Part shown: positions 1 through 64,000 of the stretch, piece by piece
Position numbering within the stretch: position 1 is the stretch's first letter
Layout of the letters: each line of letters opens with the position of its first letter
DNA from: Phenylobacterium sp.
GTDB taxonomy: Bacteria > Pseudomonadota > Alphaproteobacteria > Caulobacterales > Caulobacteraceae
NCBI RefSeq assembly: GCF_030698145.1
Contig: NZ_JAUYNW010000059.1
Coordinates: forward strand, 1 to 64,000
Direction of reading: 5' to 3'
DNA: 64,000 nt
The notes under the pieces: generated by a model
What the model was told of the DNA's origin: nothing
Database searches by the model: none
What the model saw: only the letters and a program-made list of their open reading frames with translations
Translations under genes and position numbers: made by a program

Positions 1-282
1 CATCTCCTTGGCGAAGCCCTCCACGTGCTCGGCCTCCTTGGCGAAGAAGCCCAGGGGGATGAACAGCGGGAAGTAGCAGTTGTCGACGCCCATCGCCTTG
101 ATGCGCCGGTCCATGGTCTGCTGGATCCGCTCCCAGACGCCGTAACCCCAGGGCTTGATGATCATCGAGCCGCGCACCGGCGACAGCTCGGCCATGTCGG
201 CCTCGCGCACGATGGCCTGGTACCAGTCGGGGAAGGTGGATTTGTTGCCGGTCAGCCGGCTGACGGAGAGAGCGCGTTGCAT
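1..282 (-). CDS. proS: Prolyl-tRNA synthetase, type 3 (archaeal/eukaryote-like), N-terminal part
   Basis: The gene runs off the left edge, so only about 94 N-terminal residues are visible. The translation carries FPDWYQAIVREADMAELSP, then SPVRGSMIIKPWGYGVWE and CYFPLFIP, followed by EAEHVEGFAKE. These are the class II motif 1 region of ProRS of the archaeal/eukaryotic type rather than the bacterial long type. The enzyme charges tRNA-Pro in the cytoplasm. I place the start at the ATG at 282. The frame stays open upstream, and a GTG at 312 preceded by AAGG is an alternative. The neighbour at 384 is divergent. Family call is firm; whether a second, bacterial-type proS exists elsewhere is unknown. 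Confidence 0.85.
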   Translation of the reverse strand, partial: MQRALSVSRLTGNKSTFPDWYQAIVREADMAELSPVRGSMIIKPWGYGVWERIQQTMDRRIKAMGVDNCYFPLFIPLGFFAKEAEHVEGFAKEM

Positions 283-383
283 GAGGCGCTGTTTAAAGTC
301 GGAAACGGCCACGTCAAAGCCTTGCTCGGCTCCGAGCGGACGCTTATCCCTCGAACACCTGTTTCAAAATGAGGGAGAAGACG

Positions 384-833
384 ATGAACCCGGTGGAGTT
401 CAAGGACCTGCCCGGCCTGGTTGGCCAGGAAGTCGGCGTGTCGGATTGGGTCGAGATCAGCCAGGAGCGGGTCAACCAGTTCGCTGAAGCCACCGGCGAC
501 CATCAGTGGATCCATATTGACGTCGAGCGCGCCACCAAGGAAATCGGCGGCCCGATCGCCCACGGCTACCTGACCCTCTCCCTGATCCCGATGCTGGGCG
601 CCGGCATGCTGCCGGTGAAGGGCGTGACCCGCGGCATCAACTATGGCTCCGACAAGGTCCGCTTCATCAACATGGTCCGCGTCGGCAAGCGCGTGCGCAT
701 GCGCCAGAAGCTGATCGGCGCCGAGCCCAAGGCCGGCGGCATGCAGCTCAAGAACGAATGCACCATCGAGATCGAGGGCGAGGCCAAGCCCGCCTGCATC
801 GCCGAGACGATCTCGGTCATCTACGGGGCGTAG
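384..833 (+). CDS. MaoC-family (R)-specific enoyl-CoA hydratase-like protein
   Basis: A 149-residue single hot-dog domain of the MaoC type, the usual length for stand-alone family members. The signature FAEATGDHQWIH (about residues 33-44) supplies the Asp39/His44 pair of the family's hydratase motif, followed by GPIAHGYLTLSL. By family it hydrates trans-2-enoyl-CoA to (R)-3-hydroxyacyl-CoA, or a close relative of that reaction. The ATG at 384 has GGGAGAAG seven bases upstream, better than the in-frame ATG at 369. It is followed after 7 bp by a VOC gene, so the two may be co-transcribed. The substrate cannot be told from sequence. Confidence 0.85.
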   Translation: MNPVEFKDLPGLVGQEVGVSDWVEISQERVNQFAEATGDHQWIHIDVERATKEIGGPIAHGYLTLSLIPMLGAGMLPVKGVTRGINYGSDKVRFINMVRVGKRVRMRQKLIGAEPKAGGMQLKNECTIEIEGEAKPACIAETISVIYGA

Positions 834-840
834 GCGCCCC

Positions 841-1266
841 TTGCGCGGTTCGATCCACCATCTGGATCTGACCGTTCAGGATCCCTGGGCCTCGCGGAAC
901 TTCTACGCGAGCGTCCTGGGGTTCCTGGGCTACCGCCTGGTCGACGATCATCCCCGCGGCTTCGATCTCGACCTGAAGACGCCCGAGGGATTCTGCTCTG
1001 TCGGGATAGTCAAGGCCCACGACCTGGACCGCCCCCACGACCGCTATTCGCCAGGCCTGCACCATGTGGCCTGGACCGCCGAGAGCCGTGACGATGTCGA
1101 CGCCCTCCATGCCCTGCTGCTGGAGATCGGCGCCGAAATCCTGGACGCTCCGGCCGACTATCCGCGCTACGGCGATCCCTACTACGCGGTGTTCTTCGCC
1201 GACCCCGACGGGCTCAAGCTGGAGTTCGTCTATTCGCCGAGGGCTATCGACGGCTCGGCGTCTTAG
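841..1266 (+). CDS. VOC-superfamily (glyoxalase/dioxygenase fold) protein
   Basis: A 141-residue single VOC domain: IHHLDLTVQDPWASRNFY at the N-terminus, GLHHVAWTAES in the middle and VFFADPDGLKLEFVYSP at the C-terminus. The metal-ligand positions (His in IHHLDL, His in LHHVAW, Glu in KLEFVY) look retained. Such proteins act as lyases, isomerases, dioxygenases or resistance proteins, so the exact activity is open. The start is a TTG 7 bp after the MaoC stop, which suggests translational coupling. The stop overlaps the stop of the convergent protease gene by 3 bases. Confidence 0.75.
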   Translation: MRGSIHHLDLTVQDPWASRNFYASVLGFLGYRLVDDHPRGFDLDLKTPEGFCSVGIVKAHDLDRPHDRYSPGLHHVAWTAESRDDVDALHALLLEIGAEILDAPADYPRYGDPYYAVFFADPDGLKLEFVYSPRAIDGSAS

Positions 1267-2090
1267 TCCCGCGCCAGGGCCTCTTCCGCCGACGCCGCCT
1301 TGGCCCCCGCGAACACCTCGGTGCGCGCCTGGGTGACCGGGGCGGCGGGGTTGTCGATCAGGGAGATGGTCTCGCGGATGAACTTGGCGTGGGTGACGAT
1401 GCCAATCTCCAGGCGTTCGCTGTTCAGCTCCACCTGCTGGGTCAGCAGGCCTGCGATGAACTGGACCTCCGTGGCCTCGGATGCACCCAGGCGGCGACGG
1501 GCGGCCTGGGACATGAACACCGGCCCGCCGGAATTGCCCGGGAAGACGGAGAAGTCGAGGAGGAAGGTCGGGAAGACCTTGGCCGGGGCCACCGGGAACG
1601 ACGCCACGCGGCCGGCCCGCAGGATCGGGAAGCCCGCCTGGTTGGCGGCCAGGCCGCGGGGGAAGCCCAGCGCCATCATCTCGTCGCCGGCGCCGACCTT
1701 GTTGGCGGCGAAGGTGTCGTCCTCGGCCAGCCATGACAGCGGGATCGCGGCCTTGGCGAAGGGCTCGGGCGCGGTGATCGAAATGGCGGCGACGTCGCGG
1801 GACGGATGGGCGGTCCAGAGCTTGCCGCCGCCGGCGTCGCGGATGCGGACGGTCTGGGGCGAATAGCTCCAGCTGCCGTCGGGATTGGCGATGCGGTAGC
1901 CGATCCGCGCCTCGGCGCCCGGCATGCGCGACAGGACGTGGTTGGCGGTGACGAGGACCGTGCGCGGCGCCCCGTCGGGGCCCGCGGACGTGATGAGGAA
2001 TCCCGTGCCGACCGTGCGCGTGCCATCGCCCAACGGCTGCTCGAGTTGAACCGTCGCGTGGATCAGCTCCACTGAAAGGTCCATGACCAT
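1263..2090 (-). CDS. Trypsin-like serine protease
   Basis: A 275-residue S1-fold protease domain with the complete triad: His51 in TANHV, Asp99 in SRDVAAIS and Ser187 in PGNSGGPVF. GTGFLI and LGFPRG are further landmarks of the trypsin_2 group of bacterial proteases. No signal peptide or PDZ domain is visible, so it is either cytoplasmic or secreted by an unrecognised route. I chose the ATG at 2090, preceded by AAGGGGGCG, over an in-frame GTG at 2138 with no ribosome site. The C-terminal 40 residues are Ala-rich and probably disordered. Convergent with the VOC gene. Confidence 0.8.
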   Translation of the reverse strand: MVMDLSVELIHATVQLEQPLGDGTRTVGTGFLITSAGPDGAPRTVLVTANHVLSRMPGAEARIGYRIANPDGSWSYSPQTVRIRDAGGGKLWTAHPSRDVAAISITAPEPFAKAAIPLSWLAEDDTFAANKVGAGDEMMALGFPRGLAANQAGFPILRAGRVASFPVAPAKVFPTFLLDFSVFPGNSGGPVFMSQAARRRLGASEATEVQFIAGLLTQQVELNSERLEIGIVTHAKFIRETISLIDNPAAPVTQARTEVFAGAKAASAEEALARD

Positions 2091-2412
2091 TTCGACGCCC
2101 CCTTCTACGCTACGGAATCTACGCCCCAGACACTCCACTAGTTGTTTAAGAACATGGTTAACGACTAGCCCGCCGCCCGGCCCCGGCCTGCGCCAGATCG
2201 CCGCGCCATCGGCGAGTCGGAGACCGGCGTGGCCGTGAAAATCCCTGTGAAATCAAAGCCTATCCCCTACAGGATGACCTGCATCGGCACCGGGTTCCCG
2301 CCGTTCACGATCTGCTGACCGGAGCGCGGCGCCTTAATATGTGGCGCAGGTGCGGCGTCGCCCGGCCAAGAGGGCCTTGAGAGCCCGCGCGCGGCGTCGC
2401 ATGTAGCGGGCC
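2091..2412. other. Intergenic region between divergent protease and oligopeptidase genes
   Basis: About 320 bases without a supported gene. It is richer in A+T near 2140-2165. It must carry the promoters of the protease (leftward) and the oligopeptidase (rightward). I see no strong -35/-10 pair and no clear RNA gene. Confidence 0.5.
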
Positions 2413-4497
2413 ATGAGCGCTCCTAAACCTCCCGTCGCCCGCCGTGATCCCAAGGTCATCGAACAGCTCGGGCGCACGCGCACCGACGACTACGCCTGGA
2501 TGAAGGACGACAACTGGAAGGAGGTGCTGCGCGACCCCAAGGTCCTGCGCGCCGACATCCGCGAGCACCTGGACGCGGAGAACGCCTACACCAAGGCCAT
2601 GCTGGCCGGCACGGAGGCGCTGCAGGCGCAGCTCTTCGCCGAGATGAAGGGGCGCATCAAGGAGGACGACAGCTCGGTCCCCGCCTCCGACGGCGCCTGG
2701 GACTACTATGTGCGCTACGAATTCGGCGCCGAGCATCCGGTCCACGGCCGCCGCCCGCGCGGACGGTCCGACGGCGAGGTGGTGCTGCTGGATGAGGACG
2801 CCATGGCCAAGGGCAAGGCCTTCTTCCAGGTCGGCGCCGCCCATCACAGCCCCGACCACCGGCTCTACGCCTGGGCCGCCGACGAGCAGGGCTCGGAGTA
2901 CTACACGATCCGGATCAAGGACCTGGCGACCGGCGGGACCCTGCCCTTCCAGATCGACAGCGCCTATGGCGACTTCACCTTCTCGCCCGACAGCCAGTGG
3001 CTGTTCTGGATCTGGCGCGACGAGAACGCCCGCCCCTCCAAGGTCTTCCGCCGCCCGGCCCGCGGCGGCGAGGACGTGCTCGTCTACGAGGAGAAGGACG
3101 AGGGCATGTTCCTGGGGGTCGGCAAGACCTCCGACGACAGCCACATGGTCGTCCACGTGGGCAACCAGGAGACCACCGAGATCTGGCTGATCCCGGCCGG
3201 CGACCCGACCCGGCCGCCCTTCGTGGCCGAACCCCGACGGGTGGGTGTGAAGTACGACCTCGACCATTGGACCGACCGCTGGGTGATCCGCACCAATGAC
3301 GACGGGGCCGTGGACTTCAAGCTGGCCACCTCGAGCGCCGAAATCCCGGCCAGGTCCACCTGGACCGACTTCATCGCCCACGAACCCGGCCGCTACATCA
3401 CCGGCTTCGCGGCCTTCGAGAGCCACCTGGTCCGCGCCCAGCGGGTCAACGCCCTGGACGAGATCGTGGTCATGGCCCGCGACGGCGCCGAGCACGTGGT
3501 GGCCTTCGACGAGGAGGCCTACGCCCTCTCGCTGGAGGGCGGCTACGAGTACGAGACCACCCTGACGCGCTTCGTCTACCAGTCGCCGACCACGCCCCGT
3601 CAGTGGTTCGACTACGACATGACCACGCGCGAACGGACCCTGCGCAAGACCCAGGAGATCCCCTCCGGCCACGATCCGGCCAGGTACGTGGCGCGGCGGC
3701 TCTACGCCACCGCCAGCGACGGCGCCGAGGTGCCGATCACGGTCCTGATGCTGAAGGACACCCCGCTGGACGGCTCGGCGCCCCTTCTGCTCTACGGCTA
3801 CGGCTCCTACGGCCACGCCATGGAGCCCAGCTTCTCGATCCGCAACCTGAGCCTGGTCGACCGGGGCTGGATCTGGGCCGTGGCCCATGTGCGCGGCGGG
3901 TCCGACAAGGGCTGGGGCTGGTTCCTCGACGGGCGCAAGGAGAAGAAGGCCAACACCTTCACCGACTTCATCGCCTGCGCCGAACACCTGGCCGCCAACG
4001 GCTACGGGGCGTTGGGCGAGATGGCGGCCTATGGCGGCTCGGCGGGCGGCATGCTGATGGGCGCGGTCGCCAACCTGCGGCCGGAGCTGTGGAGCGGGGT
4101 CATCGCCGCCGTCCCCTTCGTCGACGTGCTGAACACCATGAGCGACACCACCCTGCCCCTCACCCCGCCGGAATGGCCCGAATGGGGCAATCCCATCGAG
4201 GACGCGGCCGCCTACGATCGCATCGCGTCCTACAGCCCCTATGACCGGGTCGCGCCCCGGCCCTACCCGGCGATCCTGGCCACCGGCGGCCTGTCCGACC
4301 CGCGCGTCACCTATTGGGAGCCGCAGAAATGGGTGGCCAAGCTGCGTGAAAACACCACAGGCCGTGCGCCCATGCTGCTCAAGATCAACATGGAGGCGGG
4401 CCACGGCGGCGCCTCGGGCCGATTCGACTTCCTCAAGGAGATCGCCCTCGACTACGCCTTCGCCATCTGGGCGGCGGAGCGGGGCTGGGAGAAATGA
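2413..4497 (+). CDS. ptrB: Oligopeptidase B / prolyl oligopeptidase family (S9A) peptidase
   Basis: A 694-residue cytosolic serine peptidase, close to the roughly 690 residues of oligopeptidase B. An N-terminal seven-bladed propeller (about 1-400) gates an alpha/beta-hydrolase domain. The nucleophile Ser543 lies in AAYGGSAGGML, Asp629 in GGLSDPRV and His664 in EAGHGG. LLYGYGSYG and VRGGSDKGWGW are typical of the S9A group. It cleaves short peptides, usually after basic residues; I infer that preference from the family. The stop overlaps the ATG of the following acetyltransferase (ATGA), indicating a two-gene unit. Confidence 0.92.
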   Translation: MSAPKPPVARRDPKVIEQLGRTRTDDYAWMKDDNWKEVLRDPKVLRADIREHLDAENAYTKAMLAGTEALQAQLFAEMKGRIKEDDSSVPASDGAWDYYVRYEFGAEHPVHGRRPRGRSDGEVVLLDEDAMAKGKAFFQVGAAHHSPDHRLYAWAADEQGSEYYTIRIKDLATGGTLPFQIDSAYGDFTFSPDSQWLFWIWRDENARPSKVFRRPARGGEDVLVYEEKDEGMFLGVGKTSDDSHMVVHVGNQETTEIWLIPAGDPTRPPFVAEPRRVGVKYDLDHWTDRWVIRTNDDGAVDFKLATSSAEIPARSTWTDFIAHEPGRYITGFAAFESHLVRAQRVNALDEIVVMARDGAEHVVAFDEEAYALSLEGGYEYETTLTRFVYQSPTTPRQWFDYDMTTRERTLRKTQEIPSGHDPARYVARRLYATASDGAEVPITVLMLKDTPLDGSAPLLLYGYGSYGHAMEPSFSIRNLSLVDRGWIWAVAHVRGGSDKGWGWFLDGRKEKKANTFTDFIACAEHLAANGYGALGEMAAYGGSAGGMLMGAVANLRPELWSGVIAAVPFVDVLNTMSDTTLPLTPPEWPEWGNPIEDAAAYDRIASYSPYDRVAPRPYPAILATGGLSDPRVTYWEPQKWVAKLRENTTGRAPMLLKINMEAGHGGASGRFDFLKEIALDYAFAIWAAERGWEK

Positions 4498-5039
4498 TCG
4501 TCAGGCCATCCCTAGAAACCGACGCCCCAGCGCTCGCCGCGATCTACGGCCACCACGTGCTGCACGGCTTCGGCACCTTCGAGGAGGTCCCGCCGAGCGT
4601 GGACGACATGGTCGGCCGCCGCGCCGCCATCGTCGAGCGCGGCCTGCCTTATCTGGTCGCGGAAGACGCCGGCCAGGTGCTGGGCTTCGCCTATGCCGGT
4701 CCGTTCCGCCCCCGCGCGGCCTATCGCTATACGGTGGAGGACAGCGTCTATATCGCCCCCGACGCCATGGGCCGCGGCGTCGGCAAGGCGGTGCTGTCCC
4801 AGGTGTTGGCGGACTGCGAGGCCTTGGGGATCCGCCAGGTGGTGGCGGTGATCGGCGACAGCGGCAACGCCGGCTCCATCGGCCTGCACCGCGCCCTGGG
4901 CTTCGAGCCTTCCGGTGTGGGCAAGAGCTTCGGCTTCAAGCACGGCCGCTGGGTCGACATCGTCTGGATGCAGAAGGCGCTGAACGGCGGCGACGCCCGC
5001 CCGCCGCAGGGTCCGGGGATCGGGCTCGGCGCCGCCTAG
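4494..5039 (+). CDS. GNAT N-acetyltransferase (phosphinothricin/YncA-like)
   Basis: A 181-residue GNAT protein beginning IVRPSLETDAPALAAIY, the usual opening of the Pat/YncA subgroup. The acetyl-CoA pyrophosphate loop is MGRGVGKAVL (about 92-101). HRALGFEPSGVGKSFGFKHGRW is the family's C-terminal motif region. It transfers acetyl from acetyl-CoA to an amine or amino-acid analogue; the natural substrate is unknown. The start overlaps the oligopeptidase stop by four bases, so the two are translationally coupled. Confidence 0.88.
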   Translation: MIVRPSLETDAPALAAIYGHHVLHGFGTFEEVPPSVDDMVGRRAAIVERGLPYLVAEDAGQVLGFAYAGPFRPRAAYRYTVEDSVYIAPDAMGRGVGKAVLSQVLADCEALGIRQVVAVIGDSGNAGSIGLHRALGFEPSGVGKSFGFKHGRWVDIVWMQKALNGGDARPPQGPGIGLGAA

Positions 5040-5104
5040 GCCAGTGGCCCGCGACTTGCGCGGGATGGCGCTACGAACCTAGCGTCGTCCCAAAGGAGTC
5101 CACC

Positions 5105-5236
5105 GTGCGCCCGCGTCGCAACGCCCTCCACCTGGCCCGCAGCGGCCTGACCTTCATCCTCGCCGGCATGGTCGCCCTGGCCCTGATCCAGATCGGCCTG
5201 TTCGTCCGCGCCCTGACCCAGACCCTGGCGGGCTAG
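5105..5236 (+). CDS. Small membrane protein, 43 residues
   Basis: A GTG start with an excellent AAAGGAG ribosome site 6 bases upstream opens a 43-codon frame. It encodes a basic N-terminus (RPRRNALHLARS), one hydrophobic segment (FILAGMVALALIQIGLF) and a short C-terminal tail. Such a layout fits a single-pass inner-membrane microprotein. The upstream sequence TTGCGC...GCTACGAAC (5057-5081) resembles a Caulobacter housekeeping promoter. It lies only 29 bp left of the prophage attachment site. No family recognised. Confidence 0.6.
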   Translation: MRPRRNALHLARSGLTFILAGMVALALIQIGLFVRALTQTLAG

Positions 5237-5265
5237 CCGCGAGCATCGCTCCAGGTTTTGGGAGG

Positions 5266-5312
5266 CGTTGGCTGGGGAACTAGGACTCGAACCTAGAATG
5301 ACGGTACCAAAA
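5266..5312 (+). repeat. attL: 47-bp direct repeat of the tRNA-Gln 3' half
   Basis: Bases 5266-5312 are identical to 44660-44706. The repeat holds the anticodon-proximal, T-arm and acceptor 3' half of tRNA-Gln but not its 5' half. It is therefore the phage-displaced fragment marking the left prophage end. Confidence 0.93.
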
Positions 5313-5511
5313 GCGTTGGGACCGCCCGCGAATTCAATGCCTTGCCTGTAAATGTGGCCGAGATCGGCCACGAAAGATCAATGACTTACAGCGACCGTGT
5401 AAATGGCGAACCGGGTTCGCGGGCCGCCTAATCGGGCCGGCGCGCGACGAGAACATTTCGCGAACCTGTGACTAGACTTTCTTCGTTCTCTTGGCGTACC
5501 GCTTCGGTTCC
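5313..5511. other. Non-coding left prophage end with candidate integrase arm sites
   Basis: No supported gene. It holds an 8-bp-arm inverted repeat (GTGGCCGA at 5354-5361, TCGGCCAC at 5364-5371). It also has CTGTAAATG at 5346, inverted CTGTAAGT at 5384-5391, GTGTAAATG at 5397, and one copy of the 17-bp palindrome at 5405. The TGTAA words recur beside the right end and may be integrase arm-type sites. Confidence 0.45.
5405..5421. repeat. Dispersed 17-bp palindrome, copy 1
   Basis: GGCGAACCGGGTTCGCG matches GGCGAACC-S-GGTTCGCC at 16 of 17 positions. It lies upstream of the rightward left-end genes. Confidence 0.7.
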
Positions 5512-5856
5512 ATGGGCTCCAAGAACCCCGACCGCGTTCCGCTCTCAGCTCGCCGCCACCATGGCGAAACGGTCGGCCTGATGCGCGCCAACAAGTGGAA
5601 GATCCGCAGCGATTGCCCTCACTGCCGGGTTGCAGTGAATATCTCGCTCGACCCGATCATCTGCATGCGCGGGCCGCTCTACAGCCTTTGGGACCGCACG
5701 ATGAAATGCCCCAACGCCGCCTGCAGCGGACAGGCCCGCATCGCTGCAATCGCCCCCGGCATGCACAAGTACGAGGCGATGATCACCGCCAAGCCGTTCG
5801 ATGAACCGCCGGCCTGGCTGCGGGCCCGCGGCATTATCCTCGATCCCAAGGAATGA
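5512..5856 (+). CDS. Phage zinc-ribbon hypothetical protein
   Basis: A 114-residue protein with CPHC and, about 50 residues later, CPNAAC, a four-cysteine zinc-ribbon layout. The central part (NKWKIRSDC to IAPGMH) looks folded, and the C-terminus is GIILDPKE. The start is uncertain. ATG at 5512 is listed; TTG at 5491 and ATG at 5581 are also in frame and none has a good ribosome site. The next small gene overlaps it by ATGA. It is probably a non-essential accessory gene at the phage end. No function recognised. Confidence 0.6.
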   Translation: MGSKNPDRVPLSARRHHGETVGLMRANKWKIRSDCPHCRVAVNISLDPIICMRGPLYSLWDRTMKCPNAACSGQARIAAIAPGMHKYEAMITAKPFDEPPAWLRARGIILDPKE

Positions 5857-6029
5857 ACATGACCTTCCCCCGCCCCGATGGCCTCTACTGGATCCGGTTC
5901 TTTCCAGACGACACCGAGTGGCAAATCGCGCAGCTCGTCGGCGGCGAGTTCTTCCTGATCGGCGTGGCGGACGGCCAGCCTCGAGTCGCCGAAGTGGGAC
6001 CAAGGGTCGAGGCGGAACCCCCAAGCTAA
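5853..6029 (+). CDS. Hypothetical phage protein, 58 residues
   Basis: A 58-residue frame beginning MNMTFPRPDGLYWIRFF and ending VEAEPPS. Its ATG overlaps the stop of the zinc-ribbon gene, which supports coupled translation. The pattern GLYWIRF...WQIAQLVGGEFFLIG resembles small beta-rich phage proteins, but I do not recognise a named family. The next unit downstream is the hicAB promoter. Confidence 0.55.
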   Translation: MNMTFPRPDGLYWIRFFPDDTEWQIAQLVGGEFFLIGVADGQPRVAEVGPRVEAEPPS

Positions 6030-6064
6030 ATCCTGAAACGTGTGTATTTATCCCCATCGCTTAG

Positions 6065-6100
6065 TTGACATGCGGCTCGGGATAGTGTGTATATAAACAC
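6065..6100 (+). promoter_or_regulatory. hicAB promoter and candidate HicB operator
   Basis: TTGACA at 6065-6070 is followed by TATATA at 6090-6095 (19-bp spacer; TGTATA at 6088 gives 17). The near-palindrome GTGTATATAAACAC (6087-6100) covers the -10 and abuts the hicA ATG. A related half, GTGTATTTAT, lies at 6042. HicB-family antitoxins autorepress through such sites. Transcription from this -10 would begin at or very near the hicA ATG, so the mRNA may be leaderless. Confidence 0.6.
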
Positions 6101-6289
6101 ATGAACAGCCGCGACATCATTTCAGCGATCGAAGCCGCCGGATGGGTCAAGGTGACCCAAAAGGGATCGCACGTTCAGTTCAAGCACCCGGAGAAGACCG
6201 GTCGCGTGACGGTGCCGCACCCCAAGAAGGACTTGCCGGTCGGGACGCTCCGTTCCATCGAGCGACAGTCCGGCGTGAAACTGAGGTAG
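6101..6289 (+). CDS. hicA: HicA mRNA-interferase toxin
   Basis: A 62-residue HicA with the complete small dsRBD-like fold. RDIISAIEAAGWVKVTQ is followed by GSHVQFKHP, whose His24 is the catalytic residue, then VTVPHPKKDLPVGTLRSI. Family members cleave mRNA when free of HicB. Toxin precedes antitoxin by five bases, the usual hicAB order. No ribosome-binding site is visible before the ATG, consistent with leaderless translation from the promoter at 6065-6100. Position at the prophage edge suggests a maintenance or superinfection-exclusion module. Confidence 0.93.
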   Translation: MNSRDIISAIEAAGWVKVTQKGSHVQFKHPEKTGRVTVPHPKKDLPVGTLRSIERQSGVKLR

Positions 6290-6294
6290 AACAG

Positions 6295-6687
6295 ATGGCC
6301 CACTACATCGCCTTGATCCACAAGGATCCGGCCAGCGAATATGGCGTCTCCTTTCCGGATTTTCCCGGCTGCGTTTCGGCCGGCGCCACCCTGGACGAAG
6401 CGCGCGCCATGGGCGCCGAGGCCCTGGCCTTGCACATCGAGGGCATGGTCGAGGATGGCGACGCACTCCCCGAGCCGAGCTCGCTCGAGGCGGTCATGCG
6501 CGACCCTGAGAACCGCGACGGTGTCGCCATCCTGATTCCGGTCGACGCCAAGGCCAAGGCCGTTCGGGTCAATGTGACGATCCCCGACGACGCGCTGCGC
6601 CAGATCGACGCCTACGCGGAGGCGCATGGCTACACGCGGTCGGGCTTTCTGGTCGCTGCGGCCAGGAAAGCTCTCGAGGCGGCCTGA
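6295..6687 (+). CDS. hicB: HicB antitoxin with ribbon-helix-helix domain
   Basis: A 130-residue HicB. Residues 1-65 form the partial RNase-H-like domain (IALIHKDPASEYGVSFPDFPGC, ATLDEARAMGAEAL). The C-terminus (VNVTIPDDALRQIDAYAEAHG...SGFLVAAARKAL) is a ribbon-helix-helix DNA-binding domain. It neutralises HicA and represses the operon. The start ATG at 6295 is five bases after the hicA stop. A hairpin at 6702-6728 follows the gene. Confidence 0.93.
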   Translation: MAHYIALIHKDPASEYGVSFPDFPGCVSAGATLDEARAMGAEALALHIEGMVEDGDALPEPSSLEAVMRDPENRDGVAILIPVDAKAKAVRVNVTIPDDALRQIDAYAEAHGYTRSGFLVAAARKALEAA

Positions 6688-6697
6688 GCCCAAACGC

Positions 6698-6728
6698 AAA
6701 AACGCCCCCGGCCATGGGCCGAGGGCGT
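6698..6728 (-). terminator. Intrinsic terminator of the leftward late operon
   Basis: A stem ACGCCC-C-CGGCC / GGCCG-A-GGGCGT (one mismatch, 3-base loop) is followed on the minus strand by TTTTTG. It sits 90 bp after the last late gene and also faces the hicB end, so it separates the two convergent units. Confidence 0.75.
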
Positions 6729-6818
6729 CTCCGAGATCCGCGCGGGCGATCCCCCGAACGCGCGGCGGATCCACGCGCCGTCGCCAGGTAAGCAGGCGCC
6801 GGCGCGGGTCTGGTCAGA

Positions 6819-7091
6819 TCAGTTGGGAACGAGCGGCAGGCCGACGTCGCGGCCGGCCTGCAGGTCGACCATGGTCCCGGCCTGGGACTCTTCGCACGCG
6901 CCGAACAGGGCGAAGATCTGCGCCGCCTCGAGCGGGCCGGCCGCCGCCACGCGCTGCGCGACGGAGCTGCAGGTGATCTTCGGCTTCACCCGCACCTCGA
7001 GCTGGCCGAGGTCGGGAACCATGGCCCGGCTGAGCGGCGAGCAAGCCGACAGGAGGCACGCGGCGAGGGCCGCGATCAGGGGGAGTTTCAT
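6819..7091 (-). CDS. Small phage lipoprotein of the lysis module (possible Rz1-like)
   Basis: A 90-residue protein with a lipoprotein signal: MKLPLIAALAACLLSAC ends in the lipobox LSAC, so Cys17 is the expected lipidation site. The mature part has two more cysteines (TCSS, GACEES) and no recognised fold. It is the last gene of the late operon, directly after the endolysin, where outer-membrane spanins (Rz1) are commonly found. I do not see an inner-membrane spanin partner, so the spanin role is only positional inference. Confidence 0.7.
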   Translation of the reverse strand: MKLPLIAALAACLLSACSPLSRAMVPDLGQLEVRVKPKITCSSVAQRVAAAGPLEAAQIFALFGACEESQAGTMVDLQAGRDVGLPLVPN

Positions 7092-7114
7092 GTCAGTCTC
7101 CGGTTGAAGGCGGG

Positions 7115-7798
7115 TCAGTCCCGCCAGATGGTCGCGGCCAGGCGCAGCTTGCGGATCCGATCGTCGAGCCCGTTCTTCCCGCCATTGATGCGGCGCGTGG
7201 CCTGCAGGGCGTCGTCGATTTCGTTGGCCGTGATCCGCGCATCGATCAGCTCGATCGAGGCCCGCTCGCCGGGGTCGGCCGCGACGATCTCATTGAGACC
7301 GTTCGCCCGCCACCAGAGGGCGGCGATCCTGCAGCCGAGTTGGAATCCGCTGGCCAGCTCGGGATGCTTGACCAGGTCGACGCCGGTCCAGGCCTTGGCC
7401 AGCACGTAGTTCGCGCGCAGCGAAAGCTGGATCGGCGACCGCCCGCGGAACCGCCAGCCGTCGCCCGAGGCCTCGTCGCGGTTGCCGCCCTTGCCGGCGT
7501 AGATCCGGTTGGCGATGGCCTGAGGCCCCTTGGCGATCAGCGCCTTGGCGTCGGCCGTCCCGCGCACCGAGGCGAAGAAGGCGTCGAGCCGCTCCGGAGT
7601 CGACCAGGAGAGGTTCTCGACCCAGCGGGTGAAGCCCTGGCTCTCATGATGGGTCTGCGACATGAAGTGGCGCAGCTCGCGCGGCGTGTCGATCGACGCC
7701 TCGGCGCAGGCGGCCGAGAGGTGCGGGGCGATCGCCAGATAGTCGCACCGGGGCGCGAACAGCCGCAGTTGGGTGACGGTGATCAGAGGCGTGGCCAT
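7115..7798 (-). CDS. Phage endolysin, glycoside hydrolase family 19-like
   Basis: A 227-residue lysin. The motif QTHHESQGFTRW (Glu52 the likely acid) and WRFRGRSPIQLSLRANY are the GH19 chitinase/lysozyme signatures of phage endolysins. It hydrolyses peptidoglycan glycan strands. No signal peptide is present, so release needs the holin. The ATG at 7798 has GAGGACC upstream and lies inside the end of the preceding membrane-protein gene (16-bp overlap), so translation is coupled. Confidence 0.85.
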   Translation of the reverse strand: MATPLITVTQLRLFAPRCDYLAIAPHLSAACAEASIDTPRELRHFMSQTHHESQGFTRWVENLSWSTPERLDAFFASVRGTADAKALIAKGPQAIANRIYAGKGGNRDEASGDGWRFRGRSPIQLSLRANYVLAKAWTGVDLVKHPELASGFQLGCRIAALWWRANGLNEIVAADPGERASIELIDARITANEIDDALQATRRINGGKNGLDDRIRKLRLAATIWRD

Positions 7799-8121
7799 AG
7801 GGCGGTCCTCTCCCGCGCGGCGGCCTCGAGGGCGGCCGGCGATTGGCGCGAGTAGAACAGCACCTTGAAGAGCCCGATCGCGGCGACGGCGGCCAGGGCC
7901 ACGGCGAGGAAGCTCTCGCTCATGCTGGCGTGACGCTGGCCCTCGTAGAGGATCCAGGCCCGCAGCCCGGCCGCGCCGGCGAGCAGGTCGTAGACCAGGC
8001 ACTCCAGCACCGGGGCGTTGGGCATGAAGGTCAGGCGGGGCGACTGCAGGTAGGCGCGCGCCGCCGTGGCCATCGAGGCGATCGCCAGGGCGATGACGGT
8101 GATCCAATCGGTATCGGTCAT
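7783..8121 (-). CDS. Holin-like phage membrane protein
   Basis: A 112-residue protein with two to three hydrophobic stretches: WITVIALAIASMATAARAYL, LVYDLLAGAAGLRAWIL and FLAVALAAVAAIGLFKVLF. It overlaps the endolysin start and is itself overlapped by the preceding membrane gene, giving a compact lysis cassette. Size, topology and position fit a holin or antiholin. No named family is recognised. Confidence 0.7.
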   Translation of the reverse strand: MTDTDWITVIALAIASMATAARAYLQSPRLTFMPNAPVLECLVYDLLAGAAGLRAWILYEGQRHASMSESFLAVALAAVAAIGLFKVLFYSRQSPAALEAAARERTALWPRL

Positions 8122-8468
8122 CCCAGCTTCTCCGCTCGCTTGCCGGCGACCTTCATCGCCAGGTCGGCCGCCAGGGGGAGCGCGCGCCAGCCGATGACAG
8201 CGACGATCACCTTCACCCCGCCGATGGCCTCAGGGCCCGTCAGGTGCGCCAGGGAGGCGACCCAGGGGCCGAAGTAGATCCCGGCCAGGGTCCCGACGAT
8301 CCAGGCCGCCAAGGTCTCCACCAGGCCGCGTGTGATGTGGCCGGGGGGCCAGGGGCGCGGCGCGGCGAGGAACTGCACCGCGATCAGCAGGGCGGCCATG
8401 AGCCCCCCGGCCAGCGCGGGCGCGGCGTCGCGCCACCAGACCAGCCAGTCTGGATCTCGATAAGGCAT
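8118..8468 (-). CDS. Phage membrane protein, putative holin
   Basis: A 116-residue protein with three predicted membrane spans at about 15-35, 46-66 and 78-98, and a charged C-terminus (KVAGKRAEKLG). It is the first gene of the lysis cassette and overlaps the next gene by four bases. Two adjacent small membrane proteins before an endolysin suggest a holin/antiholin pair. A copy of the 17-bp palindrome lies 59 bp before its start. Which of the two is the pore former cannot be decided by eye. Confidence 0.7.
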   Translation of the reverse strand: MPYRDPDWLVWWRDAAPALAGGLMAALLIAVQFLAAPRPWPPGHITRGLVETLAAWIVGTLAGIYFGPWVASLAHLTGPEAIGGVKVIVAVIGWRALPLAADLAMKVAGKRAEKLG

Positions 8469-8526
8469 GGGGCCTCCCTCTACTGATGTTCAGGAATTCG
8501 CCGGCGACCCAGGGGCCGCGCGAAGC

Positions 8527-8543
8527 AGCGAACCGGGTTCGCC
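8527..8543. repeat. Dispersed 17-bp palindrome, copy 2
   Basis: AGCGAACCGGGTTCGCC, 16 of 17 positions. It is 59 bp before the holin-like gene (leftward) and 75 bp before the PEP-CTERM gene (rightward). Confidence 0.75.
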
Positions 8544-8617
8544 GCTGGCGCGAGGGCGATTGACAGAGTCAACGCCAGGGCGTGAGGGTGCGCGCAACAC
8601 AACCTACTGGGAGTCTG

Positions 8618-9265
8618 ATGATGCTGAGCTCTACGCGCGGGGCGCTGGGCGCGCTGACCGCCGCCGCCACGATCGCCGTCGCGGCCCCGGCCGGGGCTGG
8701 GACCCTCTTCGACTTCTCAGAGCTGAGCGATGGCTTCGAGCTCGGGTCCTACTACGCGGCCCAGGGCGTGACCTTCTCCAACGCCAAGGCGGTGGCCATT
8801 TCCCATCCGGCCGCCCTGGATCCCTTCGCGATTACCTCGATCAGCAACGAGGGCCTCGAAGGGACCTTCGCCGAGGCCAACGCGATCTACATCACCTTCG
8901 GCGCCGACGTCGGCCAGGCGGGAATTCAGGCCTTTGGCAACGGAGCCGCCGGGATCCGGATCGAGGCCTATGACGCCTTCAATGTGCTGCTACGCGCCGA
9001 GGAATACACCCACACCGCCGGGCCGGCTCAGGGGGTCAACAACACCTTCGGGGCCCACTTCGCCGGCGGCGGAATCCGATCCCTGAAGATCTATCAAGTT
9101 GGAGACGGGGCGGCGCTTGGCGACTCCGTCACGCTCGACAACCTCTTCATCACCGGCGGCATTCCGGAGCCTTCGACCTGGGCGATGATGATCGTCGGGT
9201 TCGGTCTCGCCGGCAGCGCGCTTCGCCGAGGCCGCCGACCGCTAGAGGCCCAGGCCCAGGCGTAG
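8618..9265 (+). CDS. PEP-CTERM (PEPxxWA-type) exported protein carried by the prophage
   Basis: A 215-residue protein. Residues 1-27 are a signal peptide ending APAGAG. The mature part is a beta-rich domain (TLFDFSELSDGFELG...GVTFSN). The C-terminus is a sorting tail: PEPSTWA, a hydrophobic span MMIVGFGLAGSAL, then RRGRR. Such tails are processed by exosortase/EpsH-type systems and are associated with envelope and exopolysaccharide functions. Start ATG 8618 has GGGAG upstream; a second ATG follows. The gene is rightward inside the leftward late operon, and its 3' end overlaps the fibre gene by 24 bp. This is the typical setting of a moron (lysogenic conversion gene). TTGACA lies at 8560 but no clear -10 follows. 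Confidence 0.88.
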   Translation: MMLSSTRGALGALTAAATIAVAAPAGAGTLFDFSELSDGFELGSYYAAQGVTFSNAKAVAISHPAALDPFAITSISNEGLEGTFAEANAIYITFGADVGQAGIQAFGNGAAGIRIEAYDAFNVLLRAEEYTHTAGPAQGVNNTFGAHFAGGGIRSLKIYQVGDGAALGDSVTLDNLFITGGIPEPSTWAMMIVGFGLAGSALRRGRRPLEAQAQA

Positions 9266-12200
9266 GGCCAGGCGTGGCCGGGCCGTGGCCACGACGCCAA
9301 CGGCCGGCGCGCTGACCACGATGTCGATCGCCGCCGGATCCGTCAGCCCCTCGGTATTGTCCGGGGTAATGGTGATCGTGCCGGCGGTGCTGGGCACGAA
9401 GGTCAGGGACAGGGTGGTCAGGCCCGCCACCAGGACGGCCGGGTTCTCGTCGAACACCCCCGAGCCGCCGGCCAGGGAGAAGCCGAAGGCGGTCCCGTCC
9501 TCGTTGCCGCCGTTCAGGACCAGGGTCAGCTCGACCGGGTCCCCGACGTTCACGCTCGTGTCGTCGGCCGCGAACGTGTAGCCGGTCGCCTGCGGCGCCG
9601 AGACGACGACGGCCAGGGTGTCGGAGGTGAAGCCCGTGGCCGCCGCCGTGATGGTCACGGTTCCCGTCCCGGCCGGCTCATAGTCGAAGGTCTGGGCGAC
9701 CGGCTCGGCGGCCGGGTCGAAGTCCAGCGACGCCGGCGTGAACGTGCCGCCGGCCCCGCCGTCCGACAGGGTGACCGTGGCCGGGTTGGCGAGGGCGCCG
9801 TTGAAGTCGACGCTGTACTCGCGCGCCACCCCGACGACGCCGGCCGGACCCGAGAGGTCGGAGACGGCCGTGGCATAGGTGTAGGGCGGCCAGGTCGTGC
9901 CGTACCCGGTCGCCGGCGTTACGTCCGTCGAACCCTGCTTGGTGAAGTCGGCCGCGGTCCCCCGATTGTTGACCGCCCCGGCGCCGGAGGCATCCCAATA
10001 GGCCTCGTCGCCCACCAGGAAGATCAGGGGCTGCGTTCCCGTCAGGCTCGAGCCGTCGCTGGCCCCGCCCATCCGCAGGGCGCTGATCTTGTCGCGCACC
10101 GCAGCGTCGGTGAGATCGATCCACTCGCGGTGGACATAGGCCATGGCCAGCACGCCGTCGATCGCCGCGCCGCCCACCCGAAAGAGGTTGTTCGCGATGC
10201 TCCAGCCAATGTCATGGGCGCCGCTCCCCAGGAATGTGGAGGGCGAGGTGGTGGCGTGCGAGACCCAGCCCGCGCCCACGTCGACATAGACCTTCACCCC
10301 GGCGGCGAAGTCCGCGGCGTTCATGTCCACAGTCATGGCGACGGCGATCTCGAACGGCGCACCGCCCGGCGCGGCGAAGGCCGTGGAGCTGTCGAACGAC
10401 GATATGATCGAGGTCGAGGTGTTGTTCCGGAAGCTGCTGAAGCGGAGCTTCCGCGTATTGAGCAGCTCGACCCGAAAGGTCGTGTTTCCGGTGTAGTGGC
10501 CAACGAAGGTCGTCGAGTTGACCCAGGCGGTCGGCTTGATCACGAAGCACACGGTCGCGTACCGGCTGTCGGTCCCGAGCGCGCTTGAGGTCGCGAGACG
10601 CCATTCATCCGGCGTCGTGCTGTCGATGTTCACGCCCGGCCAGGCATTGGCCCGCGCCGTGGTCACCGTCCAGGTGAAGACGTTGCTCTCGCCGAAGTCG
10701 ATGGTCTTGGCGACCGCCCCGAGATTGCTCGCCGAGGACGTGAGGCGGAAGTTGAGCCACATGCCGCTGGTCACCGACCCCGGCGTCGAGGTCCAGGCGG
10801 TCGCGCCGGCGTCGCCGGTCACCGTGTTGGTGCGGTACTCGAGTCCGGCCTGCGGCGTCAGGGTCTTGGTTCCGTCCGTCGTGACCTGGACCCAGCCATG
10901 CTCGACCACGGTCGAGAGCGCGATGTCGACCTGGTTGGTGATGGTCAGGTACGAGATCCCGTAGAGGTAGTCGCGGCCATGCGGCCCCGTGCCGAGGATC
11001 GCCTTCCAGCTCGGCAACAGCGTGCCGGTCCAGAGGTTGGGCACATAGGTGTTGCCGGTGTCGGGGGCGACATTGGCGTCGATCGCCTCGCCGGCCGTCG
11101 CCCGGTTGGTGAGCAGGCAGCCGGTGAAGGTCGCGCCCGCCCCGCCCGTCAGGCCGTCGATGATGCAATCCTCGAAGGTGGAGATCACCGCCGGGCCGCC
11201 GGCCGATAGGGCCTTAGCGGTGCTGGCCACGCCAGGCGCGCGCAGCCAGGTGTCGCGCGCGAAGCTGTGACCCGAGCCGCCGTAGATCGCCGCGCCCTGC
11301 GCCAGGTCGTCCATGATCAGCATGTTGTCGTGGCTGACGATCGCGGCGTTCGACACCGTGAGCGGGCGGCAACCTTCGCCGTAGTTGTAGCGGAAGGTCA
11401 GGTAGGGGTTCTCGTAGAACGAATAGATGTTGGCGTGCGGCCCCGATCCCCCCGTCGCCTCGTTCAGCTCGACGATGGTCGTCAAGTTGCCGTTGGCGAC
11501 GTAGAAGGTCGTCACCGTGCAGCGGTCGGAGGAATTGCCGTAGAAGTGGCAGCCGTTGTTGCCCGAGCTGGTGGCCCGGACCAGCCCGACCCCGACGCTG
11601 TGCTGCAGATCGTTGCCCTGCACGATGCAGCCGGTCGCCAGGCCGGTGTTCGAGAACCTGACCAGGGCGGACTTGCCGCCGTCCACGCAGGTGAAGAACT
11701 CCCCGGTGATGTCGAGCACGTCATAGCGCCAGGTCCCGCCGACTCGGTCGACGGCCACACCGCTACCCTGCTTGTCGTTGACCCCGGCGCCGACGAAGCC
11801 GGACAACTTGAAGCCGTAGATCGCCCCGCTCGAGACGCCGCTGGCGTCCATGCCCGTGTGCCGGGTCATGATTTCGGGCGCCGCGCCGCTGCTGAACTCG
11901 GCGTAGATCACCGGGGTCGCGCTCGTGAAGGCGTCGGCCTTCCACGCGAACTGGTCGGGCGCCTTGATCGAGGCCGGGTGGCCGACGATCTGGACGGCCG
12001 AGGCGCCCGTGGTCCCGTTCTCGTAGACCTCGCCGGTGTCGGTGTCATAGGACGAGCCGATGTCGAAGGTCATGACATAGGTCCCGCCGGTGTGGGCGGT
12101 GATCAACTTGCGGGACAGGAAGTTGCCCGACCCCGGCAGGATCAGCACCGCGCCCACGACGGAGTTCGCGCCGAACTCGGCGTCGAAGGCGGCGCGCAGG

Positions 12201-13063
12201 GCGACCGGGACCGTGAAGGTGCTGGCCGTGCCGGCGACGACGTAGGCGCTGACCGGCACGACATACATGCCGCGCGTTTCATTGACGAAAGGGTCGGCCG
12301 CGTACTTGTAGGGATCGCTCCCGACCGCGGGCCATTGCGCCCACTGGATCAGCCCGTCGGCCAGGTCGCGGTCGATCAGGAACCGGCCCTTGGTGAAGGG
12401 GCTCGAGAGCGTGAACTTCCGGATATTGGCGATCCGGGGATTGGCGAACACCTCGCCCGAGCTCGGCGCGGTGTGCGCCGGCAGCAGGTCCGCCCCGGTG
12501 ATCTCGGCCACGTCGCCGGTTCCCCAGCCGACGCCGGTGGCGTTGATCAGATTGGCGTCGCCGGCGACATAGGACGAGCGGATCAGGCCGCCGTTCTTGT
12601 GGACGCAGAGCGTCAGGCCCGAGGCCGTGTAGTTGGCGGCGGTCGAGCCCGGCGTGACGTTGACGTCATCGGGGCTGTGAGCCCAACAAGCGCCTGCCGA
12701 CGTACCGGGATCACTGTCATCGCCAGTCGCCAGGTCGACATAGACGCTCGTCGGCGGGCAGATGACCCGCAGCTCGGCCGAGGCCACATCGTTCGGCGCG
12801 GCGAAGGTCGACCAGGTCATGGTGACCGTCGCCACGTACTCGCCGTCCGACAGGTTGGCCGTGTCCCCGGCCGACGAGGCCGCCACGGAGCCGCCCGTCC
12901 GATCCCAATGGCCCGCCGTCCCCGTGGTCCAGGAGATCGAGCACGCGGTCGGCGCGCCCATGCCGCTCGGGACCATATGCGCGAAGAGATCGATCGGCGC
13001 ATCGCCGGCCGCGACGTAGCGGTCGCGATAGGCGCGGTACGGCTTGAGAACAGGCGTAGCCAT
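9242..13063 (-). CDS. Large tail fibre / receptor-binding protein with beta-helix and Ig-like domains
   Basis: A 1273-residue structural protein. The short N-terminus (PVLKPYRAYRDRYV) is followed by an Ig-like domain to about residue 105. Next is a long repeat-rich region (about 105-700) with the alternating pattern of a right-handed parallel beta-helix. A LamG/concanavalin-like segment follows (about 700-1080), then two Ig-like repeats at the C-terminus (DLSGPAGVVGV..., TSVNVGDPVEL...). This layout matches phage fibres or tailspikes that bind surface glycans. It is the largest distal tail gene and lies just before the lysis cassette in operon order. Specific enzyme activity is not evident. 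Confidence 0.75.
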   Translation of the reverse strand: MATPVLKPYRAYRDRYVAAGDAPIDLFAHMVPSGMGAPTACSISWTTGTAGHWDRTGGSVAASSAGDTANLSDGEYVATVTMTWSTFAAPNDVASAELRVICPPTSVYVDLATGDDSDPGTSAGACWAHSPDDVNVTPGSTAANYTASGLTLCVHKNGGLIRSSYVAGDANLINATGVGWGTGDVAEITGADLLPAHTAPSSGEVFANPRIANIRKFTLSSPFTKGRFLIDRDLADGLIQWAQWPAVGSDPYKYAADPFVNETRGMYVVPVSAYVVAGTASTFTVPVALRAAFDAEFGANSVVGAVLILPGSGNFLSRKLITAHTGGTYVMTFDIGSSYDTDTGEVYENGTTGASAVQIVGHPASIKAPDQFAWKADAFTSATPVIYAEFSSGAAPEIMTRHTGMDASGVSSGAIYGFKLSGFVGAGVNDKQGSGVAVDRVGGTWRYDVLDITGEFFTCVDGGKSALVRFSNTGLATGCIVQGNDLQHSVGVGLVRATSSGNNGCHFYGNSSDRCTVTTFYVANGNLTTIVELNEATGGSGPHANIYSFYENPYLTFRYNYGEGCRPLTVSNAAIVSHDNMLIMDDLAQGAAIYGGSGHSFARDTWLRAPGVASTAKALSAGGPAVISTFEDCIIDGLTGGAGATFTGCLLTNRATAGEAIDANVAPDTGNTYVPNLWTGTLLPSWKAILGTGPHGRDYLYGISYLTITNQVDIALSTVVEHGWVQVTTDGTKTLTPQAGLEYRTNTVTGDAGATAWTSTPGSVTSGMWLNFRLTSSASNLGAVAKTIDFGESNVFTWTVTTARANAWPGVNIDSTTPDEWRLATSSALGTDSRYATVCFVIKPTAWVNSTTFVGHYTGNTTFRVELLNTRKLRFSSFRNNTSTSIISSFDSSTAFAAPGGAPFEIAVAMTVDMNAADFAAGVKVYVDVGAGWVSHATTSPSTFLGSGAHDIGWSIANNLFRVGGAAIDGVLAMAYVHREWIDLTDAAVRDKISALRMGGASDGSSLTGTQPLIFLVGDEAYWDASGAGAVNNRGTAADFTKQGSTDVTPATGYGTTWPPYTYATAVSDLSGPAGVVGVAREYSVDFNGALANPATVTLSDGGAGGTFTPASLDFDPAAEPVAQTFDYEPAGTGTVTITAAATGFTSDTLAVVVSAPQATGYTFAADDTSVNVGDPVELTLVLNGGNEDGTAFGFSLAGGSGVFDENPAVLVAGLTTLSLTFVPSTAGTITITPDNTEGLTDPAAIDIVVSAPAVGVVATARPRLALRLGLGL

Positions 13064-13117
13064 GGGGCGGGGATCCTCTTGGGTCGGGGGAGCGGCGGGC
13101 GGCGGCGGCGGGACGCG

Positions 13118-13432
13118 CTAGGCGTCCTTGATTTCGAGGCTTTCTCCCGCGACCGTGACCGCGAACTCGCGGGTCTGGCCGTCGAGGATCAGCCAGCCGA
13201 CGTCGACGCCGGCGTCATCGCCGCTGCTGCTGAAACGCGCCCAGATGTTCCCGCCGGTGACGGTGAGGCTCCAGCACTGGCCCAACTCCCCAGCCAGGCC
13301 GGGGACCGCCACCGAGTTGACGGTCGAGGTGACCGTCTCGTCGGCGGTCGACTGAGACATCGGGATAGGCATGGTGGCGCCGGTGTCGGCGCGGCCGTTG
13401 ACGCGTGCGAGGACGACATGGACCGTGGCCAT
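13118..13432 (-). CDS. Hypothetical phage structural protein, 104 residues
   Basis: A 104-residue beta-rich protein beginning MATVHVVLARVNGRADTGAT and ending VAGESLEIKDA. It sits between the Ig-repeat protein and the large fibre, and shares their late-operon orientation. I do not recognise a family. It could be a small fibre-associated or decoration protein. A perfect copy of the 17-bp palindrome ends 34 bp before the ATG. Confidence 0.65.
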   Translation of the reverse strand: MATVHVVLARVNGRADTGATMPIPMSQSTADETVTSTVNSVAVPGLAGELGQCWSLTVTGGNIWARFSSSGDDAGVDVGWLILDGQTREFAVTVAGESLEIKDA

Positions 13433-13465
13433 GGGAGATCTCCAGGGTTGAGGGAGGGCGGCGCT

Positions 13466-13482
13466 GGCGAACCCGGTTCGCC
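13466..13482. repeat. Dispersed 17-bp palindrome, copy 3 (perfect)
   Basis: Perfect GGCGAACC-C-GGTTCGCC in the 58-bp gap between two late genes, 34 bp before the start at 13432. Confidence 0.85.
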
Positions 13483-13490
13483 AGGCCAGG

Positions 13491-14456
13491 TCAGGGAATG
13501 AATTCGAAGCGCGCGAACTCGGCGGAGACGATCACCGTGTCAGTCCGGCCGAGAGTGTCGGTCACGGTGCATTGGAAGGTGCCGTACTCGGTCCCCGGCG
13601 CCATGACGTGGGTGAATGTGGTGGTCGCCGAGCTCGGGCTGTTGATCGAACCCACCCCGCTCAGCCGGACCCAGGCATGGGAGGCCGCAGTACCGCCCGT
13701 CACTGAGACGCTGGTCGAGTCCGTGGTCACCGTCGCCTCGGTGGCCAGGGCCGAAACGTACGTTGGATCGGCCGTAGCCTCGAGCGGCGGCGGGGCCGTG
13801 CCGTCGTTGATCAGCACGACGCCATAGTCGACGAAGGCGGTCTGAGGCGTGGGGCTGAGCGAATCGGTCACCGTCCCGCGCACCGTGCCGGACACCCCGC
13901 CGCCGGGGCCAAGAGACCGGGAATGGGTCGAGGCGGCGCTTCCCGCGCTGTTGATGCTGAAGTCGTTGGCCGTCAGGTGGGCGTGGCTGTAGCTGTAGGG
14001 CGGAACCCCGCCCGCCGGCACGAGCGTGACGCCGTCGCTGGTCACCGTGATCGTCCCGCTCGAGGTCTGGGTCTTCACCCCGGATCCGGAGGTGGACACC
14101 GAGAGCGGCGGGTTGCTGCGCTCGAGGTAGACGTTGACCGTGTTGGACGGGAGCACCTGGCCAGTAATCAGGTCGGTCACCGTGTCCACGAAGCCGCCCG
14201 AGATCCCGCCGGGGCTCATGCCTGAGGCTTGGAAGGTGGTGGTCGCGGCGCTGGCCGAGACCGGGTCGATCGAGGCGTCGCCGCTCACCTGGGCCCAGCT
14301 ATGCGAGAACGATCCAGAACCGCCGGTGACCGTCGTCGTCGCGGAATTCGAGGTGACGGTCGATCCGGAGTCCGAGCCGCTGACGCTCGAGGGCGCTGAC
14401 GCCACGGACATCGGCGGATAGGCGTTGCCCATCATCATGCAGGCGCCGGAACTCAT
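13491..14456 (-). CDS. Phage protein with three tandem Ig/PKD-like repeats
   Basis: A 321-residue protein made almost wholly of three related blocks of about 95 residues. Each has a Ser/Thr-rich strand, a turn of the type TGG(S/T)..SHSW or GGVPPYSYSHAH, and a late segment like TTTFQA or TTTFTH followed by G.FVDTVTD or TFQCTVTD. Ig-like repeats on phage tails and capsids commonly give weak carbohydrate adhesion. No catalytic motif. It lies between the tail-tip genes and the fibre. Confidence 0.7.
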   Translation of the reverse strand: MSSGACMMMGNAYPPMSVASAPSSVSGSDSGSTVTSNSATTTVTGGSGSFSHSWAQVSGDASIDPVSASAATTTFQASGMSPGGISGGFVDTVTDLITGQVLPSNTVNVYLERSNPPLSVSTSGSGVKTQTSSGTITVTSDGVTLVPAGGVPPYSYSHAHLTANDFSINSAGSAASTHSRSLGPGGGVSGTVRGTVTDSLSPTPQTAFVDYGVVLINDGTAPPPLEATADPTYVSALATEATVTTDSTSVSVTGGTAASHAWVRLSGVGSINSPSSATTTFTHVMAPGTEYGTFQCTVTDTLGRTDTVIVSAEFARFEFIP

Positions 14457-14457
14457 C

Positions 14458-15384
14458 CTAGCCGGCCTTCACGAAGGTCGCCTTGCAGGCCTGGGTCGTC
14501 GCATCGATGCACTGCAGGCGCACCGCATCCATCTTGTTCGCCCCGGTGCTGAGCGTGGGCGTGCCCTGTTGGCCGAAATCCCAGACGCCCGGCAGGGCGC
14601 AGAGACGAGGACCGCCGGTGGCCGGCTGCACGGGATAGAACACGTAGTACTCGCCCTCGAGCATGTTGGTGGGCGTGGCCAGGGTGCGGTTCCCGCCCAG
14701 CACGACCTTGGCGTGGAAGCCCTGGGTCGCGGCGTTCCAATTGATCGTGGCGCCATCGGTCAGGGTCTGGATCGCGTTGGCGGCCGAGCGGGCCGCCGGC
14801 GAGATCGCCTTATCGGCCGCGGTCCCCGCCCAGATCTCGGCGGGCGTGGCGGTCGGCAGGGCCATTTCGCAGGTGAGCGCGACAGACCACGCCGAGTGCG
14901 ACCCCGTGCCGACCGGCTCAGCCATGACCATCAGGTCGAGAGCGCCGGAGCCCGAGTTGTAGGCCATGACCCTGGCCATGAAGTTGAAGATCGCATTCGC
15001 GGTCACCGCGACCACGACCATGTGCCCAGGGATCAGGGCCTTGCCGGTCTGGATGGTGATCGTGAGCTCATCGTCGGCGTCAAGCGCCGACAGGTCGATA
15101 GGTGTCACGCTGCTCGCGACAGTGCCCGGCGCGTTGAGCGCGGTCAGGGCCGAGGCGCTGGCGGCGGCGGCCGAGGCGGCGGCGGCGATGCGGTCTTGGC
15201 CGGTCTGGACCCGGTCGGCGATGATCGTGCCGATCGCGTCATTGGTCGCCGCGACCATGGCGATGATCTCGCCCGCGAACACCACGATCCATGCCAGAAA
15301 GGCGTTCATGCGCGTGATGAAGGTCGCCGGCGGATTGCTCCGCGACGGGGCGACCGGAGGGGCGGTCAGGGTGGGGATCGTCAT
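14458..15384 (-). CDS. Phage tail fibre-like protein, 308 residues
   Basis: Residues 1-60 include a hydrophobic/coiled stretch (FLAWIVVFAGEIIAMVAATND), followed by an Ala-rich helix (IAAAASAAAASASALTAL) as seen in short fibre shafts. The rest is beta-rich, with GTAADKAISPAA and KVVLGGNRTLATP typical of phage fibre/tail-associated proteins. The ATG at 15384 overlaps the stop of the upstream gene (ATGA). The frame is open farther upstream but that part overlaps the preceding gene and is not real. Exact role unknown. Confidence 0.7.
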   Translation of the reverse strand: MTIPTLTAPPVAPSRSNPPATFITRMNAFLAWIVVFAGEIIAMVAATNDAIGTIIADRVQTGQDRIAAAASAAAASASALTALNAPGTVASSVTPIDLSALDADDELTITIQTGKALIPGHMVVVAVTANAIFNFMARVMAYNSGSGALDLMVMAEPVGTGSHSAWSVALTCEMALPTATPAEIWAGTAADKAISPAARSAANAIQTLTDGATINWNAATQGFHAKVVLGGNRTLATPTNMLEGEYYVFYPVQPATGGPRLCALPGVWDFGQQGTPTLSTGANKMDAVRLQCIDATTQACKATFVKAG

Positions 15385-16286
15385 GTCGCGGGAAGCCCCT
15401 TGAGATTGATCGAGAGCAGGGATCGGGTCGGCCAGGGAATGGCCGTGCTGAAGTCCTCGTAGAACCCGAAGACGATCGTCGATCCGAAGTCCTCGTCGCC
15501 GATGTAGACGACGGCGCGGGCCCGGAAGCCGGAGAGCAGGCGCATGAGCGCGTCGACGAAACGGTTCTCGATCATCAGCGCGAAGCTGGCCTTGCGGATG
15601 AAGGCGCGCTCGACGATCCGGTAGTTCGCGAAGGCGTCTTGCTCGATGACGCTGAAGTCCTGGATCCCCAGCACCGGCCCCCATTGCGTGCCGCCGAGAT
15701 CCTGGACCCGGCCGAGCGCGCAGACGCCCCAGCGAACCGTGGCGCCAGGATCGGCCAGGGTGATCTCGATCTCGGCGCCAGCGAAGGCCGGCAGCTCCAG
15801 CTCGACCAGGTCGGCCCGCCGCAGGATCGGATCGAAGGCGTAGGCGTAGGGGTCGACGATCCCGCCGGGGTCGGTCAGGTCATAGGTCACGTCCCAGACG
15901 ACACCCTCGACCGCGTCGGTCACCACGATCCGCGCCGTGGCCGCCTCGATGTTGAGCAGTGCGATCCCGGTGACCAGGTCCGGAAGCGTGATCGTCACCG
16001 AGATCTCGTCGGCGTCGGCGGTCTGCGAGCTGAGCGAGGCGTCGAACATCCGCCAGCGGTTGGCCGCCCCGGTCTCGAGCCACCAGGTGCTCGAGGTCGA
16101 GGCGCCCGGGACCTTGTTCAGGTTGGCCGCCTGCAGGGAGACGAACAGCTTGTGCTCGAAGAGTCCGGTCCCGCGCACCGTGACGTTGGCGGCGTAGGTG
16201 GTCCCGGAGTCCCAGACCGGCTCATCCTCGGCGACGCTGCTGACCAGGTCGTCTTCGGTCACCGTGATCGGGTCGATCACCTTCAT
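15381..16286 (-). CDS. Phage distal tail/tail-tip protein, unrecognised family
   Basis: A 301-residue protein following the tape measure gene with a four-base overlap, the place of distal-tail or baseplate proteins. An N-terminal segment, EPVWDSGTTYAANVTVRG, resembles the small chitin/carbohydrate-binding modules found in phage tail proteins. The C-terminal half (FANYRIVERAFIRKASFAL...FEDFSTAIPWPTRS-like) is mixed alpha/beta with no family I can name. The lambda M/L/K/I/J set is absent, so this gene may take over several of their jobs. Confidence 0.65.
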   Translation of the reverse strand: MKVIDPITVTEDDLVSSVAEDEPVWDSGTTYAANVTVRGTGLFEHKLFVSLQAANLNKVPGASTSSTWWLETGAANRWRMFDASLSSQTADADEISVTITLPDLVTGIALLNIEAATARIVVTDAVEGVVWDVTYDLTDPGGIVDPYAYAFDPILRRADLVELELPAFAGAEIEITLADPGATVRWGVCALGRVQDLGGTQWGPVLGIQDFSVIEQDAFANYRIVERAFIRKASFALMIENRFVDALMRLLSGFRARAVVYIGDEDFGSTIVFGFYEDFSTAIPWPTRSLLSINLKGLPAT

Positions 16287-19200
16287 GCCGCGCGCTCCCC
16301 AGGCAGACCCGCGCCGTCCCAGCCGACGACCTTGGTGGCGACGCGATGGCCGCTCAGCGCCATGGCCTCGATCACCGGCCCGAAGCGCGCCTCGAGGCGG
16401 CGGATCGCGGCCGCGGCGTCGTCGCCCCGGCTACCGTGGTGGACGTCGACCATCTCGCCTGGCGTGGCCCGGAACTTGACGAGCTGGCTATCGGTCCCGC
16501 CGAAGCCGCCGACCGTGAAGCCGCCGCCGTTGGCGAAGCCGGGGATCAGGCCGGCCGCCTGGCCGAACTGCTGGAAGTGCCACTTGGCGTAGCCCTCGGC
16601 GTCCCTGATCCCGAGCGACTGCAGGTAGGCCTTGGACTTGGCGTCACGGGTGCTTTCCTCCTGGTACTCGGCCATGACGCTCGGATAGCGGGCCAGGTAG
16701 CCGGCCCAGCCGGTCGGGCCCGCCGGCGCTGCGGTGTCGTTGGCCGGCGCCGGGGCGACGGGCGGCGGCGTGGCCGCGACCAGGGCCTGTTGGCTGGCGA
16801 CGGCCTGTTGATGGGACAAGGCCACCTGCAGGTTGGCGATGGCCTGGGCGACGCTCAGGACGCTCGCATTGATCTGCAGCAGGCCCGCGACCTGGGCGTC
16901 GAGGCTGGCGAGCTGCTGTTCGGCGATCGTCGCCGTCCGGCTGGCGGTGTTCTCGGCCGCCTCGACCGCGGCCTTGACCGCCCAGACGTTGCGCAGATGA
17001 TCCAGCAGGGTCTTGGACTGGCCCTCCGAGACCGCCAGGAACTTCTCGCTCACGCCCTGCAGGTCGCCCAGCGCGTCTTCGTTGCCGAGCCGCGCCAGCG
17101 ACGCCACCCGCTGAAACTCCGCACCGACGGTGGCCAGCGCGGCCTCGGACGGATCGGCGGCGTCCAGGCTGGCGCGAAACGCCTTGAGCGAGGTGGCGAA
17201 GGCCCGGAACTTGTCGATCGTCGCCTGCAGGTCCGCGCGCTCGCGCTCCCATGCCTCGCGAAGATCGTTTCGAGCGCTGGCCACCTGGTCGGCGGCCAGG
17301 GCCGAGGCCTGGGCGAAGTCCTGCGCCGCGTAGATCGCCGCCTGAAGGCCGCGCAGGCTGGCGTCCAGCGCCGCGAGCTCGATCTGGCGCTTGGCGGCCA
17401 GGGCGCCGGTCGCGTCGCCCTGGGCCTCCATGAGCTGGATCTCGAGGCCGCGCTGCGCATTGGCCAGGGCCGCAGCCTTGGCCGCCGCGTCGGCCGCGTC
17501 CTGCAGCGCCCAGAGCTGCTCCTGGAGACCGCGATTGGTGGCGTCGATCCCAGCCAGCTCGTCGGCCCGGCGCGCGGCGAGCGCCTCCGTCGCCTTGCCC
17601 TGCGCCTCGAGCAGCGCGATCTCAAGTTCGCGATGCTGCGCCGCGACCCTGGCGACCCGCTCGGCCTCGGCCTGGCGCGCCCGCTCTTCAGCCTCAGCCT
17701 TGGCCTTCTTCTTCGACGAGCTCCCCGATAGGAATCCGCCGATCCCGCCGATGATGGCGCCGATCGCCGTCCCGATCCCCGGAAGCAGCATCGTGCCCAT
17801 CATCGCGCCGGAGGCCGCCCCCGAGAGCGCCGACCCGGCCGGGCCGCCGATCGCCTGCCCCGCCATGTCGGCAATGCCGGCGACGGCGCCGACCTTGCCG
17901 GAGAACGTGCCGTTCTTCCCGAAGGCCTCCTTCACGGCCTTCACGGCCGCGAGCACGCCCTTGATCGCCCCCATCCAATCCTTGTTCTTTAGCGCGTAGA
18001 AGATGTCGTCGACGGAATAGGTCACGTCCTCGAAGGCCCGCGACATCTCCTCGGCCGCACGCTCGATATCGTTGCGCAGGTCGAGGACGACGTTGCCCAT
18101 GGTCTTGAGCTCGCCGGTGACCTGCTCGACCTGTTTCTTCACCAGGGGCACGGCGTCCATCCGCCCGACCGCCTCGTGATACTGGGTCCAGGTGATGATC
18201 CCGGCCGCCGCGGCTTCGCGCAGCGTGTTCAGGTTGGTCACGATCTCATGCGTGCGCCGCTCCTGGTCGGTCATCAGACCTTCCAGGATCGACGCGGTCT
18301 CGGCCTTGAGCTCCTTCAGCGCGTCGACGGACTTCTTCAGCGCCGCGGTGCTCTTCTTGGTCGCCTCTTCCGATTGGCCAGCGGCGACCGCGACGGCGGC
18401 GATCGCCGGCGCCGTGACCCCGCGCAGGATCTCGGCGTAACGCTTCTCCGCGCTGGCAGCGGCCTCCGTCGCGGCCTTGGCCCGGGCGCGGGCCTGCTCG
18501 ACGCCCTTGCCGAGATTGGCGTCGAGTTCCGTGGCCGGACTGATCATGCCGCCCATGCCGCCCTCGGCGGCCATCATCGCCTGAGCGAAGCCGGCGAGGC
18601 GGCGAGGATCGGCGTTGTCGCGCGCGGTGCGCTGGGCCAGCTCGGCCGCCTCGGCCGCTGCGATGGCCTTTTCCCGCAGCGCCTTGGCGGCGGTGATCGC
18701 GGCGGCGGCCTCGAGGCGCAGCGCGTTGGCGTGCTCGACCGCCGTGACCTTCGCCGCGCCGGTCGCGGTCCCAGCCTTCCGCGTCGCCTCGGCATAGGCG
18801 TCGAGCGCGGTCTTGGCCCCGCCCATGGTGTCGACCAGGCGGCGGTTCTCCGCATCGACCTTGGCCTGTTCGGCGGCCATGTAGACCAGGGCCGCCGTCA
18901 CGGCGCCGACGCCGAGCGCCACCAGGCCGAGCGGGCCGGCGAGCGCGGCGATCGTCAGGCCCATGCCGGCCAGCGCGGCGCCGGCGCTGACCGTGGCCGA
19001 GGCGACCACGCCGAGCGACGAGATGAAGGCGCCCAGGACCAGCACAAGCGGGCCGACCGCCGCGGCGACGGCGGCGACCACGACGCCGACATTGAGCAGA
19101 ACCGGGCTCACGCTGGCGATCGCATCGATCAGGTCGGTGAAGCCGGTGACCAGGCCGGTCACGAAGCCGAGCAGGCCCGACTTGCCGATGGCGATCCCGA

Positions 19201-20254
19201 GTTCCTCGAGCGAGCCCTTGAGCTGCTCCAACTGGCCGGCCAGGCCTGTCATGCGCTGCGCGGCCTGGGCCGCGGCGTCGGTTTCCTTGATCGCGACCTT
19301 GATCTTGTCGAGGCCGGCGGCGCCCTGATCCATGAGGCCGATCGCGGTTCGCATGGCGTCCGAGCCGAAGATCTCCTTAAGGACTTCGGTCTTCGCCTCA
19401 TCCGACAGACCGCCGAGCCGGTTGCGAAGCAGCTCGGCGATCGCCGACATGCTTTTCATCTGGCCGTTGGCCTCGAAGAAGCTGAGCCCATAGGCGCGCA
19501 TGAGGCCGGCGGCTTCCTTGCTCTTGGGAACAAGGAAGGTGAGGAACGTCTTGAAACTTGTGCCGGCGTCGGATCCCGAGGCGAAGAGCGACGAGGTCCC
19601 GGCGAGAACCGCGTTGAAATCCTCGAAGGTGACGCCGAGGCCTGCCGCCACGCCGCCCGCCTGGCCGATCGCGTCTGTGAAGTCGGCGAAGTCGAGCTTC
19701 GATTCGTTGACCGCGCCCGTGATCTGATTGACCACGGCCGGGAGCTCGCCGGCGCTCAGCTTGAATTGCTGCATGCTGTCGCTGATCGCCGAGGCGGCCG
19801 GGGCGAGCTCGCTTCCCGCCGCGGCGGCTAGGTCGACCGCCGCCTTCGCGGCCCCGCCAAGGATCGCCTCGGTTCCCAGGCCGGTCTTGGCCAGCATATC
19901 CATGGCGTCGGCCGCCTCGGACGCGCTGAACACCGTGCTCCGGCCGATCTGGCGCGCGGCGGCCTCCATCGCGGCCATGTCCTGGGACGCGGCCTTGGTG
20001 GAGATCTGCACCCGGATCATCGCCGACTCGAAGTCGGCCGAGGCCTTGAGCGCCCCGGCGCCGAACGCCAGCAGCGGCACGGTCAGCCCCATCGACAGGG
20101 ACCGGCCAACCGACTGCATCGAGGCCCCGATCTTCTCCAGGGACTTCCCGGCTTTCCGCAGCTCCCGTTGGGCGGCGTCGAGCCCTTGCGTGAACTGCGC
20201 AGAGTCCAGGCCGAGGACGACGCGCAGGGAACCGATCGTGGCGTTGCTTCCCAT
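16283..20254 (-). CDS. Phage tail tape measure protein, TP901 family
   Basis: A 1323-residue tape measure protein that sets tail length and helps DNA entry. The TP901 core lies at about residues 60-330 (DFESAMIRVQISTKAA, FSASEAADAMDMLAKTG, FKTFLTFLVP, GSDAMRTAIGLMDQG). A hydrophobic region with several membrane-like helices follows (about 355-465), then Ala-rich coiled coils (about 480-1130). The C-terminal 80 residues hold a small Tyr/Trp-rich module (YLARYPSV, KWHFQQFGQA) and a Gly-rich segment. The ATG at 20254 has AAAGGAAG before it and is preferred to 20269. It follows the frameshifted tail chaperone, the normal siphophage order. Confidence 0.93.
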   Translation of the reverse strand: MGSNATIGSLRVVLGLDSAQFTQGLDAAQRELRKAGKSLEKIGASMQSVGRSLSMGLTVPLLAFGAGALKASADFESAMIRVQISTKAASQDMAAMEAAARQIGRSTVFSASEAADAMDMLAKTGLGTEAILGGAAKAAVDLAAAAGSELAPAASAISDSMQQFKLSAGELPAVVNQITGAVNESKLDFADFTDAIGQAGGVAAGLGVTFEDFNAVLAGTSSLFASGSDAGTSFKTFLTFLVPKSKEAAGLMRAYGLSFFEANGQMKSMSAIAELLRNRLGGLSDEAKTEVLKEIFGSDAMRTAIGLMDQGAAGLDKIKVAIKETDAAAQAAQRMTGLAGQLEQLKGSLEELGIAIGKSGLLGFVTGLVTGFTDLIDAIASVSPVLLNVGVVVAAVAAAVGPLVLVLGAFISSLGVVASATVSAGAALAGMGLTIAALAGPLGLVALGVGAVTAALVYMAAEQAKVDAENRRLVDTMGGAKTALDAYAEATRKAGTATGAAKVTAVEHANALRLEAAAAITAAKALREKAIAAAEAAELAQRTARDNADPRRLAGFAQAMMAAEGGMGGMISPATELDANLGKGVEQARARAKAATEAAASAEKRYAEILRGVTAPAIAAVAVAAGQSEEATKKSTAALKKSVDALKELKAETASILEGLMTDQERRTHEIVTNLNTLREAAAAGIITWTQYHEAVGRMDAVPLVKKQVEQVTGELKTMGNVVLDLRNDIERAAEEMSRAFEDVTYSVDDIFYALKNKDWMGAIKGVLAAVKAVKEAFGKNGTFSGKVGAVAGIADMAGQAIGGPAGSALSGAASGAMMGTMLLPGIGTAIGAIIGGIGGFLSGSSSKKKAKAEAEERARQAEAERVARVAAQHRELEIALLEAQGKATEALAARRADELAGIDATNRGLQEQLWALQDAADAAAKAAALANAQRGLEIQLMEAQGDATGALAAKRQIELAALDASLRGLQAAIYAAQDFAQASALAADQVASARNDLREAWERERADLQATIDKFRAFATSLKAFRASLDAADPSEAALATVGAEFQRVASLARLGNEDALGDLQGVSEKFLAVSEGQSKTLLDHLRNVWAVKAAVEAAENTASRTATIAEQQLASLDAQVAGLLQINASVLSVAQAIANLQVALSHQQAVASQQALVAATPPPVAPAPANDTAAPAGPTGWAGYLARYPSVMAEYQEESTRDAKSKAYLQSLGIRDAEGYAKWHFQQFGQAAGLIPGFANGGGFTVGGFGGTDSQLVKFRATPGEMVDVHHGSRGDDAAAAIRRLEARFGPVIEAMALSGHRVATKVVGWDGAGLPGERAA

Positions 20255-20299
20255 GTCGCTTCCTTTCATCGGGGGCCTGAGACGCGGACGCCGCTCAGG

Positions 20300-20979
20300 T
20301 CAGGTCGCGGTGCGGCGGCCTTCAGCGACAGCCATCACGACAGTCCACTTCCGCATGACCGCTTCGATTTCGTCGGCGGTTTGAGCGGGCGGCCCACGCG
20401 GGCCGCCCTGCAACTCAGACAGAGTCGGCGGATACTTCGCGTGCGGTAGATATGCGATGTGCCAGGCCAGCCATGCCCGGTCGTTCTGTTCGACCTCACG
20501 GGCCTCTGCCTTGCCGCGGACAGCCAGGGCAAAGAGCCGCGGGGTCTGGCGCCAGAACTCGGAGGGCGGACCGAGCCCTAGCCGACACCAGAGGACAAAG
20601 AGCTCTGCCCAGTCCCAGCCACGGCGGCGGTCCTCGCCGCCTTCCGAGGGCCCGGCGTGGCCTTGCCGGCCTCCGAAGCCGGGAAGGCCTTCACCAGCGC
20701 CTCGATCACCTTGGCCGCAGTCACCTCGACGCCAGCCCCATGGATCAGGAGGCCGACCGCCTTCAAATCGAGGTCGCCGTGGTGCTCATGCAGGCCGGCC
20801 CAGAGCAGGGTCCGAAGGAAGCCCAGGCGCATGCCGGGCCCGGCCAGCTCTGCGATCTCGCCGGCGCTGATGTTGAGTTTGTCTTCGAGCATACACAGCG
20901 TGTTGATGTCGAAGAGCAGCGTCATGGTCTCCTCCCCATTGGGGAAGGAGACCTCGCCGCGAACCGGGTTCGCCGACAT
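20300..20979 (-). CDS. Tail assembly chaperone, -1 frameshift extended product (gpGT-like)
   Basis: A second open frame, -1 relative to the chaperone gene and lacking a start codon, runs from the overlap to a TGA at 20300-20302. It encodes EGGEDRRRGWDWAELF...LFALAVRGKAEA...LAWHIAYLPHA. A slippery heptamer, G GGC CCT in the zero frame (20653 down to 20647), lies in the overlap exactly on codons 110-111. Slippage gives GGG CCC T and fuses 109 zero-frame residues to the second domain, 226 residues in all. Lambda gpG/gpGT and many siphophages use the same arrangement just before the tape measure. The extended form recruits the tape measure protein; the short form coats it. Confidence 0.82.
20578..20979 (-). 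CDS. Tail assembly chaperone, unshifted product (gpG-like)
   Basis: A 133-residue protein beginning SANPVRGEVSFPNGEETM and containing LLFDINTLCMLEDKLNISAGEIAEL, the pattern of the gene-transfer-agent gp10-like chaperones. These load on the tape measure protein during tail assembly. The ATG at 20979 overlaps the tail tube stop by one base. Codons 2-7 contain a copy of the 17-bp palindrome, so this regulatory-looking element lies inside the coding start. The last 24 residues differ from those of the frameshifted product. Confidence 0.85.
   Translation of the reverse strand: MSANPVRGEVSFPNGEETMTLLFDINTLCMLEDKLNISAGEIAELAGPGMRLGFLRTLLWAGLHEHHGDLDLKAVGLLIHGAGVEVTAAKVIEALVKAFPASEAGKATPGPRKAARTAAVAGTGQSSLSSGVG
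20647..20653 (-). promoter_or_regulatory. Slippery heptamer GGGCCCT for -1 ribosomal frameshifting
   Basis: Read on the minus strand as G GGC CCT in the chaperone frame, a perfect X XXY YYZ heptamer. It is inside the overlap of the two frames, directly before the tape measure gene. Confidence 0.78.
20958..20974. repeat. Dispersed 17-bp palindrome, copy 4
   Basis: CGCGAACCGGGTTCGCC, 16 of 17 positions, covering codons 2-7 of the tail chaperone gene. Confidence 0.75.
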
Positions 20980-21413
20980 TACGCCCCCATGGTCCCGCGG
21001 GCGATCGCGCCGGCGACCTTGAGGTTCAGCGTCGCCTTCATCAGGCCGCTGACGTCGATCCCGTCCGGAGCCCAGCCCAGCACGAAGGCCGGATAGCGCT
21101 GGAACTTGTCGTTGGGATAGACCAGGCGAACCGACCGGGTCTCGCCCGACACCCGCCAGGCCACCACATAGTCGTCCGTGGTGCTGCCGGGGATGTGATT
21201 GACCGCCAGCGACATCTCGCCGGGATCGATCATGCCTTGCTCGAACTCCTTGGTCCTGTTCGGGCTCTTCATGTGAGTCGACTCGACCTGGTCGGTGGAC
21301 TCGTTCGGCGGGGTCACGTTCGTGACCAGCCCGACCTCGAACCAACCGCCGGGCTCGGCGGTCACCCCATCATGGACCTCGACATAGGTCCCGTAGCCAA
21401 TAAGCCCGCTCAT
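20979..21413 (-). CDS. Phage major tail tube protein
   Basis: A 144-residue protein beginning MSGLIGYGTYVEVHDG, with GLVTNVTPPNESTDQVESTHM, the pattern of lambda gpV-like tail tube subunits of siphophages. SLAVNHIPGSTTDD and a terminal LKVAGAIARGTMG strand complete the beta-barrel fold. It polymerises around the tape measure to form the tail tube. It lies between tail terminator and chaperone, as in HK97-type genomes. The stop and the next start overlap (TAATG). Confidence 0.88.
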   Translation of the reverse strand: MSGLIGYGTYVEVHDGVTAEPGGWFEVGLVTNVTPPNESTDQVESTHMKSPNRTKEFEQGMIDPGEMSLAVNHIPGSTTDDYVVAWRVSGETRSVRLVYPNDKFQRYPAFVLGWAPDGIDVSGLMKATLNLKVAGAIARGTMGA

Positions 21414-21424
21414 GATTGCATCTC

Positions 21425-21826
21425 CTAGGGCGCTGCGTTGTGCCAGATCCGGATTTGGAGTCTGACGTTGTGAAATTCGGTAGAGCCGTCAGGTTGCGGG
21501 CCGTCGCCCACCTCGAAGGCGTCGCCGTCGTCCTCGATGAAGGCGCCTTGAATTCGCGGATTGGAGGGGTCGTCGCAGGCGGCGATTACCGCGCGAGCGG
21601 TCAGCTTGGCCTCGGCGTAGGTTCCGCCCCAGCAATCGGCCTGGACAAGCGCGCCAGTGGTCGAGCTGCGACCGCGCATGGTGTAGCCGTGCCCCCCAGT
21701 GATCCGGTGGAGGGTGATCGCCGGGATGGCCCCACCCTGCGGCAGGGCGTTCCAGTCGATCCGATCGGTGACCATGGCGGCGACCCCGCTTGCGGCCAAC
21801 AAGAAGGCGATCAGATCTTCTTCCAT
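21425..21826 (-). CDS. Phage tail terminator/completion protein (DUF3168-like)
   Basis: A 133-residue protein of the DUF3168 type: a helical start MEEDLIAFLLAASGVAAMV, IDWNALPQGGAIPAITLHRI, and a C-terminal strand RLQIRIWHNAAP. The family caps the tail tube and joins it to the head. It starts in TAATG overlap with the gp10-like gene and precedes the tail tube gene, the conserved order. Confidence 0.85.
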   Translation of the reverse strand: MEEDLIAFLLAASGVAAMVTDRIDWNALPQGGAIPAITLHRITGGHGYTMRGRSSTTGALVQADCWGGTYAEAKLTARAVIAACDDPSNPRIQGAFIEDDGDAFEVGDGPQPDGSTEFHNVRLQIRIWHNAAP

Positions 21827-22353
21827 TAACCACCCGCCCCGCGTCGAGCCGCCTTGCGCGCAGCGCGCGCGGCGGCCTTGTTGAATTCCTCGGTAATCGC
21901 GGCCTTCATGTCCTCGGCCACCCGTTCGCGGCCTGCCTCCCAGGCCGGACGCATGTACGGGTGAGGCGTGTTGTGGATCGACCCGAACTCCTCCAGGTGG
22001 GCGTGCGGCTGCTGACCGGGCCCGATGTAGACTTCGATCGTTGACCCCGCCTCGCTCTCGCGTCGGGCGCTCCGCAGCGCTGCAACGGCGGCCTCCTGGC
22101 CCTCGCCGCGGCGCAGGGCGGCGCGGAACTCCGACTTGCCGGTCGGGTTGGCCAGCTTGCCGCTGACCTTGATGGCGCGCTTAAGCACCCCCCGGTCGAC
22201 ATGCACGAGTTGGCGGGCATGCTCCGCGACTGGCTCGCCGGCTTTCATCATCCCGCGCTTGAGCGCGTTCTTCGCGGTCGCCGAGCTGGTCGACTCGATC
22301 AGCGTGCGCAGGGCGCCGTCCAGCTCCTGCAGGCCCTCGATCTTGAACTTCAT
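21826..22353 (-). CDS. HK97 gp10-family head-tail joining protein
   Basis: A 175-residue protein with MKFKIEGLQELDGALRTL at the N-terminus and the family landmark HAHLEEFGSIHNTPHPYMRPAW near residue 125. The Lys/Arg-rich helices in between and the C-terminal RAARKAARRGAG tail are typical of this head-tail joining family. It overlaps the preceding stopper gene by four bases. Its partners are the connector proteins encoded on both sides. Confidence 0.9.
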   Translation of the reverse strand: MKFKIEGLQELDGALRTLIESTSSATAKNALKRGMMKAGEPVAEHARQLVHVDRGVLKRAIKVSGKLANPTGKSEFRAALRRGEGQEAAVAALRSARRESEAGSTIEVYIGPGQQPHAHLEEFGSIHNTPHPYMRPAWEAGRERVAEDMKAAITEEFNKAAARAARKAARRGAGG

Positions 22354-22688
22354 GGCGCGGCCGTTTCGGCCAGGGCGATCGCCGAGATCTCGATCCCGCG
22401 CTTGCGGCCGATCTCCTTCGCCGCGACGACTTGGTAGAGCCGGCCCTCGCACGACACTTGGTCACGAGGATCGACGGTCGAGAGAACCGACGACCAGGCC
22501 GCCTCGAAACGCGTGGTGATGCTGGCGCCGACCTGCTGCGCCCGCACCCGCTCGCCGTCCTTCACGTCCTCTTTGCTGGCCCAAACCGTCACAAGATCGG
22601 TGAAGTTCGGGACCTTGGCATTGAAGCCGTCTCTCAGCTTGACGGCGCGTCGGATCGTGACGCGCCGATCGCGGGTGCGGGAACGCAT
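22350..22688 (-). CDS. Phage head-tail adaptor / head closure protein
   Basis: A 112-residue protein of the head-tail joining (SPP1 gp16-like) group, with RVTIRRAVKLRDGFN and VTVWASKEDVKDGERVRAQQV. These small beta-barrels close the connector after packaging. The gene overlaps the gp10-family gene by four bases. Confidence comes from motif pattern plus fixed gene order. Confidence 0.8.
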   Translation of the reverse strand: MRSRTRDRRVTIRRAVKLRDGFNAKVPNFTDLVTVWASKEDVKDGERVRAQQVGASITTRFEAAWSSVLSTVDPRDQVSCEGRLYQVVAAKEIGRKRGIEISAIALAETAAP

Positions 22689-22701
22689 GGCCCGGGTCGC
22701 C

Positions 22702-23208
22702 TTAGGCGTCGCCGCCGACGATCACCAGGTCATAGCTGACACTGGAGCCGGCGCCGCTGTTGGCGATCCGGAGCAAGTCGCCGGTCGCGGCCGTAACCGG
22801 CCACCCCGCCGCTGTTGGGGCGGCGATCAGCATCACCCCGCCGGGCGGCAGGGCGACCTTGTGGGTGCTGGCCCCGAAAGGCCCGACGAAGGTGTTGGTC
22901 GCGGCGCCGCCGATCACGACGTCGTTCGTATTGTTGGCCGACGCGACGACCAGGATCGCTTTGATGCGAGCGAACGAAGCGTCCTCTCCGAGCGGGTCGG
23001 TCAGGGCGCCCGCGAGGTCGATGTCGTCATTCGACGAGGCGGCGATCGACCGGGTGTCCGCGAACATCAGGTTGGCTTGGCCAGCGCCGACGCCGTCGAG
23101 GAACTGGACGATCCTCTTCTTGGCGATCGAAGCTTCGACGGAAACGAGATCGGGAGCGCCGGTGATGAGGCCGACGATCGACGCGGTGACAGTGAGATTC
23201 AGGCTCAT
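22702..23208 (-). CDS. Hypothetical phage structural protein, 168 residues
   Basis: A 168-residue protein starting MSLNLTVTASIVGLITGAPD, with a second half rich in beta strands (VVASANNTNDVVIGG, HKVALPPGGVMLIAAP). It lies between the gp6-like connector and the head closure gene, where accessory head-decoration proteins often lie. No family recognised. The ATG at 23208 has AGGAGGC upstream. A perfect 17-bp palindrome ends 37 bp before the start. Confidence 0.7.
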   Translation of the reverse strand: MSLNLTVTASIVGLITGAPDLVSVEASIAKKRIVQFLDGVGAGQANLMFADTRSIAASSNDDIDLAGALTDPLGEDASFARIKAILVVASANNTNDVVIGGAATNTFVGPFGASTHKVALPPGGVMLIAAPTAAGWPVTAATGDLLRIANSGAGSSVSYDLVIVGGDA

Positions 23209-23244
23209 GACGGCCTCCTTTGGGGTTGAAGACAAAGCGAAGGT

Positions 23245-23261
23245 GGCGAACCCGGTTCGCC
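23245..23261. repeat. Dispersed 17-bp palindrome, copy 5 (perfect)
   Basis: Perfect GGCGAACC-C-GGTTCGCC in a 74-bp gap between two head genes, 37 bp before the start at 23208. Confidence 0.85.
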
Positions 23262-23282
23262 GGAAACACGGGTGCGCGGGCG

Positions 23283-23870
23283 CTAAGCGACCAGGCCGAC
23301 CCGATAGCGGTCGAGGGTGCGCGCAGCGCCCTTCGGAATGTCGCCCGCCGGATCCTCGAAGAGGCCGCGCAGGATGATCTTGAGCGCCCCGACCAGATCG
23401 GCCGGCACAGCCGCGGCGGCGCCGTACCCGGCGACGAAGGTGATCTTCACCGCGCCAGGCTGACAGCGGACGCTCGGATAGGTGACGCCATGGGCCGGGG
23501 TCAGCACGGCCGGGCTCTGATCCTTGTCCAACCGGTACTGATCGGCGGCCAGGGTCTGGGTGTCGCCGGCGGCGTCGACATAGGTGATCGCGCTGATCGA
23601 CTGCACCGGCCCGAGCGGGATCTCGATCCGGCTGCACAGCCGGTCCAGACTCAGCCGCCAGGTCTGGGTGACCATGGCGATCCCGATGCCGGTCGGCCCG
23701 TCGATCGCGCCGACCGCCGCCTCGAGGAGCTGCGCCACGTCGGCCGCCTCGGCGGCGTCGCCGGGTGCGAGATCCGCGACGGCGGCCAGGCGAAGGTGAG
23801 CCCGAGCCGCGTCGATCGTCATCGGCGTCGTCGCCGGCGCGGCGACGCGGGTCAGGCTCGACCAGCTCAC
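23283..23870 (-). CDS. Phage gp6-like head-tail connector protein
   Basis: A 195-residue protein. MTIDAARAHLRL near residue 16 and the following helices match the HK97 gp6/phiE125 gp8 connector family. QTWRLSLDRLCSRIEIPLGPVQSISAITYVDA and ITFVAGYG...VPADLVGALKIIL are the usual C-terminal landmarks. It forms a ring under the portal. It overlaps the small upstream gene by four bases. Confidence 0.87.
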   Translation of the reverse strand: MSWSSLTRVAAPATTPMTIDAARAHLRLAAVADLAPGDAAEAADVAQLLEAAVGAIDGPTGIGIAMVTQTWRLSLDRLCSRIEIPLGPVQSISAITYVDAAGDTQTLAADQYRLDKDQSPAVLTPAHGVTYPSVRCQPGAVKITFVAGYGAAAAVPADLVGALKIILRGLFEDPAGDIPKGAARTLDRYRVGLVA

Positions 23871-24076
23871 GAGGCGTCGCCGGCCGGCTTCGCGGCGCGG
23901 CGCTCAGCGCCCCGCAGCTTGTCCATGGCGGTTTCGATCGTCGAGGTGATCTTCACCGGTTCGGCGAAGCCGGCGGCAATCAGGCGGCGGCCCTCCTTGA
24001 CAGTGACGTCGACCTCTTCGTGCAAAGCACGCGAGCAGCCGTGGCCCTCCATGGGCACGAGCATTTTGACTTTCAT
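23867..24076 (-). CDS. Small phage protein, 69 residues
   Basis: A 69-residue protein with a beta-rich first half (MKVKMLVPMEG, HEEVDVTVKEGRRLIAAG) and a charged Ala/Arg/Lys tail. It lies between capsid and connector genes in the same orientation and overlaps the next start by four bases. Similar short proteins are common at this spot in HK97-like phages, but no function is known. Confidence 0.65.
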   Translation of the reverse strand: MKVKMLVPMEGHGCSRALHEEVDVTVKEGRRLIAAGFAEPVKITSTIETAMDKLRGAERRAAKPAGDAS

Positions 24077-24160
24077 CGGGGATCGGAGCTCCGGCCATGC
24101 GGCGGAAAAGGGCGGCGGCCTGGCCGTGGCCGCCGCCCTCCTGAGACTGATCCTCGGCCG

Positions 24161-25420
24161 TTAGGCCATGATCATGTGCTTGATGGCCGCGGTGTCCGCG
24201 AGCTCACCGTCATAGCGAGTGAAGGCCAGGAAGCCGACCTGCAGCGCCTCGGCGTACCGCTCGCGGAGAGTGAGCATCTGGACAGCCTTCACGCGGCGGA
24301 CGATGTACTTCTGACCGTCGCCGAAGATGATCGGCTTCGTGCCCGTGGCGACGTCGGCCAGGGCTTGGTTCACGTGATAGCGGTGATCCAGCAGGGTCGC
24401 CGGGGCGCCGGCCTTCACGTCGCCCATCTGCCAGAGATAGTTGCCCTGGCCGTCCTTGAGCTTGCGAAGCAGCTTGAAGGTCTGATCGTTGAACTGCCAG
24501 GCGCACTTGGGCGATTTGCGATAGGCCGGATTCACGGAATGCACGAGATCGAGCATTTCATCGGCAGCCAGAGCGGTCGCCGAGGCGGCCGTCTTGCCGA
24601 GCGTCGAGGCCGTGACGATACCGTTGGCCTGGCCGCTACCGGTGCCCGTGGTGAGCTTGGTGTTGACCCGGCGGCCGAGGCGTTCGCCGAACAGCTCGTT
24701 GAGCAGTTCGTCGAAATCGAACGCGGAATCCTGCAGCAGCTCGAAGGATACCTTCACGACGCCTGAGCTGGCGATGTAGGCGTCGAGTTGCTTGCCACCG
24801 AACGTCGCATCCTGATCGGAGTCGGCGGTGTTTTCGGTGTGGTCCTGGCCGGTGTTCGCCGTATCGTTCACGGTCGGCCAGGGAAGCGGCGCGCCGCTTT
24901 CGGTCGAGACGACGCGGATGACCTTGTCGTCATTCATCGGGCCCCAATCGGCCATGCTCTTCGTGATTTCCGCCATGAACTCGGTCGGAACCGAGTAACC
25001 GCCGGCGGCCGAAGTGCCGATCCCTTGGGCCCGCATTTCCGGCGTCACGTTCGCCTTAAAGCCGGCCATGGCGCGCCGCTCGCGCGGGTCGAGGTTCTCG
25101 ACACCGAACTGCATGGCGCGGCGGAACACGGCCTTCGGATCGATCGTCTCGCCGTCGTCGTCGTCGTGCTCCGAACGATCGTCCCGATCAGGCCGCCGGC
25201 GGGTGTCGGGGGCGAGCTTGTTCTCGCGCTCGATCAGCTTCTCCAGCCGATCGGCACGAGCCTCGAGGGTGTCGTACTCGACCATGGCGGCGTCGTGCTG
25301 GGTCTCGAGCTCGGTGCGTCGCGCCTCGGGCGTGTCGTCCTTGATCTCGTCGAGACGGGCGCGGGCGTCGGCCACGATCTTGGCTTGCTTCTCCCGCAGT
25401 TCCTTCAGTGCTTGGCTCAT
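24161..25420 (-). CDS. HK97-family major capsid protein
   Basis: A 419-residue capsid protein. Residues 1-100 are a charged coiled coil (LKELREKQAKIVADARARLDE...), the scaffolding delta-domain normally removed by the prohead protease. The mature HK97 fold begins near AMAGFKANVT (about 118-127). It includes GGYSVPTEFMAEI, SFELLQDSAFDFDELLNELFG and LLDHRYHV. The start at 25420 has AAGGGAACC upstream. An upstream in-frame start at 25441 is less likely. It follows the protease gene, the standard order. Confidence 0.95.
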   Translation of the reverse strand: MSQALKELREKQAKIVADARARLDEIKDDTPEARRTELETQHDAAMVEYDTLEARADRLEKLIERENKLAPDTRRRPDRDDRSEHDDDDGETIDPKAVFRRAMQFGVENLDPRERRAMAGFKANVTPEMRAQGIGTSAAGGYSVPTEFMAEITKSMADWGPMNDDKVIRVVSTESGAPLPWPTVNDTANTGQDHTENTADSDQDATFGGKQLDAYIASSGVVKVSFELLQDSAFDFDELLNELFGERLGRRVNTKLTTGTGSGQANGIVTASTLGKTAASATALAADEMLDLVHSVNPAYRKSPKCAWQFNDQTFKLLRKLKDGQGNYLWQMGDVKAGAPATLLDHRYHVNQALADVATGTKPIIFGDGQKYIVRRVKAVQMLTLRERYAEALQVGFLAFTRYDGELADTAAIKHMIMA

Positions 25421-25494
25421 GAGGTTCCCTTTTCTGAGCACAGTTCGCCGAGCCCAGGTTGCGCCCGGGGTCGGCCGTGAGATCGCCCTGCGGT

Positions 25495-26088
25495 TCAGCC
25501 CAGGCGCGAAAGGTGTCGGTTGGCGAGTTCGCGCGTCACGCGGTTGCGGAGCGCATCGGCCGCCGGCGTCTTGGCGGCGCGGAAGTCCTGCAGCGAGCGG
25601 ACGCCGACCTCGGTGTCTTCATAGGCCGGATAGGTCACCGGCGAGACGTCGAGCAGTTCGACCTCGAGCAGCGTGCGGATCGGGATCTCGCCGGTCTCGT
25701 CCCATTCCTCGCGGCGGGCCCGGAAGCAGAACGACATCTGGGTCACGTCGCCGCGCTCGATCGACGTCACCAGGTCGCGGGCCCATTGGGTGTCCGGCGG
25801 GGTGATCTCGACCTTCAGGCCGCGATTGTCTTCCTCGAGCTTCAGGGTCCCGGCCGAAGTGCGGCCGAGCACGTAGTTGTCCGAGTGGTTCCAGAGCGCG
25901 CGCACGTCGTCCGGCCGGGCGATGGCTTGGGCGAATGCGCCAGGCGCGATGCGCTCGATGAAGTAGCCCGCGATATCGGCGTCGGAGCCGAACACCGCGG
26001 CGTAGCCGGTGATCGTGCGGGGCTGGCCGTCAGCACCGGCGGCGCGCAGCTCGCCCACCTTGGCGGCGCGCTTCTCAGACTTGAGCAT
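25495..26088 (-). CDS. HK97-family prohead protease
   Basis: A 197-residue serine protease of the U35/HK97 gp4 group. ITGYAAVFGS and FIERIAPGAF are the N-terminal signatures. His68 in LWNHSD and Ser119 in QMSFCF are the likely catalytic residues, and LLEVELLDVSPVTYPAYEDT is the conserved core end. It cleaves the capsid delta-domain during maturation. Start ATG 26088 follows AGGAATCC and lies inside the 3' end of the portal gene. Confidence 0.93.
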   Translation of the reverse strand: MLKSEKRAAKVGELRAAGADGQPRTITGYAAVFGSDADIAGYFIERIAPGAFAQAIARPDDVRALWNHSDNYVLGRTSAGTLKLEEDNRGLKVEITPPDTQWARDLVTSIERGDVTQMSFCFRARREEWDETGEIPIRTLLEVELLDVSPVTYPAYEDTEVGVRSLQDFRAAKTPAADALRNRVTRELANRHLSRLG

Positions 26089-27361
26089 CGTCGGATTCCT
26101 TTTCGGGATCGGCGGTCGGCGCCGGGAGCTTGAGTAGGGCCTTGCCCGCATCCTCGAGGGGGACGGTCGCGCCCTGGATGTAGAGGCGGTCGCCGCCTGC
26201 CTTGTCCGGCCGGTTCTCGGCGCGACGGGCCTCGTTCGGCGTGACCACGCCGCCCTGCACGCCCCGGGCCCAACCTTCCATTCGGGTCTTGAAGTCGCCG
26301 CGCAGCAGACCGTCGAGGTTGTGCTCGACGTAGAGTTCCTTGCGGGCGCGCCCGTAGAACTTTGCGTTGAACTCCTGGTCGAGATCCTGGACCCAGGTCC
26401 CGGCCACGTGCTTCACCACGTGGAGATCCTGCTGCTCGGAATTGGTGAACGTCCCGTGGGTCAGGTCCTGCAGGAAGATCGGCGGCAGGCCGAGGAACCG
26501 GGCGAACTGCTCGATCACAAACCTCTGGCCCTCGATGAGCTGGCTCTTCTCCGGATCGATCCCGATCGGCTTGAGCTCGGTTCCGTTCGGCATGAAGACG
26601 ACGTTCGAGCCGCCTTCGTTGGCCTTGCGCACGGCTGCGTCGGTGTCGGTCCTTGCCCGCGCCATGGCGCCGGGCGACCCGGCGGGCGCATGCAGGGCCA
26701 GGGGCGGCACGCCGCCATTGCGGAAAAACTTGGCGCCGTACTGCTCGAGCGCGATGGCCAGGCCGATCGTGTCGCGCATGCGCTTGATCGGATCGTAGTG
26801 GCTGAGCCCGTCAGGCTTCGGCAACCAGGTGATGTCGATCACCTCGCCGGCGGCGTAGATCTCCGGCTTCGCCGACCCGTCCCGGTACTGGTAGACGATC
26901 CGCCCGCTGGCCCGGACCTTCTTCGTCTTCTTCGTCTCGAGCGGGAAGATGTTCAGGGCCTTGCCGGCCTTGTTCTTCTCCACATAGGCCCGGCCGGCGC
27001 CCGTGGTCAGGGCCGAAATCATCAGCCCCTTTCGCCACTTGAACGACGTCAGCAGATCGTCGTTCACCGCGCCCGACAGCAGCTCGGACACACCGCCCTC
27101 GGTGACCCGCTCACGCCCCGCGCCGGTACGCTTGAACTCATGGACGGGCAGCGAGGCGAGCATCCCCGATAGGAAGTTGACACCGCACCAGAACGCCGGG
27201 ACCCCAAGCGCCGACTCAACCGTGATCGCGGGCCCGGCCGACGAGTTCCAGCCGTCCAACAGCGATTGCCAGGCCGCCGGATCCGACAGTGACATCGCCG
27301 GGTTTTCCAGTGACGAACGCGGTTCGCCACGAGACAGGTCGAGGCCGATTGAGAAGCGCAT
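26075..27361 (-). CDS. HK97-family portal protein
   Basis: A 428-residue portal protein, the usual length. Landmarks are ALGVPAFWCGVNFLSGMLASLP, the LPKPDGLSHYDPIKRMRDTIG region, and FLGLPPIFLQDLTHGTFTNSEQQ, then GVVTPNEARRAENRP near the C-terminus. Twelve copies form the DNA entry ring. Codons 12-17 contain a copy of the 17-bp palindrome; the alternative ATG 22 codons downstream (MSLSDPAAW) would leave it in the untranslated leader. Confidence 0.94.
   Translation of the reverse strand: MRFSIGLDLSRGEPRSSLENPAMSLSDPAAWQSLLDGWNSSAGPAITVESALGVPAFWCGVNFLSGMLASLPVHEFKRTGAGRERVTEGGVSELLSGAVNDDLLTSFKWRKGLMISALTTGAGRAYVEKNKAGKALNIFPLETKKTKKVRASGRIVYQYRDGSAKPEIYAAGEVIDITWLPKPDGLSHYDPIKRMRDTIGLAIALEQYGAKFFRNGGVPPLALHAPAGSPGAMARARTDTDAAVRKANEGGSNVVFMPNGTELKPIGIDPEKSQLIEGQRFVIEQFARFLGLPPIFLQDLTHGTFTNSEQQDLHVVKHVAGTWVQDLDQEFNAKFYGRARKELYVEHNLDGLLRGDFKTRMEGWARGVQGGVVTPNEARRAENRPDKAGGDRLYIQGATVPLEDAGKALLKLPAPTADPEKESDDAQV
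27312..27328. repeat. Dispersed 17-bp palindrome, copy 6 (degenerate)
   Basis: GACGAACGCGGTTCGCC, 15 of 17 positions, near the portal gene start. Confidence 0.55.
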
Positions 27362-27370
27362 GCAGCCCCC

Positions 27371-29161
27371 TTAGTTCGCTGGTCCGGAAAGGCTGAAATT
27401 CTCGTCTTCCCAGGGGTTGGCCGGCTCGGCCTCTTCGCCCCTGCAGGCCAGACCGACCGCCATCACCGCGGCGACGATCCCGTCGATCTTCTCGCGGCTG
27501 CGCTTCTTCGCCGGCATGTAGTTCAGGTTCTCATCGAACCGGACCACGACGTTCTGCGCCATCCACCGCATGACCGGATTGCCGCCATGGTCCAGGAGAC
27601 CGGCGTAGACCAGGCGCTCGAAGTGCTTGCTCGGCTCGCCAAGGGTCTGGATCCCTTGGCGCATCTCGATCACCCGGCCGTCGAGCTGCGGGTTGTCGCG
27701 GAGAAGGTCGGTGTAGAGCTTCCGCGCGTTCCAGGAGTCGAAGCCGATGTCGACCACGTCGAAGTCGCGCAGGCCGTCCTCGATCGCGCGCTTGATGTAG
27801 TTCTGATCGACATAGTCGCCAGGCGTGGTCTCGAGAGCCCCGACCGCCTTGAACTGGTCATAGGGCACGCGGTCGCTGGCGACCCGGTCGCGAAGGGTGT
27901 CCTCTGGGACCCAGAAGCGGCAGAGCACCCGCCACTTGGCGTCATCGTCGGTCGGCGGAAAGACCCAGATCAGGGCTGTCACGTCGGTCGTGGACGAGAC
28001 GTCGAAGCCCCCGAAACAGGGCCGACCCTTGAGGGTCTCCGGATACTTCAGCCAGCCGTCCTTGGAGCCGGCGCAGGCGTCCCACTTCTTGACGTTGAAC
28101 CAACGCACCGCGGCGTCGATCCAGAGGTTGAGGTGGTAGCAGCAGAACCGCGCCAGGGCCCGGGGGTTGTCCTTCGCCTTGGCGGCCTGGGTCCGCAGGT
28201 ACGAGAGCGTGGGCGACAGGCCTATCGACGGGTTGGCCTTGCGCCAGGTCGCCTCGTCGAGCGGGTCGTCCTCAGGATCCGCCGCGAAGATGCAGACCAG
28301 GGTGTGGGGGTCGTCGATCCGCCCCTCGAGAATGCCCTGGCTTTCGCTCCAGCAGTCGTCGCCCGCGATGTTGCCCTTGGGCCCGGCCGTCGATCCGTAG
28401 AGGAACACCGGCTGCAGGCGCGCGCCAGTCCCTTCCTCGAGCGTCTCGGCGATCACCCGCGAGCGCCATTCGTGCATCTCGTCGCCGATGACGACGGTCG
28501 GCGAGGCGCCGTGTTTCCCGTCCTCGGCCCCGGTCAGCATCTCGAAAGTCGAGAGCAGATCCTTCACGTAGAACGACCGCTTGTACGGCAGCACCCCGGC
28601 CGACCAGTCGGGGTTGAGCGCGATCATTGCCTTCATCTTGCGAAGGACGATCCGCGCCTGCTTCTCGTCGCGGGCGAAGCAGTAGCCCTCGCCGTCGATC
28701 ACCCCGTCGACCAGGAAGAACAGCAGGCCCAGGGCGGCGAGGAACTCGCTCTTCCCGTTTTTCCGCGGGACCCACAGCATGAGTCGGCGGAACACGCGGA
28801 CCTGGTAGATGACGGGTTCGTGGGTCGCCGCGTCGAGCTGCTCGTCGGGGCGTTGCCATCCGACCATCAGCCGGACGATGATCTCCTGCCAGAGGTTGAG
28901 CTTGAACGGCAGGCCGGCGAAGCGGTCCTGGGTCAGGTGCATCAGGTGCGGCCACTGGCGCACCATCTCGTCGGCGAGGGCGTAGTCGAACCAAGCGCCC
29001 GGGACCTGCGCCGCCCGGCGCCAGCGATTCCTAGCCCACTCGTAGGACGGGTCGTCGGCCGTCGACTCCAGCCAGGCCGGCAGCGGCCAGATCGACTCCG
29101 GAGCCCCCGCCGCGAGCGCCGCGGCCGAGGCCTCGCCGCTCAAGGGAAGGGAGCCGTCCAT
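27371..29161 (-). CDS. Phage terminase large subunit
   Basis: A 596-residue packaging motor. The ATPase Walker A is WVPRKNGKS (about 130-138) and the Walker B is VVIGDEMHEW (Asp227, Glu228). The C-terminal nuclease begins at GGFDVSSTTDVTAL (first acidic residue of the RNase-H-like site), with DIGFDSWNA and KIDGIVAAVMA later. With the adjacent small subunit and HNH gene it would cut and package DNA. It starts immediately after the small-subunit stop. Confidence 0.94.
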   Translation of the reverse strand: MDGSLPLSGEASAAALAAGAPESIWPLPAWLESTADDPSYEWARNRWRRAAQVPGAWFDYALADEMVRQWPHLMHLTQDRFAGLPFKLNLWQEIIVRLMVGWQRPDEQLDAATHEPVIYQVRVFRRLMLWVPRKNGKSEFLAALGLLFFLVDGVIDGEGYCFARDEKQARIVLRKMKAMIALNPDWSAGVLPYKRSFYVKDLLSTFEMLTGAEDGKHGASPTVVIGDEMHEWRSRVIAETLEEGTGARLQPVFLYGSTAGPKGNIAGDDCWSESQGILEGRIDDPHTLVCIFAADPEDDPLDEATWRKANPSIGLSPTLSYLRTQAAKAKDNPRALARFCCYHLNLWIDAAVRWFNVKKWDACAGSKDGWLKYPETLKGRPCFGGFDVSSTTDVTALIWVFPPTDDDAKWRVLCRFWVPEDTLRDRVASDRVPYDQFKAVGALETTPGDYVDQNYIKRAIEDGLRDFDVVDIGFDSWNARKLYTDLLRDNPQLDGRVIEMRQGIQTLGEPSKHFERLVYAGLLDHGGNPVMRWMAQNVVVRFDENLNYMPAKKRSREKIDGIVAAVMAVGLACRGEEAEPANPWEDENFSLSGPAN

Positions 29162-29872
29162 CTAGTGCGCGCTGCGCGTCCCTCCGGGCGGCCCGGCCGA
29201 CTTGAACCGGGACATTGCGCCGATCGAGCTCGGCTTCTCATCGTTGGCCGGGGCGTTCGGCGTGTGGCCGAACAGGCCGGGGTTCTCGCGGGCGACGGTG
29301 CTCTGATCCTTGAACAGGGCGTACTCTTCGCGCGGCGTCAGGCCGAAGTGCTTGGCCGCGTCCTGGGCGGCGGCGAAGGCCTCGGCCCGCCAGCGCACCG
29401 CCGGCCGGTCCCGCTCCATCGACCCGCCCGACACGGTCGGCACGTGCTGCGATCGGCCGCCGGCGGCCAGGTCGTCGCAGGCCGCCCACCATTCGGCGAT
29501 GTAGATGCAGAACATCGCGAACGCCTGACGGTGGATCGGCTGCAGGCGGTTGGTCCGCTCGAGCTCCGGACCCAGCTCGCGCCAGACCGCGAGCGCCCCG
29601 GCGTAGTGCTCGCCCCGGAGTCGGGCGGGCGGTTCGACTTTGGTCCCGACCGGCATGGCCGCCAGCTCGGCCGCGGCGGCCTGGCGCTCGACGTCCTCGC
29701 GCTGGGCCCGCGAGATCCGCGTCTTGGGCGGCGCCTTCGCCGCGATCGGCGCGACCAGCTCGGCCGGCGCAGCCGTGACAACGGGCTTGGCGTCCGCCTT
29801 GATCTTCGCCAGGCGCTTCGCCGGCTGGCCCTTGGTGGCCTTCATCGACTCCGGAAGAGGACGGCGGCCCAT
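29162..29872 (-). CDS. Phage terminase small subunit (P27-like)
   Basis: A 236-residue protein. The opening GRRPLPESMKATKGQPAKR matches the start of P27-family small terminases (a 'P...K..GT...R' pattern). RLRGEHYAGALAVWRELGPELERTNRLQPIHRQAFAMFC-type helices carry the DNA-recognition part. It recognises phage DNA and loads the large subunit. An unusually long Ala/Lys-rich linker (about 20-65) separates the two parts. The gene directly precedes the large subunit. Confidence 0.82.
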   Translation of the reverse strand: MGRRPLPESMKATKGQPAKRLAKIKADAKPVVTAAPAELVAPIAAKAPPKTRISRAQREDVERQAAAAELAAMPVGTKVEPPARLRGEHYAGALAVWRELGPELERTNRLQPIHRQAFAMFCIYIAEWWAACDDLAAGGRSQHVPTVSGGSMERDRPAVRWRAEAFAAAQDAAKHFGLTPREEYALFKDQSTVARENPGLFGHTPNAPANDEKPSSIGAMSRFKSAGPPGGTRSAH

Positions 29873-29979
29873 GGTCCCCTCCCTAAATAAATCCTGGGCG
29901 AAATATCGCGCCGAAGTTTTTGCTATTGGTCACCGGTCCCGGCCGCGGAGGGGGGAGAGATGGACCCACCCCCTCCCCT

Positions 29980-30099
29980 TCACGGTCGGCCGGCTCCGCG
30001 GGCGATGGCCCGGCAGGCCCACCAGCCCAGACCGACGACGAGGGCGAGCGTCGCGATGACGCCGGCGGCGAAGGCGCCCGCCAGAGCGGCGACGAGCAT
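29980..30099 (-). CDS. Small membrane protein, 39 residues
   Basis: A 39-codon frame whose ATG overlaps the previous stop (TGATG). The product has one long hydrophobic segment (LVAALAGAFAAGVIATLALV) continuing into VGLGWWACRAIARG. Overlap with the upstream gene and operon orientation support translation. No family recognised. The 107 bases from here to the terminase small-subunit start are AT-richer at 29880-29905 and hold no other gene. Confidence 0.5.
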   Translation of the reverse strand: MLVAALAGAFAAGVIATLALVVGLGWWACRAIARGAGRP

Positions 30100-30290
30100 C
30101 AGGCGGCCGGCTTGTCGGCGGCGGACATCAGCTCGATCTCGACACCCATGCCGAGGACGGCCGCGCCGATCTCGAAGAACTTCACCGCCAGCCAGCAGCG
30201 GGCGGCGAAGGCGCGTTGGCCGGTGATCTTGATGATCATGCCGCTGGCGGCGACGGCGGCCGAGACCTCAAGGGTTGCGGGGTTGGCCAT
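30099..30290 (-). CDS. Small phage protein, 63 residues
   Basis: A 63-residue protein with TLEVSAAVAASGMIIKITGQRAFAAR and WLAVKFFEIGAAVLGMGVEIEL, an amphipathic alpha/beta pattern. The ATG at 30290 is four bases after the HNH stop and has GGAGC upstream. The frame continues upstream only through overlap with the HNH gene. It lies between the HNH and terminase genes. No family recognised. Confidence 0.6.
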   Translation of the reverse strand: MANPATLEVSAAVAASGMIIKITGQRAFAARCWLAVKFFEIGAAVLGMGVEIELMSAADKPAA

Positions 30291-30294
30291 GCCG

Positions 30295-30678
30295 TTAGCT
30301 CCGGATCGGTCTGCCGAGGCGCTTGGCCAGGGCGTTGATGAAGGGCAGGCCTTGGCCTTCGAGGCGTTGCTTGGGGCCTGAGTGGCAGGTGGTGCAGGAG
30401 CCGACCCACCAGATCGCGCGCCAGAACAGCTCTTGGTCGCCACGGTGCGGGTAGAGGTGATCGGTCAGATCGGCCGAGACGGTGTCGACCGGGCCGAACA
30501 CACCCTTGGCGCAGTACTCACAGAAGGGGTTCTCATCCAGGAACGCGGCCGAGGCCTTGTCCCATTCGGCGGTATAGCCCCGCGACCTGGCCGAGCCTCG
30601 ACGCTGGTCTGCCTCACGCTGGCGCTCGACCGGGTTGACCGGGCCGCGCGGGTGGAAGCGTGCAGGGCGCTTGGCCAT
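30295..30678 (-). CDS. HNH endonuclease next to terminase
   Basis: A 127-residue HNH protein. CEYCAKG and CTTCHSGPK supply the zinc cysteines. DHLYPHRGD is the HNH core with the catalytic His. RSRGYTAEWDKAS is typical of the phage terminase-associated group, which works with terminase in cos-site cleavage in HK97-like phages. The ATG at 30678 has TGGAGG upstream. It is the first gene of the late operon, downstream of a terminator and a second hairpin in the leader. Confidence 0.88.
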   Translation of the reverse strand: MAKRPARFHPRGPVNPVERQREADQRRGSARSRGYTAEWDKASAAFLDENPFCEYCAKGVFGPVDTVSADLTDHLYPHRGDQELFWRAIWWVGSCTTCHSGPKQRLEGQGLPFINALAKRLGRPIRS

Positions 30679-30692
30679 GGGCCTCCAAAACA

Positions 30693-30726
30693 GGCGACGC
30701 AGCCGCATGGCTGTAGCCGCGTCGCC
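30693..30726 (-). promoter_or_regulatory. Hairpin in the late-operon leader
   Basis: Arms GGCGACGC (30693-30700) and GCGTCGCC (30719-30726) with inner AGCC/GGCT pairing, 15 bp before the HNH start. There is no T-run after it, so it is not an intrinsic terminator. It could be an antiterminator or processing element. Confidence 0.45.
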
Positions 30727-30790
30727 GAGTTGGGGTTTGGGAGGAAACGCCAGGGCGTGCGCGGCACGCGGGCTGACACCCTATGGAGAC

Positions 30791-30822
30791 GAAAAAGCCC
30801 GCCTCGGTTTCCCGGGCGGGCT
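30791..30822 (-). terminator. Intrinsic terminator between NusG-like gene and late operon
   Basis: Stem AGCCCGCC (30796-30803) / GGCGGGCT (30815-30822), followed on the minus strand by TTTTTC. It lies 89 bp after the NusG-like gene and 113 bp before the HNH start, in the same transcription direction. Confidence 0.85.
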
Positions 30823-30910
30823 GCTGTGAATTGCATCCGCACACAGCCTCGCGAGCCATGTGCTTCAGTTCGGTCCGTTCCCCGTGGCGCCCCCTCGCGC
30901 CGTCCCCCGG

Positions 30911-31441
30911 TCAGAGCCGTGTCGTGATCCGTACCGACGAATCACTGACAAACGAACCTAGGAGCCACGCGCGACGCTCGTCAATGGCCTCGCTTTCGAT
31001 CAGCTCGAGCACGTCGTCATAGGTCTTCAGCGCCTTGGCCCGACCCAGGCGCTTGGCCTCCTGAGGCTTGGGCACCAGGTTGAGATAGCCCTTCACCTCG
31101 CGAGCCTTGATCTTGTTGATGAAGTCGTCGCGCACGCCGAGCGGCCGATCGGGCGAGCAGAGCAGCCGCGACACCCCGACCGTGGTGAAGATCGACTGCC
31201 ATCGCCCTGCGTCCATTCGCGCACGGGCGAACAGGTGGCGGGGGAAGAACGGCACGGGATAGATCCCTTTCCGCGCTCCGATCACCAGGCGCATCGGCAG
31301 GTAGACGTCGAAGCCCTTCGCCTCGAGCCGGGCCTTCACCATGGCTTCCTGCTTGCCCTTGGTGATCACGATGATCCAGGCGGTCGACGCCTCGCCCTCG
31401 ATGATCCGAGCGCTCGAGTGATCCACGACGACGGCCTTCAT
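30911..31441 (-). CDS. Phage NusG/RfaH-like antitermination protein
   Basis: A 176-residue NusG paralogue. The NGN domain (about 21-115) shows WIIVITKGKQEAMVKARLEAKGFDVYLP split by a conserved basic segment, then PFFPRHLFARA and VGVSRLL. The C-terminus (about 140-176) retains a KOW-like tail, ERRAWLLGSFVSDSSVRI, with a shortened first loop. NGN proteins bind RNA polymerase and make it ignore pauses or terminators. The gene ends just before an intrinsic terminator that separates it from the HNH-terminase late operon. I infer it as the late-gene antiterminator. It overlaps the O-like gene by four bases. Confidence 0.85.
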   Translation of the reverse strand: MKAVVVDHSSARIIEGEASTAWIIVITKGKQEAMVKARLEAKGFDVYLPMRLVIGARKGIYPVPFFPRHLFARARMDAGRWQSIFTTVGVSRLLCSPDRPLGVRDDFINKIKAREVKGYLNLVPKPQEAKRLGRAKALKTYDDVLELIESEAIDERRAWLLGSFVSDSSVRITTRL

Positions 31442-32445
31442 GACGTTCCCCCAAGCACCCGTGCGACGGGCGGCGTCGGCTGACCCAGGGTCGCGCCGAA
31501 ACTTCGAATGATGTCCTCGACAGTGCGGAGCTGCTCAGCGGCATGCCCCGACCACGGCGCGATCACCTGGGTCGCGTCGTTCCAGGGCGAGCGGTCGAGG
31601 TACGAGACGGCGAACCCCTCGCCCTTCGCCGCAACGATCTTCGCCCTGAGCCCGGCCGGTCCCGCGAACCCGGTTCGCACGGTCTCGGCCGTGCCGGTGC
31701 TGGGATCCTCGCCAAGCCAATAGCGCCAGCGCTCGCCGCTCAGCCATCGCTGCAGGGACGGGCACACGCCCTTGCGGACGTCGCCGTCCTCGGCGGTGAA
31801 CCGCCGGATGGCCGCTAGCAGCCGTTCGGGCTCGACCAGGGTGCAGGCCCAGGCCCAGGCCGACCGGGCCAACGGGACGTCTGTTCGCTTCTGGCCGAGC
31901 TCGGGAAACGCCGAGATCGCTTCATCGAAACCTTCGTCGCCCGGCTCGCGCGCGCCCGTCTTGGGTTTAACTAAGGGTTCTACTAAGGGTTCTTCATGCT
32001 GCAATTTGCGGCATGGTTTTCCCTCATTTTGCAGCATGGTTTCGCTCAAATCGCCGCATGGACCATGCTGCAAATTGCAGCATGGATCGGCGGCCGGATC
32101 GGACCCTTCCGGGGCCGGCTGGACACCCGTCCGATCGGCCTTCAGACGCTCGCGCGTCCCATCCTCGCGATGCAAAACGTACTCGTAGACGCCGAGCTTT
32201 CCGTCCTTGCGGACCTTCCTGCGGCGGCTGATGAAGCCCTCGTCGAACAGCCATTGCAGGTGGCGCTCGACCGTAGCGCGGCTCAGGTGGGTCCGCTTCA
32301 TGATCCGCTCGACGGCCGGATAGCAGGCCCAATCCTCCCCCGAATGATCGTTCCCATGATCGCCGAGGACGACGAGCACGAAGAGCGCGCCGCTAGGCAC
32401 GTACGCCGGCGCATCCCAGGCCCAATCCATGGCCTTGTTACTCAC
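31438..32445 (-). CDS. Phage replication initiator-like protein (lambda O-type) with internal origin
   Basis: A 335-residue protein with an N-terminal winged helix (about 20-100: YVPSGALFVLVVLGDHG, CYPAVERIMKRTHLSRATVERHL, LFDEGFISRRRKVR). A linker (about 115-165) encoded by the iteron/AT-rich DNA at 31970-32085 follows, then a C-terminal domain (LARSAWAWACTLVEPERLL, SLQRWLSGERWRYWL). The layout of origin DNA in the linker is that of lambda O. No helicase or loader gene is evident, so host DnaB/DnaC-type factors would be used. Start is GTG at 32445, overlapping the upstream stop. A degenerate 17-bp palindrome lies within (31663). Confidence 0.72.
   Translation of the reverse strand: MSNKAMDWAWDAPAYVPSGALFVLVVLGDHGNDHSGEDWACYPAVERIMKRTHLSRATVERHLQWLFDEGFISRRRKVRKDGKLGVYEYVLHREDGTRERLKADRTGVQPAPEGSDPAADPCCNLQHGPCGDLSETMLQNEGKPCRKLQHEEPLVEPLVKPKTGAREPGDEGFDEAISAFPELGQKRTDVPLARSAWAWACTLVEPERLLAAIRRFTAEDGDVRKGVCPSLQRWLSGERWRYWLGEDPSTGTAETVRTGFAGPAGLRAKIVAAKGEGFAVSYLDRSPWNDATQVIAPWSGHAAEQLRTVEDIIRSFGATLGQPTPPVARVLGGTS
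31663..31679. repeat. Dispersed 17-bp palindrome, copy 7 (degenerate)
   Basis: CGCGAACCCGGTTCGCA, 15 of 17 positions, inside the O-like coding region; may be chance. Confidence 0.45.
31970..32085. other. Candidate phage replication origin: iterons plus tandem AT-richer repeats
   Basis: Inside the O-like gene. A perfect tandem 12-mer ACTAAGGGTTCT occupies 31970-31981 and 31982-31993. It is followed by four direct repeats around (A/T)TTGC(A/G)GCATGG, with GCATGG at 32011, 32034, 32056 and 32080 (22-24 bp spacing). The patch is clearly less GC-rich than its surroundings. Lambda-type origins have the same plan of iterons and an easily melted stretch within the initiator gene. Confidence 0.65.
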
Positions 32446-32687
32446 AACCAGCCCCGCTCACGCGCCACCCACTTGGCCATGCGGAAGAGGTTGGCGTTGG
32501 TCCCCTCCCCGGCCTTCACTTCCGATTTCGGCGCCCACCTGGCCGAGCCCTTGCGCCCGTCGATCGCCAGGAAGATCCCCGCGTCGGTCTGGTCGACCAC
32601 GACCATGCGGATCTCCACCGGCGTGCGGTCGCGGTCGCCCTGGAGCGGCGCGCCGAATAGATCGGTCTGGCGGGGCGGACGGGTCAC
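32442..32687 (-). CDS. Hypothetical phage protein, 81 residues
   Basis: An 81-residue protein with a basic start (MTRPPRQTDLFGAPLQ) and the core VEIRMVVVDQTDAGIFLAIDGRKG, then WAPKSEVKAGEGTNANLFRMAKWVA. It belongs to a leftward early operon and overlaps the O-like gene by four bases. Similar short proteins occur near phage replication genes, but I know no function. Confidence 0.65.
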   Translation of the reverse strand: MTRPPRQTDLFGAPLQGDRDRTPVEIRMVVVDQTDAGIFLAIDGRKGSARWAPKSEVKAGEGTNANLFRMAKWVARERGWL

Positions 32688-32691
32688 CGCC

Positions 32692-33273
32692 CTACTTCCG
32701 GATCATGCTGTCGCCGAACCGCGCGACCCAGGTCCGCAGGTAGTCGGTGTCAGGCGAGAGCTTGCCGTCGCACACGTCCTGGACGGCCGCCTGCATGCTG
32801 GTGATCGCCGCGGCGTCATCGGGCGCGACGATCTGCGCCGCGAAGTTGGCCGGCCACAGCAGGGACGGCAGGGACCGCCCACAAACGGGCCCGTCGCGCG
32901 GCTCGCTCGGATCGAGCGCGAAGACCCAGAACTGATGACTCGCCCCGTCCCGACACAGCTCGGCCGGCTGGCCTTGCAGAGGCCGCAGATGCACGAGGGT
33001 GAGGATGAAGCTATGCCAGATCGGGTGCGCCCAGGGCGCTTCCATGATCCAGGAGGCGATCCCGCTATCGGTCTCGGGCGTTCGACCGCCGTGCCGCTGC
33101 AGCGCGCCGACGTCGAGACGCCAGGCCCGCCCGACATGGCCGCGCAGGTCGGGATCGCGCGTGACGACGTCCTCGACCTTGGTTGGCTCCAATTCGCCGG
33201 TTAGGGCCCGCAAGCCCCCGGCGCCAGTTCCCAGGATCACCGCCACATTCGGCGGCCGATCGGCGTCTTCCAT
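32692..33273 (-). CDS. Hypothetical phage protein, 193 residues
   Basis: A 193-residue protein starting MEDADRPPNVAVILGTGAG. HPIWHSFILTLVHLRPLQG and DGASHQFWVFALDPSEP are its most distinctive parts, and the C-terminus is WVARFGDSMIRK. The ATG at 33273 overlaps the methyltransferase-like stop (TGATG); a GTG one codon earlier is possible. I do not recognise a family. Its position suggests a role in DNA metabolism. Confidence 0.6.
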   Translation of the reverse strand: MEDADRPPNVAVILGTGAGGLRALTGELEPTKVEDVVTRDPDLRGHVGRAWRLDVGALQRHGGRTPETDSGIASWIMEAPWAHPIWHSFILTLVHLRPLQGQPAELCRDGASHQFWVFALDPSEPRDGPVCGRSLPSLLWPANFAAQIVAPDDAAAITSMQAAVQDVCDGKLSPDTDYLRTWVARFGDSMIRK

Positions 33274-34001
33274 CACAGGTCTCCGAACAGGGTTGAGGGT
33301 TCCGCAAAGCCAAAGCGCCGGGCGTCGTCGGGGCGGCTCAGCCGCGCCTTGGTCCCAGGCGGGATCGGTCTGACGATGGGATCGGGGCCGAGGCCCAGCT
33401 CGGCGGCCACCTCCGGCCGCGTGAACACGAACCAGGCATAGGCGGTCGCCGTGGACGCCCTGGGGTCCCAGCGGCCGAGCACCATCGGCACGCGCTCGAA
33501 GAACGGCGCGTAGACGCTCAGGCGCGTCTCGGAGCCGAAGAACAGCTCATAGCGCCCGGCGCTCTCGAGCAGCGCCTGGCGCGCCAGGATCGCCACCCCG
33601 CGCTTGGCGCGCTGCAGGCCCAGCCGCACGAACTCGGCGGCCAGCTTGAAGGGCGGATTGGTGATGTCCCAGTCGGCCGCCGGCCAATCGCCCTGGTCGC
33701 GGGCGGTGTAGTCAATGACCCGGTCCTGACCGTCCCAGCCGTGGTCATAGATGTCGGAGGCGGCGACGGTGTCGAAGGAGTCCTTCAGACCGAACGCCAT
33801 GTGCCCTTTGCCGCAGGCGCCATCCTTGGCGGTCTTCGCCGTGGGATCGAGCCACTTGACCAGCTCGCCGCCGGACCGGGCGGCCCAGGGCGGTGTCGGG
33901 AAGAACTCGAGCCGCCGGAAATGGCGCAGCAGCGCGCTATCGGCCTCGACCTCGGCTGGGGCGTGCGCGGCCATGACGGCCCCAGCTCCGGAGGCCCTCA
34001 T
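33273..34001 (-). CDS. Phage DNA N6-adenine methyltransferase-like protein
   Basis: A 242-residue protein. FFPTPPWAARSGGELVKWL and ACGKGHMAFGLKD form the usual beginning of phage class I methyltransferase-like proteins. DWDITNPPFKLAAEF carries the NPPF catalytic motif of N6-adenine/N4-cytosine methyltransferases. The AdoMet loop is ACGKGHM instead of DPFxGxG, a variant seen in phage members. It may methylate phage DNA or act on a modified base. The ATG at 34001 overlaps the MazG-like stop (ATGA). Confidence 0.75.
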   Translation of the reverse strand: MRASGAGAVMAAHAPAEVEADSALLRHFRRLEFFPTPPWAARSGGELVKWLDPTAKTAKDGACGKGHMAFGLKDSFDTVAASDIYDHGWDGQDRVIDYTARDQGDWPAADWDITNPPFKLAAEFVRLGLQRAKRGVAILARQALLESAGRYELFFGSETRLSVYAPFFERVPMVLGRWDPRASTATAYAWFVFTRPEVAAELGLGPDPIVRPIPPGTKARLSRPDDARRFGFAEPSTLFGDL

Positions 34002-34516
34002 AGCGGCCGCCTGCAACTTTCGTCCCAACGCGCGCCGCACTTCGAGCAGAGCGCACTTGCAATGGCATTGTGGCGGTTGAAGTCCGCGCAGAACTGCGCC
34101 GGCTCACCCGCGGTGTTCGAAGGCCGCTCTAGGGTCGTGAGGCGGGTGTTGAGGCCGACCTTGATCGACGTCGCGTTGAACTTCCGCGAGATCGCCGCCT
34201 GCAGGTCGATCCCCTCGCCCATGGCGATCAGGTCGGCGCAGATCGCCACGTCAGCCAGCTCGTCGGCGAGATCCTGCACCGTCGCGCGCGAGCCTCGAAT
34301 GCCGAGGCGCTGGCGTTCGATCTTCTTCGCCAGGTTGCTCGCCCGGCCCGCCGCCATGGCCAGCAGGATCAGGTCGACGGCGCGCTCAAGGGCTTCCCCG
34401 ACTTCGCCCGCCTGTTCGTTGGCGCGCCAGGTCAGGCCGATCTTGGCTTCGCCGTCCCACTCGGCCTGGCGCGCAACATTGGCCTCGCGCAGGGTGTCAA
34501 ACCACTTCGGGATCAT
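33998..34516 (-). CDS. MazG-like nucleotide pyrophosphohydrolase fused to a cysteine motif
   Basis: A 172-residue protein. Residues 25-110 show the MazG metal-binding pair: EQAGEVGEALERAVD and, 50 residues on, ELADVAICADLIA. These all-alpha NTP pyrophosphohydrolases remove unwanted nucleotides. The last 35 residues (HNAIASALCSKCGARWDESCRRPL-like, split here) add a CSKCGARW...C motif that could bind zinc, not usual for MazG. It lies between two small early genes with four-base overlaps on both sides. Confidence 0.75.
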   Translation of the reverse strand: MIPKWFDTLREANVARQAEWDGEAKIGLTWRANEQAGEVGEALERAVDLILLAMAAGRASNLAKKIERQRLGIRGSRATVQDLADELADVAICADLIAMGEGIDLQAAISRKFNATSIKVGLNTRLTTLERPSNTAGEPAQFCADFNRHNAIASALCSKCGARWDESCRRPL

Positions 34517-34815
34517 GCTACGCCGCCGATCCGGTCAAGGCGCTCGATCTCCGCCACGATCAGAGCAGCGGCCTTGACCAGCATTCTTCGAGGCGAGCCG
34601 GGCTTCCACCATTGCGCGGACCAAGGCCAGCTTGGCGGCGCAAACCCCGGACCTCGGTAACGTCGGTCATTGTCCGGGCGGATCGCCGCCCAGGCGTACA
34701 GGGATGCGGCTTTTGAGAGATCGCCAGAGTGGTGCGCGTCGTCATGGGCCGGCGACCAACCTTCGACTTCGATCTGCCGGCGACGCTCGGCCGCGATGTC
34801 GTCAAGAGCGCTCAT
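34513..34815 (-). CDS. Conserved phage hypothetical protein, 100 residues
   Basis: A 100-residue protein with the frequent phage pattern AAERRRQIEVEGWSPAHDDAH, then SKAASLYAWAA, a Trp-rich segment (WPWSAQWWKPG) and a helical end RRMLVKAAALIVAEIERLDR. The family is widespread in phages and of unknown function. The His/Asp-rich N-terminal motif and the ending helix recall MazG-associated proteins, and it overlaps the MazG-like gene. Confidence 0.75.
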   Translation of the reverse strand: MSALDDIAAERRRQIEVEGWSPAHDDAHHSGDLSKAASLYAWAAIRPDNDRRYRGPGFAPPSWPWSAQWWKPGSPRRMLVKAAALIVAEIERLDRIGGVA

Positions 34816-34822
34816 GCCGCCC

Positions 34823-35455
34823 TCACCGGACCTTGGCGTGCGGCAGGGGGTCGAGGCCGGCCTTGGTGCGCCGATCGTTGACCATCTTCAGCACCGCCGC
34901 GGCGGTGACGGTCTCGCCGTCGACCGCGAACCGCCCCTCGGCCAGGCGCGAGATTTTCACGCCCTTGCCGCTCAGGTACTCGACCATGTCGAGCACCTGG
35001 CCGTTGAGCGCCGGCTTGGGCGCCGGTGTTAGGTCTTGCCCCCCCCCAGACGCGGCGGCGGCCGGTCGCCTCGAGGCGATCTCCCGCGACCAGGTCTCGA
35101 CCGGGAGCTCGATGACCAGGCTGTCGTTCGACCGCGCGCCGAGGATGCAGGCCTGATTGCTCCCCGCCCCGTGCGGCAGGCCCTCGGGAACCGGGACGAA
35201 TATCCGCCCGCCACCCTTGTTGAACGGCTTGATGTCGAACGCGCCGGCCGGATCGAACTCGATCAGCAGCGACCCGGTGTCTTCGCCCTCCCCGGCCGAG
35301 ACATCGACCTTCAGCCGCTTGCCGAACTCGTCATGGATCGACGAGGACAGCACGACGTGGATCTTCGCGTCGCCGGACTTGGCGACCACGATCGACGCGC
35401 TGACCATCGGTCGGCCCGTACTCTTCGCGATAGGCGCGAGCTTGTTCCAGCTCAT
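34823..35455 (-). CDS. Hypothetical phage protein, 210 residues
   Basis: A 210-residue protein with a beta-rich N-terminal domain (about 15-120: MVSASIVVAKSGDAKIHVVLS, IHDEFGKRLKVDVSAGEGED). An Ala/Pro/Gly linker follows, then a small helical C-terminal domain (LDMVEYLSGKGVKISRLAEG...VTAAAVLKMVNDRR). The latter could be a winged helix. The ATG at 35455 has a strong AAGGAG. It is near the left early promoter region. Not recognised. Confidence 0.65.
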   Translation of the reverse strand: MSWNKLAPIAKSTGRPMVSASIVVAKSGDAKIHVVLSSSIHDEFGKRLKVDVSAGEGEDTGSLLIEFDPAGAFDIKPFNKGGGRIFVPVPEGLPHGAGSNQACILGARSNDSLVIELPVETWSREIASRRPAAAASGGGQDLTPAPKPALNGQVLDMVEYLSGKGVKISRLAEGRFAVDGETVTAAAVLKMVNDRRTKAGLDPLPHAKVR

Positions 35456-35503
35456 GTGAGCTCCTTGAGGTTGGATTGTCGGAAACGCCCCCCGGCCATG
35501 GCG

Positions 35504-35884
35504 TCAGTCGTCGCCGGGCAGTCGGTCGCGCCAGACCTTCGCCGCGGCGTGGGCGTGGTCGGTCAGGATCTTGTCGACGCAGATCGCGCCCGCCGCCATG
35601 AAGGCGGCCAGGGCGTCGCGGTCCTCGTCGCGGACGGCGGTGATGAAGGCCTGCGCCACGGTCAGGAAGGCGCGGCTCGCCGCCTGGGCGCTCACATGCT
35701 CCAGCGGGAACGGGATCTTCGCCGTCTGGCTGACCAGGCGCACGAAGCCGGCCGCCGCGAACTTCTCGATCACCGCGCCGCGCCCGACCCACTCCCCATG
35801 GATCCGCGCCTGATAGGCGAACTCGCGCCAGGCGTTCCGGGCCTCCATGCCGCGCAGCACGGGTTGAGGATGCGGCTGTCTCAT
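35504..35884 (-). CDS. Hypothetical phage protein, 126 residues
   Basis: A 126-residue, mostly helical protein: GMEARNAWREFAYQARIHGEW, VIEKFAAAGFVRLVSQTAK and FLTVAQAFITAVRDEDRDAL. It is the most upstream confidently leftward gene before a short divergent region (35885-35943). No family recognised. Confidence 0.6.
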   Translation of the reverse strand: MRQPHPQPVLRGMEARNAWREFAYQARIHGEWVGRGAVIEKFAAAGFVRLVSQTAKIPFPLEHVSAQAASRAFLTVAQAFITAVRDEDRDALAAFMAAGAICVDKILTDHAHAAAKVWRDRLPGDD

Positions 35885-35943
35885 GGCGACACCGCCCGCC
35901 GACTCGCGGTCTCTTCGCGCCGAAGTCCGGGAGGAGAGCCGCC

Positions 35944-36231
35944 ATGCCGTTGACCGCTGAGTTCGCCGTCGAGCTCGAGGCTCGCCTCGAGGCCATCGAG
36001 ATCATGTTGGTCGAGTTGCTGGCCGATCACCCGATGGTCGAGACCGGCCTGGTCACCTACGTCAGGGACGTCGCCGCCATGATCGCCGAGCGTGACGCGG
36101 CCTATCCCGAGCCGCCGGCGAACATCGAAGGTTGGGCGCTCAGTCATCGCGCCCTCCCTCACCTGGAGAACTACGCGGCGGCCGCGGAATGGATCGCGGA
36201 AGCAAGACGACGTGGCCGGGCCGCCACATAG
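35944..36231 (+). CDS. Hypothetical phage protein, 95 residues, on the opposite strand
   Basis: A 95-residue acidic helical protein (EFAVELEARLEAIEIMLVELLAD, ENYAAAAEWIAEARRRGR) with an excellent GGGAGGAG before the ATG. It is the only rightward gene in a run of leftward early genes. The 59-bp gap to the gene at 35884 would be a divergent control region. No family recognised. Confidence 0.6.
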   Translation: MPLTAEFAVELEARLEAIEIMLVELLADHPMVETGLVTYVRDVAAMIAERDAAYPEPPANIEGWALSHRALPHLENYAAAAEWIAEARRRGRAAT

Positions 36232-36376
36232 CGGTGCGATCAGGTTCGGCGCCGACGTCCCAGCCGCCTGCCATCCGGGCGAGCCCTTCACCGAACTCGC
36301 GATGCTCGCGCGCAATCGCCTCGGCGATCAGCTCGCGGATCCTCCGCTCCTGTCGACGGGTGAACGGCTGCCTCAT
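36140..36376 (-). CDS. Possible small basic phage protein
   Basis: A 78-codon frame starting MRQPFTRRQERRIRELIAEA, with an amphipathic basic helix and a Pro/Arg-rich C-terminus. A copy of the 17-bp palindrome ends five bases before its ATG, and there is no ribosome-binding site. It overlaps the rightward gene at 35944 by 92 bp, which lowers confidence. Confidence 0.4.
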   Translation of the reverse strand: MRQPFTRRQERRIRELIAEAIAREHREFGEGLARMAGGWDVGAEPDRTAMWRPGHVVLLPRSIPRPPRSSPGEGGRDD

Positions 36377-36380
36377 GGCT

Positions 36381-36397
36381 GGCGAACCGGGTTCGTC
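36381..36397. repeat. Dispersed 17-bp palindrome, copy 8
   Basis: GGCGAACCGGGTTCGTC, 16 of 17 positions, five bases before an ATG on the minus strand. Confidence 0.7.
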
Positions 36398-36498
36398 GCG
36401 CCCGGGCGGGGGGACCGGCCCAGCCCGGGCGCGAGCACGCCGCCGACCGCATGTGGTCGGCCGGCGGCGTGGGGGGTTGATGACGGGTTCGCTTGCCC

Positions 36499-36515
36499 GG
36501 CGAACCCGGCTCGCG
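36499..36515. repeat. Dispersed 17-bp palindrome, copy 9 (degenerate)
   Basis: GGCGAACCCGGCTCGCG, 15 of 17 positions, in the gap before the small gene at 36632. Confidence 0.6.
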
Positions 36516-36631
36516 CGGCGCGGCCTGTCAAAAGGTCGCGGCGCAACGGACAGTTGCGACGCGACTCTTTGCAATTCGAGGATTCTACTTGGGGTCCAGG
36601 GCGACAATTCTGGCCGCTGAGGGGAGTGATG

Positions 36632-36856
36632 ATGTTGAATGAGGCTTCGGCGAGTAGGCGCCGAACCGTGCGTGCGGTGCTTTCGGTGCTTGGGCGCAAG
36701 AAGCGCCAGACCGTGACGAACACGAACCTTGGTGCGGCCGCAGCCTGGGACGGCCTAGCCGTCGCATGCCGCTTGATCGCCACCGGCTGCGACCTGGCCG
36801 CGGACCACGCCGCGTTCATGGCCGACCAACTCCGAGGGCCGCCGGCGCCTCACTAG
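36632..36856 (+). CDS. Hypothetical phage protein, 74 residues
   Basis: A 74-residue protein: basic N-terminus (SRRRTVRAVLSVLGRKKRQ), then LGAAAAWDGLAVACRLIATGCDLAADHAAF split into two helices. GGGGAG lies five bases before the ATG at 36632; an ATG at 36629 is also in frame. It converges with, and overlaps by 41 bp, the Cro-like gene. No family recognised. Confidence 0.5.
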   Translation: MLNEASASRRRTVRAVLSVLGRKKRQTVTNTNLGAAAAWDGLAVACRLIATGCDLAADHAAFMADQLRGPPAPH

Positions 36857-37130
36857 GCGAGACCGGCACATATCGGACACCGCAGGCCCGATACCAGTCC
36901 TCCGGCTGCACCTGCCCGGCGCTGATTAGCGTGATCTTGTGGATCATGTCGGCGTGCGGGATCCGGCGCGCCGGGTCGTCGTAGGGCTTACGCCAGCGAC
37001 CGACACTCATCGGATGCGCGCCGAGCAATTCGGCGCAGGCGATGTTGTCCAGCCCATGGTCGAACATCCAGCGATCGAACTTGATCCGCTGGAGGGGCGA
37101 GTGCGCGGCGAGGGCGACGGGGTCGGGCAT
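36816..37130 (-). CDS. Cro-like HTH regulator
   Basis: A 104-residue protein divergent from the CI-like repressor. The N-terminal part carries an HTH: FDRWMFDHGLDNIACAELLGAHPMSVGRWRKP (helix-turn-helix about 26-47, split here). The remainder (HADMIHKITLISAGQVQPEDWYRA) is typical of small phage Cro/YdaS-like regulators. It would repress from the shared region 37131-37260 and open the lytic path. Orientation points it toward the leftward early genes. Confidence 0.75.
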   Translation of the reverse strand: MPDPVALAAHSPLQRIKFDRWMFDHGLDNIACAELLGAHPMSVGRWRKPYDDPARRIPHADMIHKITLISAGQVQPEDWYRACGVRYVPVSPSEAPAALGVGRP

Positions 37131-37260
37131 TGCTGCGTCCGATATTTCGGGTCAGCGGGGATATCGAAACTGATTTGGTGCAGCTTGCAACTGTTTGGTT
37201 TATGACCATGCGCCTATGCAGGCGCTCGCTCTCGCGGCTGACCGAGTCCAGCCTCGGTTC
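37131..37260. promoter_or_regulatory. Lysis-lysogeny switch region between cro-like and cI-like genes
   Basis: 130 bp, locally AT-richer. CGATATTTCG (37139-37148) and GATATCGAAA (37160-37169) are related words in opposite orientation that could be repressor half-sites. TTGCAA lies on the minus strand and TTGGTG...TTTATG on the plus strand as weak promoter elements. The 17-bp palindrome is absent here. Confidence 0.45.
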
Positions 37261-38016
37261 ATGTCGCAACCGAACGATGATGAGATTGAACGCCGGCTCC
37301 TCGGGAGAGCCTTGGCGCGCCTAAGGACCGAGGCCGGGATCAGCCAGGCCAAGGCCGGGGAGCTCTTCGGCGTCAGTGGACAGAACTGGGCGAAGTACGA
37401 GAACGGTCGCGCACCGTCGATCGAACAGAAATCCGTGCAGCAACGCCTCGCGAAGGCGGTCGGTAGCGATCTCGAAGGTCTCATGCTCGCCAAGGCGCGC
37501 CTCACCGGCGACGCCCCACCTCAACGACCCGGGTTCGGGGTCGCCGAGCGCGGACTATGGGTGGCGTCCCGTAGCACCGACGCCCCGTCCCTGCCGATCA
37601 CTGAGCGCGTCCAGGCCGGCGCGTGGCTGTTCAATGGTGACGGCCCCGACGTCGTCGGCCGCGCCTTCCCCCTGGGTCGAGATCCGAGGTTCGCCCACGC
37701 CGACCAATGGCTGGCCGAGGTTGTGGATGATGCAGCCGAGGGTCTCTCGATCTTCGACGGCGACCTGGTGCATTGCGTGGCGGCCGACCAGATCGGCTAT
37801 TACCCAAAGACCGGCGACATCGTGCTGGTCGAGCGCCGGCGCGTCGACGGCCAGGAGCGCGAACGCACGCTGCGCCAGGTCGAGATCTTCGACGGCGGCG
37901 TTCGGCTATGGATGAGGACGGAGAACAAGCGCCACAAGGGCTCCGAGCTTCTCCGGACGGCGGACGAGGGGCCATTCATCCGCGCCCTCGTCGTGGCCCA
38001 GGTCCGCCGGTTCTAG
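37261..38016 (+). CDS. CI-like prophage repressor, S24-like domain lacking the Ser/Lys dyad
   Basis: A 251-residue repressor. Residues 15-75 are an XRE helix-turn-helix (LRTEAGISQAKAGELFGVSG, NWAKYENGR). Residues 110-251 resemble the LexA/CI S24 dimerisation domain (VQAGAW, LSIFDGDLV, KTGDIVLVERR). Where S24 peptidases have GDSM, this protein has DDAA (Ala158). Where they have the catalytic Lys, it has Arg205 in TLRQVE. Self-cleavage is therefore doubtful and induction may not use RecA. ATG 37261 chosen; ATG 37216 is also in frame. Confidence 0.87.
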   Translation: MSQPNDDEIERRLLGRALARLRTEAGISQAKAGELFGVSGQNWAKYENGRAPSIEQKSVQQRLAKAVGSDLEGLMLAKARLTGDAPPQRPGFGVAERGLWVASRSTDAPSLPITERVQAGAWLFNGDGPDVVGRAFPLGRDPRFAHADQWLAEVVDDAAEGLSIFDGDLVHCVAADQIGYYPKTGDIVLVERRRVDGQERERTLRQVEIFDGGVRLWMRTENKRHKGSELLRTADEGPFIRALVVAQVRRF

Positions 38017-38501
38017 CCGCCAAGCAGATCGTACGGCAGGTCCAACCGGACACCGAAATGGCCCTCGGATCTGCCGGTCTTCCAGCCGCCAACGACTAGT
38101 GCGCGACACTCGATTGCCGCGGACCCGCCTGAAGACCGCGCACGCTGCCTCGCCAGCGCCAGGGCATCGGCTCGCGACAGGTGGCCGACCTTTTGACCCT
38201 TGATCCAGACGCCCTGGGCATTGGCGTCATAGGCATTGTCCGGCTCCGCGATGATGCGGGCCGTACAGGCGTGTTCAACGCTGTCTTCCGTCTTGCCGCC
38301 GACGATCGAGCCCAGCACGCCTTGATAGTAGCCCTCGCCGACCACATCGACGGCGAACATCCCGCCGTCGCTCACGCGCAGCACGCCATCGACCGCGCCA
38401 TCGAGCTTGCTTGGCTCGACATGCGAGAGCGCCGCCCCGACGCCAAGGGCGAACAGGCCCGCGAGGGCGAGCAAGATCAGCAGCACAATGATGACGGTCA
38501 T
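38013..38501 (-). CDS. Membrane-anchored HIRAN-domain protein
   Basis: A 162-residue protein. Residues 2-28 are a hydrophobic anchor (VIIVLLILLALAGLFALGVG). Residues 50-150 resemble a HIRAN domain: GEGYYQGVLGSIVGG, ARIIAEPDNAYDANAQGVWI, KVGHLSRADALALARQ. HIRAN domains bind DNA ends or damaged DNA in helicases and nucleases; a membrane-tethered phage form is unusual. It converges on the CI-like gene with a four-base overlap. It may be expressed in the lysogen. Confidence 0.75.
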   Translation of the reverse strand: MTVIIVLLILLALAGLFALGVGAALSHVEPSKLDGAVDGVLRVSDGGMFAVDVVGEGYYQGVLGSIVGGKTEDSVEHACTARIIAEPDNAYDANAQGVWIKGQKVGHLSRADALALARQRARSSGGSAAIECRALVVGGWKTGRSEGHFGVRLDLPYDLLGG

Positions 38502-38591
38502 TCTCGCTCCCCCTCACCGCAAGGTCGCAGCGCCGAAGCCCTCACGCGAGCGACGGGATGAAGCGCGTTTGAAACCGCAGTTGATCGCGTA

Positions 38592-38620
38592 TGGTTTCAT
38601 TCCGGTTGACACTGAAACCA
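38592..38620 (+). promoter_or_regulatory. Inverted repeat around a -35 box before the rightward early operon
   Basis: TGGTTTCA (38592-38599) and TGAAACCA (38613-38620) are perfect 8-bp arms with a 13-base spacer. TTGACA (38606-38611) lies in the spacer. No good -10 is visible at 17 bp. The site precedes the first gene of the rightward operon by about 100 bp and is a candidate operator. Confidence 0.5.
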
Positions 38621-38723
38621 AACAGGTGTGCCAGTAACCACACCCCGGCGGCCAACGTGACGATGGGCGTCCGTAGATCAGTCTTGGAAGGACGGATTTC
38701 GGACCGCCGGGGCGAGGTCTCAG

Positions 38724-39074
38724 ATGGATACCCCGCGAACCGCGTTCGCCGCCGCCCGCCCTGAGCGGGTCGCCATTCACCCGCTGATCGCCCAGCGGAT
38801 CGTCCGAATCCAGGGCCGCAGCGACCGGGTCGCCCTCACCCACCAGGGCGAGACCATGACCTTCGACGATCCGCAGGATCTTCGCGAGACCATCCTGCGC
38901 GTCGAGGCCGAGGATCGCCGGGCCGCGGCGCTGAAGGCGTGGGACGCCCTGCCCTGGTACGCCCGCCTGCAGTTCGACATCGCCGGCGCCCGCCTCGAGT
39001 ATTGGGGCGCGGGCCTGAGCGGGGCGCTCGTCGGCCTGCTCTTCACCGCCGCGCGGATCGGGCTCTTCCAATGA
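38724..39074 (+). CDS. Hypothetical phage protein with C-terminal membrane segment
   Basis: A 116-residue protein, first in the rightward operon. VRIQGRSDRVALTHQGETMTF is beta-rich, ALKAWDALPWYARLQFDIAG is helical, and LSGALVGLLFTAARIGLF is a C-terminal hydrophobic end. GAGG lies before the ATG. Codons 4-9 contain a degenerate 17-bp palindrome. The stop overlaps the next ATG. Not recognised. Confidence 0.65.
   Translation: MDTPRTAFAAARPERVAIHPLIAQRIVRIQGRSDRVALTHQGETMTFDDPQDLRETILRVEAEDRRAAALKAWDALPWYARLQFDIAGARLEYWGAGLSGALVGLLFTAARIGLFQ
38734..38750. repeat. Dispersed 17-bp palindrome, copy 10 (degenerate)
   Basis: CGCGAACCGCGTTCGCC, 15 of 17 positions, at codons 4-9 of the first rightward early gene. 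Confidence 0.6.
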
Positions 39075-39397
39075 GCCCCGCCCTCGCCCCGCACCACGCG
39101 CCGCGCCGCCAGGACAAGCCGCACCGCTGGACCCTGATCCTCCCCGGCCACGCCGGCCTCGTGCCCTACCCCCATGTTGACGAGGCCGCCCGCCGGATCG
39201 TCCGCCTCGCACCGGGCATGGTGCTGCAGCTCACCCGCTGGACCTGCACCTATCCCGGCTACGATACCTTCGAGGCCTTCAAGATCGAGGGGCTCGTCCC
39301 GCTCAGCGATACCCGCGCCTATGTCGGCGCCGTCGTCGCCGGCCCCGCCGATCTCGGCGAGTTGCGCGCCGCCATCGCCAGGGCGGCGGCGGAATGA
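39071..39397 (+). CDS. Hypothetical phage protein, 108 residues
   Basis: A 108-residue protein with HRWTLILPGHAGLVPYPHVDEAARRI (split: a beta strand then a helix) and LTRWTCTYPGYDTFEAFKIEGL. It overlaps both neighbours by four bases in a tightly packed operon. No family recognised. Confidence 0.6.
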   Translation: MSPALAPHHAPRRQDKPHRWTLILPGHAGLVPYPHVDEAARRIVRLAPGMVLQLTRWTCTYPGYDTFEAFKIEGLVPLSDTRAYVGAVVAGPADLGELRAAIARAAAE

Positions 39398-39645
39398 GCG
39401 GCCCGTCCTTCGATCCCTTCATGCTTCACGGCCTCAGCTACACCGAGGCCTTGCAGCAAATGCGTCTCACGGACTGCGCAGTCCGCCGCGACCATTGGTG
39501 CGCGCCCGTCGTACGCCTCGTGGACGGAAGGCCGATGCTCGACGACGAGGGCGACCTGTCGCCGCTCCTGCTCTTGGGCGATGACCGCCGCGCCCGCGAT
39601 TGGGGGATGATCCCTAATCCAGCCACCGATGGCGTCGCCTCGTGA
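39394..39645 (+). CDS. DUF2829 / Tad2-like protein (candidate anti-Thoeris)
   Basis: An 83-residue protein whose core SYTEALQQMRLTDCAVRRDHW and ending RARDWGMI follow the DUF2829 plan (s-FxeAL...G..vaR..W ... DWxxx; the first is given in two parts of the family scheme). Phage Tad2 proteins of this family sequester the cyclic ADP-ribose signal of Thoeris defence. Length and both Trp motifs fit. Function is inferred from family resemblance only. It overlaps neighbours on both sides in the rightward early operon. Confidence 0.6.
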   Translation: MSGPSFDPFMLHGLSYTEALQQMRLTDCAVRRDHWCAPVVRLVDGRPMLDDEGDLSPLLLLGDDRRARDWGMIPNPATDGVAS

Positions 39646-39779
39646 TCACCTGGCTACGCCGCCGCCGGCGTCCCCGCGCCAGCCTTTCCCCCATCCTCGT
39701 CGCGCTGCGCGACATCTGTCTCGTCGCCCTCGGGATCGCGGTTCTCCGCGCTGTCGGCGCGATCTTCACTGGAGCCTGA
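39642..39779 (+). CDS. Small membrane protein, 45 residues
   Basis: A GTG start overlapping the previous stop (GTGA) opens a 45-codon frame. It has a strongly basic N-terminus (MITWLRRRRRPRASLSP) and one hydrophobic helix (ILVALRDICLVALGIAVL). It ends three bases before the ParB-like start. Overlap with the operon supports translation. No family recognised. Confidence 0.5.
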   Translation: MITWLRRRRRPRASLSPILVALRDICLVALGIAVLRAVGAIFTGA

Positions 39780-39782
39780 CCC

Positions 39783-41849
39783 ATGACTGAGCTGACCCCC
39801 ATGGCGATCTCGGCCGCCCCCCTGCTCCGCGCCATCGCGGCGGGCGGCGACCTTTCGCCCAAGGCCCTGGCCGAGGCTAGCGGCCGCAAGTCGAACAACA
39901 TCGCCCGAGATCTCGCCCGCGTCGCCGAACAGGGCTGGGTCACCCGCGAACCTGGCTCGCCGCCGGCCTTGACCGACGCCGGCCAGGGGATCCTCGACAC
40001 CCTGGACAGCAAGGGCCCCGTCGCGCCCGCTCCGGACGGTGAAGGCTTCGCCCATGTCCCCCTCGATCTGATCGACCGAGACCCGACCCTGAACCCGCGC
40101 GAGATCTTCGACGACGCCGAGCTCGAGGCCCTGGCCAGTTCGATCCGCGACAAGGGCGTCGCCCAACCGATCCTGTTGCGCCTCGGCCTCGAGGCTGGGC
40201 GCTTCCGCATCGTCGCCGGCGAGCGTCGCTTCCGCGCCAGCCAGAAGGCCGATCGCCCGACGATCCCCGCCATGATCCGCGACCTGGACGACGCCCAGGC
40301 GCTTGAGATCGCGACGATCGAGAACATTCAGCGGGTGAACCTCTCCCCGCTCGAGGAGGCCAAGGCCTTCAAGAAGATCATCGCCAACCGCATGGCCGCC
40401 GACCCGGCCCTCGAGCTGAAGGACGCGAAGGCCGCAATCGCCGACGCGGTGCGCAAGACGGTTCGCTATGTCGAACAGCGCATGGACCTGCTTGAGCTCC
40501 CGCCGATCCTGCAGAAGCGCCTCGAGCTGGACCCCGACGACGGCGCCTATCTCAACCTCAAGGAGGCCCGCCGCGAGGTCCAGAGCATGCGGTCGAGGGA
40601 GCGGGAGGCGAAAGCCAAAATCCTGCCCGCCGACGAGCTTCTCGCCCTGGCCGAGTTCTATGACGCCGTCGAGCAGTTCGCCGAGACGCTGCCCGGCTGG
40701 TGGTACGGCCAACAGCTCCCGCTCGCCGTGGGTTATCGCGCGCTCGAGGACAACGAGCCGCTGGCCTATCTCGTGAAGCGCAACGCTCTTTACGTCAGCC
40801 GCGGCTGGAAGGCTGACGCCCGGCATTTTGTTCGGGAGGGCTATGGCTACTCGAAACAGGAGGTCGCGCGCCAGCTTCCCGGCTTCAACGGCAAGACCCG
40901 AGCGGCGACGCTGCACGCCCTGCGCGTGAAGGTGATTGGCCAACCCGAGGCCGAGAAGATCGACAAGACCTGGTCCTTCGCCGGCCAGCGCGGCGAATAC
41001 GCGACGTGGGCGTTCAACGAGCCATTCCGCTCGACCCCTGACCCGGCGCTGGAAGAGGCCGCCGAAGCGTATCGCCTGCGCGAACAGGAAGAGTCCCAGC
41101 GCCAATTCAACCGCGCCGCGGAAGAGCAGCGGCAACAGGAAGAGCAAGCCGCCCACAAGGCCAGGGTCGCGCGCGAGCTCGGCCCGTTCGGGAAGGACTT
41201 CCTTGCCGCCGTCCGCGCCCTCGAAGCCGGTGCGGCCGACATGGCGCCCGACGAATTCTGGTCGGCGTTCAACCAGGTGCAGACCGACTTCGAGTGCGAG
41301 GGACCCTACAGCCTGCAGCTCTCCGCTGACGGCAAGGACGCCGTGCTGGTCGACGGCCAGGGCCGGCTCGCCAGTGGGTACGGGCCATGCCTCGAGGCGC
41401 GCCGGCGGCTGATCGCAGTGGCGCTCAACTACGCCGCCGGCCGGCCGCCGACGAGCGGCCCGGACCTCGACACGCCGTGGTCGCGCCCGGAGGAACCCGA
41501 GCCCGAGATCACGCGCGAGCGGTTTGTCGACATGGTCGCCGGCCACCTGGAAGACGACATGGGAGTCGGCCCTGTGGTCGCCGGCGAGATGGCGGAAAAG
41601 GGCCTCGCCGCCGTTCTGGCCGACGAAGGTATCGAGTTCGGCGATCCCATGTTCGAATGGGACCACGACAATGCCATGTCCCTGGCGAACGACATTCGCC
41701 TCGAGGACTACGGCCAGCAGCCGGCCGAGGACGAGGACGAGGACGCCACAGCCGAGGCAGAGGCCGAGAAAGACACCCCCGAATACCTGACCCGCCTCGC
41801 CGGCGGCGGCGCGGCGGCCGAGCCCGAGCTCGAGCGGGAGGAAGGTTGA
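39783..41849 (+). CDS. Large ParB-family protein with N-terminal winged helix
   Basis: A 688-residue protein. Residues 5-75 resemble a winged helix (LLRAIAAGGDLSPKALAEAS, RVAEQGWVTRE). Residues 90-190 are a ParB/Spo0J CTP-binding domain: PLDLI, LASSIRDKGVAQPILLR, GERRFRA (146-152) and ENIQR (180-184). Residues 195-245 look like the ParB HTH. The remaining 440 residues are charged, partly coiled coil (EQEESQRQFNRAAEEQRQQE), and end in a very acidic stretch. ParB relatives such as KorB bind dispersed palindromes to repress or partition. No ParA gene is nearby. Overlap with the next gene (TGATG). Confidence 0.85.
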   Translation: MTELTPMAISAAPLLRAIAAGGDLSPKALAEASGRKSNNIARDLARVAEQGWVTREPGSPPALTDAGQGILDTLDSKGPVAPAPDGEGFAHVPLDLIDRDPTLNPREIFDDAELEALASSIRDKGVAQPILLRLGLEAGRFRIVAGERRFRASQKADRPTIPAMIRDLDDAQALEIATIENIQRVNLSPLEEAKAFKKIIANRMAADPALELKDAKAAIADAVRKTVRYVEQRMDLLELPPILQKRLELDPDDGAYLNLKEARREVQSMRSREREAKAKILPADELLALAEFYDAVEQFAETLPGWWYGQQLPLAVGYRALEDNEPLAYLVKRNALYVSRGWKADARHFVREGYGYSKQEVARQLPGFNGKTRAATLHALRVKVIGQPEAEKIDKTWSFAGQRGEYATWAFNEPFRSTPDPALEEAAEAYRLREQEESQRQFNRAAEEQRQQEEQAAHKARVARELGPFGKDFLAAVRALEAGAADMAPDEFWSAFNQVQTDFECEGPYSLQLSADGKDAVLVDGQGRLASGYGPCLEARRRLIAVALNYAAGRPPTSGPDLDTPWSRPEEPEPEITRERFVDMVAGHLEDDMGVGPVVAGEMAEKGLAAVLADEGIEFGDPMFEWDHDNAMSLANDIRLEDYGQQPAEDEDEDATAEAEAEKDTPEYLTRLAGGGAAAEPELEREEG
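39945..39961. repeat. Dispersed 17-bp palindrome, copy 11 (degenerate, uncertain)
   Basis: CGCGAACCTGGCTCGCC: 14 of 17 if the central base is held to S. It lies at codons 55-60 of the ParB-like gene and may be chance. Confidence 0.35.
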
Positions 41850-42391
41850 TGGCTGTCCCTCCCGACATCTTCCTCGGCCTGCTCGCGCGGTTCACCGAGG
41901 ACGACAAGGCCCGCCTCGGCGAGCGCCTGCAGGCCGAGTTCGATGGCGAGACCGACGACATGCTCGCCGCCGCCTGGAGCATGGGCGCGCGGGCGTTCTG
42001 CAACACCGCGCTCGGCCGCCACATCTGCCGGATCTGCGGTTGCTGGGAACAGGAGGCTTGCGAAGGCGGCTGCGTCTGGATCGAGGCCGACCTCTGCAGC
42101 TCGTGCGCCTCGGACGGCGGGTGTTGCCCCGCCTGTGGCGCCGCGCCCGGCTTCGCCGGCGTCGACTGTACCGTGTGCGATGACGTCGCATGCTGCATCG
42201 CCTGCGAACTCCCGATGAAGATCGGCGATCCATACTATCCCGATGCAAGCGGCGGCTTCGTTCACGCCGCGTGCATCGGCCCTGAGCGGGAGAGCTACAC
42301 CCTGAACGACGAGCCCCTCGGGCCCGACGATCCGATCCCCAAGCCCCATATTTGGGAAGACGACACCCCGCCGGCGGCGGTGGCGCCATGA
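41849..42391 (+). CDS. Cysteine-rich phage zinc-finger protein
   Basis: A 180-residue protein with at least fifteen cysteines. HICRICGCWEQEACEGGC and WIEADLCSSC form a motif common in phage and plasmid proteins of alphaproteobacteria. CPACGAAPG, CTVCDDVACCIACE and VHAACIG add further possible zinc sites. It may be a nucleic-acid-binding protein; no catalytic motif is seen. ATG overlaps the ParB-like stop and the 3' end overlaps the next start. Confidence 0.75.
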   Translation: MAVPPDIFLGLLARFTEDDKARLGERLQAEFDGETDDMLAAAWSMGARAFCNTALGRHICRICGCWEQEACEGGCVWIEADLCSSCASDGGCCPACGAAPGFAGVDCTVCDDVACCIACELPMKIGDPYYPDASGGFVHAACIGPERESYTLNDEPLGPDDPIPKPHIWEDDTPPAAVAP

Positions 42392-42642
42392 TCCCCGGCC
42401 GCGTCGCCCACTTCACCCGCGACCTCGGCAAGCCCGCTGATTGGGACGAAGCCCGAGACGGCCACTGCAGCTCGCTTCCGATCCGCGACGAGCCGATCGA
42501 GGGTTATCCGACCATGCTCTCGGCCTGGACCCTGCTACCCGGCCAGCTCGAGCGCCTGCAGGCTGGCGCGCCGGTCATGCTGCGGATCTTCGGCGTCAGC
42601 CATCCCGTGGTTTCCCTCGACGTTGGGGAGCCGCCGGAATGA
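42388..42642 (+). CDS. Hypothetical phage protein, 84 residues
   Basis: An 84-residue protein: ARDGHCSSLPIRDEPIEGYP, then MLSAWTLLPGQLERLQAGAPVML (beta, helix) and FGVSHPVVSLDVG. Four-base overlaps on both sides tie it into the operon. Similar proteins accompany phage replication/recombination loci, but I know no function. Confidence 0.65.
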   Translation: MIPGRVAHFTRDLGKPADWDEARDGHCSSLPIRDEPIEGYPTMLSAWTLLPGQLERLQAGAPVMLRIFGVSHPVVSLDVGEPPE

Positions 42643-42818
42643 GCGGCCAGTCGCAACGCATGGTCGAGGCCGCGATCGAGCGGGGGCTTTGCGCCCTCTG
42701 CTGGAAGCCAACACCCGAGCCGCACGGGCTCGCATCCGACGAAACCGGAATGCCGGTGTGCGAGGCATGCGCACCGAACGCGCTGGCCTGCGTCGACTGG
42801 AACGGAATCGCCCCGTGA
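42639..42818 (+). CDS. Small four-cysteine phage protein, 59 residues
   Basis: A 59-residue protein with CALCWKP and CEACAP, a probable single zinc ribbon. ATG overlaps the previous stop and the stop overlaps the next GTG (GTGA). No function recognised; size suits a transcription or protease adaptor. Confidence 0.6.
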   Translation: MSGQSQRMVEAAIERGLCALCWKPTPEPHGLASDETGMPVCEACAPNALACVDWNGIAP

Positions 42819-43108
42819 CCAGTCGGGCCAAGCCCGCGAAGCTTAAGCCCCGGCTCCTGACGGCCGAGCAGGCCGCCGCCTATCTCGGCGGCCTGCCGGT
42901 CGCAGCCTTCAAGCGGCTGCGGCTCGGCGAGATCTCGCTCGGCCCGCGCGTCTTCTACGATCGCCACGCCCTCGACGCCCACCTTGACCGCGCCTCGGGT
43001 CTCGCGGCTCTATCGCCCGGGAGCGGCCCCGCCGCCGCCAACGACGATCCCGAGGCCGCCTTTGCCCGCTCAGCTCCCGATTTCTCAGATGCTTCCCGGC
43101 GTCCATAG
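42815..43108 (+). CDS. Excisionase-like HTH protein
   Basis: A 97-residue protein with LLTAEQAAAYLGGLPVAAFKRL and GPRVFYDRHALDAHLD. This is the MerR/excisionase-type winged helix found directly before many integrases. It would direct excision and may regulate int. Start GTG 42815 overlaps the previous stop. Its last 20 bases overlap the chosen integrase start. Confidence 0.75.
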   Translation: MTSRAKPAKLKPRLLTAEQAAAYLGGLPVAAFKRLRLGEISLGPRVFYDRHALDAHLDRASGLAALSPGSGPAAANDDPEAAFARSAPDFSDASRRP

Positions 43109-44198
43109 GGTCCGCGTCAGCCTCGCCGGCGGCCGGCGTCGGGAATACTGGTACGCCTGGCGTGGCGGCCCGAGGATCCTCGAGGCGACCGCCCAGGGCG
43201 ACGCCGCCCTTGACCGCGAAGTCGCCCGCCTCACGCCCCGAGCCGCCGCCGCGTACGAGGCCGAGCGCTCGCCCCGCGCCGACAACTTCACCTTTTACGG
43301 CCTGATCACCCGCTACCTGGTCCACCTGGAGTCGGACGGGAAGCTCGGCGCCCGCACCAAGAGCGACCGGCGCAAGCACCTAGACGTGGCGCGCGCCGAC
43401 CTCGGCACGATGGAGCTGCAGGCTTTCGAGAGCCGCAAGGCCCGGGGCTTCCTGATCACCTGGCGCGACGGCTACAAGGCCACACCCAAGACCGCCGACG
43501 ACAGGCTCGCCGCCGTGGGCGCGGTGCTGCAGTGGGCGGCCGATCGGGGCGAGTTGGCCGGCAACCCGGTGAAGGACTTCCCGCGGATCTACAAGGTCGA
43601 CCGGGCCGACATCATCTGGCGAACGCAGGATCTCGCGGTGCTGCTGGCGCACGCCGCGCCGGAGTTCGACCACGCCGTTCGCCTCGCCGGCCTCACCGCC
43701 CTCCGCGAGTCCGACCTCATCGGCCTCCCGTGGTCGGCGGTCGGCGAGAACGCCATCATCTGGCAGACCGGCAAGAGCCGCCGGCGCAAGACCGTCGTCA
43801 TCCCGATCACCCCGCCGTTGCGCGCCCTGCTGAGCGCCATTCCGCGCCGTGACGCCGTCACGGTGCTGACGAGCAGCCGAGGCCTGCCCTGGACGATCTC
43901 AGGCCTCGCGGCGGCCCTTCGCCGGGCGAGGCAAGATGCGCTCAAGCTGGCGCGGGAGAAGGCCGGCGATCCCGCGGCCGTCTCGGGGATCGAGGGCCTG
44001 CGTTGGCATGACCTCAGAGGCACGGCCGCGACCAACTTCATCCTCGCCGGCCTGACGCTCGACGAGGTCGCCATGATCCTCGGATGGAAGCTCGATCGCG
44101 TGAAGGAGATCGCCGCCCGCTACGTCTCCGGCGAGGCCATGGGCATGGCGATGATCCGCCGGCTGAAACGGAATGAGCGACGTGACCGAGACACCTGA
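43089..44198 (+). CDS. int: Tyrosine integrase
   Basis: A 369-residue tyrosine recombinase, next to the attachment tRNA. A core-binding domain (about 65-165) precedes the catalytic domain, which has Arg206 (LTALRESDL), Lys229 (TGKSRRRK), His307 and Arg310 (WHDLRGTAAT), Trp333 (LGWK) and Tyr345 (ARYVSG). All catalytic residues are present. An N-terminal extension (about 1-60) may bind arm sites. The frame is open upstream to a TTG at 42984; ATG 43089 fits domain boundaries but its ribosome site is weak. Confidence 0.93.
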   Translation: MLPGVHRVRVSLAGGRRREYWYAWRGGPRILEATAQGDAALDREVARLTPRAAAAYEAERSPRADNFTFYGLITRYLVHLESDGKLGARTKSDRRKHLDVARADLGTMELQAFESRKARGFLITWRDGYKATPKTADDRLAAVGAVLQWAADRGELAGNPVKDFPRIYKVDRADIIWRTQDLAVLLAHAAPEFDHAVRLAGLTALRESDLIGLPWSAVGENAIIWQTGKSRRRKTVVIPITPPLRALLSAIPRRDAVTVLTSSRGLPWTISGLAAALRRARQDALKLAREKAGDPAAVSGIEGLRWHDLRGTAATNFILAGLTLDEVAMILGWKLDRVKEIAARYVSGEAMGMAMIRRLKRNERRDRDT

Positions 44199-44601
44199 CA
44201 CAGCCGAGTGGATCTGCCGCCGGACACCCGAGCGGCGTAACGTCTACTTCGTCCAGGCGGTCACCCTCGGCCTGGTGAAGATCGGCGTCGCGGACGACGC
44301 CGCCAAGCGCCTGCGGCATGTGGCGCTCGCGAGCCCGGATCGACTTCGCGTCCTCGGCTTCACGATCTGCTGGCGCCGGGGCCGCAGCGAGGCCGAGTTT
44401 CACGCCATGTTTGCGGCGGAGCGGCGGCATGGCGAATGGTTCTATCCCTCAGAGCGGTTGCTCGACTTCATCCACGCCAAGACAATCCGCATGAACACCG
44501 TGTTTCTGGCACGCCTGCAGGCTGTGTGCGACGAGCCAAACAAGCCACGTGGCCGGCCCCCAGGATGGTCGGCCAGAACACGCGCGGAACGGATTGTGTA
44601 A
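44173..44601 (+). CDS. GIY-YIG-like (T5orf172/Mug113) nuclease-domain protein
   Basis: A 142-residue protein. VYFVQAVTLGLVKIGVADDA (20 residues), AKRLRHVALASPDRLRVLGF and RSEAEFHAMFAAERRHGEWF trace the compact GIY-YIG-like T5orf172 domain. YFV stands for GIY and VKIG for YIG. A basic C-terminus (KPRGRPPGWSART) follows. It overlaps the int 3' end by 26 bp and ends 58 bp from attR, so it is the last phage gene. Relatives occur in phage control and homing settings; activity unproven. Confidence 0.75.
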   Translation: MSDVTETPDTAEWICRRTPERRNVYFVQAVTLGLVKIGVADDAAKRLRHVALASPDRLRVLGFTICWRRGRSEAEFHAMFAAERRHGEWFYPSERLLDFIHAKTIRMNTVFLARLQAVCDEPNKPRGRPPGWSARTRAERIV

Positions 44602-44659
44602 AAGTAGTGTAAAATATGACTGCCGCGCGCCGCGCCGCTTAGTACTAAGTCATTGAAAT

Positions 44660-44706
44660 CGTTGGCTGGGGAACTAGGACTCGAACCTAGAATGACGGTA
44701 CCAAAA
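44660..44706 (+). repeat. attR: 47-bp direct repeat within tRNA-Gln
   Basis: Identical to 5266-5312. The intact tRNA-Gln is rebuilt across this end. GTGTAAAA (44594) and GTGTAAAAT (44605) just inside resemble the TGTAA words at the left end. Confidence 0.93.
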
Positions 44707-44736
44707 ACCGCTGTGTTACCATTACACCATTCCCCA
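44663..44736 (-). tRNA. tRNA-Gln(TTG)
   Basis: 74 bases including an encoded CCA. The acceptor stem TGGGGAA/TTCCCCA is complete, with discriminator G. The D arm is GTGTAATGGTAACAC, the anticodon loop TTTTGGT gives anticodon TTG, and the T loop is TTCGAGT. Integration kept the gene functional. A likely promoter (TTGCAT...GCTATCTC, minus strand 44806-44778) lies upstream in host DNA. Confidence 0.95.
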
Positions 44737-44836
44737 GCAGGAACGGCGCACGGGTCTGGACCCGCCGCGAGCGCGTGGAGATAGCCCAACCGAACGGGCG
44801 ATGCAACGCCTCCGCAAAAGCTTGTTCCAGGGTCGC

Positions 44837-44865
44837 TTGCGGCCCGGGGGCCCCTCCTCTATAAG
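44837..44865 (+). promoter_or_regulatory. Promoter of tRNA-Pro
   Basis: TTGCGG (44837-44842), 17-bp spacer, TATAAG (44860-44865), with a GC-rich stretch after the -10. The tRNA begins 15 bases later. Confidence 0.75.
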
Positions 44866-44879
44866 GCGCGCTCTCAAGT

Positions 44880-44956
44880 CGGAGTGTGGCTCAGTCTGGT
44901 AGAGCACCGCGTTCGGGACGCGGGGGTCGCAGGTTCGAATCCTGCCACTCCGACCA
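44880..44956 (+). tRNA. tRNA-Pro(CGG)
   Basis: 77 bases including CCA. The acceptor stem CGGAGTG/CACTCCG is complete, with discriminator A. The anticodon stem CCGCG/CGCGG has loop TTCGGGA, giving anticodon CGG. The T arm is CGCAGGTTCGAATCCTGC. Confidence 0.96.
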
Positions 44957-45084
44957 ATTCCTCCCGCGCCCAGGCGACGGGAAATCCTTCCCCGAAAATA
45001 CCCCAAAGAGCCGGCCCGCGTGCGAGCCGCTGACGGCGCGCGCGCCTGTCTCGAAACACCGGGGCTTGACGACGGCGTAGCTAT

Positions 45085-45104
45085 ATATTTTATATTTAAA
45101 CTAT
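45085..45104. promoter_or_regulatory. Catabolic-cluster operator, site A
   Basis: ATATTTTA-TATT-TAAACTAT, 44 bp before the SDR start. It is one of six related inverted repeats in this cluster. Confidence 0.65.
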
Positions 45105-45147
45105 TAGCGCTTGATCCGCCGCGCTGGCCCGTTCAGGAGACCACCCG

Positions 45148-46068
45148 ATGACCATCGATCTTCACGGCCACGTCGCGATCGTGACCGGCGCGGGCGGAGG
45201 GCTGGGGCGGGCCCACGCCCTGGCCCTGGCGCGGGCCGGCGCCCAGGTGGTGGTCTGCGATCCGGGCGGCGGCCGCGACGGCCGAAGCGGCTCGATCGCG
45301 GTGGCCCAGGCCGTGGCCGACGAAATCCGGGCCCTGGGCGGCAAGGCCATCGCCTCGGCCACCTCCGTCACCGACGCCGTCGCGGTCAACGCCATGGTCG
45401 CCAACGTGCTCGACCAATGGGGCCGCATCGACATCCTGGTGAACAACGCCGGCATCCTGCGCGACAAGACCTTCGCCAAGATGAGCCTGGAGGACTTCCG
45501 CAGCGTGGTGGACGTCCACCTGATGGGCGCGGTGATCTGCACCAAGGCGGTGTGGGACATCATGCGCGAGCAGAACTACGGCCGCATCGTCATGACCACC
45601 TCGTCGTCGGGCCTCTACGGCAACTTCGGGCAGTCGAACTACAGCGCCGCCAAGCTCGCCCTGGTCGGGTTCATGAACACGCTTCGGCTTGAGGGGGCGA
45701 AATACAACATCCACACCAACTGCCTCTCGCCCAGCGCCGCGACGCGTATGACCGAGGACATCATGTCGCCGGAGACCCTGGCGGCCCTGGCCCCCGAACA
45801 CGTCGCCCCGGCGGTGGTCGCTCTGTCGTCCCAGGACGCGCCCAACGGGATCGTGCTCTGCGCCGGCGCGGGAAGCTTCGAGCGCGCCTTCATCACCCTG
45901 ACCAAGGGCGAGATGATCGGAGACGGCGACGGGGTCGCCGAGGCGGTCCTGCGGCGCCTGCCCGCCATCTCCGACCGTTCCGGCGAGCTGACGCCCGCGG
46001 CGGGCCCGGAACAGGCCGCCCACGAGCTCTCGCACGCCATGAGCCACCAGCGGCGCGAACTGGCCTGA
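45148..46068 (+). CDS. SDR-family (3R)-hydroxyacyl-CoA dehydrogenase-like protein
   Basis: A 306-residue short-chain dehydrogenase close to the dehydrogenase unit of peroxisomal multifunctional enzyme 2. TGAGGGLG (13-20) binds NAD(P). NNAG is present, and YSAAK is the catalytic YxxxK. A longer C-terminus than typical SDRs (about 260-306) is Ala/His-rich. By family it oxidises a 3-hydroxyacyl-CoA. It stands alone with operator site A in its promoter, so it likely belongs to the aryl-CoA degradation regulon. A large hairpin follows the stop. Confidence 0.85.
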   Translation: MTIDLHGHVAIVTGAGGGLGRAHALALARAGAQVVVCDPGGGRDGRSGSIAVAQAVADEIRALGGKAIASATSVTDAVAVNAMVANVLDQWGRIDILVNNAGILRDKTFAKMSLEDFRSVVDVHLMGAVICTKAVWDIMREQNYGRIVMTTSSSGLYGNFGQSNYSAAKLALVGFMNTLRLEGAKYNIHTNCLSPSAATRMTEDIMSPETLAALAPEHVAPAVVALSSQDAPNGIVLCAGAGSFERAFITLTKGEMIGDGDGVAEAVLRRLPAISDRSGELTPAAGPEQAAHELSHAMSHQRRELA

Positions 46069-46080
46069 CGAACCCCGCGG

Positions 46081-46112
46081 CTGGGGGCCCAGGTGCGAAC
46101 CTGAGGCCCCAG
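46081..46112. terminator. Hairpin between convergent SDR and carboxylesterase genes
   Basis: CTGGGGGCC-CAGGT-GCGA-ACCTG-A-GGCCCCAG folds into one long stem with a tetraloop. There is no T-run, but its place between two convergent stops fits a bidirectional terminator. Confidence 0.6.
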
Positions 46113-46120
46113 TCGCCGGA

Positions 46121-47704
46121 TCAGAACACCGACAGAGGCCCGCCGCCGCGGCTGTAGGCGCGGAAGATCTCCAGTTTTTCGGAGCCGAGACCCTGCACGC
46201 CGGGGCGCTGGCCCAGCCGCATGACGTCGGAGCCGCGCGCGACATAGGGCGCCCAGGCCGGAACGCCCGCGCCGTTCGGATCGCCATGGCGGACGAAGTT
46301 CAGCCAGTAGGTCGACATCAGCTCGGCCAGGGCGCGGTCTTGTTCGACGAAAGGCCGCGCCGCCTTGTCCAGGGTGCGGAAGACATAGGGGATCTCGGAC
46401 GAGTGGAACGCCCCGAAGCGGTCCGCGCCCGGGCCCGGTTCCGGATGGTCGTAGATGTAGGCGTAGGCCGGGGCCCGCGATCCGGCGGCGCGCGTCTCCA
46501 GCCAGAGCAACGTCGCGGCCACTCCCTTGTCCCGCGCCAGGGAGAGCGCGGCTTGACCGGCCTGGGCGTCGGTCGCGGCGGGATAGAGCGCCAGCAGCCG
46601 CTCGGCCGCGGGACCGAACTGCGCGCGCGCCTGGGCTTGGAACGCCGCGGCGGTCGCTTGACCATAGCGGGGGTTGAAGGCGCTGCCCTCGTCGGCGGTG
46701 AGGCCCGTGATCAGCGGCACGTCCGCCAGGGCGCCCGGCTTGGAGGGGAGAACAGCGCCGTCGCGAATCGGGAAGAACCGCGGGGCCGGGCCCGACACCG
46801 CCAGGAGCTTCTCGACCGGCAGGGCCCGAAGTTCGGCGAGCGTCTTGGCGCCCGCCGCCGCGGCGAAGGCCTGGCCCTGGGGTTCGACGGCCGCGAGGGG
46901 CGGCGTCGGCATGCTGAGACCGGCGCCGCTCTGGGCGACGGCGCGGGCGAACAGACCCTTGGCGGCGGGCGCCTCCATGAGGGCCAGGACCGAGAGCGCC
47001 CCAGCCGACTGGCCCGCGATGGTGACCTGGTCGGGGTCGCCGCCGAACGCGGCGATGTTGCGCTTGATCCAGCGTAGGGCGGCGACCTGGTCCATCAGGC
47101 CATAGTTGCCCGACGCGCCGGCTTCGGCCGTCAAGTCCGGGTGGGCGAGGAAACCCAGCGCGCCCAGGCGGTAATTGATGGTGACCGCCACGACGTCCTT
47201 CGCCGCCAGGCCCGCGCCCTCATAGATCGGGACGGAGCCTGAGCCGGCCATGAAGGCGCCCCCGTGGATCCAGACCATCACCGGCCGCTTCCCGGCCCGC
47301 TTCGCCGGCGCCCAGACATTGAGATAGAGGCAGTCCTCGGCCACCGGGTCCTGGACGACATATTCCGCGGTCCAGGGACCGAAGCCGCCGGGCGCCACGC
47401 CCTGCGAGCAACTGGGCGCGAACTGCGCCGCGGGGCGCACGCCCTGCCAGTCGGCGACGGGCACCGGCGCGCGCCAGCGGTTCGCGCCCACCGGCGGGGC
47501 GGCGAAGGGCACGCCCAGGAAGGCCGACACGCCATCGGCCTCCCGGCCGGCGAGCCGTCCCTCGGCGACCTGAACGACGGGCTGCGCCATGGCGCCGTTG
47601 GCGGCGAGCAGGGCTCCCGCCGTCAAGCCCACGGCCCAGCGGCGCCTGCCGCGCTGGTGCGGGGCCTGCTGGATCCTCGTCCGGCCTTCTCTCGGTTCGC
47701 CCAA
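46121..47704 (-). CDS. Secreted type-B carboxylesterase
   Basis: A 527-residue carboxylesterase/para-nitrobenzyl esterase. A twin-arginine-like signal (RRRWAVGLTAGALLAANGAMA, split after residue 40) is followed by GRLAGREADGVSAFLGVPFA. The oxyanion segment is WIHGGAFMAGSG, the nucleophile is in GQSAGALSV, the acid in DEGSAFN and the His in GAFHSSEIPYVF. It would hydrolyse esters in the periplasm. The start is TTG at 47704 with GGGAGGG upstream. It shares a divergent region carrying a 34-bp inverted repeat with the TonB receptor. Confidence 0.88.
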   Translation of the reverse strand: MGEPREGRTRIQQAPHQRGRRRWAVGLTAGALLAANGAMAQPVVQVAEGRLAGREADGVSAFLGVPFAAPPVGANRWRAPVPVADWQGVRPAAQFAPSCSQGVAPGGFGPWTAEYVVQDPVAEDCLYLNVWAPAKRAGKRPVMVWIHGGAFMAGSGSVPIYEGAGLAAKDVVAVTINYRLGALGFLAHPDLTAEAGASGNYGLMDQVAALRWIKRNIAAFGGDPDQVTIAGQSAGALSVLALMEAPAAKGLFARAVAQSGAGLSMPTPPLAAVEPQGQAFAAAAGAKTLAELRALPVEKLLAVSGPAPRFFPIRDGAVLPSKPGALADVPLITGLTADEGSAFNPRYGQATAAAFQAQARAQFGPAAERLLALYPAATDAQAGQAALSLARDKGVAATLLWLETRAAGSRAPAYAYIYDHPEPGPGADRFGAFHSSEIPYVFRTLDKAARPFVEQDRALAELMSTYWLNFVRHGDPNGAGVPAWAPYVARGSDVMRLGQRPGVQGLGSEKLEIFRAYSRGGGPLSVF

Positions 47705-47737
47705 GACTCACCCTCCCAAGTTGTGATTTTCACTTAT

Positions 47738-47771
47738 GATATCGTTGTCATTTCTAATTGACAACGATATC
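47738..47771. promoter_or_regulatory. 34-bp inverted repeat in divergent esterase/TonB-receptor promoter
   Basis: Perfect 13-bp arms GATATCGTTGTCA (47738-47750) and TGACAACGATATC (47759-47771) with an 8-base AT-rich spacer. It lies midway between the two starts and is a strong operator candidate, different from the ATATTTTA-type sites. Confidence 0.7.
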
Positions 47772-47814
47772 AGCGGGCATATTTTGCGGACAACAAAGAA
47801 AACGGGAGGGGAAG

Positions 47815-50073
47815 ATGAACCTAGGAAAGCAACTGCTCTGCGCGTCGGTCTGCGTGACCGCCTTGGCCTGGTCGTGCGCGGCGAACGCCCAGGACAGCGC
47901 GCGCGACATCCAGATCGAGGAGGTCGTGGTCACCGCCCAGAAGCGGTCCGAGAATCTCCAGAATGTGCCGATGTCGGTGACGGCGATCAGCGCCGCCGAA
48001 GTCGAGTCGCGGCACATCTACGACCCGGCGCAACTCCAGTTCATCGCGCCCAGCCTGCAGCTGAAGAGCTTCAACGCCGCCGTCGGCGCCACCAACTTCT
48101 CGGTCCGGGGCGTAGGCACGCTCAGCTTCGCCAACTCCATCGACGCCAGCGTCACCACGGTGATCGACGGGGTGGTCATGGGTCGTCCCGAGATGGGCGT
48201 CATGAACTTCCTCGACCTGCAGCAGATCGAGGTGCTGAACGGGCCGCAGGGCATGCTGTTCGGCAAGAACGCCTCCGCCGGCCTGGTCAACATCACCACC
48301 AAGCGGCCGGTGCTCGGGGTCTATGAAGGCCTGGCCCGCGCCGAGGCCGCGCAGATCAACTCACCCGAGAGCCCGATCCAGTATCTAACCCAGGGCGTGC
48401 TCAACCTGCCGCTGGGCGAGGACGCCGCGATCCGCCTCAGCGCTTCGTTCACCCACACACCCGCCCTGCTGAAGAACCTGGTCAACGCGCCGGGCAGCAA
48501 GTGGGACCAGGACCAGTACAATCTGAAGGCCAAGTTCTACTGGGCGCCCAACGAGAAGCTGAACGTGTTCGTGGCCGGCGATTTCGCCAAGTCCGAAGGC
48601 ATCGGCGCGGGCTCGGCGGCCGACCGCCGCGTCCTGCCCACCAGCTTCTTCGCTCCGGAAAACACCCAGCTCGGCATCGTCCCTAGCCCGGAGAACGCCT
48701 TCTCGAGCTACGGCGCCAAGACCAATGTCTTGTTCAAGGTTGGCGGCGCGCAGGCCAACGTCGACTATCAGTTCGACAATGGCTTCATTCTAACCAACAT
48801 CCTCGCCTACCGGTTCTTCAAGGCTCAAAACACCTTCGATTCCGACAAGCACCGGATCAACATCCTCGATCTGAACTCGCAGCGCGCCAAGAACACCCAG
48901 GTGACGAACGAGCTGCGGCTTACGTCGCCCACCGGCGGCCGGTTCGAGTACCAGGTCGGCCTCTACTACTACCAGGGCGACATCGACATGAGGGCCATGG
49001 CTGCGGGCAACAACGGCCTGCCCGCGCCCGCTCCGCCGGCCACATCGAGAGTGGGCATCGTGTCCGACGGGGCCCTGGCGTCCACGAGCTATGCGGTCTT
49101 CGGACAAGGCACGGTCAACTTCACAGATGACCTGCGGCTGGTGTTGGGCGCGCGCTATACGCGCGATGAGCTCAGTGTGTCGACGGTCAACAGCCTTCTC
49201 GGCGGCGCCCTCGCGCCCTTCGGCGCCGTTGGCGTCCGCAATCAGGCCCTCGACCAGGAAAACATCTCCTGGCGCTTCAGCGGTCAATATGACGTCACCG
49301 ACGACATCATGACCTACGTCACCGCGGCCCGCGGCTACAAGGGGCCTGGCTTCAACCTGTCGATCGATGTCAACGCACCTCAGATCGCCCCTGAATACCC
49401 GATGCTCTATGAAGCGGGCATAAAGTCGACGCTGTTCGATCGCCGCCTGATCCTCAACCTCTCCGCCTATTGGGAATCGTTCGAGGACTTCCAGGCCCAG
49501 GCCTTCGACGTGCCCTCGAACGGCTATGTGCTGCTCAACGCCGGCGAGCTGATCTCCCGCGGCGCGGAACTTCAGGCCACGGCGATCCCGATCGAGAACC
49601 TGACTCTCAATCTGGGCGTCAGCTATGTCGACGCCTACTTCAAGACCTTCATGGCCGACCGCTGCTACGCCGACCAGCCTGGCTGCCGGGTCAACGGAAC
49701 CGTCGACTCCTCGGGCAACCGCCTGCCGAACGCGCCCAAGTGGACCACCACCCTGAGCGCCGCCTACAAGCGCGACCTGACCGGCGAGATCGAGGGCTTC
49801 GCCCAGGGCTCGCTCTATCACCGCAGCGGAATCAACTTCAATTCCAACGGCGATCCCCGGACCGTCCAGGCCGCCTACACCGTCTTCGACGGCAGCGTCG
49901 GCTTCGGCGACATCGGCGGGCGTTGGAAGGCCTCGCTGTTCTGCCGCAACTGCTTCGACGAGCGGTACGTGACCTTCATCAACGCCAGCTCGCAGTCGCG
50001 GCGCGACTACTACCACATGTTCGGATTGAACTCGTTCCGGACCATCGGCCTCTCCCTCGAAGGCCGGTTCTAG
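47815..50073 (+). CDS. TonB-dependent outer-membrane receptor
   Basis: A 752-residue receptor. Residues 1-25 are a signal peptide ending CAANA. The plug follows (EEVVVTAQKRSENLQNVP, FSVRGVGT, QQIEVLNGPQGMLFGKNA), then the 22-strand barrel ending LSLEGRF with terminal Phe. This is the subgroup common in Caulobacterales and sphingomonads for aromatic or glycoside uptake. GGGAGGGG precedes the ATG. No TonB-interacting N-terminal extension or sigma-factor partner is present. The substrate may be the ester cut by the neighbouring esterase. Confidence 0.92.
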   Translation: MNLGKQLLCASVCVTALAWSCAANAQDSARDIQIEEVVVTAQKRSENLQNVPMSVTAISAAEVESRHIYDPAQLQFIAPSLQLKSFNAAVGATNFSVRGVGTLSFANSIDASVTTVIDGVVMGRPEMGVMNFLDLQQIEVLNGPQGMLFGKNASAGLVNITTKRPVLGVYEGLARAEAAQINSPESPIQYLTQGVLNLPLGEDAAIRLSASFTHTPALLKNLVNAPGSKWDQDQYNLKAKFYWAPNEKLNVFVAGDFAKSEGIGAGSAADRRVLPTSFFAPENTQLGIVPSPENAFSSYGAKTNVLFKVGGAQANVDYQFDNGFILTNILAYRFFKAQNTFDSDKHRINILDLNSQRAKNTQVTNELRLTSPTGGRFEYQVGLYYYQGDIDMRAMAAGNNGLPAPAPPATSRVGIVSDGALASTSYAVFGQGTVNFTDDLRLVLGARYTRDELSVSTVNSLLGGALAPFGAVGVRNQALDQENISWRFSGQYDVTDDIMTYVTAARGYKGPGFNLSIDVNAPQIAPEYPMLYEAGIKSTLFDRRLILNLSAYWESFEDFQAQAFDVPSNGYVLLNAGELISRGAELQATAIPIENLTLNLGVSYVDAYFKTFMADRCYADQPGCRVNGTVDSSGNRLPNAPKWTTTLSAAYKRDLTGEIEGFAQGSLYHRSGINFNSNGDPRTVQAAYTVFDGSVGFGDIGGRWKASLFCRNCFDERYVTFINASSQSRRDYYHMFGLNSFRTIGLSLEGRF

Positions 50074-50092
50074 GCGCCCCCCCGCCTTCGGC

Positions 50093-50122
50093 ATGGGCGG
50101 CGACGGAGACGTCGCCGCCCAT
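50093..50122 (+). terminator. Hairpin after the TonB receptor
   Basis: Perfect 11-bp stem ATGGGCGGCGA/TCGCCGCCCAT with an 8-base loop, followed by CGCATTTTC. It lies 20 bp after the receptor stop and 39 bp before the phosphatase-family start, so it may only attenuate. Confidence 0.65.
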
Positions 50123-50160
50123 CGCATTTTCGCCGCACCCTTTCCCGCCCGGACCGTCCC

Positions 50161-51831
50161 ATGAAGAACATGCTTCTCGCCGCCGTCGCCGCGGCGGCCC
50201 TGACGGCGCCGGCCATGGCGGCTCCCGCGCCGAAGCCGAAGCTGGTCGTCGTAATCTCCATCGACCAGTTCGGGGCCGATCTCTTCAGCGCCAATCGGGC
50301 GCGCTTCCACCATGGCCTCAAGCAGCTCGGCGACGGGATCGTCTATCCGAGCGCCTACCACGCCCATGGCCAGACCGAGACCTGCGCGGGGCACGCGGTG
50401 ATCCTGGCCGGCCGCCATCCCAGCAAGACCGGCATCGTCGCCAACCAATGGTACGACTCCGCGACGGGCAAGTCGGTCTACTGCACCGACGACGGCGCCG
50501 GGGTGGCCGCGATCACGCCCAGAGAGTCCGGCGTCGGCCCGGGCCTGCTCAAGGGCTCCACCTTCGCCGACTGGCTGAAGGCCGCCGACCCGAAGGCCCG
50601 CGTGGTCGCCATAGCCGGCAAGGACCGCTCGGCGATCATGCTCGCGGGCCATCAGCCCGACGCGGCCTTCTGGCTCACGGCCAAGGGCTTCGACACCTGG
50701 GGTGCGGATCCGGAAGCCGCCCGGCGGAGACTGGAACTGCTCACCGGCTTCAACGCGGTCCTGGCGGCGCGCAAGCCCACGGCCTGGACCTATGCGGACC
50801 CGGCCTGCCGGAAGCTTGAGCGCGAGGTCGCCCTGGCCGGCGGCCAACGGTTCGCCTCGCGCGTGCCGCCGGCCCCGCCGCCGCCCTTCCCCGGATCGCC
50901 GCTGCGGCCGGACGCCGCCCCGCCCCCGCCGGTCATCGACGCGCTGACCCTGGAAGCCGCGTCCCGCCTCATCAAGACGATGGACCTTGGCGGCGGCGGC
51001 GGCGCGGACCTGATCGGCATCGGGCTCTCGGGCACAGACATGGTCGGCCACGCCTATGGGACCCAAGGACCGGAGATGTGCGATCAGCTCGCCCATCTGG
51101 ACAGGTCGCTCGGCAAGTTCCTGGCGGAGCTCCGCAAGGATCGCCGCGAGACCCTGGTCGTGGTGACCGCCGACCATGGCGGCGCCGACTTTCCCGAACG
51201 CCTGGCCGAGCGCGGCTATGGCGACGCCCGGCGGCTGGATCCGCGGTCCTTCCTCGCGGCGCTCAACGCCCAGGTCCGGGCGCAGGCCGGCGTCGACTGG
51301 TCGCCCATCAAGAGTTCCGGCCTCGACGTGACCCAGCTCTATGTCGTCGACCGGGCGGGCCGCCCGCTGGCCGACGACCAGACCCGGGCGAAGATCCTGG
51401 AACAGGCTGTCTCGGCTCTGCGCGCCCACAAGGATGTCGCCGGGGCCTGGACGGCGCAGGAGCTGGCCTCACGTAAGGTCGACGCTCGCACTGAAGCGCC
51501 TCTCCTCGACCTCGGCGACCGCATGGCGCTGTCCTTCTTTCCCGGGCGTTCCGGCGACATCAGCCTGGCCCTGGACCCCATGGTGACGCCCGTCCCGGCC
51601 ATTCCCGGCCTGTTCCTCCTGGGTCACGGAAGCCCCTACGACACCAACCGCCGAGTGCCTCTGATTTTCTGGTGGCCGGGCGTGGCGGCGCAGGAACGCA
51701 CCGCGCCGGTCAATGTCGTCGACCTGGCGCCGACCCTCGCCGACGCCCTGGGCGTTCCCGTTCCCACGGAGATCGACGGACGGTCGCTCCACATCGAAAC
51801 GACCCAGGCCCAAACAGCGAAGGCGCACTGA
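50161..51831 (+). CDS. Exported alkaline-phosphatase-superfamily phosphatase/phosphodiesterase
   Basis: A 556-residue enzyme with a signal peptide ending APAMA (1-20). Metal ligand Asp35 is in SIDQFGAD. The nucleophile is probably Thr74 in QTETCAGHAV, the arrangement of PafA-type enzymes. GTDMVGHAYG, TADHGGAD and LLGHGSPYD supply the remaining metal ligands. A Pro-rich loop (about 240-260) is unusual. It hydrolyses phosphate monoesters or diesters in the periplasm. It follows the TonB receptor by 87 bp with a hairpin between. Confidence 0.87.
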   Translation: MKNMLLAAVAAAALTAPAMAAPAPKPKLVVVISIDQFGADLFSANRARFHHGLKQLGDGIVYPSAYHAHGQTETCAGHAVILAGRHPSKTGIVANQWYDSATGKSVYCTDDGAGVAAITPRESGVGPGLLKGSTFADWLKAADPKARVVAIAGKDRSAIMLAGHQPDAAFWLTAKGFDTWGADPEAARRRLELLTGFNAVLAARKPTAWTYADPACRKLEREVALAGGQRFASRVPPAPPPPFPGSPLRPDAAPPPPVIDALTLEAASRLIKTMDLGGGGGADLIGIGLSGTDMVGHAYGTQGPEMCDQLAHLDRSLGKFLAELRKDRRETLVVVTADHGGADFPERLAERGYGDARRLDPRSFLAALNAQVRAQAGVDWSPIKSSGLDVTQLYVVDRAGRPLADDQTRAKILEQAVSALRAHKDVAGAWTAQELASRKVDARTEAPLLDLGDRMALSFFPGRSGDISLALDPMVTPVPAIPGLFLLGHGSPYDTNRRVPLIFWWPGVAAQERTAPVNVVDLAPTLADALGVPVPTEIDGRSLHIETTQAQTAKAH

Positions 51832-52104
51832 TATCTAGAGCGTTTTGCCTCGACTAATTTTATATTTAAACTATTGAAACTGGAAATACCTTCGAGGGTC
51901 GCCACCGCACGGCGTCCCGCGAACCACGTAGCTCGCCGGCCTCCCTGCAGCGAGCTGCGTCGGCTTGACCCCGGCGACCATGGACGCGCTCGCCGGGGTC
52001 AAGTTCGCCGATCGCGTTGCGCGAACCGCGGGCACCATCGCGAGCCGCGCTTCCCCGATTCCGGCCATCGGGGGATGGCCGGAATCGGGTTCCTCGCTCA
52101 GATC
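51832..52104. other. Gene-free gap with an orphan operator and two long hairpins
   Basis: No supported gene. It holds a cluster-type operator (51855-51874) with no gene after it, and a perfect 14-bp stem at 51964-51977/51990-52003. A perfect 15-bp stem lies at 52054-52068/52075-52089, just after the MFS gene end. The hairpins probably terminate or stabilise the converging transcripts. The operator suggests a lost gene. Confidence 0.55.
51855..51874. promoter_or_regulatory. Catabolic-cluster operator, site B (orphan)
   Basis: TAATTTTA-TATT-TAAACTAT; the right 12 bases equal those of site A. No gene start lies downstream in either direction. Confidence 0.55.
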
Positions 52105-53442
52105 TTAAGAGTTGGCGGCGGCCCGCGCCGCTGCACGTGACGGGCGACCCGCCAGCCAGAGCATGAAGACCGCTACGGCGCACACTGCGCTGGGCACGGC
52201 CGCGCCGCCGAACAGGGCCGGCTGGCTCCAGTGGGCCGAGAGCGCGACGCCGCCGGCGGTCGGGCTGATCACCGCGCCCAGTCGACCGACCCCCAGCGCC
52301 CAGCCGACGCCCGTCGAGCGCGCGCTGGTCGGGTAGACCGACGCGGCCAGGGCGGTCATGCCGAGCTGGGCGCCCACGACACCGAAGCCGGCGAAACCGA
52401 CCAGCACCAGGGTGAGCCAGGCCGGCCCGCCCAACACCCCGATCGCCGCCGTCATCACCGCGGCGAACAGGAACATGGTCGAAAGCACCAGATAGGGGCC
52501 CCATCGGTCCACGAGGTAGCCCGCGGCCAGCCCGCCGATGATGCCGCCCATCTGGAAGAGCGAGACCGTCTTGATGGCCGCACCCATGCTCCAGCCGGCG
52601 TCCGTGAACACGCTCGGCAGCCAGCTGGTCAGAAGGTACATGCCGAACAGGCTGAAGAAGAAGACCAGCCACAGGACCGCCGTCAGGCCGCCGCGGCCGT
52701 CGCTGAACAGCTCCCGGAGCGCGCCCTTGGTCTGGGGATGGTCGACGACGAAGCTGTGGCTCGCCTGGTATCGGTAGGCCGGGTCGATCCGCTCCAGGAT
52801 CGCGCCCAGCCGCTGGCTGGCGGCCGGGCGCAGGGCCAGGAACTTCGGCGATTCCGGCAGGGCCGCCAGCAAGATCAGGCTGATCAGCAGCGGGATGACG
52901 CCGCCGGCGATGAAGACCGCGCTCCACCCCCAGTGTGCGATCAGGTCGCCCGCCAGGAAACCGCCCACCACGCCGCCGAACGGTACCGCCGAAAAGGTCA
53001 CCGTGACCAGGAAGCTGAGGCGCTTGGCCGGCACGTATTCCGCCGTCAGGGCCGTCGCGTTTGGTAGGCAGCCCCCGATGCCGATCCCCGTGAGGAACCG
53101 CGCGAGCATCAGCTGCTCCACGTTCTGCGCGAAGGCCGTGGCCAGCGAGGTGACGCCGACGAAGACGAAGGAGGTGATCAGGGTCTTGCGGCGCCCGAGG
53201 CGGTCGCCCAGCAGGCCGAGGCCCATGGTCCCCAGCATGATGCCAGCGAAAGACGCGGACAGGACGGGGCCGAAGGCCGACTTCGGCAGGCCCCACTCGG
53301 CCGTCAGCCTGGGCACGACCAGCGCCATGCTCTGGATGTCAAAGCCATCCAGGAACGCGACCATCGCGCACAGGAGGATGACGAACGTCTGGTAGCCGCC
53401 GACCCGCGAGCGGTCGATCAGCTGGGATACATTGACCTGCAT
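52105..53442 (-). CDS. MFS aromatic acid:H+ symporter (AAHS family)
   Basis: A 445-residue transporter with 12 predicted membrane helices. LDGFDIQSMALVVP (about 31-44) is the aromatic-acid symporter signature seen in PcaK/BenK relatives. GDRLGRRK is the loop 2-3 MFS motif, and LPESPKFL ends the sixth-helix region. It imports an aromatic carboxylate through the inner membrane. Downstream of the tannase-family gene in the same direction (97-bp gap), so hydrolysis and uptake may be co-expressed. Confidence 0.9.
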   Translation of the reverse strand: MQVNVSQLIDRSRVGGYQTFVILLCAMVAFLDGFDIQSMALVVPRLTAEWGLPKSAFGPVLSASFAGIMLGTMGLGLLGDRLGRRKTLITSFVFVGVTSLATAFAQNVEQLMLARFLTGIGIGGCLPNATALTAEYVPAKRLSFLVTVTFSAVPFGGVVGGFLAGDLIAHWGWSAVFIAGGVIPLLISLILLAALPESPKFLALRPAASQRLGAILERIDPAYRYQASHSFVVDHPQTKGALRELFSDGRGGLTAVLWLVFFFSLFGMYLLTSWLPSVFTDAGWSMGAAIKTVSLFQMGGIIGGLAAGYLVDRWGPYLVLSTMFLFAAVMTAAIGVLGGPAWLTLVLVGFAGFGVVGAQLGMTALAASVYPTSARSTGVGWALGVGRLGAVISPTAGGVALSAHWSQPALFGGAAVPSAVCAVAVFMLWLAGRPSRAAARAAANS

Positions 53443-53539
53443 CTGTCCTCCTTGCCCGGCGGACCGATCGCGGACGCGATCCCTGCCCCGAGCGCGCTGA
53501 TGGAAGGGCCGGGCGCGCAGGGCGAGCCCGGCCCCGGTT

Positions 53540-55117
53540 TCACTTTCGTGGCGAGGCCTCGTCCGGCGCGGCGCAGCGGTAGCTGCCGGGATCTTCCCGA
53601 TCTCCCGAGCCGCCGTACTTGGTGATCGCCGGATAGGCGCAGTACGCCCGGTTGAAGGACGGTCCGCCGTCCGACCCGCGCCGGCGCGCGGGCAGCCGGA
53701 CCGGAACCACGCCCGCCTCCACCCAATCGATGACGTCGCTCATGGCGTCGATCTCCTCGGGTCCGTAGCCGCCGGCGCAGTGGGCGACGCCGGGGATCAG
53801 GAAGAACCGGTAAAAGTCCTGGGTCTGCGAAGGGCCCTGTCGCGCGACGACCTGGTCGTAATAGTGCAGCCCCATGCCGGGATTGAGCGCCGTGTCGGCC
53901 CACCCCCAGAAGGTGATCATCTTGCCGCCCCGGGCCCTGAAGGCGGCGAGGTCGGGCGTGGGATTGAAGATCGCGTCGGCGCCACGGATCCGGGCCGGAT
54001 CGGTGCGGAAGTCGAAAGCCGCCGGATCGTAGGCCGGGTCCCTGAAGCCGATGTACTTGGTCCAGGACGTCGCGAAGACTGTCAGGACGTCGGGCGAACC
54101 GCTCGGGGTCATGGTGAAGGGAAAGAGCGTGCTCGGGTGCTCGAAGCCGGGGGTCTGGACCACCCAGGGCGGCGTGCCGGGCCCCTTCGGAGGCCCGGCA
54201 TAGACCTTGCGCAGGGCCTCGGCCTCCGAGGCGGTGAAGCAGTCGGCCCCGCCGTCCTCGCAGGAGGGAAGATCGCGCCTGGGGTCGAAGTCGCAGCGGC
54301 GGGGATCGTCGATCAGGCCGTCAGCGAGGCCGTCCAGCTCGTCGCACCGGGCCATCACCGCCTTGAAGACCGGCGCCATCCGCTCGAAGGTCAGGCCCGA
54401 GCCGCTCAGAGCCTGACGGTTCCACAGCCCCTTGATCATGATGCTCGACCAGTCGAGCGTCGGGGCTCCGGCGACGATGCCGTCGAAGTCGTCGGGATAG
54501 CGCTGCGCCGACATCACGCCTTGGCGGCCGCCGGTCGAGCAGCCGTCCCAGTAGGCGTAGCGCGGGCGGGCGCCGTAGTAGGCGGTCGCCAGGGCCTTGG
54601 CATGGGTCACGGTGTCGTGGACGGCCTGGTGGCCGTGGTTCACCAGCTTGGCCTGGTCCAGGGCGAAGGTGGCCAGGGGCTCGCGCGACGCCAGGTGACC
54701 GGTGTCCGTGCGCGCGGTGGCGAAGCCGTTGGCCAGGCCCAGGACGCGTGAAGCCTGTTCACGGTCCCCTTCGGCGTCCTCTCCCGCATAGCCGCCGTTG
54801 CCGTACATGTAGAGCCGGCCGTTCCAGGCGCTCGGCAGGTTGACCTGGAAGCCCGCGCCGGACGGGAGCACGCCGTCGATCCGGCAGTGTTCCGGCGCTT
54901 GCGGGGTCGCCGCGACCAGCCTGGCGCCGGCCCCGGAGGAGTCGCAGGCCGCGGCTGGCCGGTGCGGGGTCGCGCGATAGTCAACGGCCGCGGTTTCCGC
55001 CCGGCTGAACGTGTGCCTGTTGCCGCTGGCGAATGACGCCGCAGGCAGGCTCGCCGCCAAGGCGGCAAGGCAGAAGCCCAGAGTCCGTGAACCCAGAGTC
55101 TGTGAACGTTGTCTCAA
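53540..55117 (-). CDS. Tannase/feruloyl esterase family protein
   Basis: A secreted alpha/beta-hydrolase of the tannase family (525 residues from the chosen start). The nucleophile elbow is GCSTGGRQG, the acid lies in GWADTALNP and the His in GVAHCAGG. GLANGFATARTDTGH is an N-terminal family mark. Paired cysteines (RCDELDG, CEDGGADC) include the CS-D-HC bridge pattern. These enzymes cut gallate, ferulate or similar esters, releasing aromatic acids. I prefer the TTG at 55117 (GGAG eight bases upstream), which puts a signal peptide (LGFCLAALAASLPAASFA) at the N-terminus. The frame extends to an ATG at 55192. Confidence 0.85.
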   Translation of the reverse strand: MRQRSQTLGSRTLGFCLAALAASLPAASFASGNRHTFSRAETAAVDYRATPHRPAAACDSSGAGARLVAATPQAPEHCRIDGVLPSGAGFQVNLPSAWNGRLYMYGNGGYAGEDAEGDREQASRVLGLANGFATARTDTGHLASREPLATFALDQAKLVNHGHQAVHDTVTHAKALATAYYGARPRYAYWDGCSTGGRQGVMSAQRYPDDFDGIVAGAPTLDWSSIMIKGLWNRQALSGSGLTFERMAPVFKAVMARCDELDGLADGLIDDPRRCDFDPRRDLPSCEDGGADCFTASEAEALRKVYAGPPKGPGTPPWVVQTPGFEHPSTLFPFTMTPSGSPDVLTVFATSWTKYIGFRDPAYDPAAFDFRTDPARIRGADAIFNPTPDLAAFRARGGKMITFWGWADTALNPGMGLHYYDQVVARQGPSQTQDFYRFFLIPGVAHCAGGYGPEEIDAMSDVIDWVEAGVVPVRLPARRRGSDGGPSFNRAYCAYPAITKYGGSGDREDPGSYRCAAPDEASPRK

Positions 55118-55449
55118 GTTCGCGCACTCCACCCGCCAGACGCTCGGGGCCGCGCCGGTTTCAGTCTCCGCCCCGATCGCAGCAGAGCGCATTATCCTTT
55201 AAGTTTGAAGCGATTTGTTCTGAATTCGAACAGCGACCGCCGAGCCGTGGGGGTCCGCGTCCGTTTTGGCGGCCAGAGGTTCTGGATTCTTCCGAATGAG
55301 GTTTTCTTTTGTTTTTACAATCTCATGACCCGCACCCCACACGGCCGCACGCTCTTTCCGCGTCGGGTTTCTCAACGCCGTACGTTGACACGAGGTATTT
55401 TAGACATAAAGTTTTTTTGATCCTCACGATACGTTGGAGCGCAAGGTCG
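55118..55449. promoter_or_regulatory. Divergent control region of tannase-family and aryl-CoA ligase genes
   Basis: About 330 bp. Toward the ligase: TTGACA (55385-55390) and TAAAGT (55407-55412), with operator C between and over them. Near the tannase start: a weak core match TTTA-AGTT-TGAA (55198-55209). A separate inverted repeat GTTC-N7-GAAC lies near 55218-55232. No RNA gene seen. Confidence 0.6.
55395..55414. promoter_or_regulatory. Catabolic-cluster operator, site C
   Basis: GTATTTTA-GACA-TAAAGTTT, overlapping the -10 of the ligase promoter. Its core is the reverse complement of the core of site E. Confidence 0.65.
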
Positions 55450-57063
55450 ATGCTTTACCCGTCCGGTCACAAGGACACCTTTGCGCGCGACCATCTCCCA
55501 CCCGAGGACTCCTGGCCGGTCATCGACCTCGGCCTGGCCGACTTGGACTACCCAAGGGTCCTGAACTGCGCCGCCGTCCTGATCGACGCGGCGCTGGACG
55601 AGGGGTTCGGGGACAAGCCCGCGATCCTCCAGGGCGAGAGCGTGCTCACCTATTCCGAGCTGGCGGCCAGGACCAACCGGATCGCCCGGGTGCTCACCGA
55701 GGACCTCGGCGTCGTGCCGGGCGGCCGGGTCCTGCTGCGGGGCGAGAACTCGCCGGTAATGTTCGCCTGCTGGCTGGCGGTCATCAAGGCCGGAGCGATC
55801 GCCGTCACCACCATGCCGATGCTCCGGGCCGCGGAGCTCAAGACCATCATCCACAAGGCGCAGGCGAGCCTGGCGCTCTGCGGTCAGGACCTCTGCGACG
55901 AGGTATTCGCCGCGCGCGAACCCGGCGGCGCCCTGACGCGGGTGGTCTCCTTCGGCCCCGGAAGCGAGCTCGACACCCTGGCGGCCGAGAAGCCGGCGAC
56001 CTTCGAACCCGTCCCGACCAGCCAGGACGATGTCTGCCTGATCGCGTTCACCTCGGGCACCACCGGCGAGCCGAAGGCGGCGATGCACTTCCACCGCGAC
56101 GTCCTGGCCATGTGCGACACCTTCTGCCGCCACATCCTGCGGCCAGGTTCGGACGCCATCTTCACAGGCACCCCGCCGATCGCCTTCACCTTCGGCCTGG
56201 GTGCGCTGCTGGTCTTCCCGCTGCGCTTCCGGGCGACCGCCGCCCTGCCCCACCAGTCCAACCCCGACGCCCTGTGGCAGGCCATTGCGCGGCATCGCGC
56301 GACCCACGTCTTCACGTCGCCCACCGGCTACCGCGCCATGCTGGCCCGCGCGCCGGACGAGGCCCTGGCCAGCGTCGAGGCCTGCGTGTCCGCCGGCGAG
56401 CATCTCCCGAAATCCGTCTCCGACGCCTGGTTTGAACGCACCGGCGTGCGCCTCATCGACGGGATCGGGGCCACCGAGATGATCCACATCTTCATCTCCG
56501 CCACCCCGGAGACCACCCGGCCCGGCGCCGTGGGCAAGGCGGTGCCCGGCTTCCAGGCCTGCCTGCTCGACGATCAGGACCTTCCGGTCGAGGGGGTGGG
56601 CGTCGGCCGCCTGGGCGTGCGCGGGCCGACGGGATGCCGTTACCTGTCCGACGCGCGCCAGGCGAAGTACGTGGTCGCGGGCTGGAACGTCACCGGCGAC
56701 ATCTTCCGTCGCGACGAGGACGGCTATTATTGGTACGTGGCCCGCGCCGACGACATGATCGTCTCCAGCGGCTACAACATCGCCGGCCCGGAGATCGAGG
56801 CCGCCCTGATGACCCATCCGAGCGTCAACGAGTGCGCGGTGGTCGGCTGGCCGGACCGGGAGCGGGGCCAGATCGTCAAGGCGGTCATTGTGGTGAAGCC
56901 CGACATCGCCGCCGACCCGGCCCTGGCCAAGGCGCTGCAGGACCACGTCAAGGCCACGCTCGCGCCCTACAAATACCCGCGCCTGATCGAGTTCCGGACC
57001 GCGCTTCCCAAGACCACCACGGGCAAGATCCAGCGCAGCGCCCTGCGCGCCGAGGCGCACTAG
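55450..57063 (+). CDS. Benzoate/2-aminobenzoate-CoA ligase-like AMP-binding protein
   Basis: A 537-residue adenylate-forming ligase. The P-loop is FTSGTTGEPKA (200-210), and GIGATEMIHIF is the A5 motif typical of benzoate-CoA ligases. GWNVTGDIFRRDEDGYYWY and DDMIVSSGYNIAGPEIE are A7-A8. The A10 lysine lies in LPKTTTGKIQRS. It activates an aromatic acid to its CoA thioester. With the bifunctional monooxygenase/reductase gene converging on it, the substrate is probably 2-aminobenzoate or salicylate. GGAG precedes the ATG. Confidence 0.88.
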   Translation: MLYPSGHKDTFARDHLPPEDSWPVIDLGLADLDYPRVLNCAAVLIDAALDEGFGDKPAILQGESVLTYSELAARTNRIARVLTEDLGVVPGGRVLLRGENSPVMFACWLAVIKAGAIAVTTMPMLRAAELKTIIHKAQASLALCGQDLCDEVFAAREPGGALTRVVSFGPGSELDTLAAEKPATFEPVPTSQDDVCLIAFTSGTTGEPKAAMHFHRDVLAMCDTFCRHILRPGSDAIFTGTPPIAFTFGLGALLVFPLRFRATAALPHQSNPDALWQAIARHRATHVFTSPTGYRAMLARAPDEALASVEACVSAGEHLPKSVSDAWFERTGVRLIDGIGATEMIHIFISATPETTRPGAVGKAVPGFQACLLDDQDLPVEGVGVGRLGVRGPTGCRYLSDARQAKYVVAGWNVTGDIFRRDEDGYYWYVARADDMIVSSGYNIAGPEIEAALMTHPSVNECAVVGWPDRERGQIVKAVIVVKPDIAADPALAKALQDHVKATLAPYKYPRLIEFRTALPKTTTGKIQRSALRAEAH

Positions 57064-57073
57064 GGCCGCGATC

Positions 57074-57094
57074 CTTCTCCCCTGGCGGGAGAAG
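57074..57094. terminator. Hairpin between convergent ligase and monooxygenase genes
   Basis: CTTCTCCC-ctggc-GGGAGAAG, an 8-bp perfect stem in the 60-bp gap between two converging stops. No strong T-run. Confidence 0.6.
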
Positions 57095-57123
57095 AATCCT
57101 TGGCTGTCCTCAATCTCCCAGCA

Positions 57124-59475
57124 CTATTCCGCCGCGAACCTGGAGCCGACCAGTGCGGCGGTGGCGAGCGCCTTGCCGCCCACGGGCTTGGCCCGGCGGC
57201 GCAGGTCCAGCAGGTCCTCGCGTTCCCGGCGGGAGTTGGCGGTCTGGGCCTCGAAGCCCGGCAGGTACTGCGGCGGGCAGTCCAGCTTCACGCCGTACCA
57301 GGCCGCCGCGCGCAGGGTGAAGGACGGATCGGCCAGATGGCCACGTCCCACGGCCACCAGATCGGCCCGGCCGGCGGCCAGGATGGTGTTCACCTGGTCG
57401 GGCGTGCTGATGGCGCCCACGCACATGGTGGAAACCGACACCGAGTTGCGGATCCGGTCGGAGAAGGGCGTCTGGAACATGCGTCCGAAGATCGGCTTGG
57501 CGTCGGGGACGGTCTGGCCGGTCGAGACGTCCACCAGATCGCAGCCGTGCTCGGCGAACGCCTGGGCGATCGCAACGGACTCCGCGGCGGTGACGCCGCC
57601 CTCTTTCCAGTCGGTCGCCGAGATGCGCACCGACATCGGCTTTTCGCGCGGCCAGACATCCCGGATCGCGTCGAAGACCTCAAGCGGGAAGCGCAGGCGG
57701 TTCTCCAGGCTGCCGCCGTACTCGTCGGTCCGACTGTTGGTCAGCGGCGAGACGAACGAGGCGAGCAGGTAGCCGTGGGCGCAGTGCAGCTCGAGCATGT
57801 CGAAACCCGCCCGCTCGCCGCGGACCGCGGCGGCCAGGAAGTCGGCCTTCACCTCGTCCATGTCCTCGCTTGTCATGGGCCGCGGGATCTCGCTGTTCGG
57901 ATAGTAGGGGATCGCCGAAGCCGAGATCAGCGGCCAGCCGCCAGCCTCCAGCGGCTGGTCCATGCCGTCCCACATCAGCTTGGTGGCGCCCTTGCGTCCG
58001 GCGTGGCCCAGCTGCAGGCAAATCTTCGCCGCCGAGTTGGCATGGGCGAACTCGACAACGCGGCGCCAGCCGGCCTCCTGCTCGTCGGTATAGATCCCAG
58101 CGCAGCCGTGGGTGATGCGGGCGGTCGGCGAGACGGTGGTCATCTCGGTGAAGATGAGCCCGGCGCCGCCCAGGGCGCGCGCGCCGAGGTGGACCAGGTG
58201 CCAATCGGCCGGAAGGCCCTCGTCGGCGGAGTAGGTGCACATTGGCGAGAGCACCACCCGGTTGGCGAGCTCCATCTCGCGGAGCCGGTAGGGCTGGAAC
58301 ATGGGCGGGGTGTCTGGGCCGCGGGTGCGCAGGCCGCGGGCGGCCTGGTCCTGCTCGAACTCTCGGGTGACCCGCTCGACGAACTCCGGCGCCCGCAATG
58401 CCAGGTTGTCATAGGTGATCGCCTTGGCCCGGGTCATCAGGCCGAAGGCGAACTTGGCGGGCTCGTAGTTCCAGAAGCGGGCGAGCTGCTCGAACCAGAC
58501 CAGCGACACGTCGGCGGCGTGCTGGGTCTTCTCCACGTCCTCGCGACGGGCCTGCTCGAATCTCGCCAGGGCCGCGGGCGCGTCGGCCTCGGCCTCGAAG
58601 GCCTCGAAGAGGGCGATAGCGTCCTCCATGGCCAGCTTGGTGCCGGCTCCGATGGAGAAGTGGGCGGTGGCCTTGGCGTCGCCCAGCAGGACGACATTGC
58701 CCTTGGACCAGGCGCCGTTGCGGATCATTGGGAAGTTCCGCCACAGGGAGCGGTTGGTGATCAGCCCATGGCCCTCGAGCTGGCGCTGGAAGATGCCTTC
58801 CAGGAAGCGGGCCGAGGTTTCCTCGTCCATGTCCGCGAGGCCCGTGCGGTCGAAGGTCTCCGGATCGGTCTCGATCACCCAGGTCGAGCGGCCGGCCTCG
58901 TACTGGTAGCAGTGGGCGATGAAGACGCCGTACTCCGTCTCCTCGAAGAAGAAGGTGAAGGCGTCGAACGGACGGGTCGATCCCATCCAGACGAACTTGT
59001 TAGGACGCAGGTCGGTGGCGGTCCGGAAATGGGCCTCGTCGGCCGCGCGGATGCGGCTATTCACGCCGTCGGCAGCCACGATCAGGTCGCTGTCGGCGAA
59101 GGCCGAAAGGTCCTCGACCTCGCGTCCGAACTCCAGCTTCACGCCCAGCTCCCGGGCGCGGGCCTCAAGCAGCTCCAGCAGCGTGCGCCGCGCGCAGCCG
59201 CAGAAGCCGTTGCCGCCGACGCGAATCTTCTCGCCCTTGAAGTCGATCTCGATATCGTCCCAGTAGGTGAAATTGTCCAAGATCGCCGCATGGCTTTCGC
59301 GATCGTACTTCTGGAAAATATCCAGCGTCTGGTCGGAAAACACGACGCCGAAACCAAACGTGTCGCCAGACCTGTTGCGCTCGACGATGGTTATGTCTGC
59401 GTTCGGACGAGCTTTTTTCATCAGGATGGAGAAATAGAGCCCTGCCGGACCTGCGCCGATCACGGAAATATTCAT
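57124..59475 (-). CDS. Bifunctional 2-aminobenzoyl-CoA (or salicylyl-CoA) monooxygenase/reductase
   Basis: A 783-residue fusion. Residues 1-370 are a class A FAD monooxygenase: GAGPAGLYF (7-15), [43 protein letters not shown] in two parts. Residues 395-760 are an Old Yellow Enzyme-type flavin oxidoreductase: [59 protein letters not shown]. The fusion is that of 2-aminobenzoyl-CoA monooxygenase/reductase of Azoarcus and of salicylyl-CoA 5-hydroxylase. It hydroxylates and reduces the CoA-activated ring. It is divergent from the SDR-MarR operon, with operator F between. Confidence 0.88.
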
Positions 59476-59517
59476 CTTTTCTTTCCGAACACTTGAGTCG
59501 CCGCTCGACGCGACGGA

Positions 59518-59537
59518 ATGTTTTAATCTTGAAATTT
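59518..59537. promoter_or_regulatory. Catabolic-cluster operator, site F
   Basis: ATGTTTTA-ATCT-TGAAATTT, a weaker match, in the 107-bp divergent region between monooxygenase and SDR genes. Confidence 0.5.
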
Positions 59538-59582
59538 GTTGAGCCGCGAGTCAAGATCGCCGCCTCGAATGGGAGAAGCAGG

Positions 59583-60344
59583 TTGGACAACCTCACGGGC
59601 CGGCACGCCCTGATCACCGGGGGCAATCGCGGCATCGGCGCGGCGATCGCCGGCGCGCTCGCCGCGGCCGGCGCCACCGTGTCGATTGTCGGCCGGGACG
59701 AAGCCTCGTTGAAGGCCCAGGTCGATCTCGGCCGCGCCCGCGCCTGGCGCGTCGCCGACGTGACCGACCAGGGCTCGTTCGCCGCGGCGGCGCAGGCGTT
59801 GGCGCAGACCTCGGGGCCCATCGACATCCTCGTGAACAACGCCGGCGGCGCCTTCAGCGCGCCCTTCGCCAAGACCTCGGCCGACGATTTCCGGCGCATG
59901 ATGGATCTGAATTTCATGGGCGTCGTCCACGGGGTCCAGGCCGTGCTGCCCGGGATGGTCGCGCGGAGAAGCGGCCGCATCGTCAACATCGCCTCGACCG
60001 CCGCGCTCAAGGGCTATGCCTATGTCTCGGCCTACGTCGCGGCCAAGCACGCGGTGCTAGGCCTGACGCGGTCGCTGGCGCTCGAGACCGCCAGGTCGGG
60101 CGTGACGGTCAATTGCGTCTGCCCGGGCTTCACCGATACGGATCTGATTGCGGACAGCGTCGAACTGATCATTCAAAAGACCGGCCGCGTCGCGACCGAG
60201 GTCAGGGCCGAGCTGGCCCGGGCGAACCCGCAAGGGCGCCTGATCCAGCCGGACGAAGTCGCCGCAGCCGTCACCTGGCTTTGCGGTCCAGGGGCGGGAT
60301 CAGTCACCGGCGTCGCCCTGCCGGTCGCCGGAGGAGAGATTTAG
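59583..60344 (+). CDS. SDR-family dehydrogenase of the aryl-CoA cluster
   Basis: A 253-residue short-chain dehydrogenase: TGGNRGIGAA (cofactor site), NNAGG, then YVAAK (catalytic YxxxK) and CPGFTDTD. By position it is the 3-hydroxyacyl-CoA dehydrogenase step of the ring-cleavage/beta-oxidation route. The start is TTG at 59583 with GGGAGAAG five bases upstream. It heads a rightward operon: SDR, MarR, enoyl-CoA hydratase, thioesterase, RidA, all spaced within a few bases. Confidence 0.87.
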   Translation: MDNLTGRHALITGGNRGIGAAIAGALAAAGATVSIVGRDEASLKAQVDLGRARAWRVADVTDQGSFAAAAQALAQTSGPIDILVNNAGGAFSAPFAKTSADDFRRMMDLNFMGVVHGVQAVLPGMVARRSGRIVNIASTAALKGYAYVSAYVAAKHAVLGLTRSLALETARSGVTVNCVCPGFTDTDLIADSVELIIQKTGRVATEVRAELARANPQGRLIQPDEVAAAVTWLCGPGAGSVTGVALPVAGGEI

Positions 60345-60348
60345 GATC

Positions 60349-60861
60349 ATGGATCGAAACGCAGAGCTGGTTCTCGACGCCGAGACGAAGGCGCTGGAAG
60401 CGCCGCACGACCACAAGAACGAGCTGCGCCTGTGGCTGCGCCTGCTCACCTGTTCGAACCTGGTCGAGACCGAGATCCGCCGCCGCCTGCGCGAGCAGTT
60501 CGACGTCACCCTGCCGCGCTTCGACCTGATGGCGCAGCTCGAACGCGCGCCGGACGGCATGACCCTGGGCGAGATCTCCAAGCGGATGATGGTGTCCAAC
60601 GGCAATGTCACCGGCCTGGTCGAGCGCCTGGTCGACAGCGGACACATCGTGCGCCGCTCGCCGCCCAACGACCGCCGCGTCCAGATCATCGCCATGACGG
60701 AGGCCGGCCACGCCGCCTTCGCCGAGATGGCGCGGGCCCATGAGGACTGGATCGCCGAGATGTTCGCAGGCCTGAGCGCCCGGGATGTGGACGGGCTGCT
60801 GAAGAGCCTGGCCAAGCTGAAGACCTCGGTCCAGGGCGCCACGCGCGACGGTGACGCCTGA
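60349..60861 (+). CDS. MarR-family transcriptional regulator
   Basis: A 170-residue MarR protein. The winged helix spans about 50-115: [38 protein letters not shown] (recognition helix) and [15 protein letters not shown] (wing). Long dimerisation helices flank it. MarR proteins in aryl-CoA clusters often respond to the CoA thioester. It probably binds the ATATTTTA-N4-TAAACTAT sites. It lies inside the operon it would control, and its stop overlaps the next ATG. Confidence 0.88.
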
Positions 60862-61694
60862 TGCCCCTGGCCTCATCCATCACCTTGCCGCTGAGCGGCT
60901 ACAAGCCCAGCCACTTCCGGCTCGCCGTCCAGAACGGCGTCGCCCAGGTCACCCTGGACCGGCCGGAGAAGAAGAACCCGCTCACCTTCGACAGCTATCT
61001 CGAACTGGTGGACCTGTTCCGCGCCGCGGTGCGCGACGACGAGGTCAAGGCCTTCGTGATCACCGGCGCCGGCGGGAACTTCTGTTCCGGCGGGGACGTG
61101 TTCGAGATCATCGGTCCGCTCATCGAGCGCGACACCAAGGGTCTGATGGCCTTCACCCGGATGACCGGAGACCTGGTCAAGGCCATGCGCGCCTGCCCGC
61201 AGCCGATCATCGCGGCCGTGGATGGCGTCTGCGCCGGCGCCGGGGCCATCCTGGCCATGGCGTCCGACATCCGTGTCGGCACGAACTCGGCCGCCGTCTC
61301 GTTCCTGTTCAATCGCGTCGGCTTGGCCGGCTGCGACATGGGCGCCTGCGCCCTGCTGCCGCGCATCGTGGGCCAGGGGCGCGCCTCGGAGCTCCTCTAT
61401 TTCGGCCGCTCGCTGAAGGGCGAGGAAGGCATGTCCTGGGGCTTCTTCAACCGGCTGTCGCAACCCGAGAGCCTGCTCGACGACGCCATGGCCATGGCCG
61501 CGGATATCGCCTCGGGTCCCACCTTCGCCCACGCCATGACCAAGCGGATGCTGCAGGTCGAGTGGGCCATGTCGGTGGAGGACGCCATCGAGTCCGAGGC
61601 CGTGGCTCAGGCCCTGTGCATGACCACCGAAGACTTCAAGCGGGCCTTCCACGCCTTCGCCGCGAAACAGCGGCCGGTCTTCCAGGGCGACTGA
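60861..61694 (+). CDS. Enoyl-CoA hydratase/isomerase-family protein
   Basis: A 277-residue crotonase-fold enzyme. [11 protein letters not shown] and [16 protein letters not shown] form the oxyanion hole, and [21 protein letters not shown] is the later core region in two parts. Members with FCSGGDV in aromatic clusters act on ring-derived enoyl-CoAs. The general acid/base Glu positions of mitochondrial hydratase are not obvious, so the exact reaction (hydration or ring hydrolysis) is open. Start overlaps the MarR stop (TGATG). Confidence 0.85.
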
Positions 61695-61702
61695 GGCGCG
61701 CC

Positions 61703-62206
61703 GTGACCCTCGCTTCCGAAACCTGCGGCCCGCGGTTCGCCGCGGACGACCGGGCTCGGCCTTCGCCGGTCGGCGCCTCGACCCTGCCTGCGGCCGCCTA
61801 CCGGGCGTCGCGCATGGTGCGGTTCTCCGACTGCGACTCGGCCGGCATCGTCTACACGCCGCGCTATGTCGACATGCTCAACGGGGTGATCGAGGACTTC
61901 TTCCCCGCCGCTCTCGGCCTCGACTATCACGGCTTCATCACCGCGGGGATCGGGCTGGGCTACGCCAGCCTGCAGTGTGATTTCTTCCAGCCGGCACGCA
62001 TGGGCGAGTTCCTGTCGATCACGCCACTGATCGACCGGATCGGCGGCGCCTCGGCGGGCTTCATCCTCCACGCCCATCGCGGTGAGGACGAGGTGTTCCG
62101 CGGTCGCCTGACTATGGTCACCACCGCCATTGAGGCCGGCCGGCCCATTCCGCTTCCGGCGCCGATCCGCGCCGCGCTCACCCGTTACCAGGAACAATGC
62201 CAATGA
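61703..62206 (+). CDS. Hot-dog acyl-CoA thioesterase (4-hydroxybenzoyl-CoA thioesterase-like)
   Basis: A 167-residue single hot-dog domain with FSDCDSAGIVYTPRYVDMLN, the 4HBT signature including the catalytic Asp region. FFQPARMGEFLSI and LTMVTTA follow the family. It hydrolyses an aryl- or acyl-CoA, perhaps for CoA release from dead-end intermediates. Start GTG 61703, eight bases after the hydratase stop. The first 35 residues are an Ala/Pro-rich extension. Confidence 0.82.
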   Translation: MTLASETCGPRFAADDRARPSPVGASTLPAAAYRASRMVRFSDCDSAGIVYTPRYVDMLNGVIEDFFPAALGLDYHGFITAGIGLGYASLQCDFFQPARMGEFLSITPLIDRIGGASAGFILHAHRGEDEVFRGRLTMVTTAIEAGRPIPLPAPIRAALTRYQEQCQ

Positions 62207-62643
62207 CCTCCCCCGCCGCGCTCACCCCGCAAAAGGACGACGACAAGCCGAGCCGCCAGGTTCTGCAGCCCGGCGGCTGGCCCAAGCCGAGGGGCTATGC
62301 GAACGGCATCCTGGCGAGCGGCCGCACGATCTATGTGGGCGGCCAGATCGGCTGGAACGAGCGCGGCGAGTTCTCGTCGGACTTCGTCGAGCAGGTGCGC
62401 CAGACCCTTTCCAACATCGTCGCGGTGCTGGCCGAGGGCGGCGCGGGCCCGGCCGACCTGGTGCGGCTGACCTGGTACGTGGTGGACATGGAGGAGTATT
62501 CCGGCGCCCTACCCGCGATCGGCCGCGTCTATCGCGAGGTGATCGGCGCCCACTATCCGACCATGGCTCTCGTCCAGGTCGTCCGGCTGGTCGAGGCCGC
62601 AGCGCGCGTCGAGATCGAAGCCACCGCGGTCCTCGCCGACTGA
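62203..62643 (+). CDS. RidA-family imine/enamine deaminase-like protein
   Basis: A 146-residue RidA-fold protein: GILASGRTIYVGGQIGWNERG, QTLSNIVAVLAEGGAGPADLV and VRLTWYVVDMEEY, ending ALVQVVRLVEAAARVEIEA with the family Arg. RidA proteins hydrolyse enamines or imines to ketones and ammonia, which would suit release of ammonia from a 2-amino-ring intermediate. This favours 2-aminobenzoate as substrate. ATG 62203 overlaps the thioesterase stop; ATG 62197 is also possible. Confidence 0.85.
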   Translation: MTSPAALTPQKDDDKPSRQVLQPGGWPKPRGYANGILASGRTIYVGGQIGWNERGEFSSDFVEQVRQTLSNIVAVLAEGGAGPADLVRLTWYVVDMEEYSGALPAIGRVYREVIGAHYPTMALVQVVRLVEAAARVEIEATAVLAD

Positions 62644-62646
62644 ACC

Positions 62647-63819
62647 TCAGCGCGACTTGGCGAACTCGCCGGCCAGCTGCCGGGCGATGACCACCTTCTG
62701 CACCTCCGAGGCGCCCTCGTAGATCCGCATGGCGCGGATTTCGCGGTAGAGCCGCTCGACGGGCGTCCCCACACGCACACCGAGCCCGCCCATGATCTGA
62801 ACACTCTTGTCGATCACCGACTGTGCCGCCTCGGTGGCGTGGAGCTTCGCCATGGCGGCCTCGCGGGTGATCCGGGCGCCCATCCCCGCGCGGTCCCGCG
62901 CCCAGGCCGCCCGGTAGACCAGCAGCGCCGAAGTGTCGATGTCGACCGCCATCTCGGCCAGCTTGGCCTGGGTGAGTTGCAGGTCGCCCAGCACCCCGCC
63001 GAACATCGGCCGCCGCGCGGCGTGGGCCTGGGCCTCGTCCAGCGCGCGGCGCGCCAGTCCCAGGGCCGCGGCGCCCACGCTGGGCCGGAAGATGTCCAGG
63101 GTGCTGAGCGCCACCTTCATCCCCGCCCCCTCGTCGCCCAGGCGCGCCGACTCCGGGATGAAGCAGTCGTCGAAGCGGATCGTCGCCATGGGGTGCGGCG
63201 CGCAGATGTCGATGCGCTCCTCGGTCACGAAGCCGGGCGTCTGGGCGTCGACCATCAGGGCGATTGTCGATCGGGCCTCGCCGTCCAGGCGGGCGAACAC
63301 CACGAACTGGTGGCCGATCCCGCCGTTGGAGATCCAGGTCTTGCGGCCCGACAGGCGGTAGCCGTCCAGGGTGCGCGTCGCCGTCGTGGTCATGGCGCCG
63401 GCGTCCGAACCCGCATCGGGCTCCGACAGGGCGAAGCCGGCCAGGCGCTCGCCCGAACGGATCCCCGGCAGCCATGTCCGCCGCTGCTCGGGCGTGCCGA
63501 ACAGGACGACGGCGCCGGACCCCAGCCCCTGCATGGCGAAGGCGAAGTCCGCCAGGCCGGCGTGGCGCGCGAGGATCTCGCGGGTCAGGCAAAGGCTGGT
63601 AAGGTCGAGCTGTTCGCCGGCCTCCAGATCGGGGGCGGCGACCGCCAGCCAGCCCGCCTGCCCCATGGCCTCCACCAGGCGCAGGCAGGCGGCGTCTTCA
63701 TCGCCCTCCTCCCCGACCAGGTCCGGGACGTTTTCGGCCGCCCAGGCGTCCAGGGCCTGCGCCATGGCCGCGTGCCGCGGCTGCAGAAACGGCCACTCCA
63801 GATAGGACTTGTCGCTCAT
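62647..63819 (-). CDS. Acyl-CoA dehydrogenase
   Basis: A 390-residue FAD-dependent acyl-CoA dehydrogenase. FALSEPDAGSDAGAM is the FAD/substrate signature, and WISNGGIGHQFVVFARLDG follows in two parts. IMGGLGVRVGTPVERLYRE and YEGASEVQKVVIAR are the C-terminal motifs. The catalytic Glu is expected in IYEGASE. It converges on RidA and stops four bases after it. It likely oxidises a reduced-ring acyl-CoA in this pathway. Operator D lies 29 bp before its start. Confidence 0.9.
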   Translation of the reverse strand: MSDKSYLEWPFLQPRHAAMAQALDAWAAENVPDLVGEEGDEDAACLRLVEAMGQAGWLAVAAPDLEAGEQLDLTSLCLTREILARHAGLADFAFAMQGLGSGAVVLFGTPEQRRTWLPGIRSGERLAGFALSEPDAGSDAGAMTTTATRTLDGYRLSGRKTWISNGGIGHQFVVFARLDGEARSTIALMVDAQTPGFVTEERIDICAPHPMATIRFDDCFIPESARLGDEGAGMKVALSTLDIFRPSVGAAALGLARRALDEAQAHAARRPMFGGVLGDLQLTQAKLAEMAVDIDTSALLVYRAAWARDRAGMGARITREAAMAKLHATEAAQSVIDKSVQIMGGLGVRVGTPVERLYREIRAMRIYEGASEVQKVVIARQLAGEFAKSR

Positions 63820-63847
63820 GCGCCGCGTTCCCTTGTTCCAAGCTTCA

Positions 63848-63867
63848 ATATTTTAGACTTCAACTTT
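63848..63867. promoter_or_regulatory. Catabolic-cluster operator, site D
   Basis: ATATTTTA-GACT-TCAACTTT, 29 bp before the acyl-CoA dehydrogenase start. Confidence 0.65.
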
Positions 63868-63904
63868 TTTGCGCGAAGCAGGGCTTGTGGCAAGCGGTTC
63901 GATG

Positions 63905-63924
63905 ATATTTTATGTCTAAACTAT
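63905..63924. promoter_or_regulatory. Catabolic-cluster operator, site E
   Basis: ATATTTTA-TGTC-TAAACTAT, 24 bp before the rightward gene at 63948; 38 bp from site D. Confidence 0.7.
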
Positions 63925-63947
63925 TATCGCGCCACAGGACGCCCGCC

Positions 63948-64000
63948 ATGACCGACGCCTCGACCCTGCCCCAAGACGCCGCCCGCATGGCCGGGTTTGA
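63948..64000 (+). CDS. Start of a rightward gene, truncated by the window edge
   Basis: ATG at 63948 with AGGAC upstream opens a frame beginning MTDASTLPQDAARMAGF. Only 17 codons are visible, so the product cannot be named. It shares a divergent, double-operator region with the acyl-CoA dehydrogenase and probably belongs to the same pathway. Confidence 0.55.
   Translation, partial: MTDASTLPQDAARMAGF

Follow-up and report, generated by a model that had tools for sequence, protein, structure and literature searches.

Phage N15 encodes a ParB-type protein, SopB, whose centromere consists of several inverted repeats dispersed in the phage; unlike the prophage described here, N15 persists as a linear plasmid, has few sites and encodes a ParA-type protein of its own. 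In chromosomal ParABS systems, Caulobacter ParB (PDB 6t1f) combines a ParB_N domain with a helix-turn-helix (HTH) and CTPase boxes, and the chromosomal parS sequence differs from the palindrome GGCGAACCSGGTTCGCC studied here. The ParB-family protein KorB of plasmid RK2 is a sliding clamp that silences transcription at a distance and works with a partner, KorA; a reference title in the same article gives RK2 12 specific KorB operators, for which the available text describes no even spacing (PMC11790492). The KorB operator is 16 bp long, differs in sequence from GGCGAACCSGGTTCGCC and is found on a plasmid rather than a phage. Among mycobacteriophages, the stoperators of Cluster A are asymmetric and oriented with transcription, and Corndog (Cluster O) carries 34 copies of a dispersed 17-bp palindromic repeat, TGTTCGGNNNCCGAACA, denser toward one end and about one third within genes, together with a parB-like protein, gp90; the function of the repeat was called unknown in 2015 (available sections of PMC4351075). 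Unlike the prophage described here, Corndog-type phages are not obviously temperate (same sections). A survey of orphan ParBs reported ParA-less ParB-fold proteins to be widespread and many phage ParB fusions to be enriched in prophage regions, and its available text names no DNA targets for the phage members (PMC12704722). Our literature search found no recognised report of DNA targets for phage ParBs of this class, and the motif strings matched no paper.

Here we analyse a prophage in a 64,000-nucleotide stretch of Phenylobacterium sp. DNA (the window). Its dispersed palindrome GGCGAACCSGGTTCGCC is very probably where the ParB that the phage itself encodes, without a ParA, loads onto DNA in the manner of parS, a reading drawn from comparative genomics, in which specific palindromic sites track a ParB-family protein. 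Four observations support this reading: co-occurrence with ParB, conservation of the sites, even spacing and covariation of the recognition helix. The palindrome offers a testable target for this class of viral ParB-type proteins, and two palindromes with matching ParB groups, along with a helix residue that tracks them, are named below, making binding and specificity directly testable.

The palindrome and the ParB-family protein of the prophage

The 39.4-kb prophage sits at a tRNA-Gln gene and is bounded on either side by a 47-bp att repeat (Table 1). A pattern scan of the window found 11 copies of the 17-bp palindrome at up to three mismatches (two perfect, four with one, four with two and one with three), at the coordinates reported in a first-pass annotation. 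All 11 fall between the att repeats, and the 24.6 kb of flanking DNA in the window held no site at this threshold, as had been noted by eye for roughly 24 kb. Dinucleotide-shuffled windows gave on average 0.85 matches and at most 5, the observed 11 being reached in none of 100 shuffles. The host assembly (147 contigs, 4.01 Mb) has 11 matches at up to two mismatches, of which 10 lie within the window prophage and one outside, and the reversed pattern matched once. The count over prophage and host chromosome suggested in that annotation thus revealed a difference in density that simple arithmetic puts at about a thousandfold.

Table 1. Coordinates of the palindrome copies and other prophage features in the window
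Feature	Position	Strand	Basis or context
attL, 47-bp direct repeat, prophage left end	5266..5312	.	identical to 44660-44706
Palindrome, 1 mismatch	5405..5421	.	pattern scan
Palindrome, 1 mismatch	8527..8543	.	~60 bp before the start of leftward gene 8118-8468
Palindrome, perfect	13466..13482	.	between genes 13118-13432 and 13491-14438
Palindrome, 1 mismatch	20958..20974	.	by eye just upstream of leftward ATG with ribosome-binding site
Palindrome, perfect	23245..23261	.	upstream of leftward gene 22702-23208
Palindrome, 2 mismatches	27312..27328	.	within first codons of portal gene
Terminase gene	27371-29161		
Palindrome, 2 mismatches	31663..31679	.	inside replication-protein gene
DNA methyltransferase gene	33273-33974		between terminase and parB genes
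Palindrome, 1 mismatch	36381..36397	.	pattern scan
Palindrome, 2 mismatches	36499..36515	.	pattern scan
CI-like repressor	37312..38016	+	HTH_31
Palindrome, 2 mismatches	38734..38750	.	codon 4 of first rightward gene before parB
ParB-family protein, 688 aa, candidate binder of palindrome	39783..41849	+	domain searches, fold match
ParB N-terminal MarR-like winged helix, residues 10-57	39810..39953	+	MarR_2 E 3.4e-5, under Pfam cut-off
Palindrome, 3 mismatches	39945..39961	.	within parB, around codon 55
ParB_N CTPase-fold domain, residues 90-183	40050..40331	+	GERR and ENIQR boxes
ParB HTH, presumed recognition helix, residues 227-238	40461..40496	+	..RYVEQR..
Tyrosine integrase	43089..44198	+	PF00589 over cut-off in longer frame 42984-44198
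attR, 47-bp direct repeat	44660..44706	.	mostly within tRNA-Gln(TTG) 44663-44736

The prophage ParB matches PF02195 (E 7.8e-26) and TIGR00180 (115.6 bits, cut-off 58.45), and domain and fold matches place a ParB_N CTPase fold before a central HTH; the Pfam HTH_ParB model itself, at 16.1 bits, fell short of its 22.6-bit cut-off. A structure model of residues 1-306 matched the folds of Noc, ParB and KorB (8qa8, 8qa9), the best PDB sequence match was Caulobacter ParB (1.5e-28) and KorB matched in sequence with an E-value of 1.8e-11. With KorB among the matches of both kinds, the likening to KorB in the first-pass annotation is apt as a mechanism. Both CTP-binding boxes, GERR and ENxQR, are found in the prophage protein; among the 25 ParBs of GGCGAACCSGGTTCGCC (motif-1) phages, 8 depart from the strict ENxQR box, mostly by one residue and wholly in G610 and G605, and the CTP switch may therefore not be general. 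A conserved C-terminal ParB motif was sought and was present in some proteins only. The N-terminal winged helix was rejected as the common binder because it is absent from several motif phages (G608, G619, G620, G622 and G637). Compared with genome contigs, the prophage ParB found seven loci with likeness confined to the ParB domain, and among the 50,697 records of a phage collection there was no relative that spanned 80% of either ParB query.

Co-occurrence with ParB in viral contigs

From at least 91 contigs with matches, 49 were chosen among the 91 listed, comprising all 26 with at least two exact matches in the stretches first scanned and 23 single-match contigs of at least 27 kb, and were searched whole, save that G651 was searched to base 40000 of 40336. 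The palindrome recurs 4-11 times in 27 of them, and a ParB relative is encoded in 22 of these 27 vs. none of the 22 contigs with fewer sites; the cut-off of four sites was picked after the counts were known, and at five or more sites ParB is present in 19 of 22. When contigs were grouped by DNA relatedness, 21 of 23 motif-rich groups encoded ParB, the other two being contigs shorter than 19 kb. All 22 low-copy contigs were searched with a ParB profile; PF02195 was run on 28 contigs, one of them low-copy, and matched 21 (none in G606, G609, G610, G615, G616, G628 and G642), the ParB of G610 being detected by the profile. Both searches were negative in five motif-rich contigs: G606, which matches G077 at 100% identity from end to end and stops short of the G077 parB, and G609, G615, G628 and G642, which are probably cut or fragment contigs.

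ParB is also the gene family most widely shared by the 30 motif-bearing contigs (24, plus G605 by profile), ahead of terminase and portal (22 each), the methyltransferase (13) and CI (8), and terminase and portal of the window type are missing from seven ParB-bearing contigs. These counts bear on other binders. Phage lambda CI operators are odd-length, 17-bp sites with the same layout as the palindrome, and the copies at 36381 and 36499 lie near the immunity region, both of which recall dispersed operators of the CI-like repressor, named earlier as a candidate binder. However, the tblastn match of this repressor to G064 and G086 covers residues 124-246 only, outside the HTH, and G077 gave none, although all three bear the palindrome. 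We reject CI as the binder because its HTH half is unmatched in motif-bearing relatives, where a repressor's DNA-binding domain would be expected to be conserved with its operator; a very diverged CI could escape BLAST, and we consider this binder very improbable.

In other phages, the ParB-Tls locus has been proposed to act in DNA modification or packaging (available text of PMC6536676), and a ParB-fold protein could likewise steer either process to the sites here. The methyltransferase gene lies between terminase and parB, but it is 5.8 kb away from parB, on the other side of the immunity region; its family is present in fewer than half of the motif contigs, and the prophage ParB carries an HTH and showed no fusion to a methyltransferase. 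We judge this role very unlikely.

That the binder is a nucleoid or regulatory protein of the host, which phages evolved the word to recruit, is just as improbable as binding by CI. The G+C content of motif phages is uniformly high (61-70%), which suggests similar hosts, but only one match lies outside the prophage in the host assembly and only 4 of 299 family genomes, our own included, have five or more matches at up to one mismatch. In the three others (G064, G077 and G086) the clusters are in prophages that encode ParB, G077 having one additional match on a different contig, and the low-copy contigs lack ParB. The host factor proposed in the first-pass annotation is unsupported because the word tracks a phage-carried ParB.

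That annotation had also suggested a phage parS. In its favour, a perfect palindrome in one phage, G619, whose sites are mostly perfect, ends 25 bp before the predicted start of a parA that stands beside parB. G619 is, however, the sole ParA-bearing contig: PF13614 found no ParA in the other 27 of 28 motif contigs searched, nor in the prophages of the window, G064, G077 and G086. Unlike chromosomal ParABS, the window prophage thus has no ParA ATPase adjoining ParB, and its sites are spread along the whole phage; partition proper is doubtful because ParA is missing from these contigs and from the window prophage.

Recognition helix and a second palindrome

A separate group of ParB phages is distinguished by a second palindrome, GTGCANACGTNTGCAC (motif 2, the VarioGold type). 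In the recognition helix, the position that follows the conserved V/I is occupied by Q or E in 24 of the 25 motif-1 ParBs (by G in G619), by Y or F in 28 of 30 ParBs of motif-2 phages, and by A in all nine alignable ParBs of the ten from host genomes; L451, a motif-2 row misaligned at the helix, was retained in these counts and left out of the tree, as was the host row L037, which has a gap there. The differences are partly clade differences. In a tree built from ParB_N only, the clade of the window ParB lies away from most motif-1 ParBs, as sister to those of host genomes (0.92), and still retains the motif-1 helix. Covariation and co-occurrence together strongly favour the ParB-like protein among the binders put forward in the first-pass annotation.

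Motif 2 separates less cleanly than motif 1. Among 36 of the 46 contigs of at least 30 kb in the matches listed, ParB is encoded in 20 of 24 with at least four sites and in 8 of 12 with fewer, ParB_N being found in 28 of the 36 and in none of four motif-2-rich contigs; the reversed pattern matched in three of the 36 (at 1, 1 and 2 places). The VarioGold array was found with a looser pattern and gave little signal in a scan for 6- and 7-base dyads. No clear repeated dyad of these lengths emerged in Gordonia phage Ewald and Arthrobacter phage Maja, which encode ParB-like nuclease-domain proteins, or in the searched parts of L022, L023 and L024, negatives that are weak evidence of absence because VarioGold stood out so little in the same scan.

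Site layout and candidate roles

The sites are evenly spaced, a feature that the first-pass annotation does not mention: the mean coefficient of variation of the gaps was 0.455 against 0.780 (sd 0.054) in simulation, a value reached in none of 5000 simulations, over 23 groups that remained after near-identical phages were removed and that still share protein families. Site positions persist in relatives, as the first-pass annotation had anticipated for real sites. Between G086 and G077, all seven aligned sites are kept, every one of them in a predicted gene, with 96% identity at sites and 76% over the aligned DNA. Window sites 31663 and 38734 are still sites (three mismatches) in aligned G607 DNA, G604, G607 and G086 each have a counterpart of the site inside parB, 167-170 bp from where that gene starts, and the median distance from parB start to site is 357 bp vs. 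1135 bp for random genes (p ~0.0025, 21 phages).

If the phage protein behaves as ParB, Noc and KorB do, its dimer would dock on the palindrome through its central HTH, bind CTP, close as a clamp and slide off the site, working without a phage ParA; from about ten sites a few kilobases apart, such clamps would be able to coat the whole phage genome. Even spacing suggests a whole-genome role, and the chances that the layout permits complete coverage seem to us evenly balanced. Such a role, if real, would put ParB clamps to a new use.

A plausible, though less than probable, alternative has ParB bind the palindrome mainly to silence transcription, blocking RNA polymerase across lytic operons in the manner of KorB or of Cluster A stoperators. 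Of 206 sites at up to two mismatches in the 30 contigs, a count that includes near-identical phages, 55 lie between predicted genes (8.6% expected) and 56 are centred at -60 to -10 of starts (6.4% expected); in addition, site 38734 heads the presumed parB operon, and KorB itself silences at a distance. On the other hand, 151 of the sites are inside predicted genes, operators tied to promoters would not be expected to be evenly spaced, avoidance of codons alone could account for the intergenic bias, and the VarioGold parB gene is grouped with ssDNA-binding and nucleotide-kinase genes, a setting that seems more like an early lytic operon. Identity with Cluster A stoperators was rejected because GGCGAACCSGGTTCGCC is symmetric. 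The view that sites lie mostly at gene starts held for about 6 of the 11 in the window prophage and could be extended only partly, as 79 of the 206 are centred within -60 to +40 of a predicted start (38% vs. 13.7% at random); site 20958 was scored as coding in this count because the gene caller picked an earlier start. A sigma-70 promoter scan of 36200-40200, with a model uninformative for this host, found none. We think it somewhat likelier that a nucleoprotein coat spans the genome, organising and marking phage DNA in the prophage or the replicating circle, than that transcription is silenced in the KorB manner at sites just upstream of genes, and the two may coexist.

Tentatively, and with less than even confidence, the coat may extend to many temperate phage lineages, in which a ParA-less ParB and evenly spaced sites would let CTP clamps form a sequence-specific phage chromatin that marks, organises or protects self DNA, different phage groups having different palindrome-ParB pairs and the Corndog repeats being part of a third. 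ParB may be offered as a candidate binder of the Corndog-type 17-bp repeats. ParB_N was found in one of seven single-copy and one of seven multi-copy contigs with this repeat, the other six multi-copy contigs being negative; the positive multi-copy contig, G689, carries 42 copies at up to one mismatch.

The 17-bp palindrome in the prophage and its relatives

The first-pass annotation had described copies of a 17-bp palindrome (motif 1) throughout the prophage of the window. This location was borne out: 11 matches were found at ≤3 mismatches, for which shuffles expect 0.85, and all 11 sites are inside the prophage, whose bounds are a perfect 47-bp direct repeat that sets its length at ~39.4 kb. 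The count in the host that it had proposed gave the same picture, as 10 of the 11 places matched at ≤2 mismatches in the assembly (4.01 Mb, 147 contigs) belong to the prophage; the reversed pattern has one match in the whole assembly. The prophage is inserted in tRNA-Gln(TTG), the right att copy being almost wholly within this gene, and ARAGORN still detects the tRNA at the right end. The phage is a siphovirus encoding HK97-type head genes, a tape measure, an endolysin and a replication protein, and is presumably temperate, since its gene set also includes a CI-like repressor, a ParB-like protein and a tyrosine integrase. A HIRAN-domain gene, which has a relative in G064, separates the CI-like gene from the presumed parB operon.

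Coordinates of att repeats and genes in the window and of ParB-associated regions in two viral contigs
Sequence	Feature	Position	Strand
Window	left att direct repeat, prophage end	5266-5312	
Window	HIRAN-domain gene	38013-38501	-
Window	ParB-like protein	39783-41849	+
Window	right att direct repeat, prophage end	44660-44706	
G619	ParA adjoining ParB	42796-44635	
G698	ParB_N match and single Corndog-type palindrome	42162-42508	

Among 299 genomes of the same family, at least five matches (≤1 mismatch) occur in four, namely the window's own genome, G064, G077 and G086, the others having 0-2 matches each. The clusters of G064, G077 and G086 sit in prophages whose terminase and ParB are 58-60% and 27-28% identical at the protein level, respectively, to those of the window. 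The CI-like repressor has a match restricted to residues 124-246 in G064 and G086 and none in G077, yet all three prophages keep the same 17-bp word.

Sites are also kept in DNA alignable between relatives. Between G086 and G077, which are 76% identical in aligned DNA, 7 of 7 sites are kept (≤3 mismatches), all within predicted genes, with their inner 15 bases 96% identical. The window prophage and G607 keep 2 of 2 (90% identity in sites vs. 76% overall), and no site falls in the DNA aligned between the window and G604. Kept over aligned sites in the remaining comparisons are 6/6 (G086-G609), 8/8 (G086-G064), 6/7 (G077-G609), 2/2 (G605-G642 and G627-G611), 1/2 (G620-G637) and 1/1 (G617-G648, G623-G611 and G607-G604). 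All of these comparisons, those of G086-G077 and of the window included, are partly non-independent, and conservation within genes may owe something to protein constraint.

Association of dispersed palindromes with ParB in viral contigs

At least 91 viral contigs matched GCGAACCSGGTTCGC, and at least 26 of these contain it exactly, two or more times, within the stretches scanned. Forty-nine were searched over their full length, without any match to the reversed pattern; 27 contain ≥4 sites (≤2 mismatches) and 22 fewer. With a profile built from four ParB proteins, relatives were detected in 22 of 27 motif-rich contigs and in none of the 22 low-copy contigs; PF02195 alone matched in 21 of 28 contigs tried and missed G610. 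Motif-rich contigs without ParB are G606, G609, G615, G628 and G642. Along its entire length G606 matches G077 at 100% identity, and it ends before the position of parB in the latter; G615 and G628 are both <19 kb, and we infer that G609 and G642 are probably also cut contigs.

When the predicted proteins of 30 motif-bearing contigs were clustered into families, ParB was the commonest (24/30, plus G605 by profile), followed by portal and terminase (22/30 each); the CI family is found in 8/30. The window-type terminase and portal are missing from seven ParB-bearing contigs (G605, G618, G619, G622, G627, G646 and G652), and ParB is present in 21 of 23 groups defined by DNA relatedness. The word therefore tracks ParB across otherwise different phages.

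A different palindrome, GTGCANANNTNTGCAC (motif 2), is dispersed in the phages VarioGold (5 copies in the 29.7 kb examined) and Aval (5 copies, two with one mismatch), which have another ParB; shuffles give 0-1. In both, as in the window, the CI-like gene is on one side of parB and the integrase gene on the other. Among the matches listed, 36 viral contigs of ≥30 kb containing its form GTGCANACGTNTGCAC were examined, and 28 of these encode ParB_N (20/24 with ≥4 sites, 8/12 with fewer). ParB_N was not found in four motif-2-rich contigs (G653, G663, G669 and G674); eleven palindromes (≤1 mismatch) are spread along the 76.8 kb of G653.

Corndog-type mycobacteriophages carry 34 copies of TGTTCGGNNNCCGAACA, to which no function had been assigned, along with a parB-like protein, gp90; those who described the repeats anticipated binding by a dimer and a function other than the control of transcription initiation (PMC4351075). 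One 72.7-kb viral contig combines 42 such copies (≤1 mismatch) with ParB_N. The six other contigs with multiple copies (G690-G695; 9-37 kb) gave no ParB_N match; each has 3-8 palindromes in one region at a spacing of roughly 0.2-1.3 kb. In G698, a single palindrome begins 82 bp beyond the ParB_N match, perhaps still within its reading frame, an arrangement resembling parS beside parB. A 2025 survey describes orphan ParBs as widespread (PMC12704722). No report of the motif-1 word or of such arrays for phage ParBs was found in the literature searched; we rate the motif-1 array as probably of the ParB-parS kind.

The putative reader of the word

In the window ParB, a MarR-like winged helix, ParB_N and a ParB-type HTH were recognized. 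Caulobacter ParB, Noc and KorB match it in both sequence and predicted fold (model mean pLDDT 83, pTM 0.54). Several motif phages lack the winged helix, which was therefore rejected as the common reader; this leaves the HTH as the common candidate. At the recognition-helix position that follows the conserved V/I, 24 of 25 motif-1 ParBs have Q/E, 28 of 30 ParBs of motif-2 contigs have Y/F and all nine alignable (of 10) host-genome ParBs have A; the motif-1 exception is G619, with G at this position though its sites are mostly perfect. In a ParB_N-only tree, the window, G604 and G607 proteins group beside host-genome ParBs, away from most motif-1 ParBs (support 0.92), so that the helix follows the word more closely than CTPase-domain ancestry. 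This pattern is sequence covariation, short of proof of binding; with the co-occurrence of word and ParB, it upholds the earlier proposal of the ParB-like protein as a candidate binder.

Loading, spacing and possible roles

CTP-gated loading and sliding are established for ParB and Noc. The same loading and sliding clamp behavior is documented for KorB (PMC11790492). By analogy with these proteins, the phage ParB would load at each site under CTP control and then slide. Both CTP-binding boxes, GERR and ENIQR, are retained in the window ParB; of 25 motif-1 ParBs, 8 do not fit the strict ENxQR pattern. The prophages of the window, G064, G077 and G086 lack ParA (PF13614), which was detected in one of 28 motif contigs, G619; there it adjoins ParB, and a perfect motif-1 site ends 25 bp before the parA start. 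This contig otherwise resembles the ParA-less ones. Partition is thus unlikely for most motif phages, unless ParA is supplied by the host.

Sites are spaced more evenly than expected by chance (mean CV of gaps 0.455 vs. 0.780, sd 0.054; 0/5000 simulations, 23 groups), which favors coverage of the whole phage genome. In the excised circle of the window prophage, the gap across the att junction would be ~4.8 kb, a length that falls among those of the other gaps (118 bp to 7.5 kb). If ParB binds the word, we give an even chance to a role in organizing or coating the genome. KorB-like silencing retains room from a bias of sites toward gene starts; as the main role it is, on the same condition, a tentative second reading, against which the even spacing stands. 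The 30 contigs have 206 sites in total, of which 151 fall within predicted genes and the other 55 are intergenic (27% vs. 8.6% at random); 56 have their center 60-10 bp before a start, with none in the last 10 bp. The earlier description of sites as mostly at gene starts thus holds in part: starts are favored, but the spread of sites over the whole genome is the more pronounced pattern. The distance from the parB start to the nearest site has a median of 357 bp vs. 1135 bp for random genes (p ~0.0025, 21 phages).
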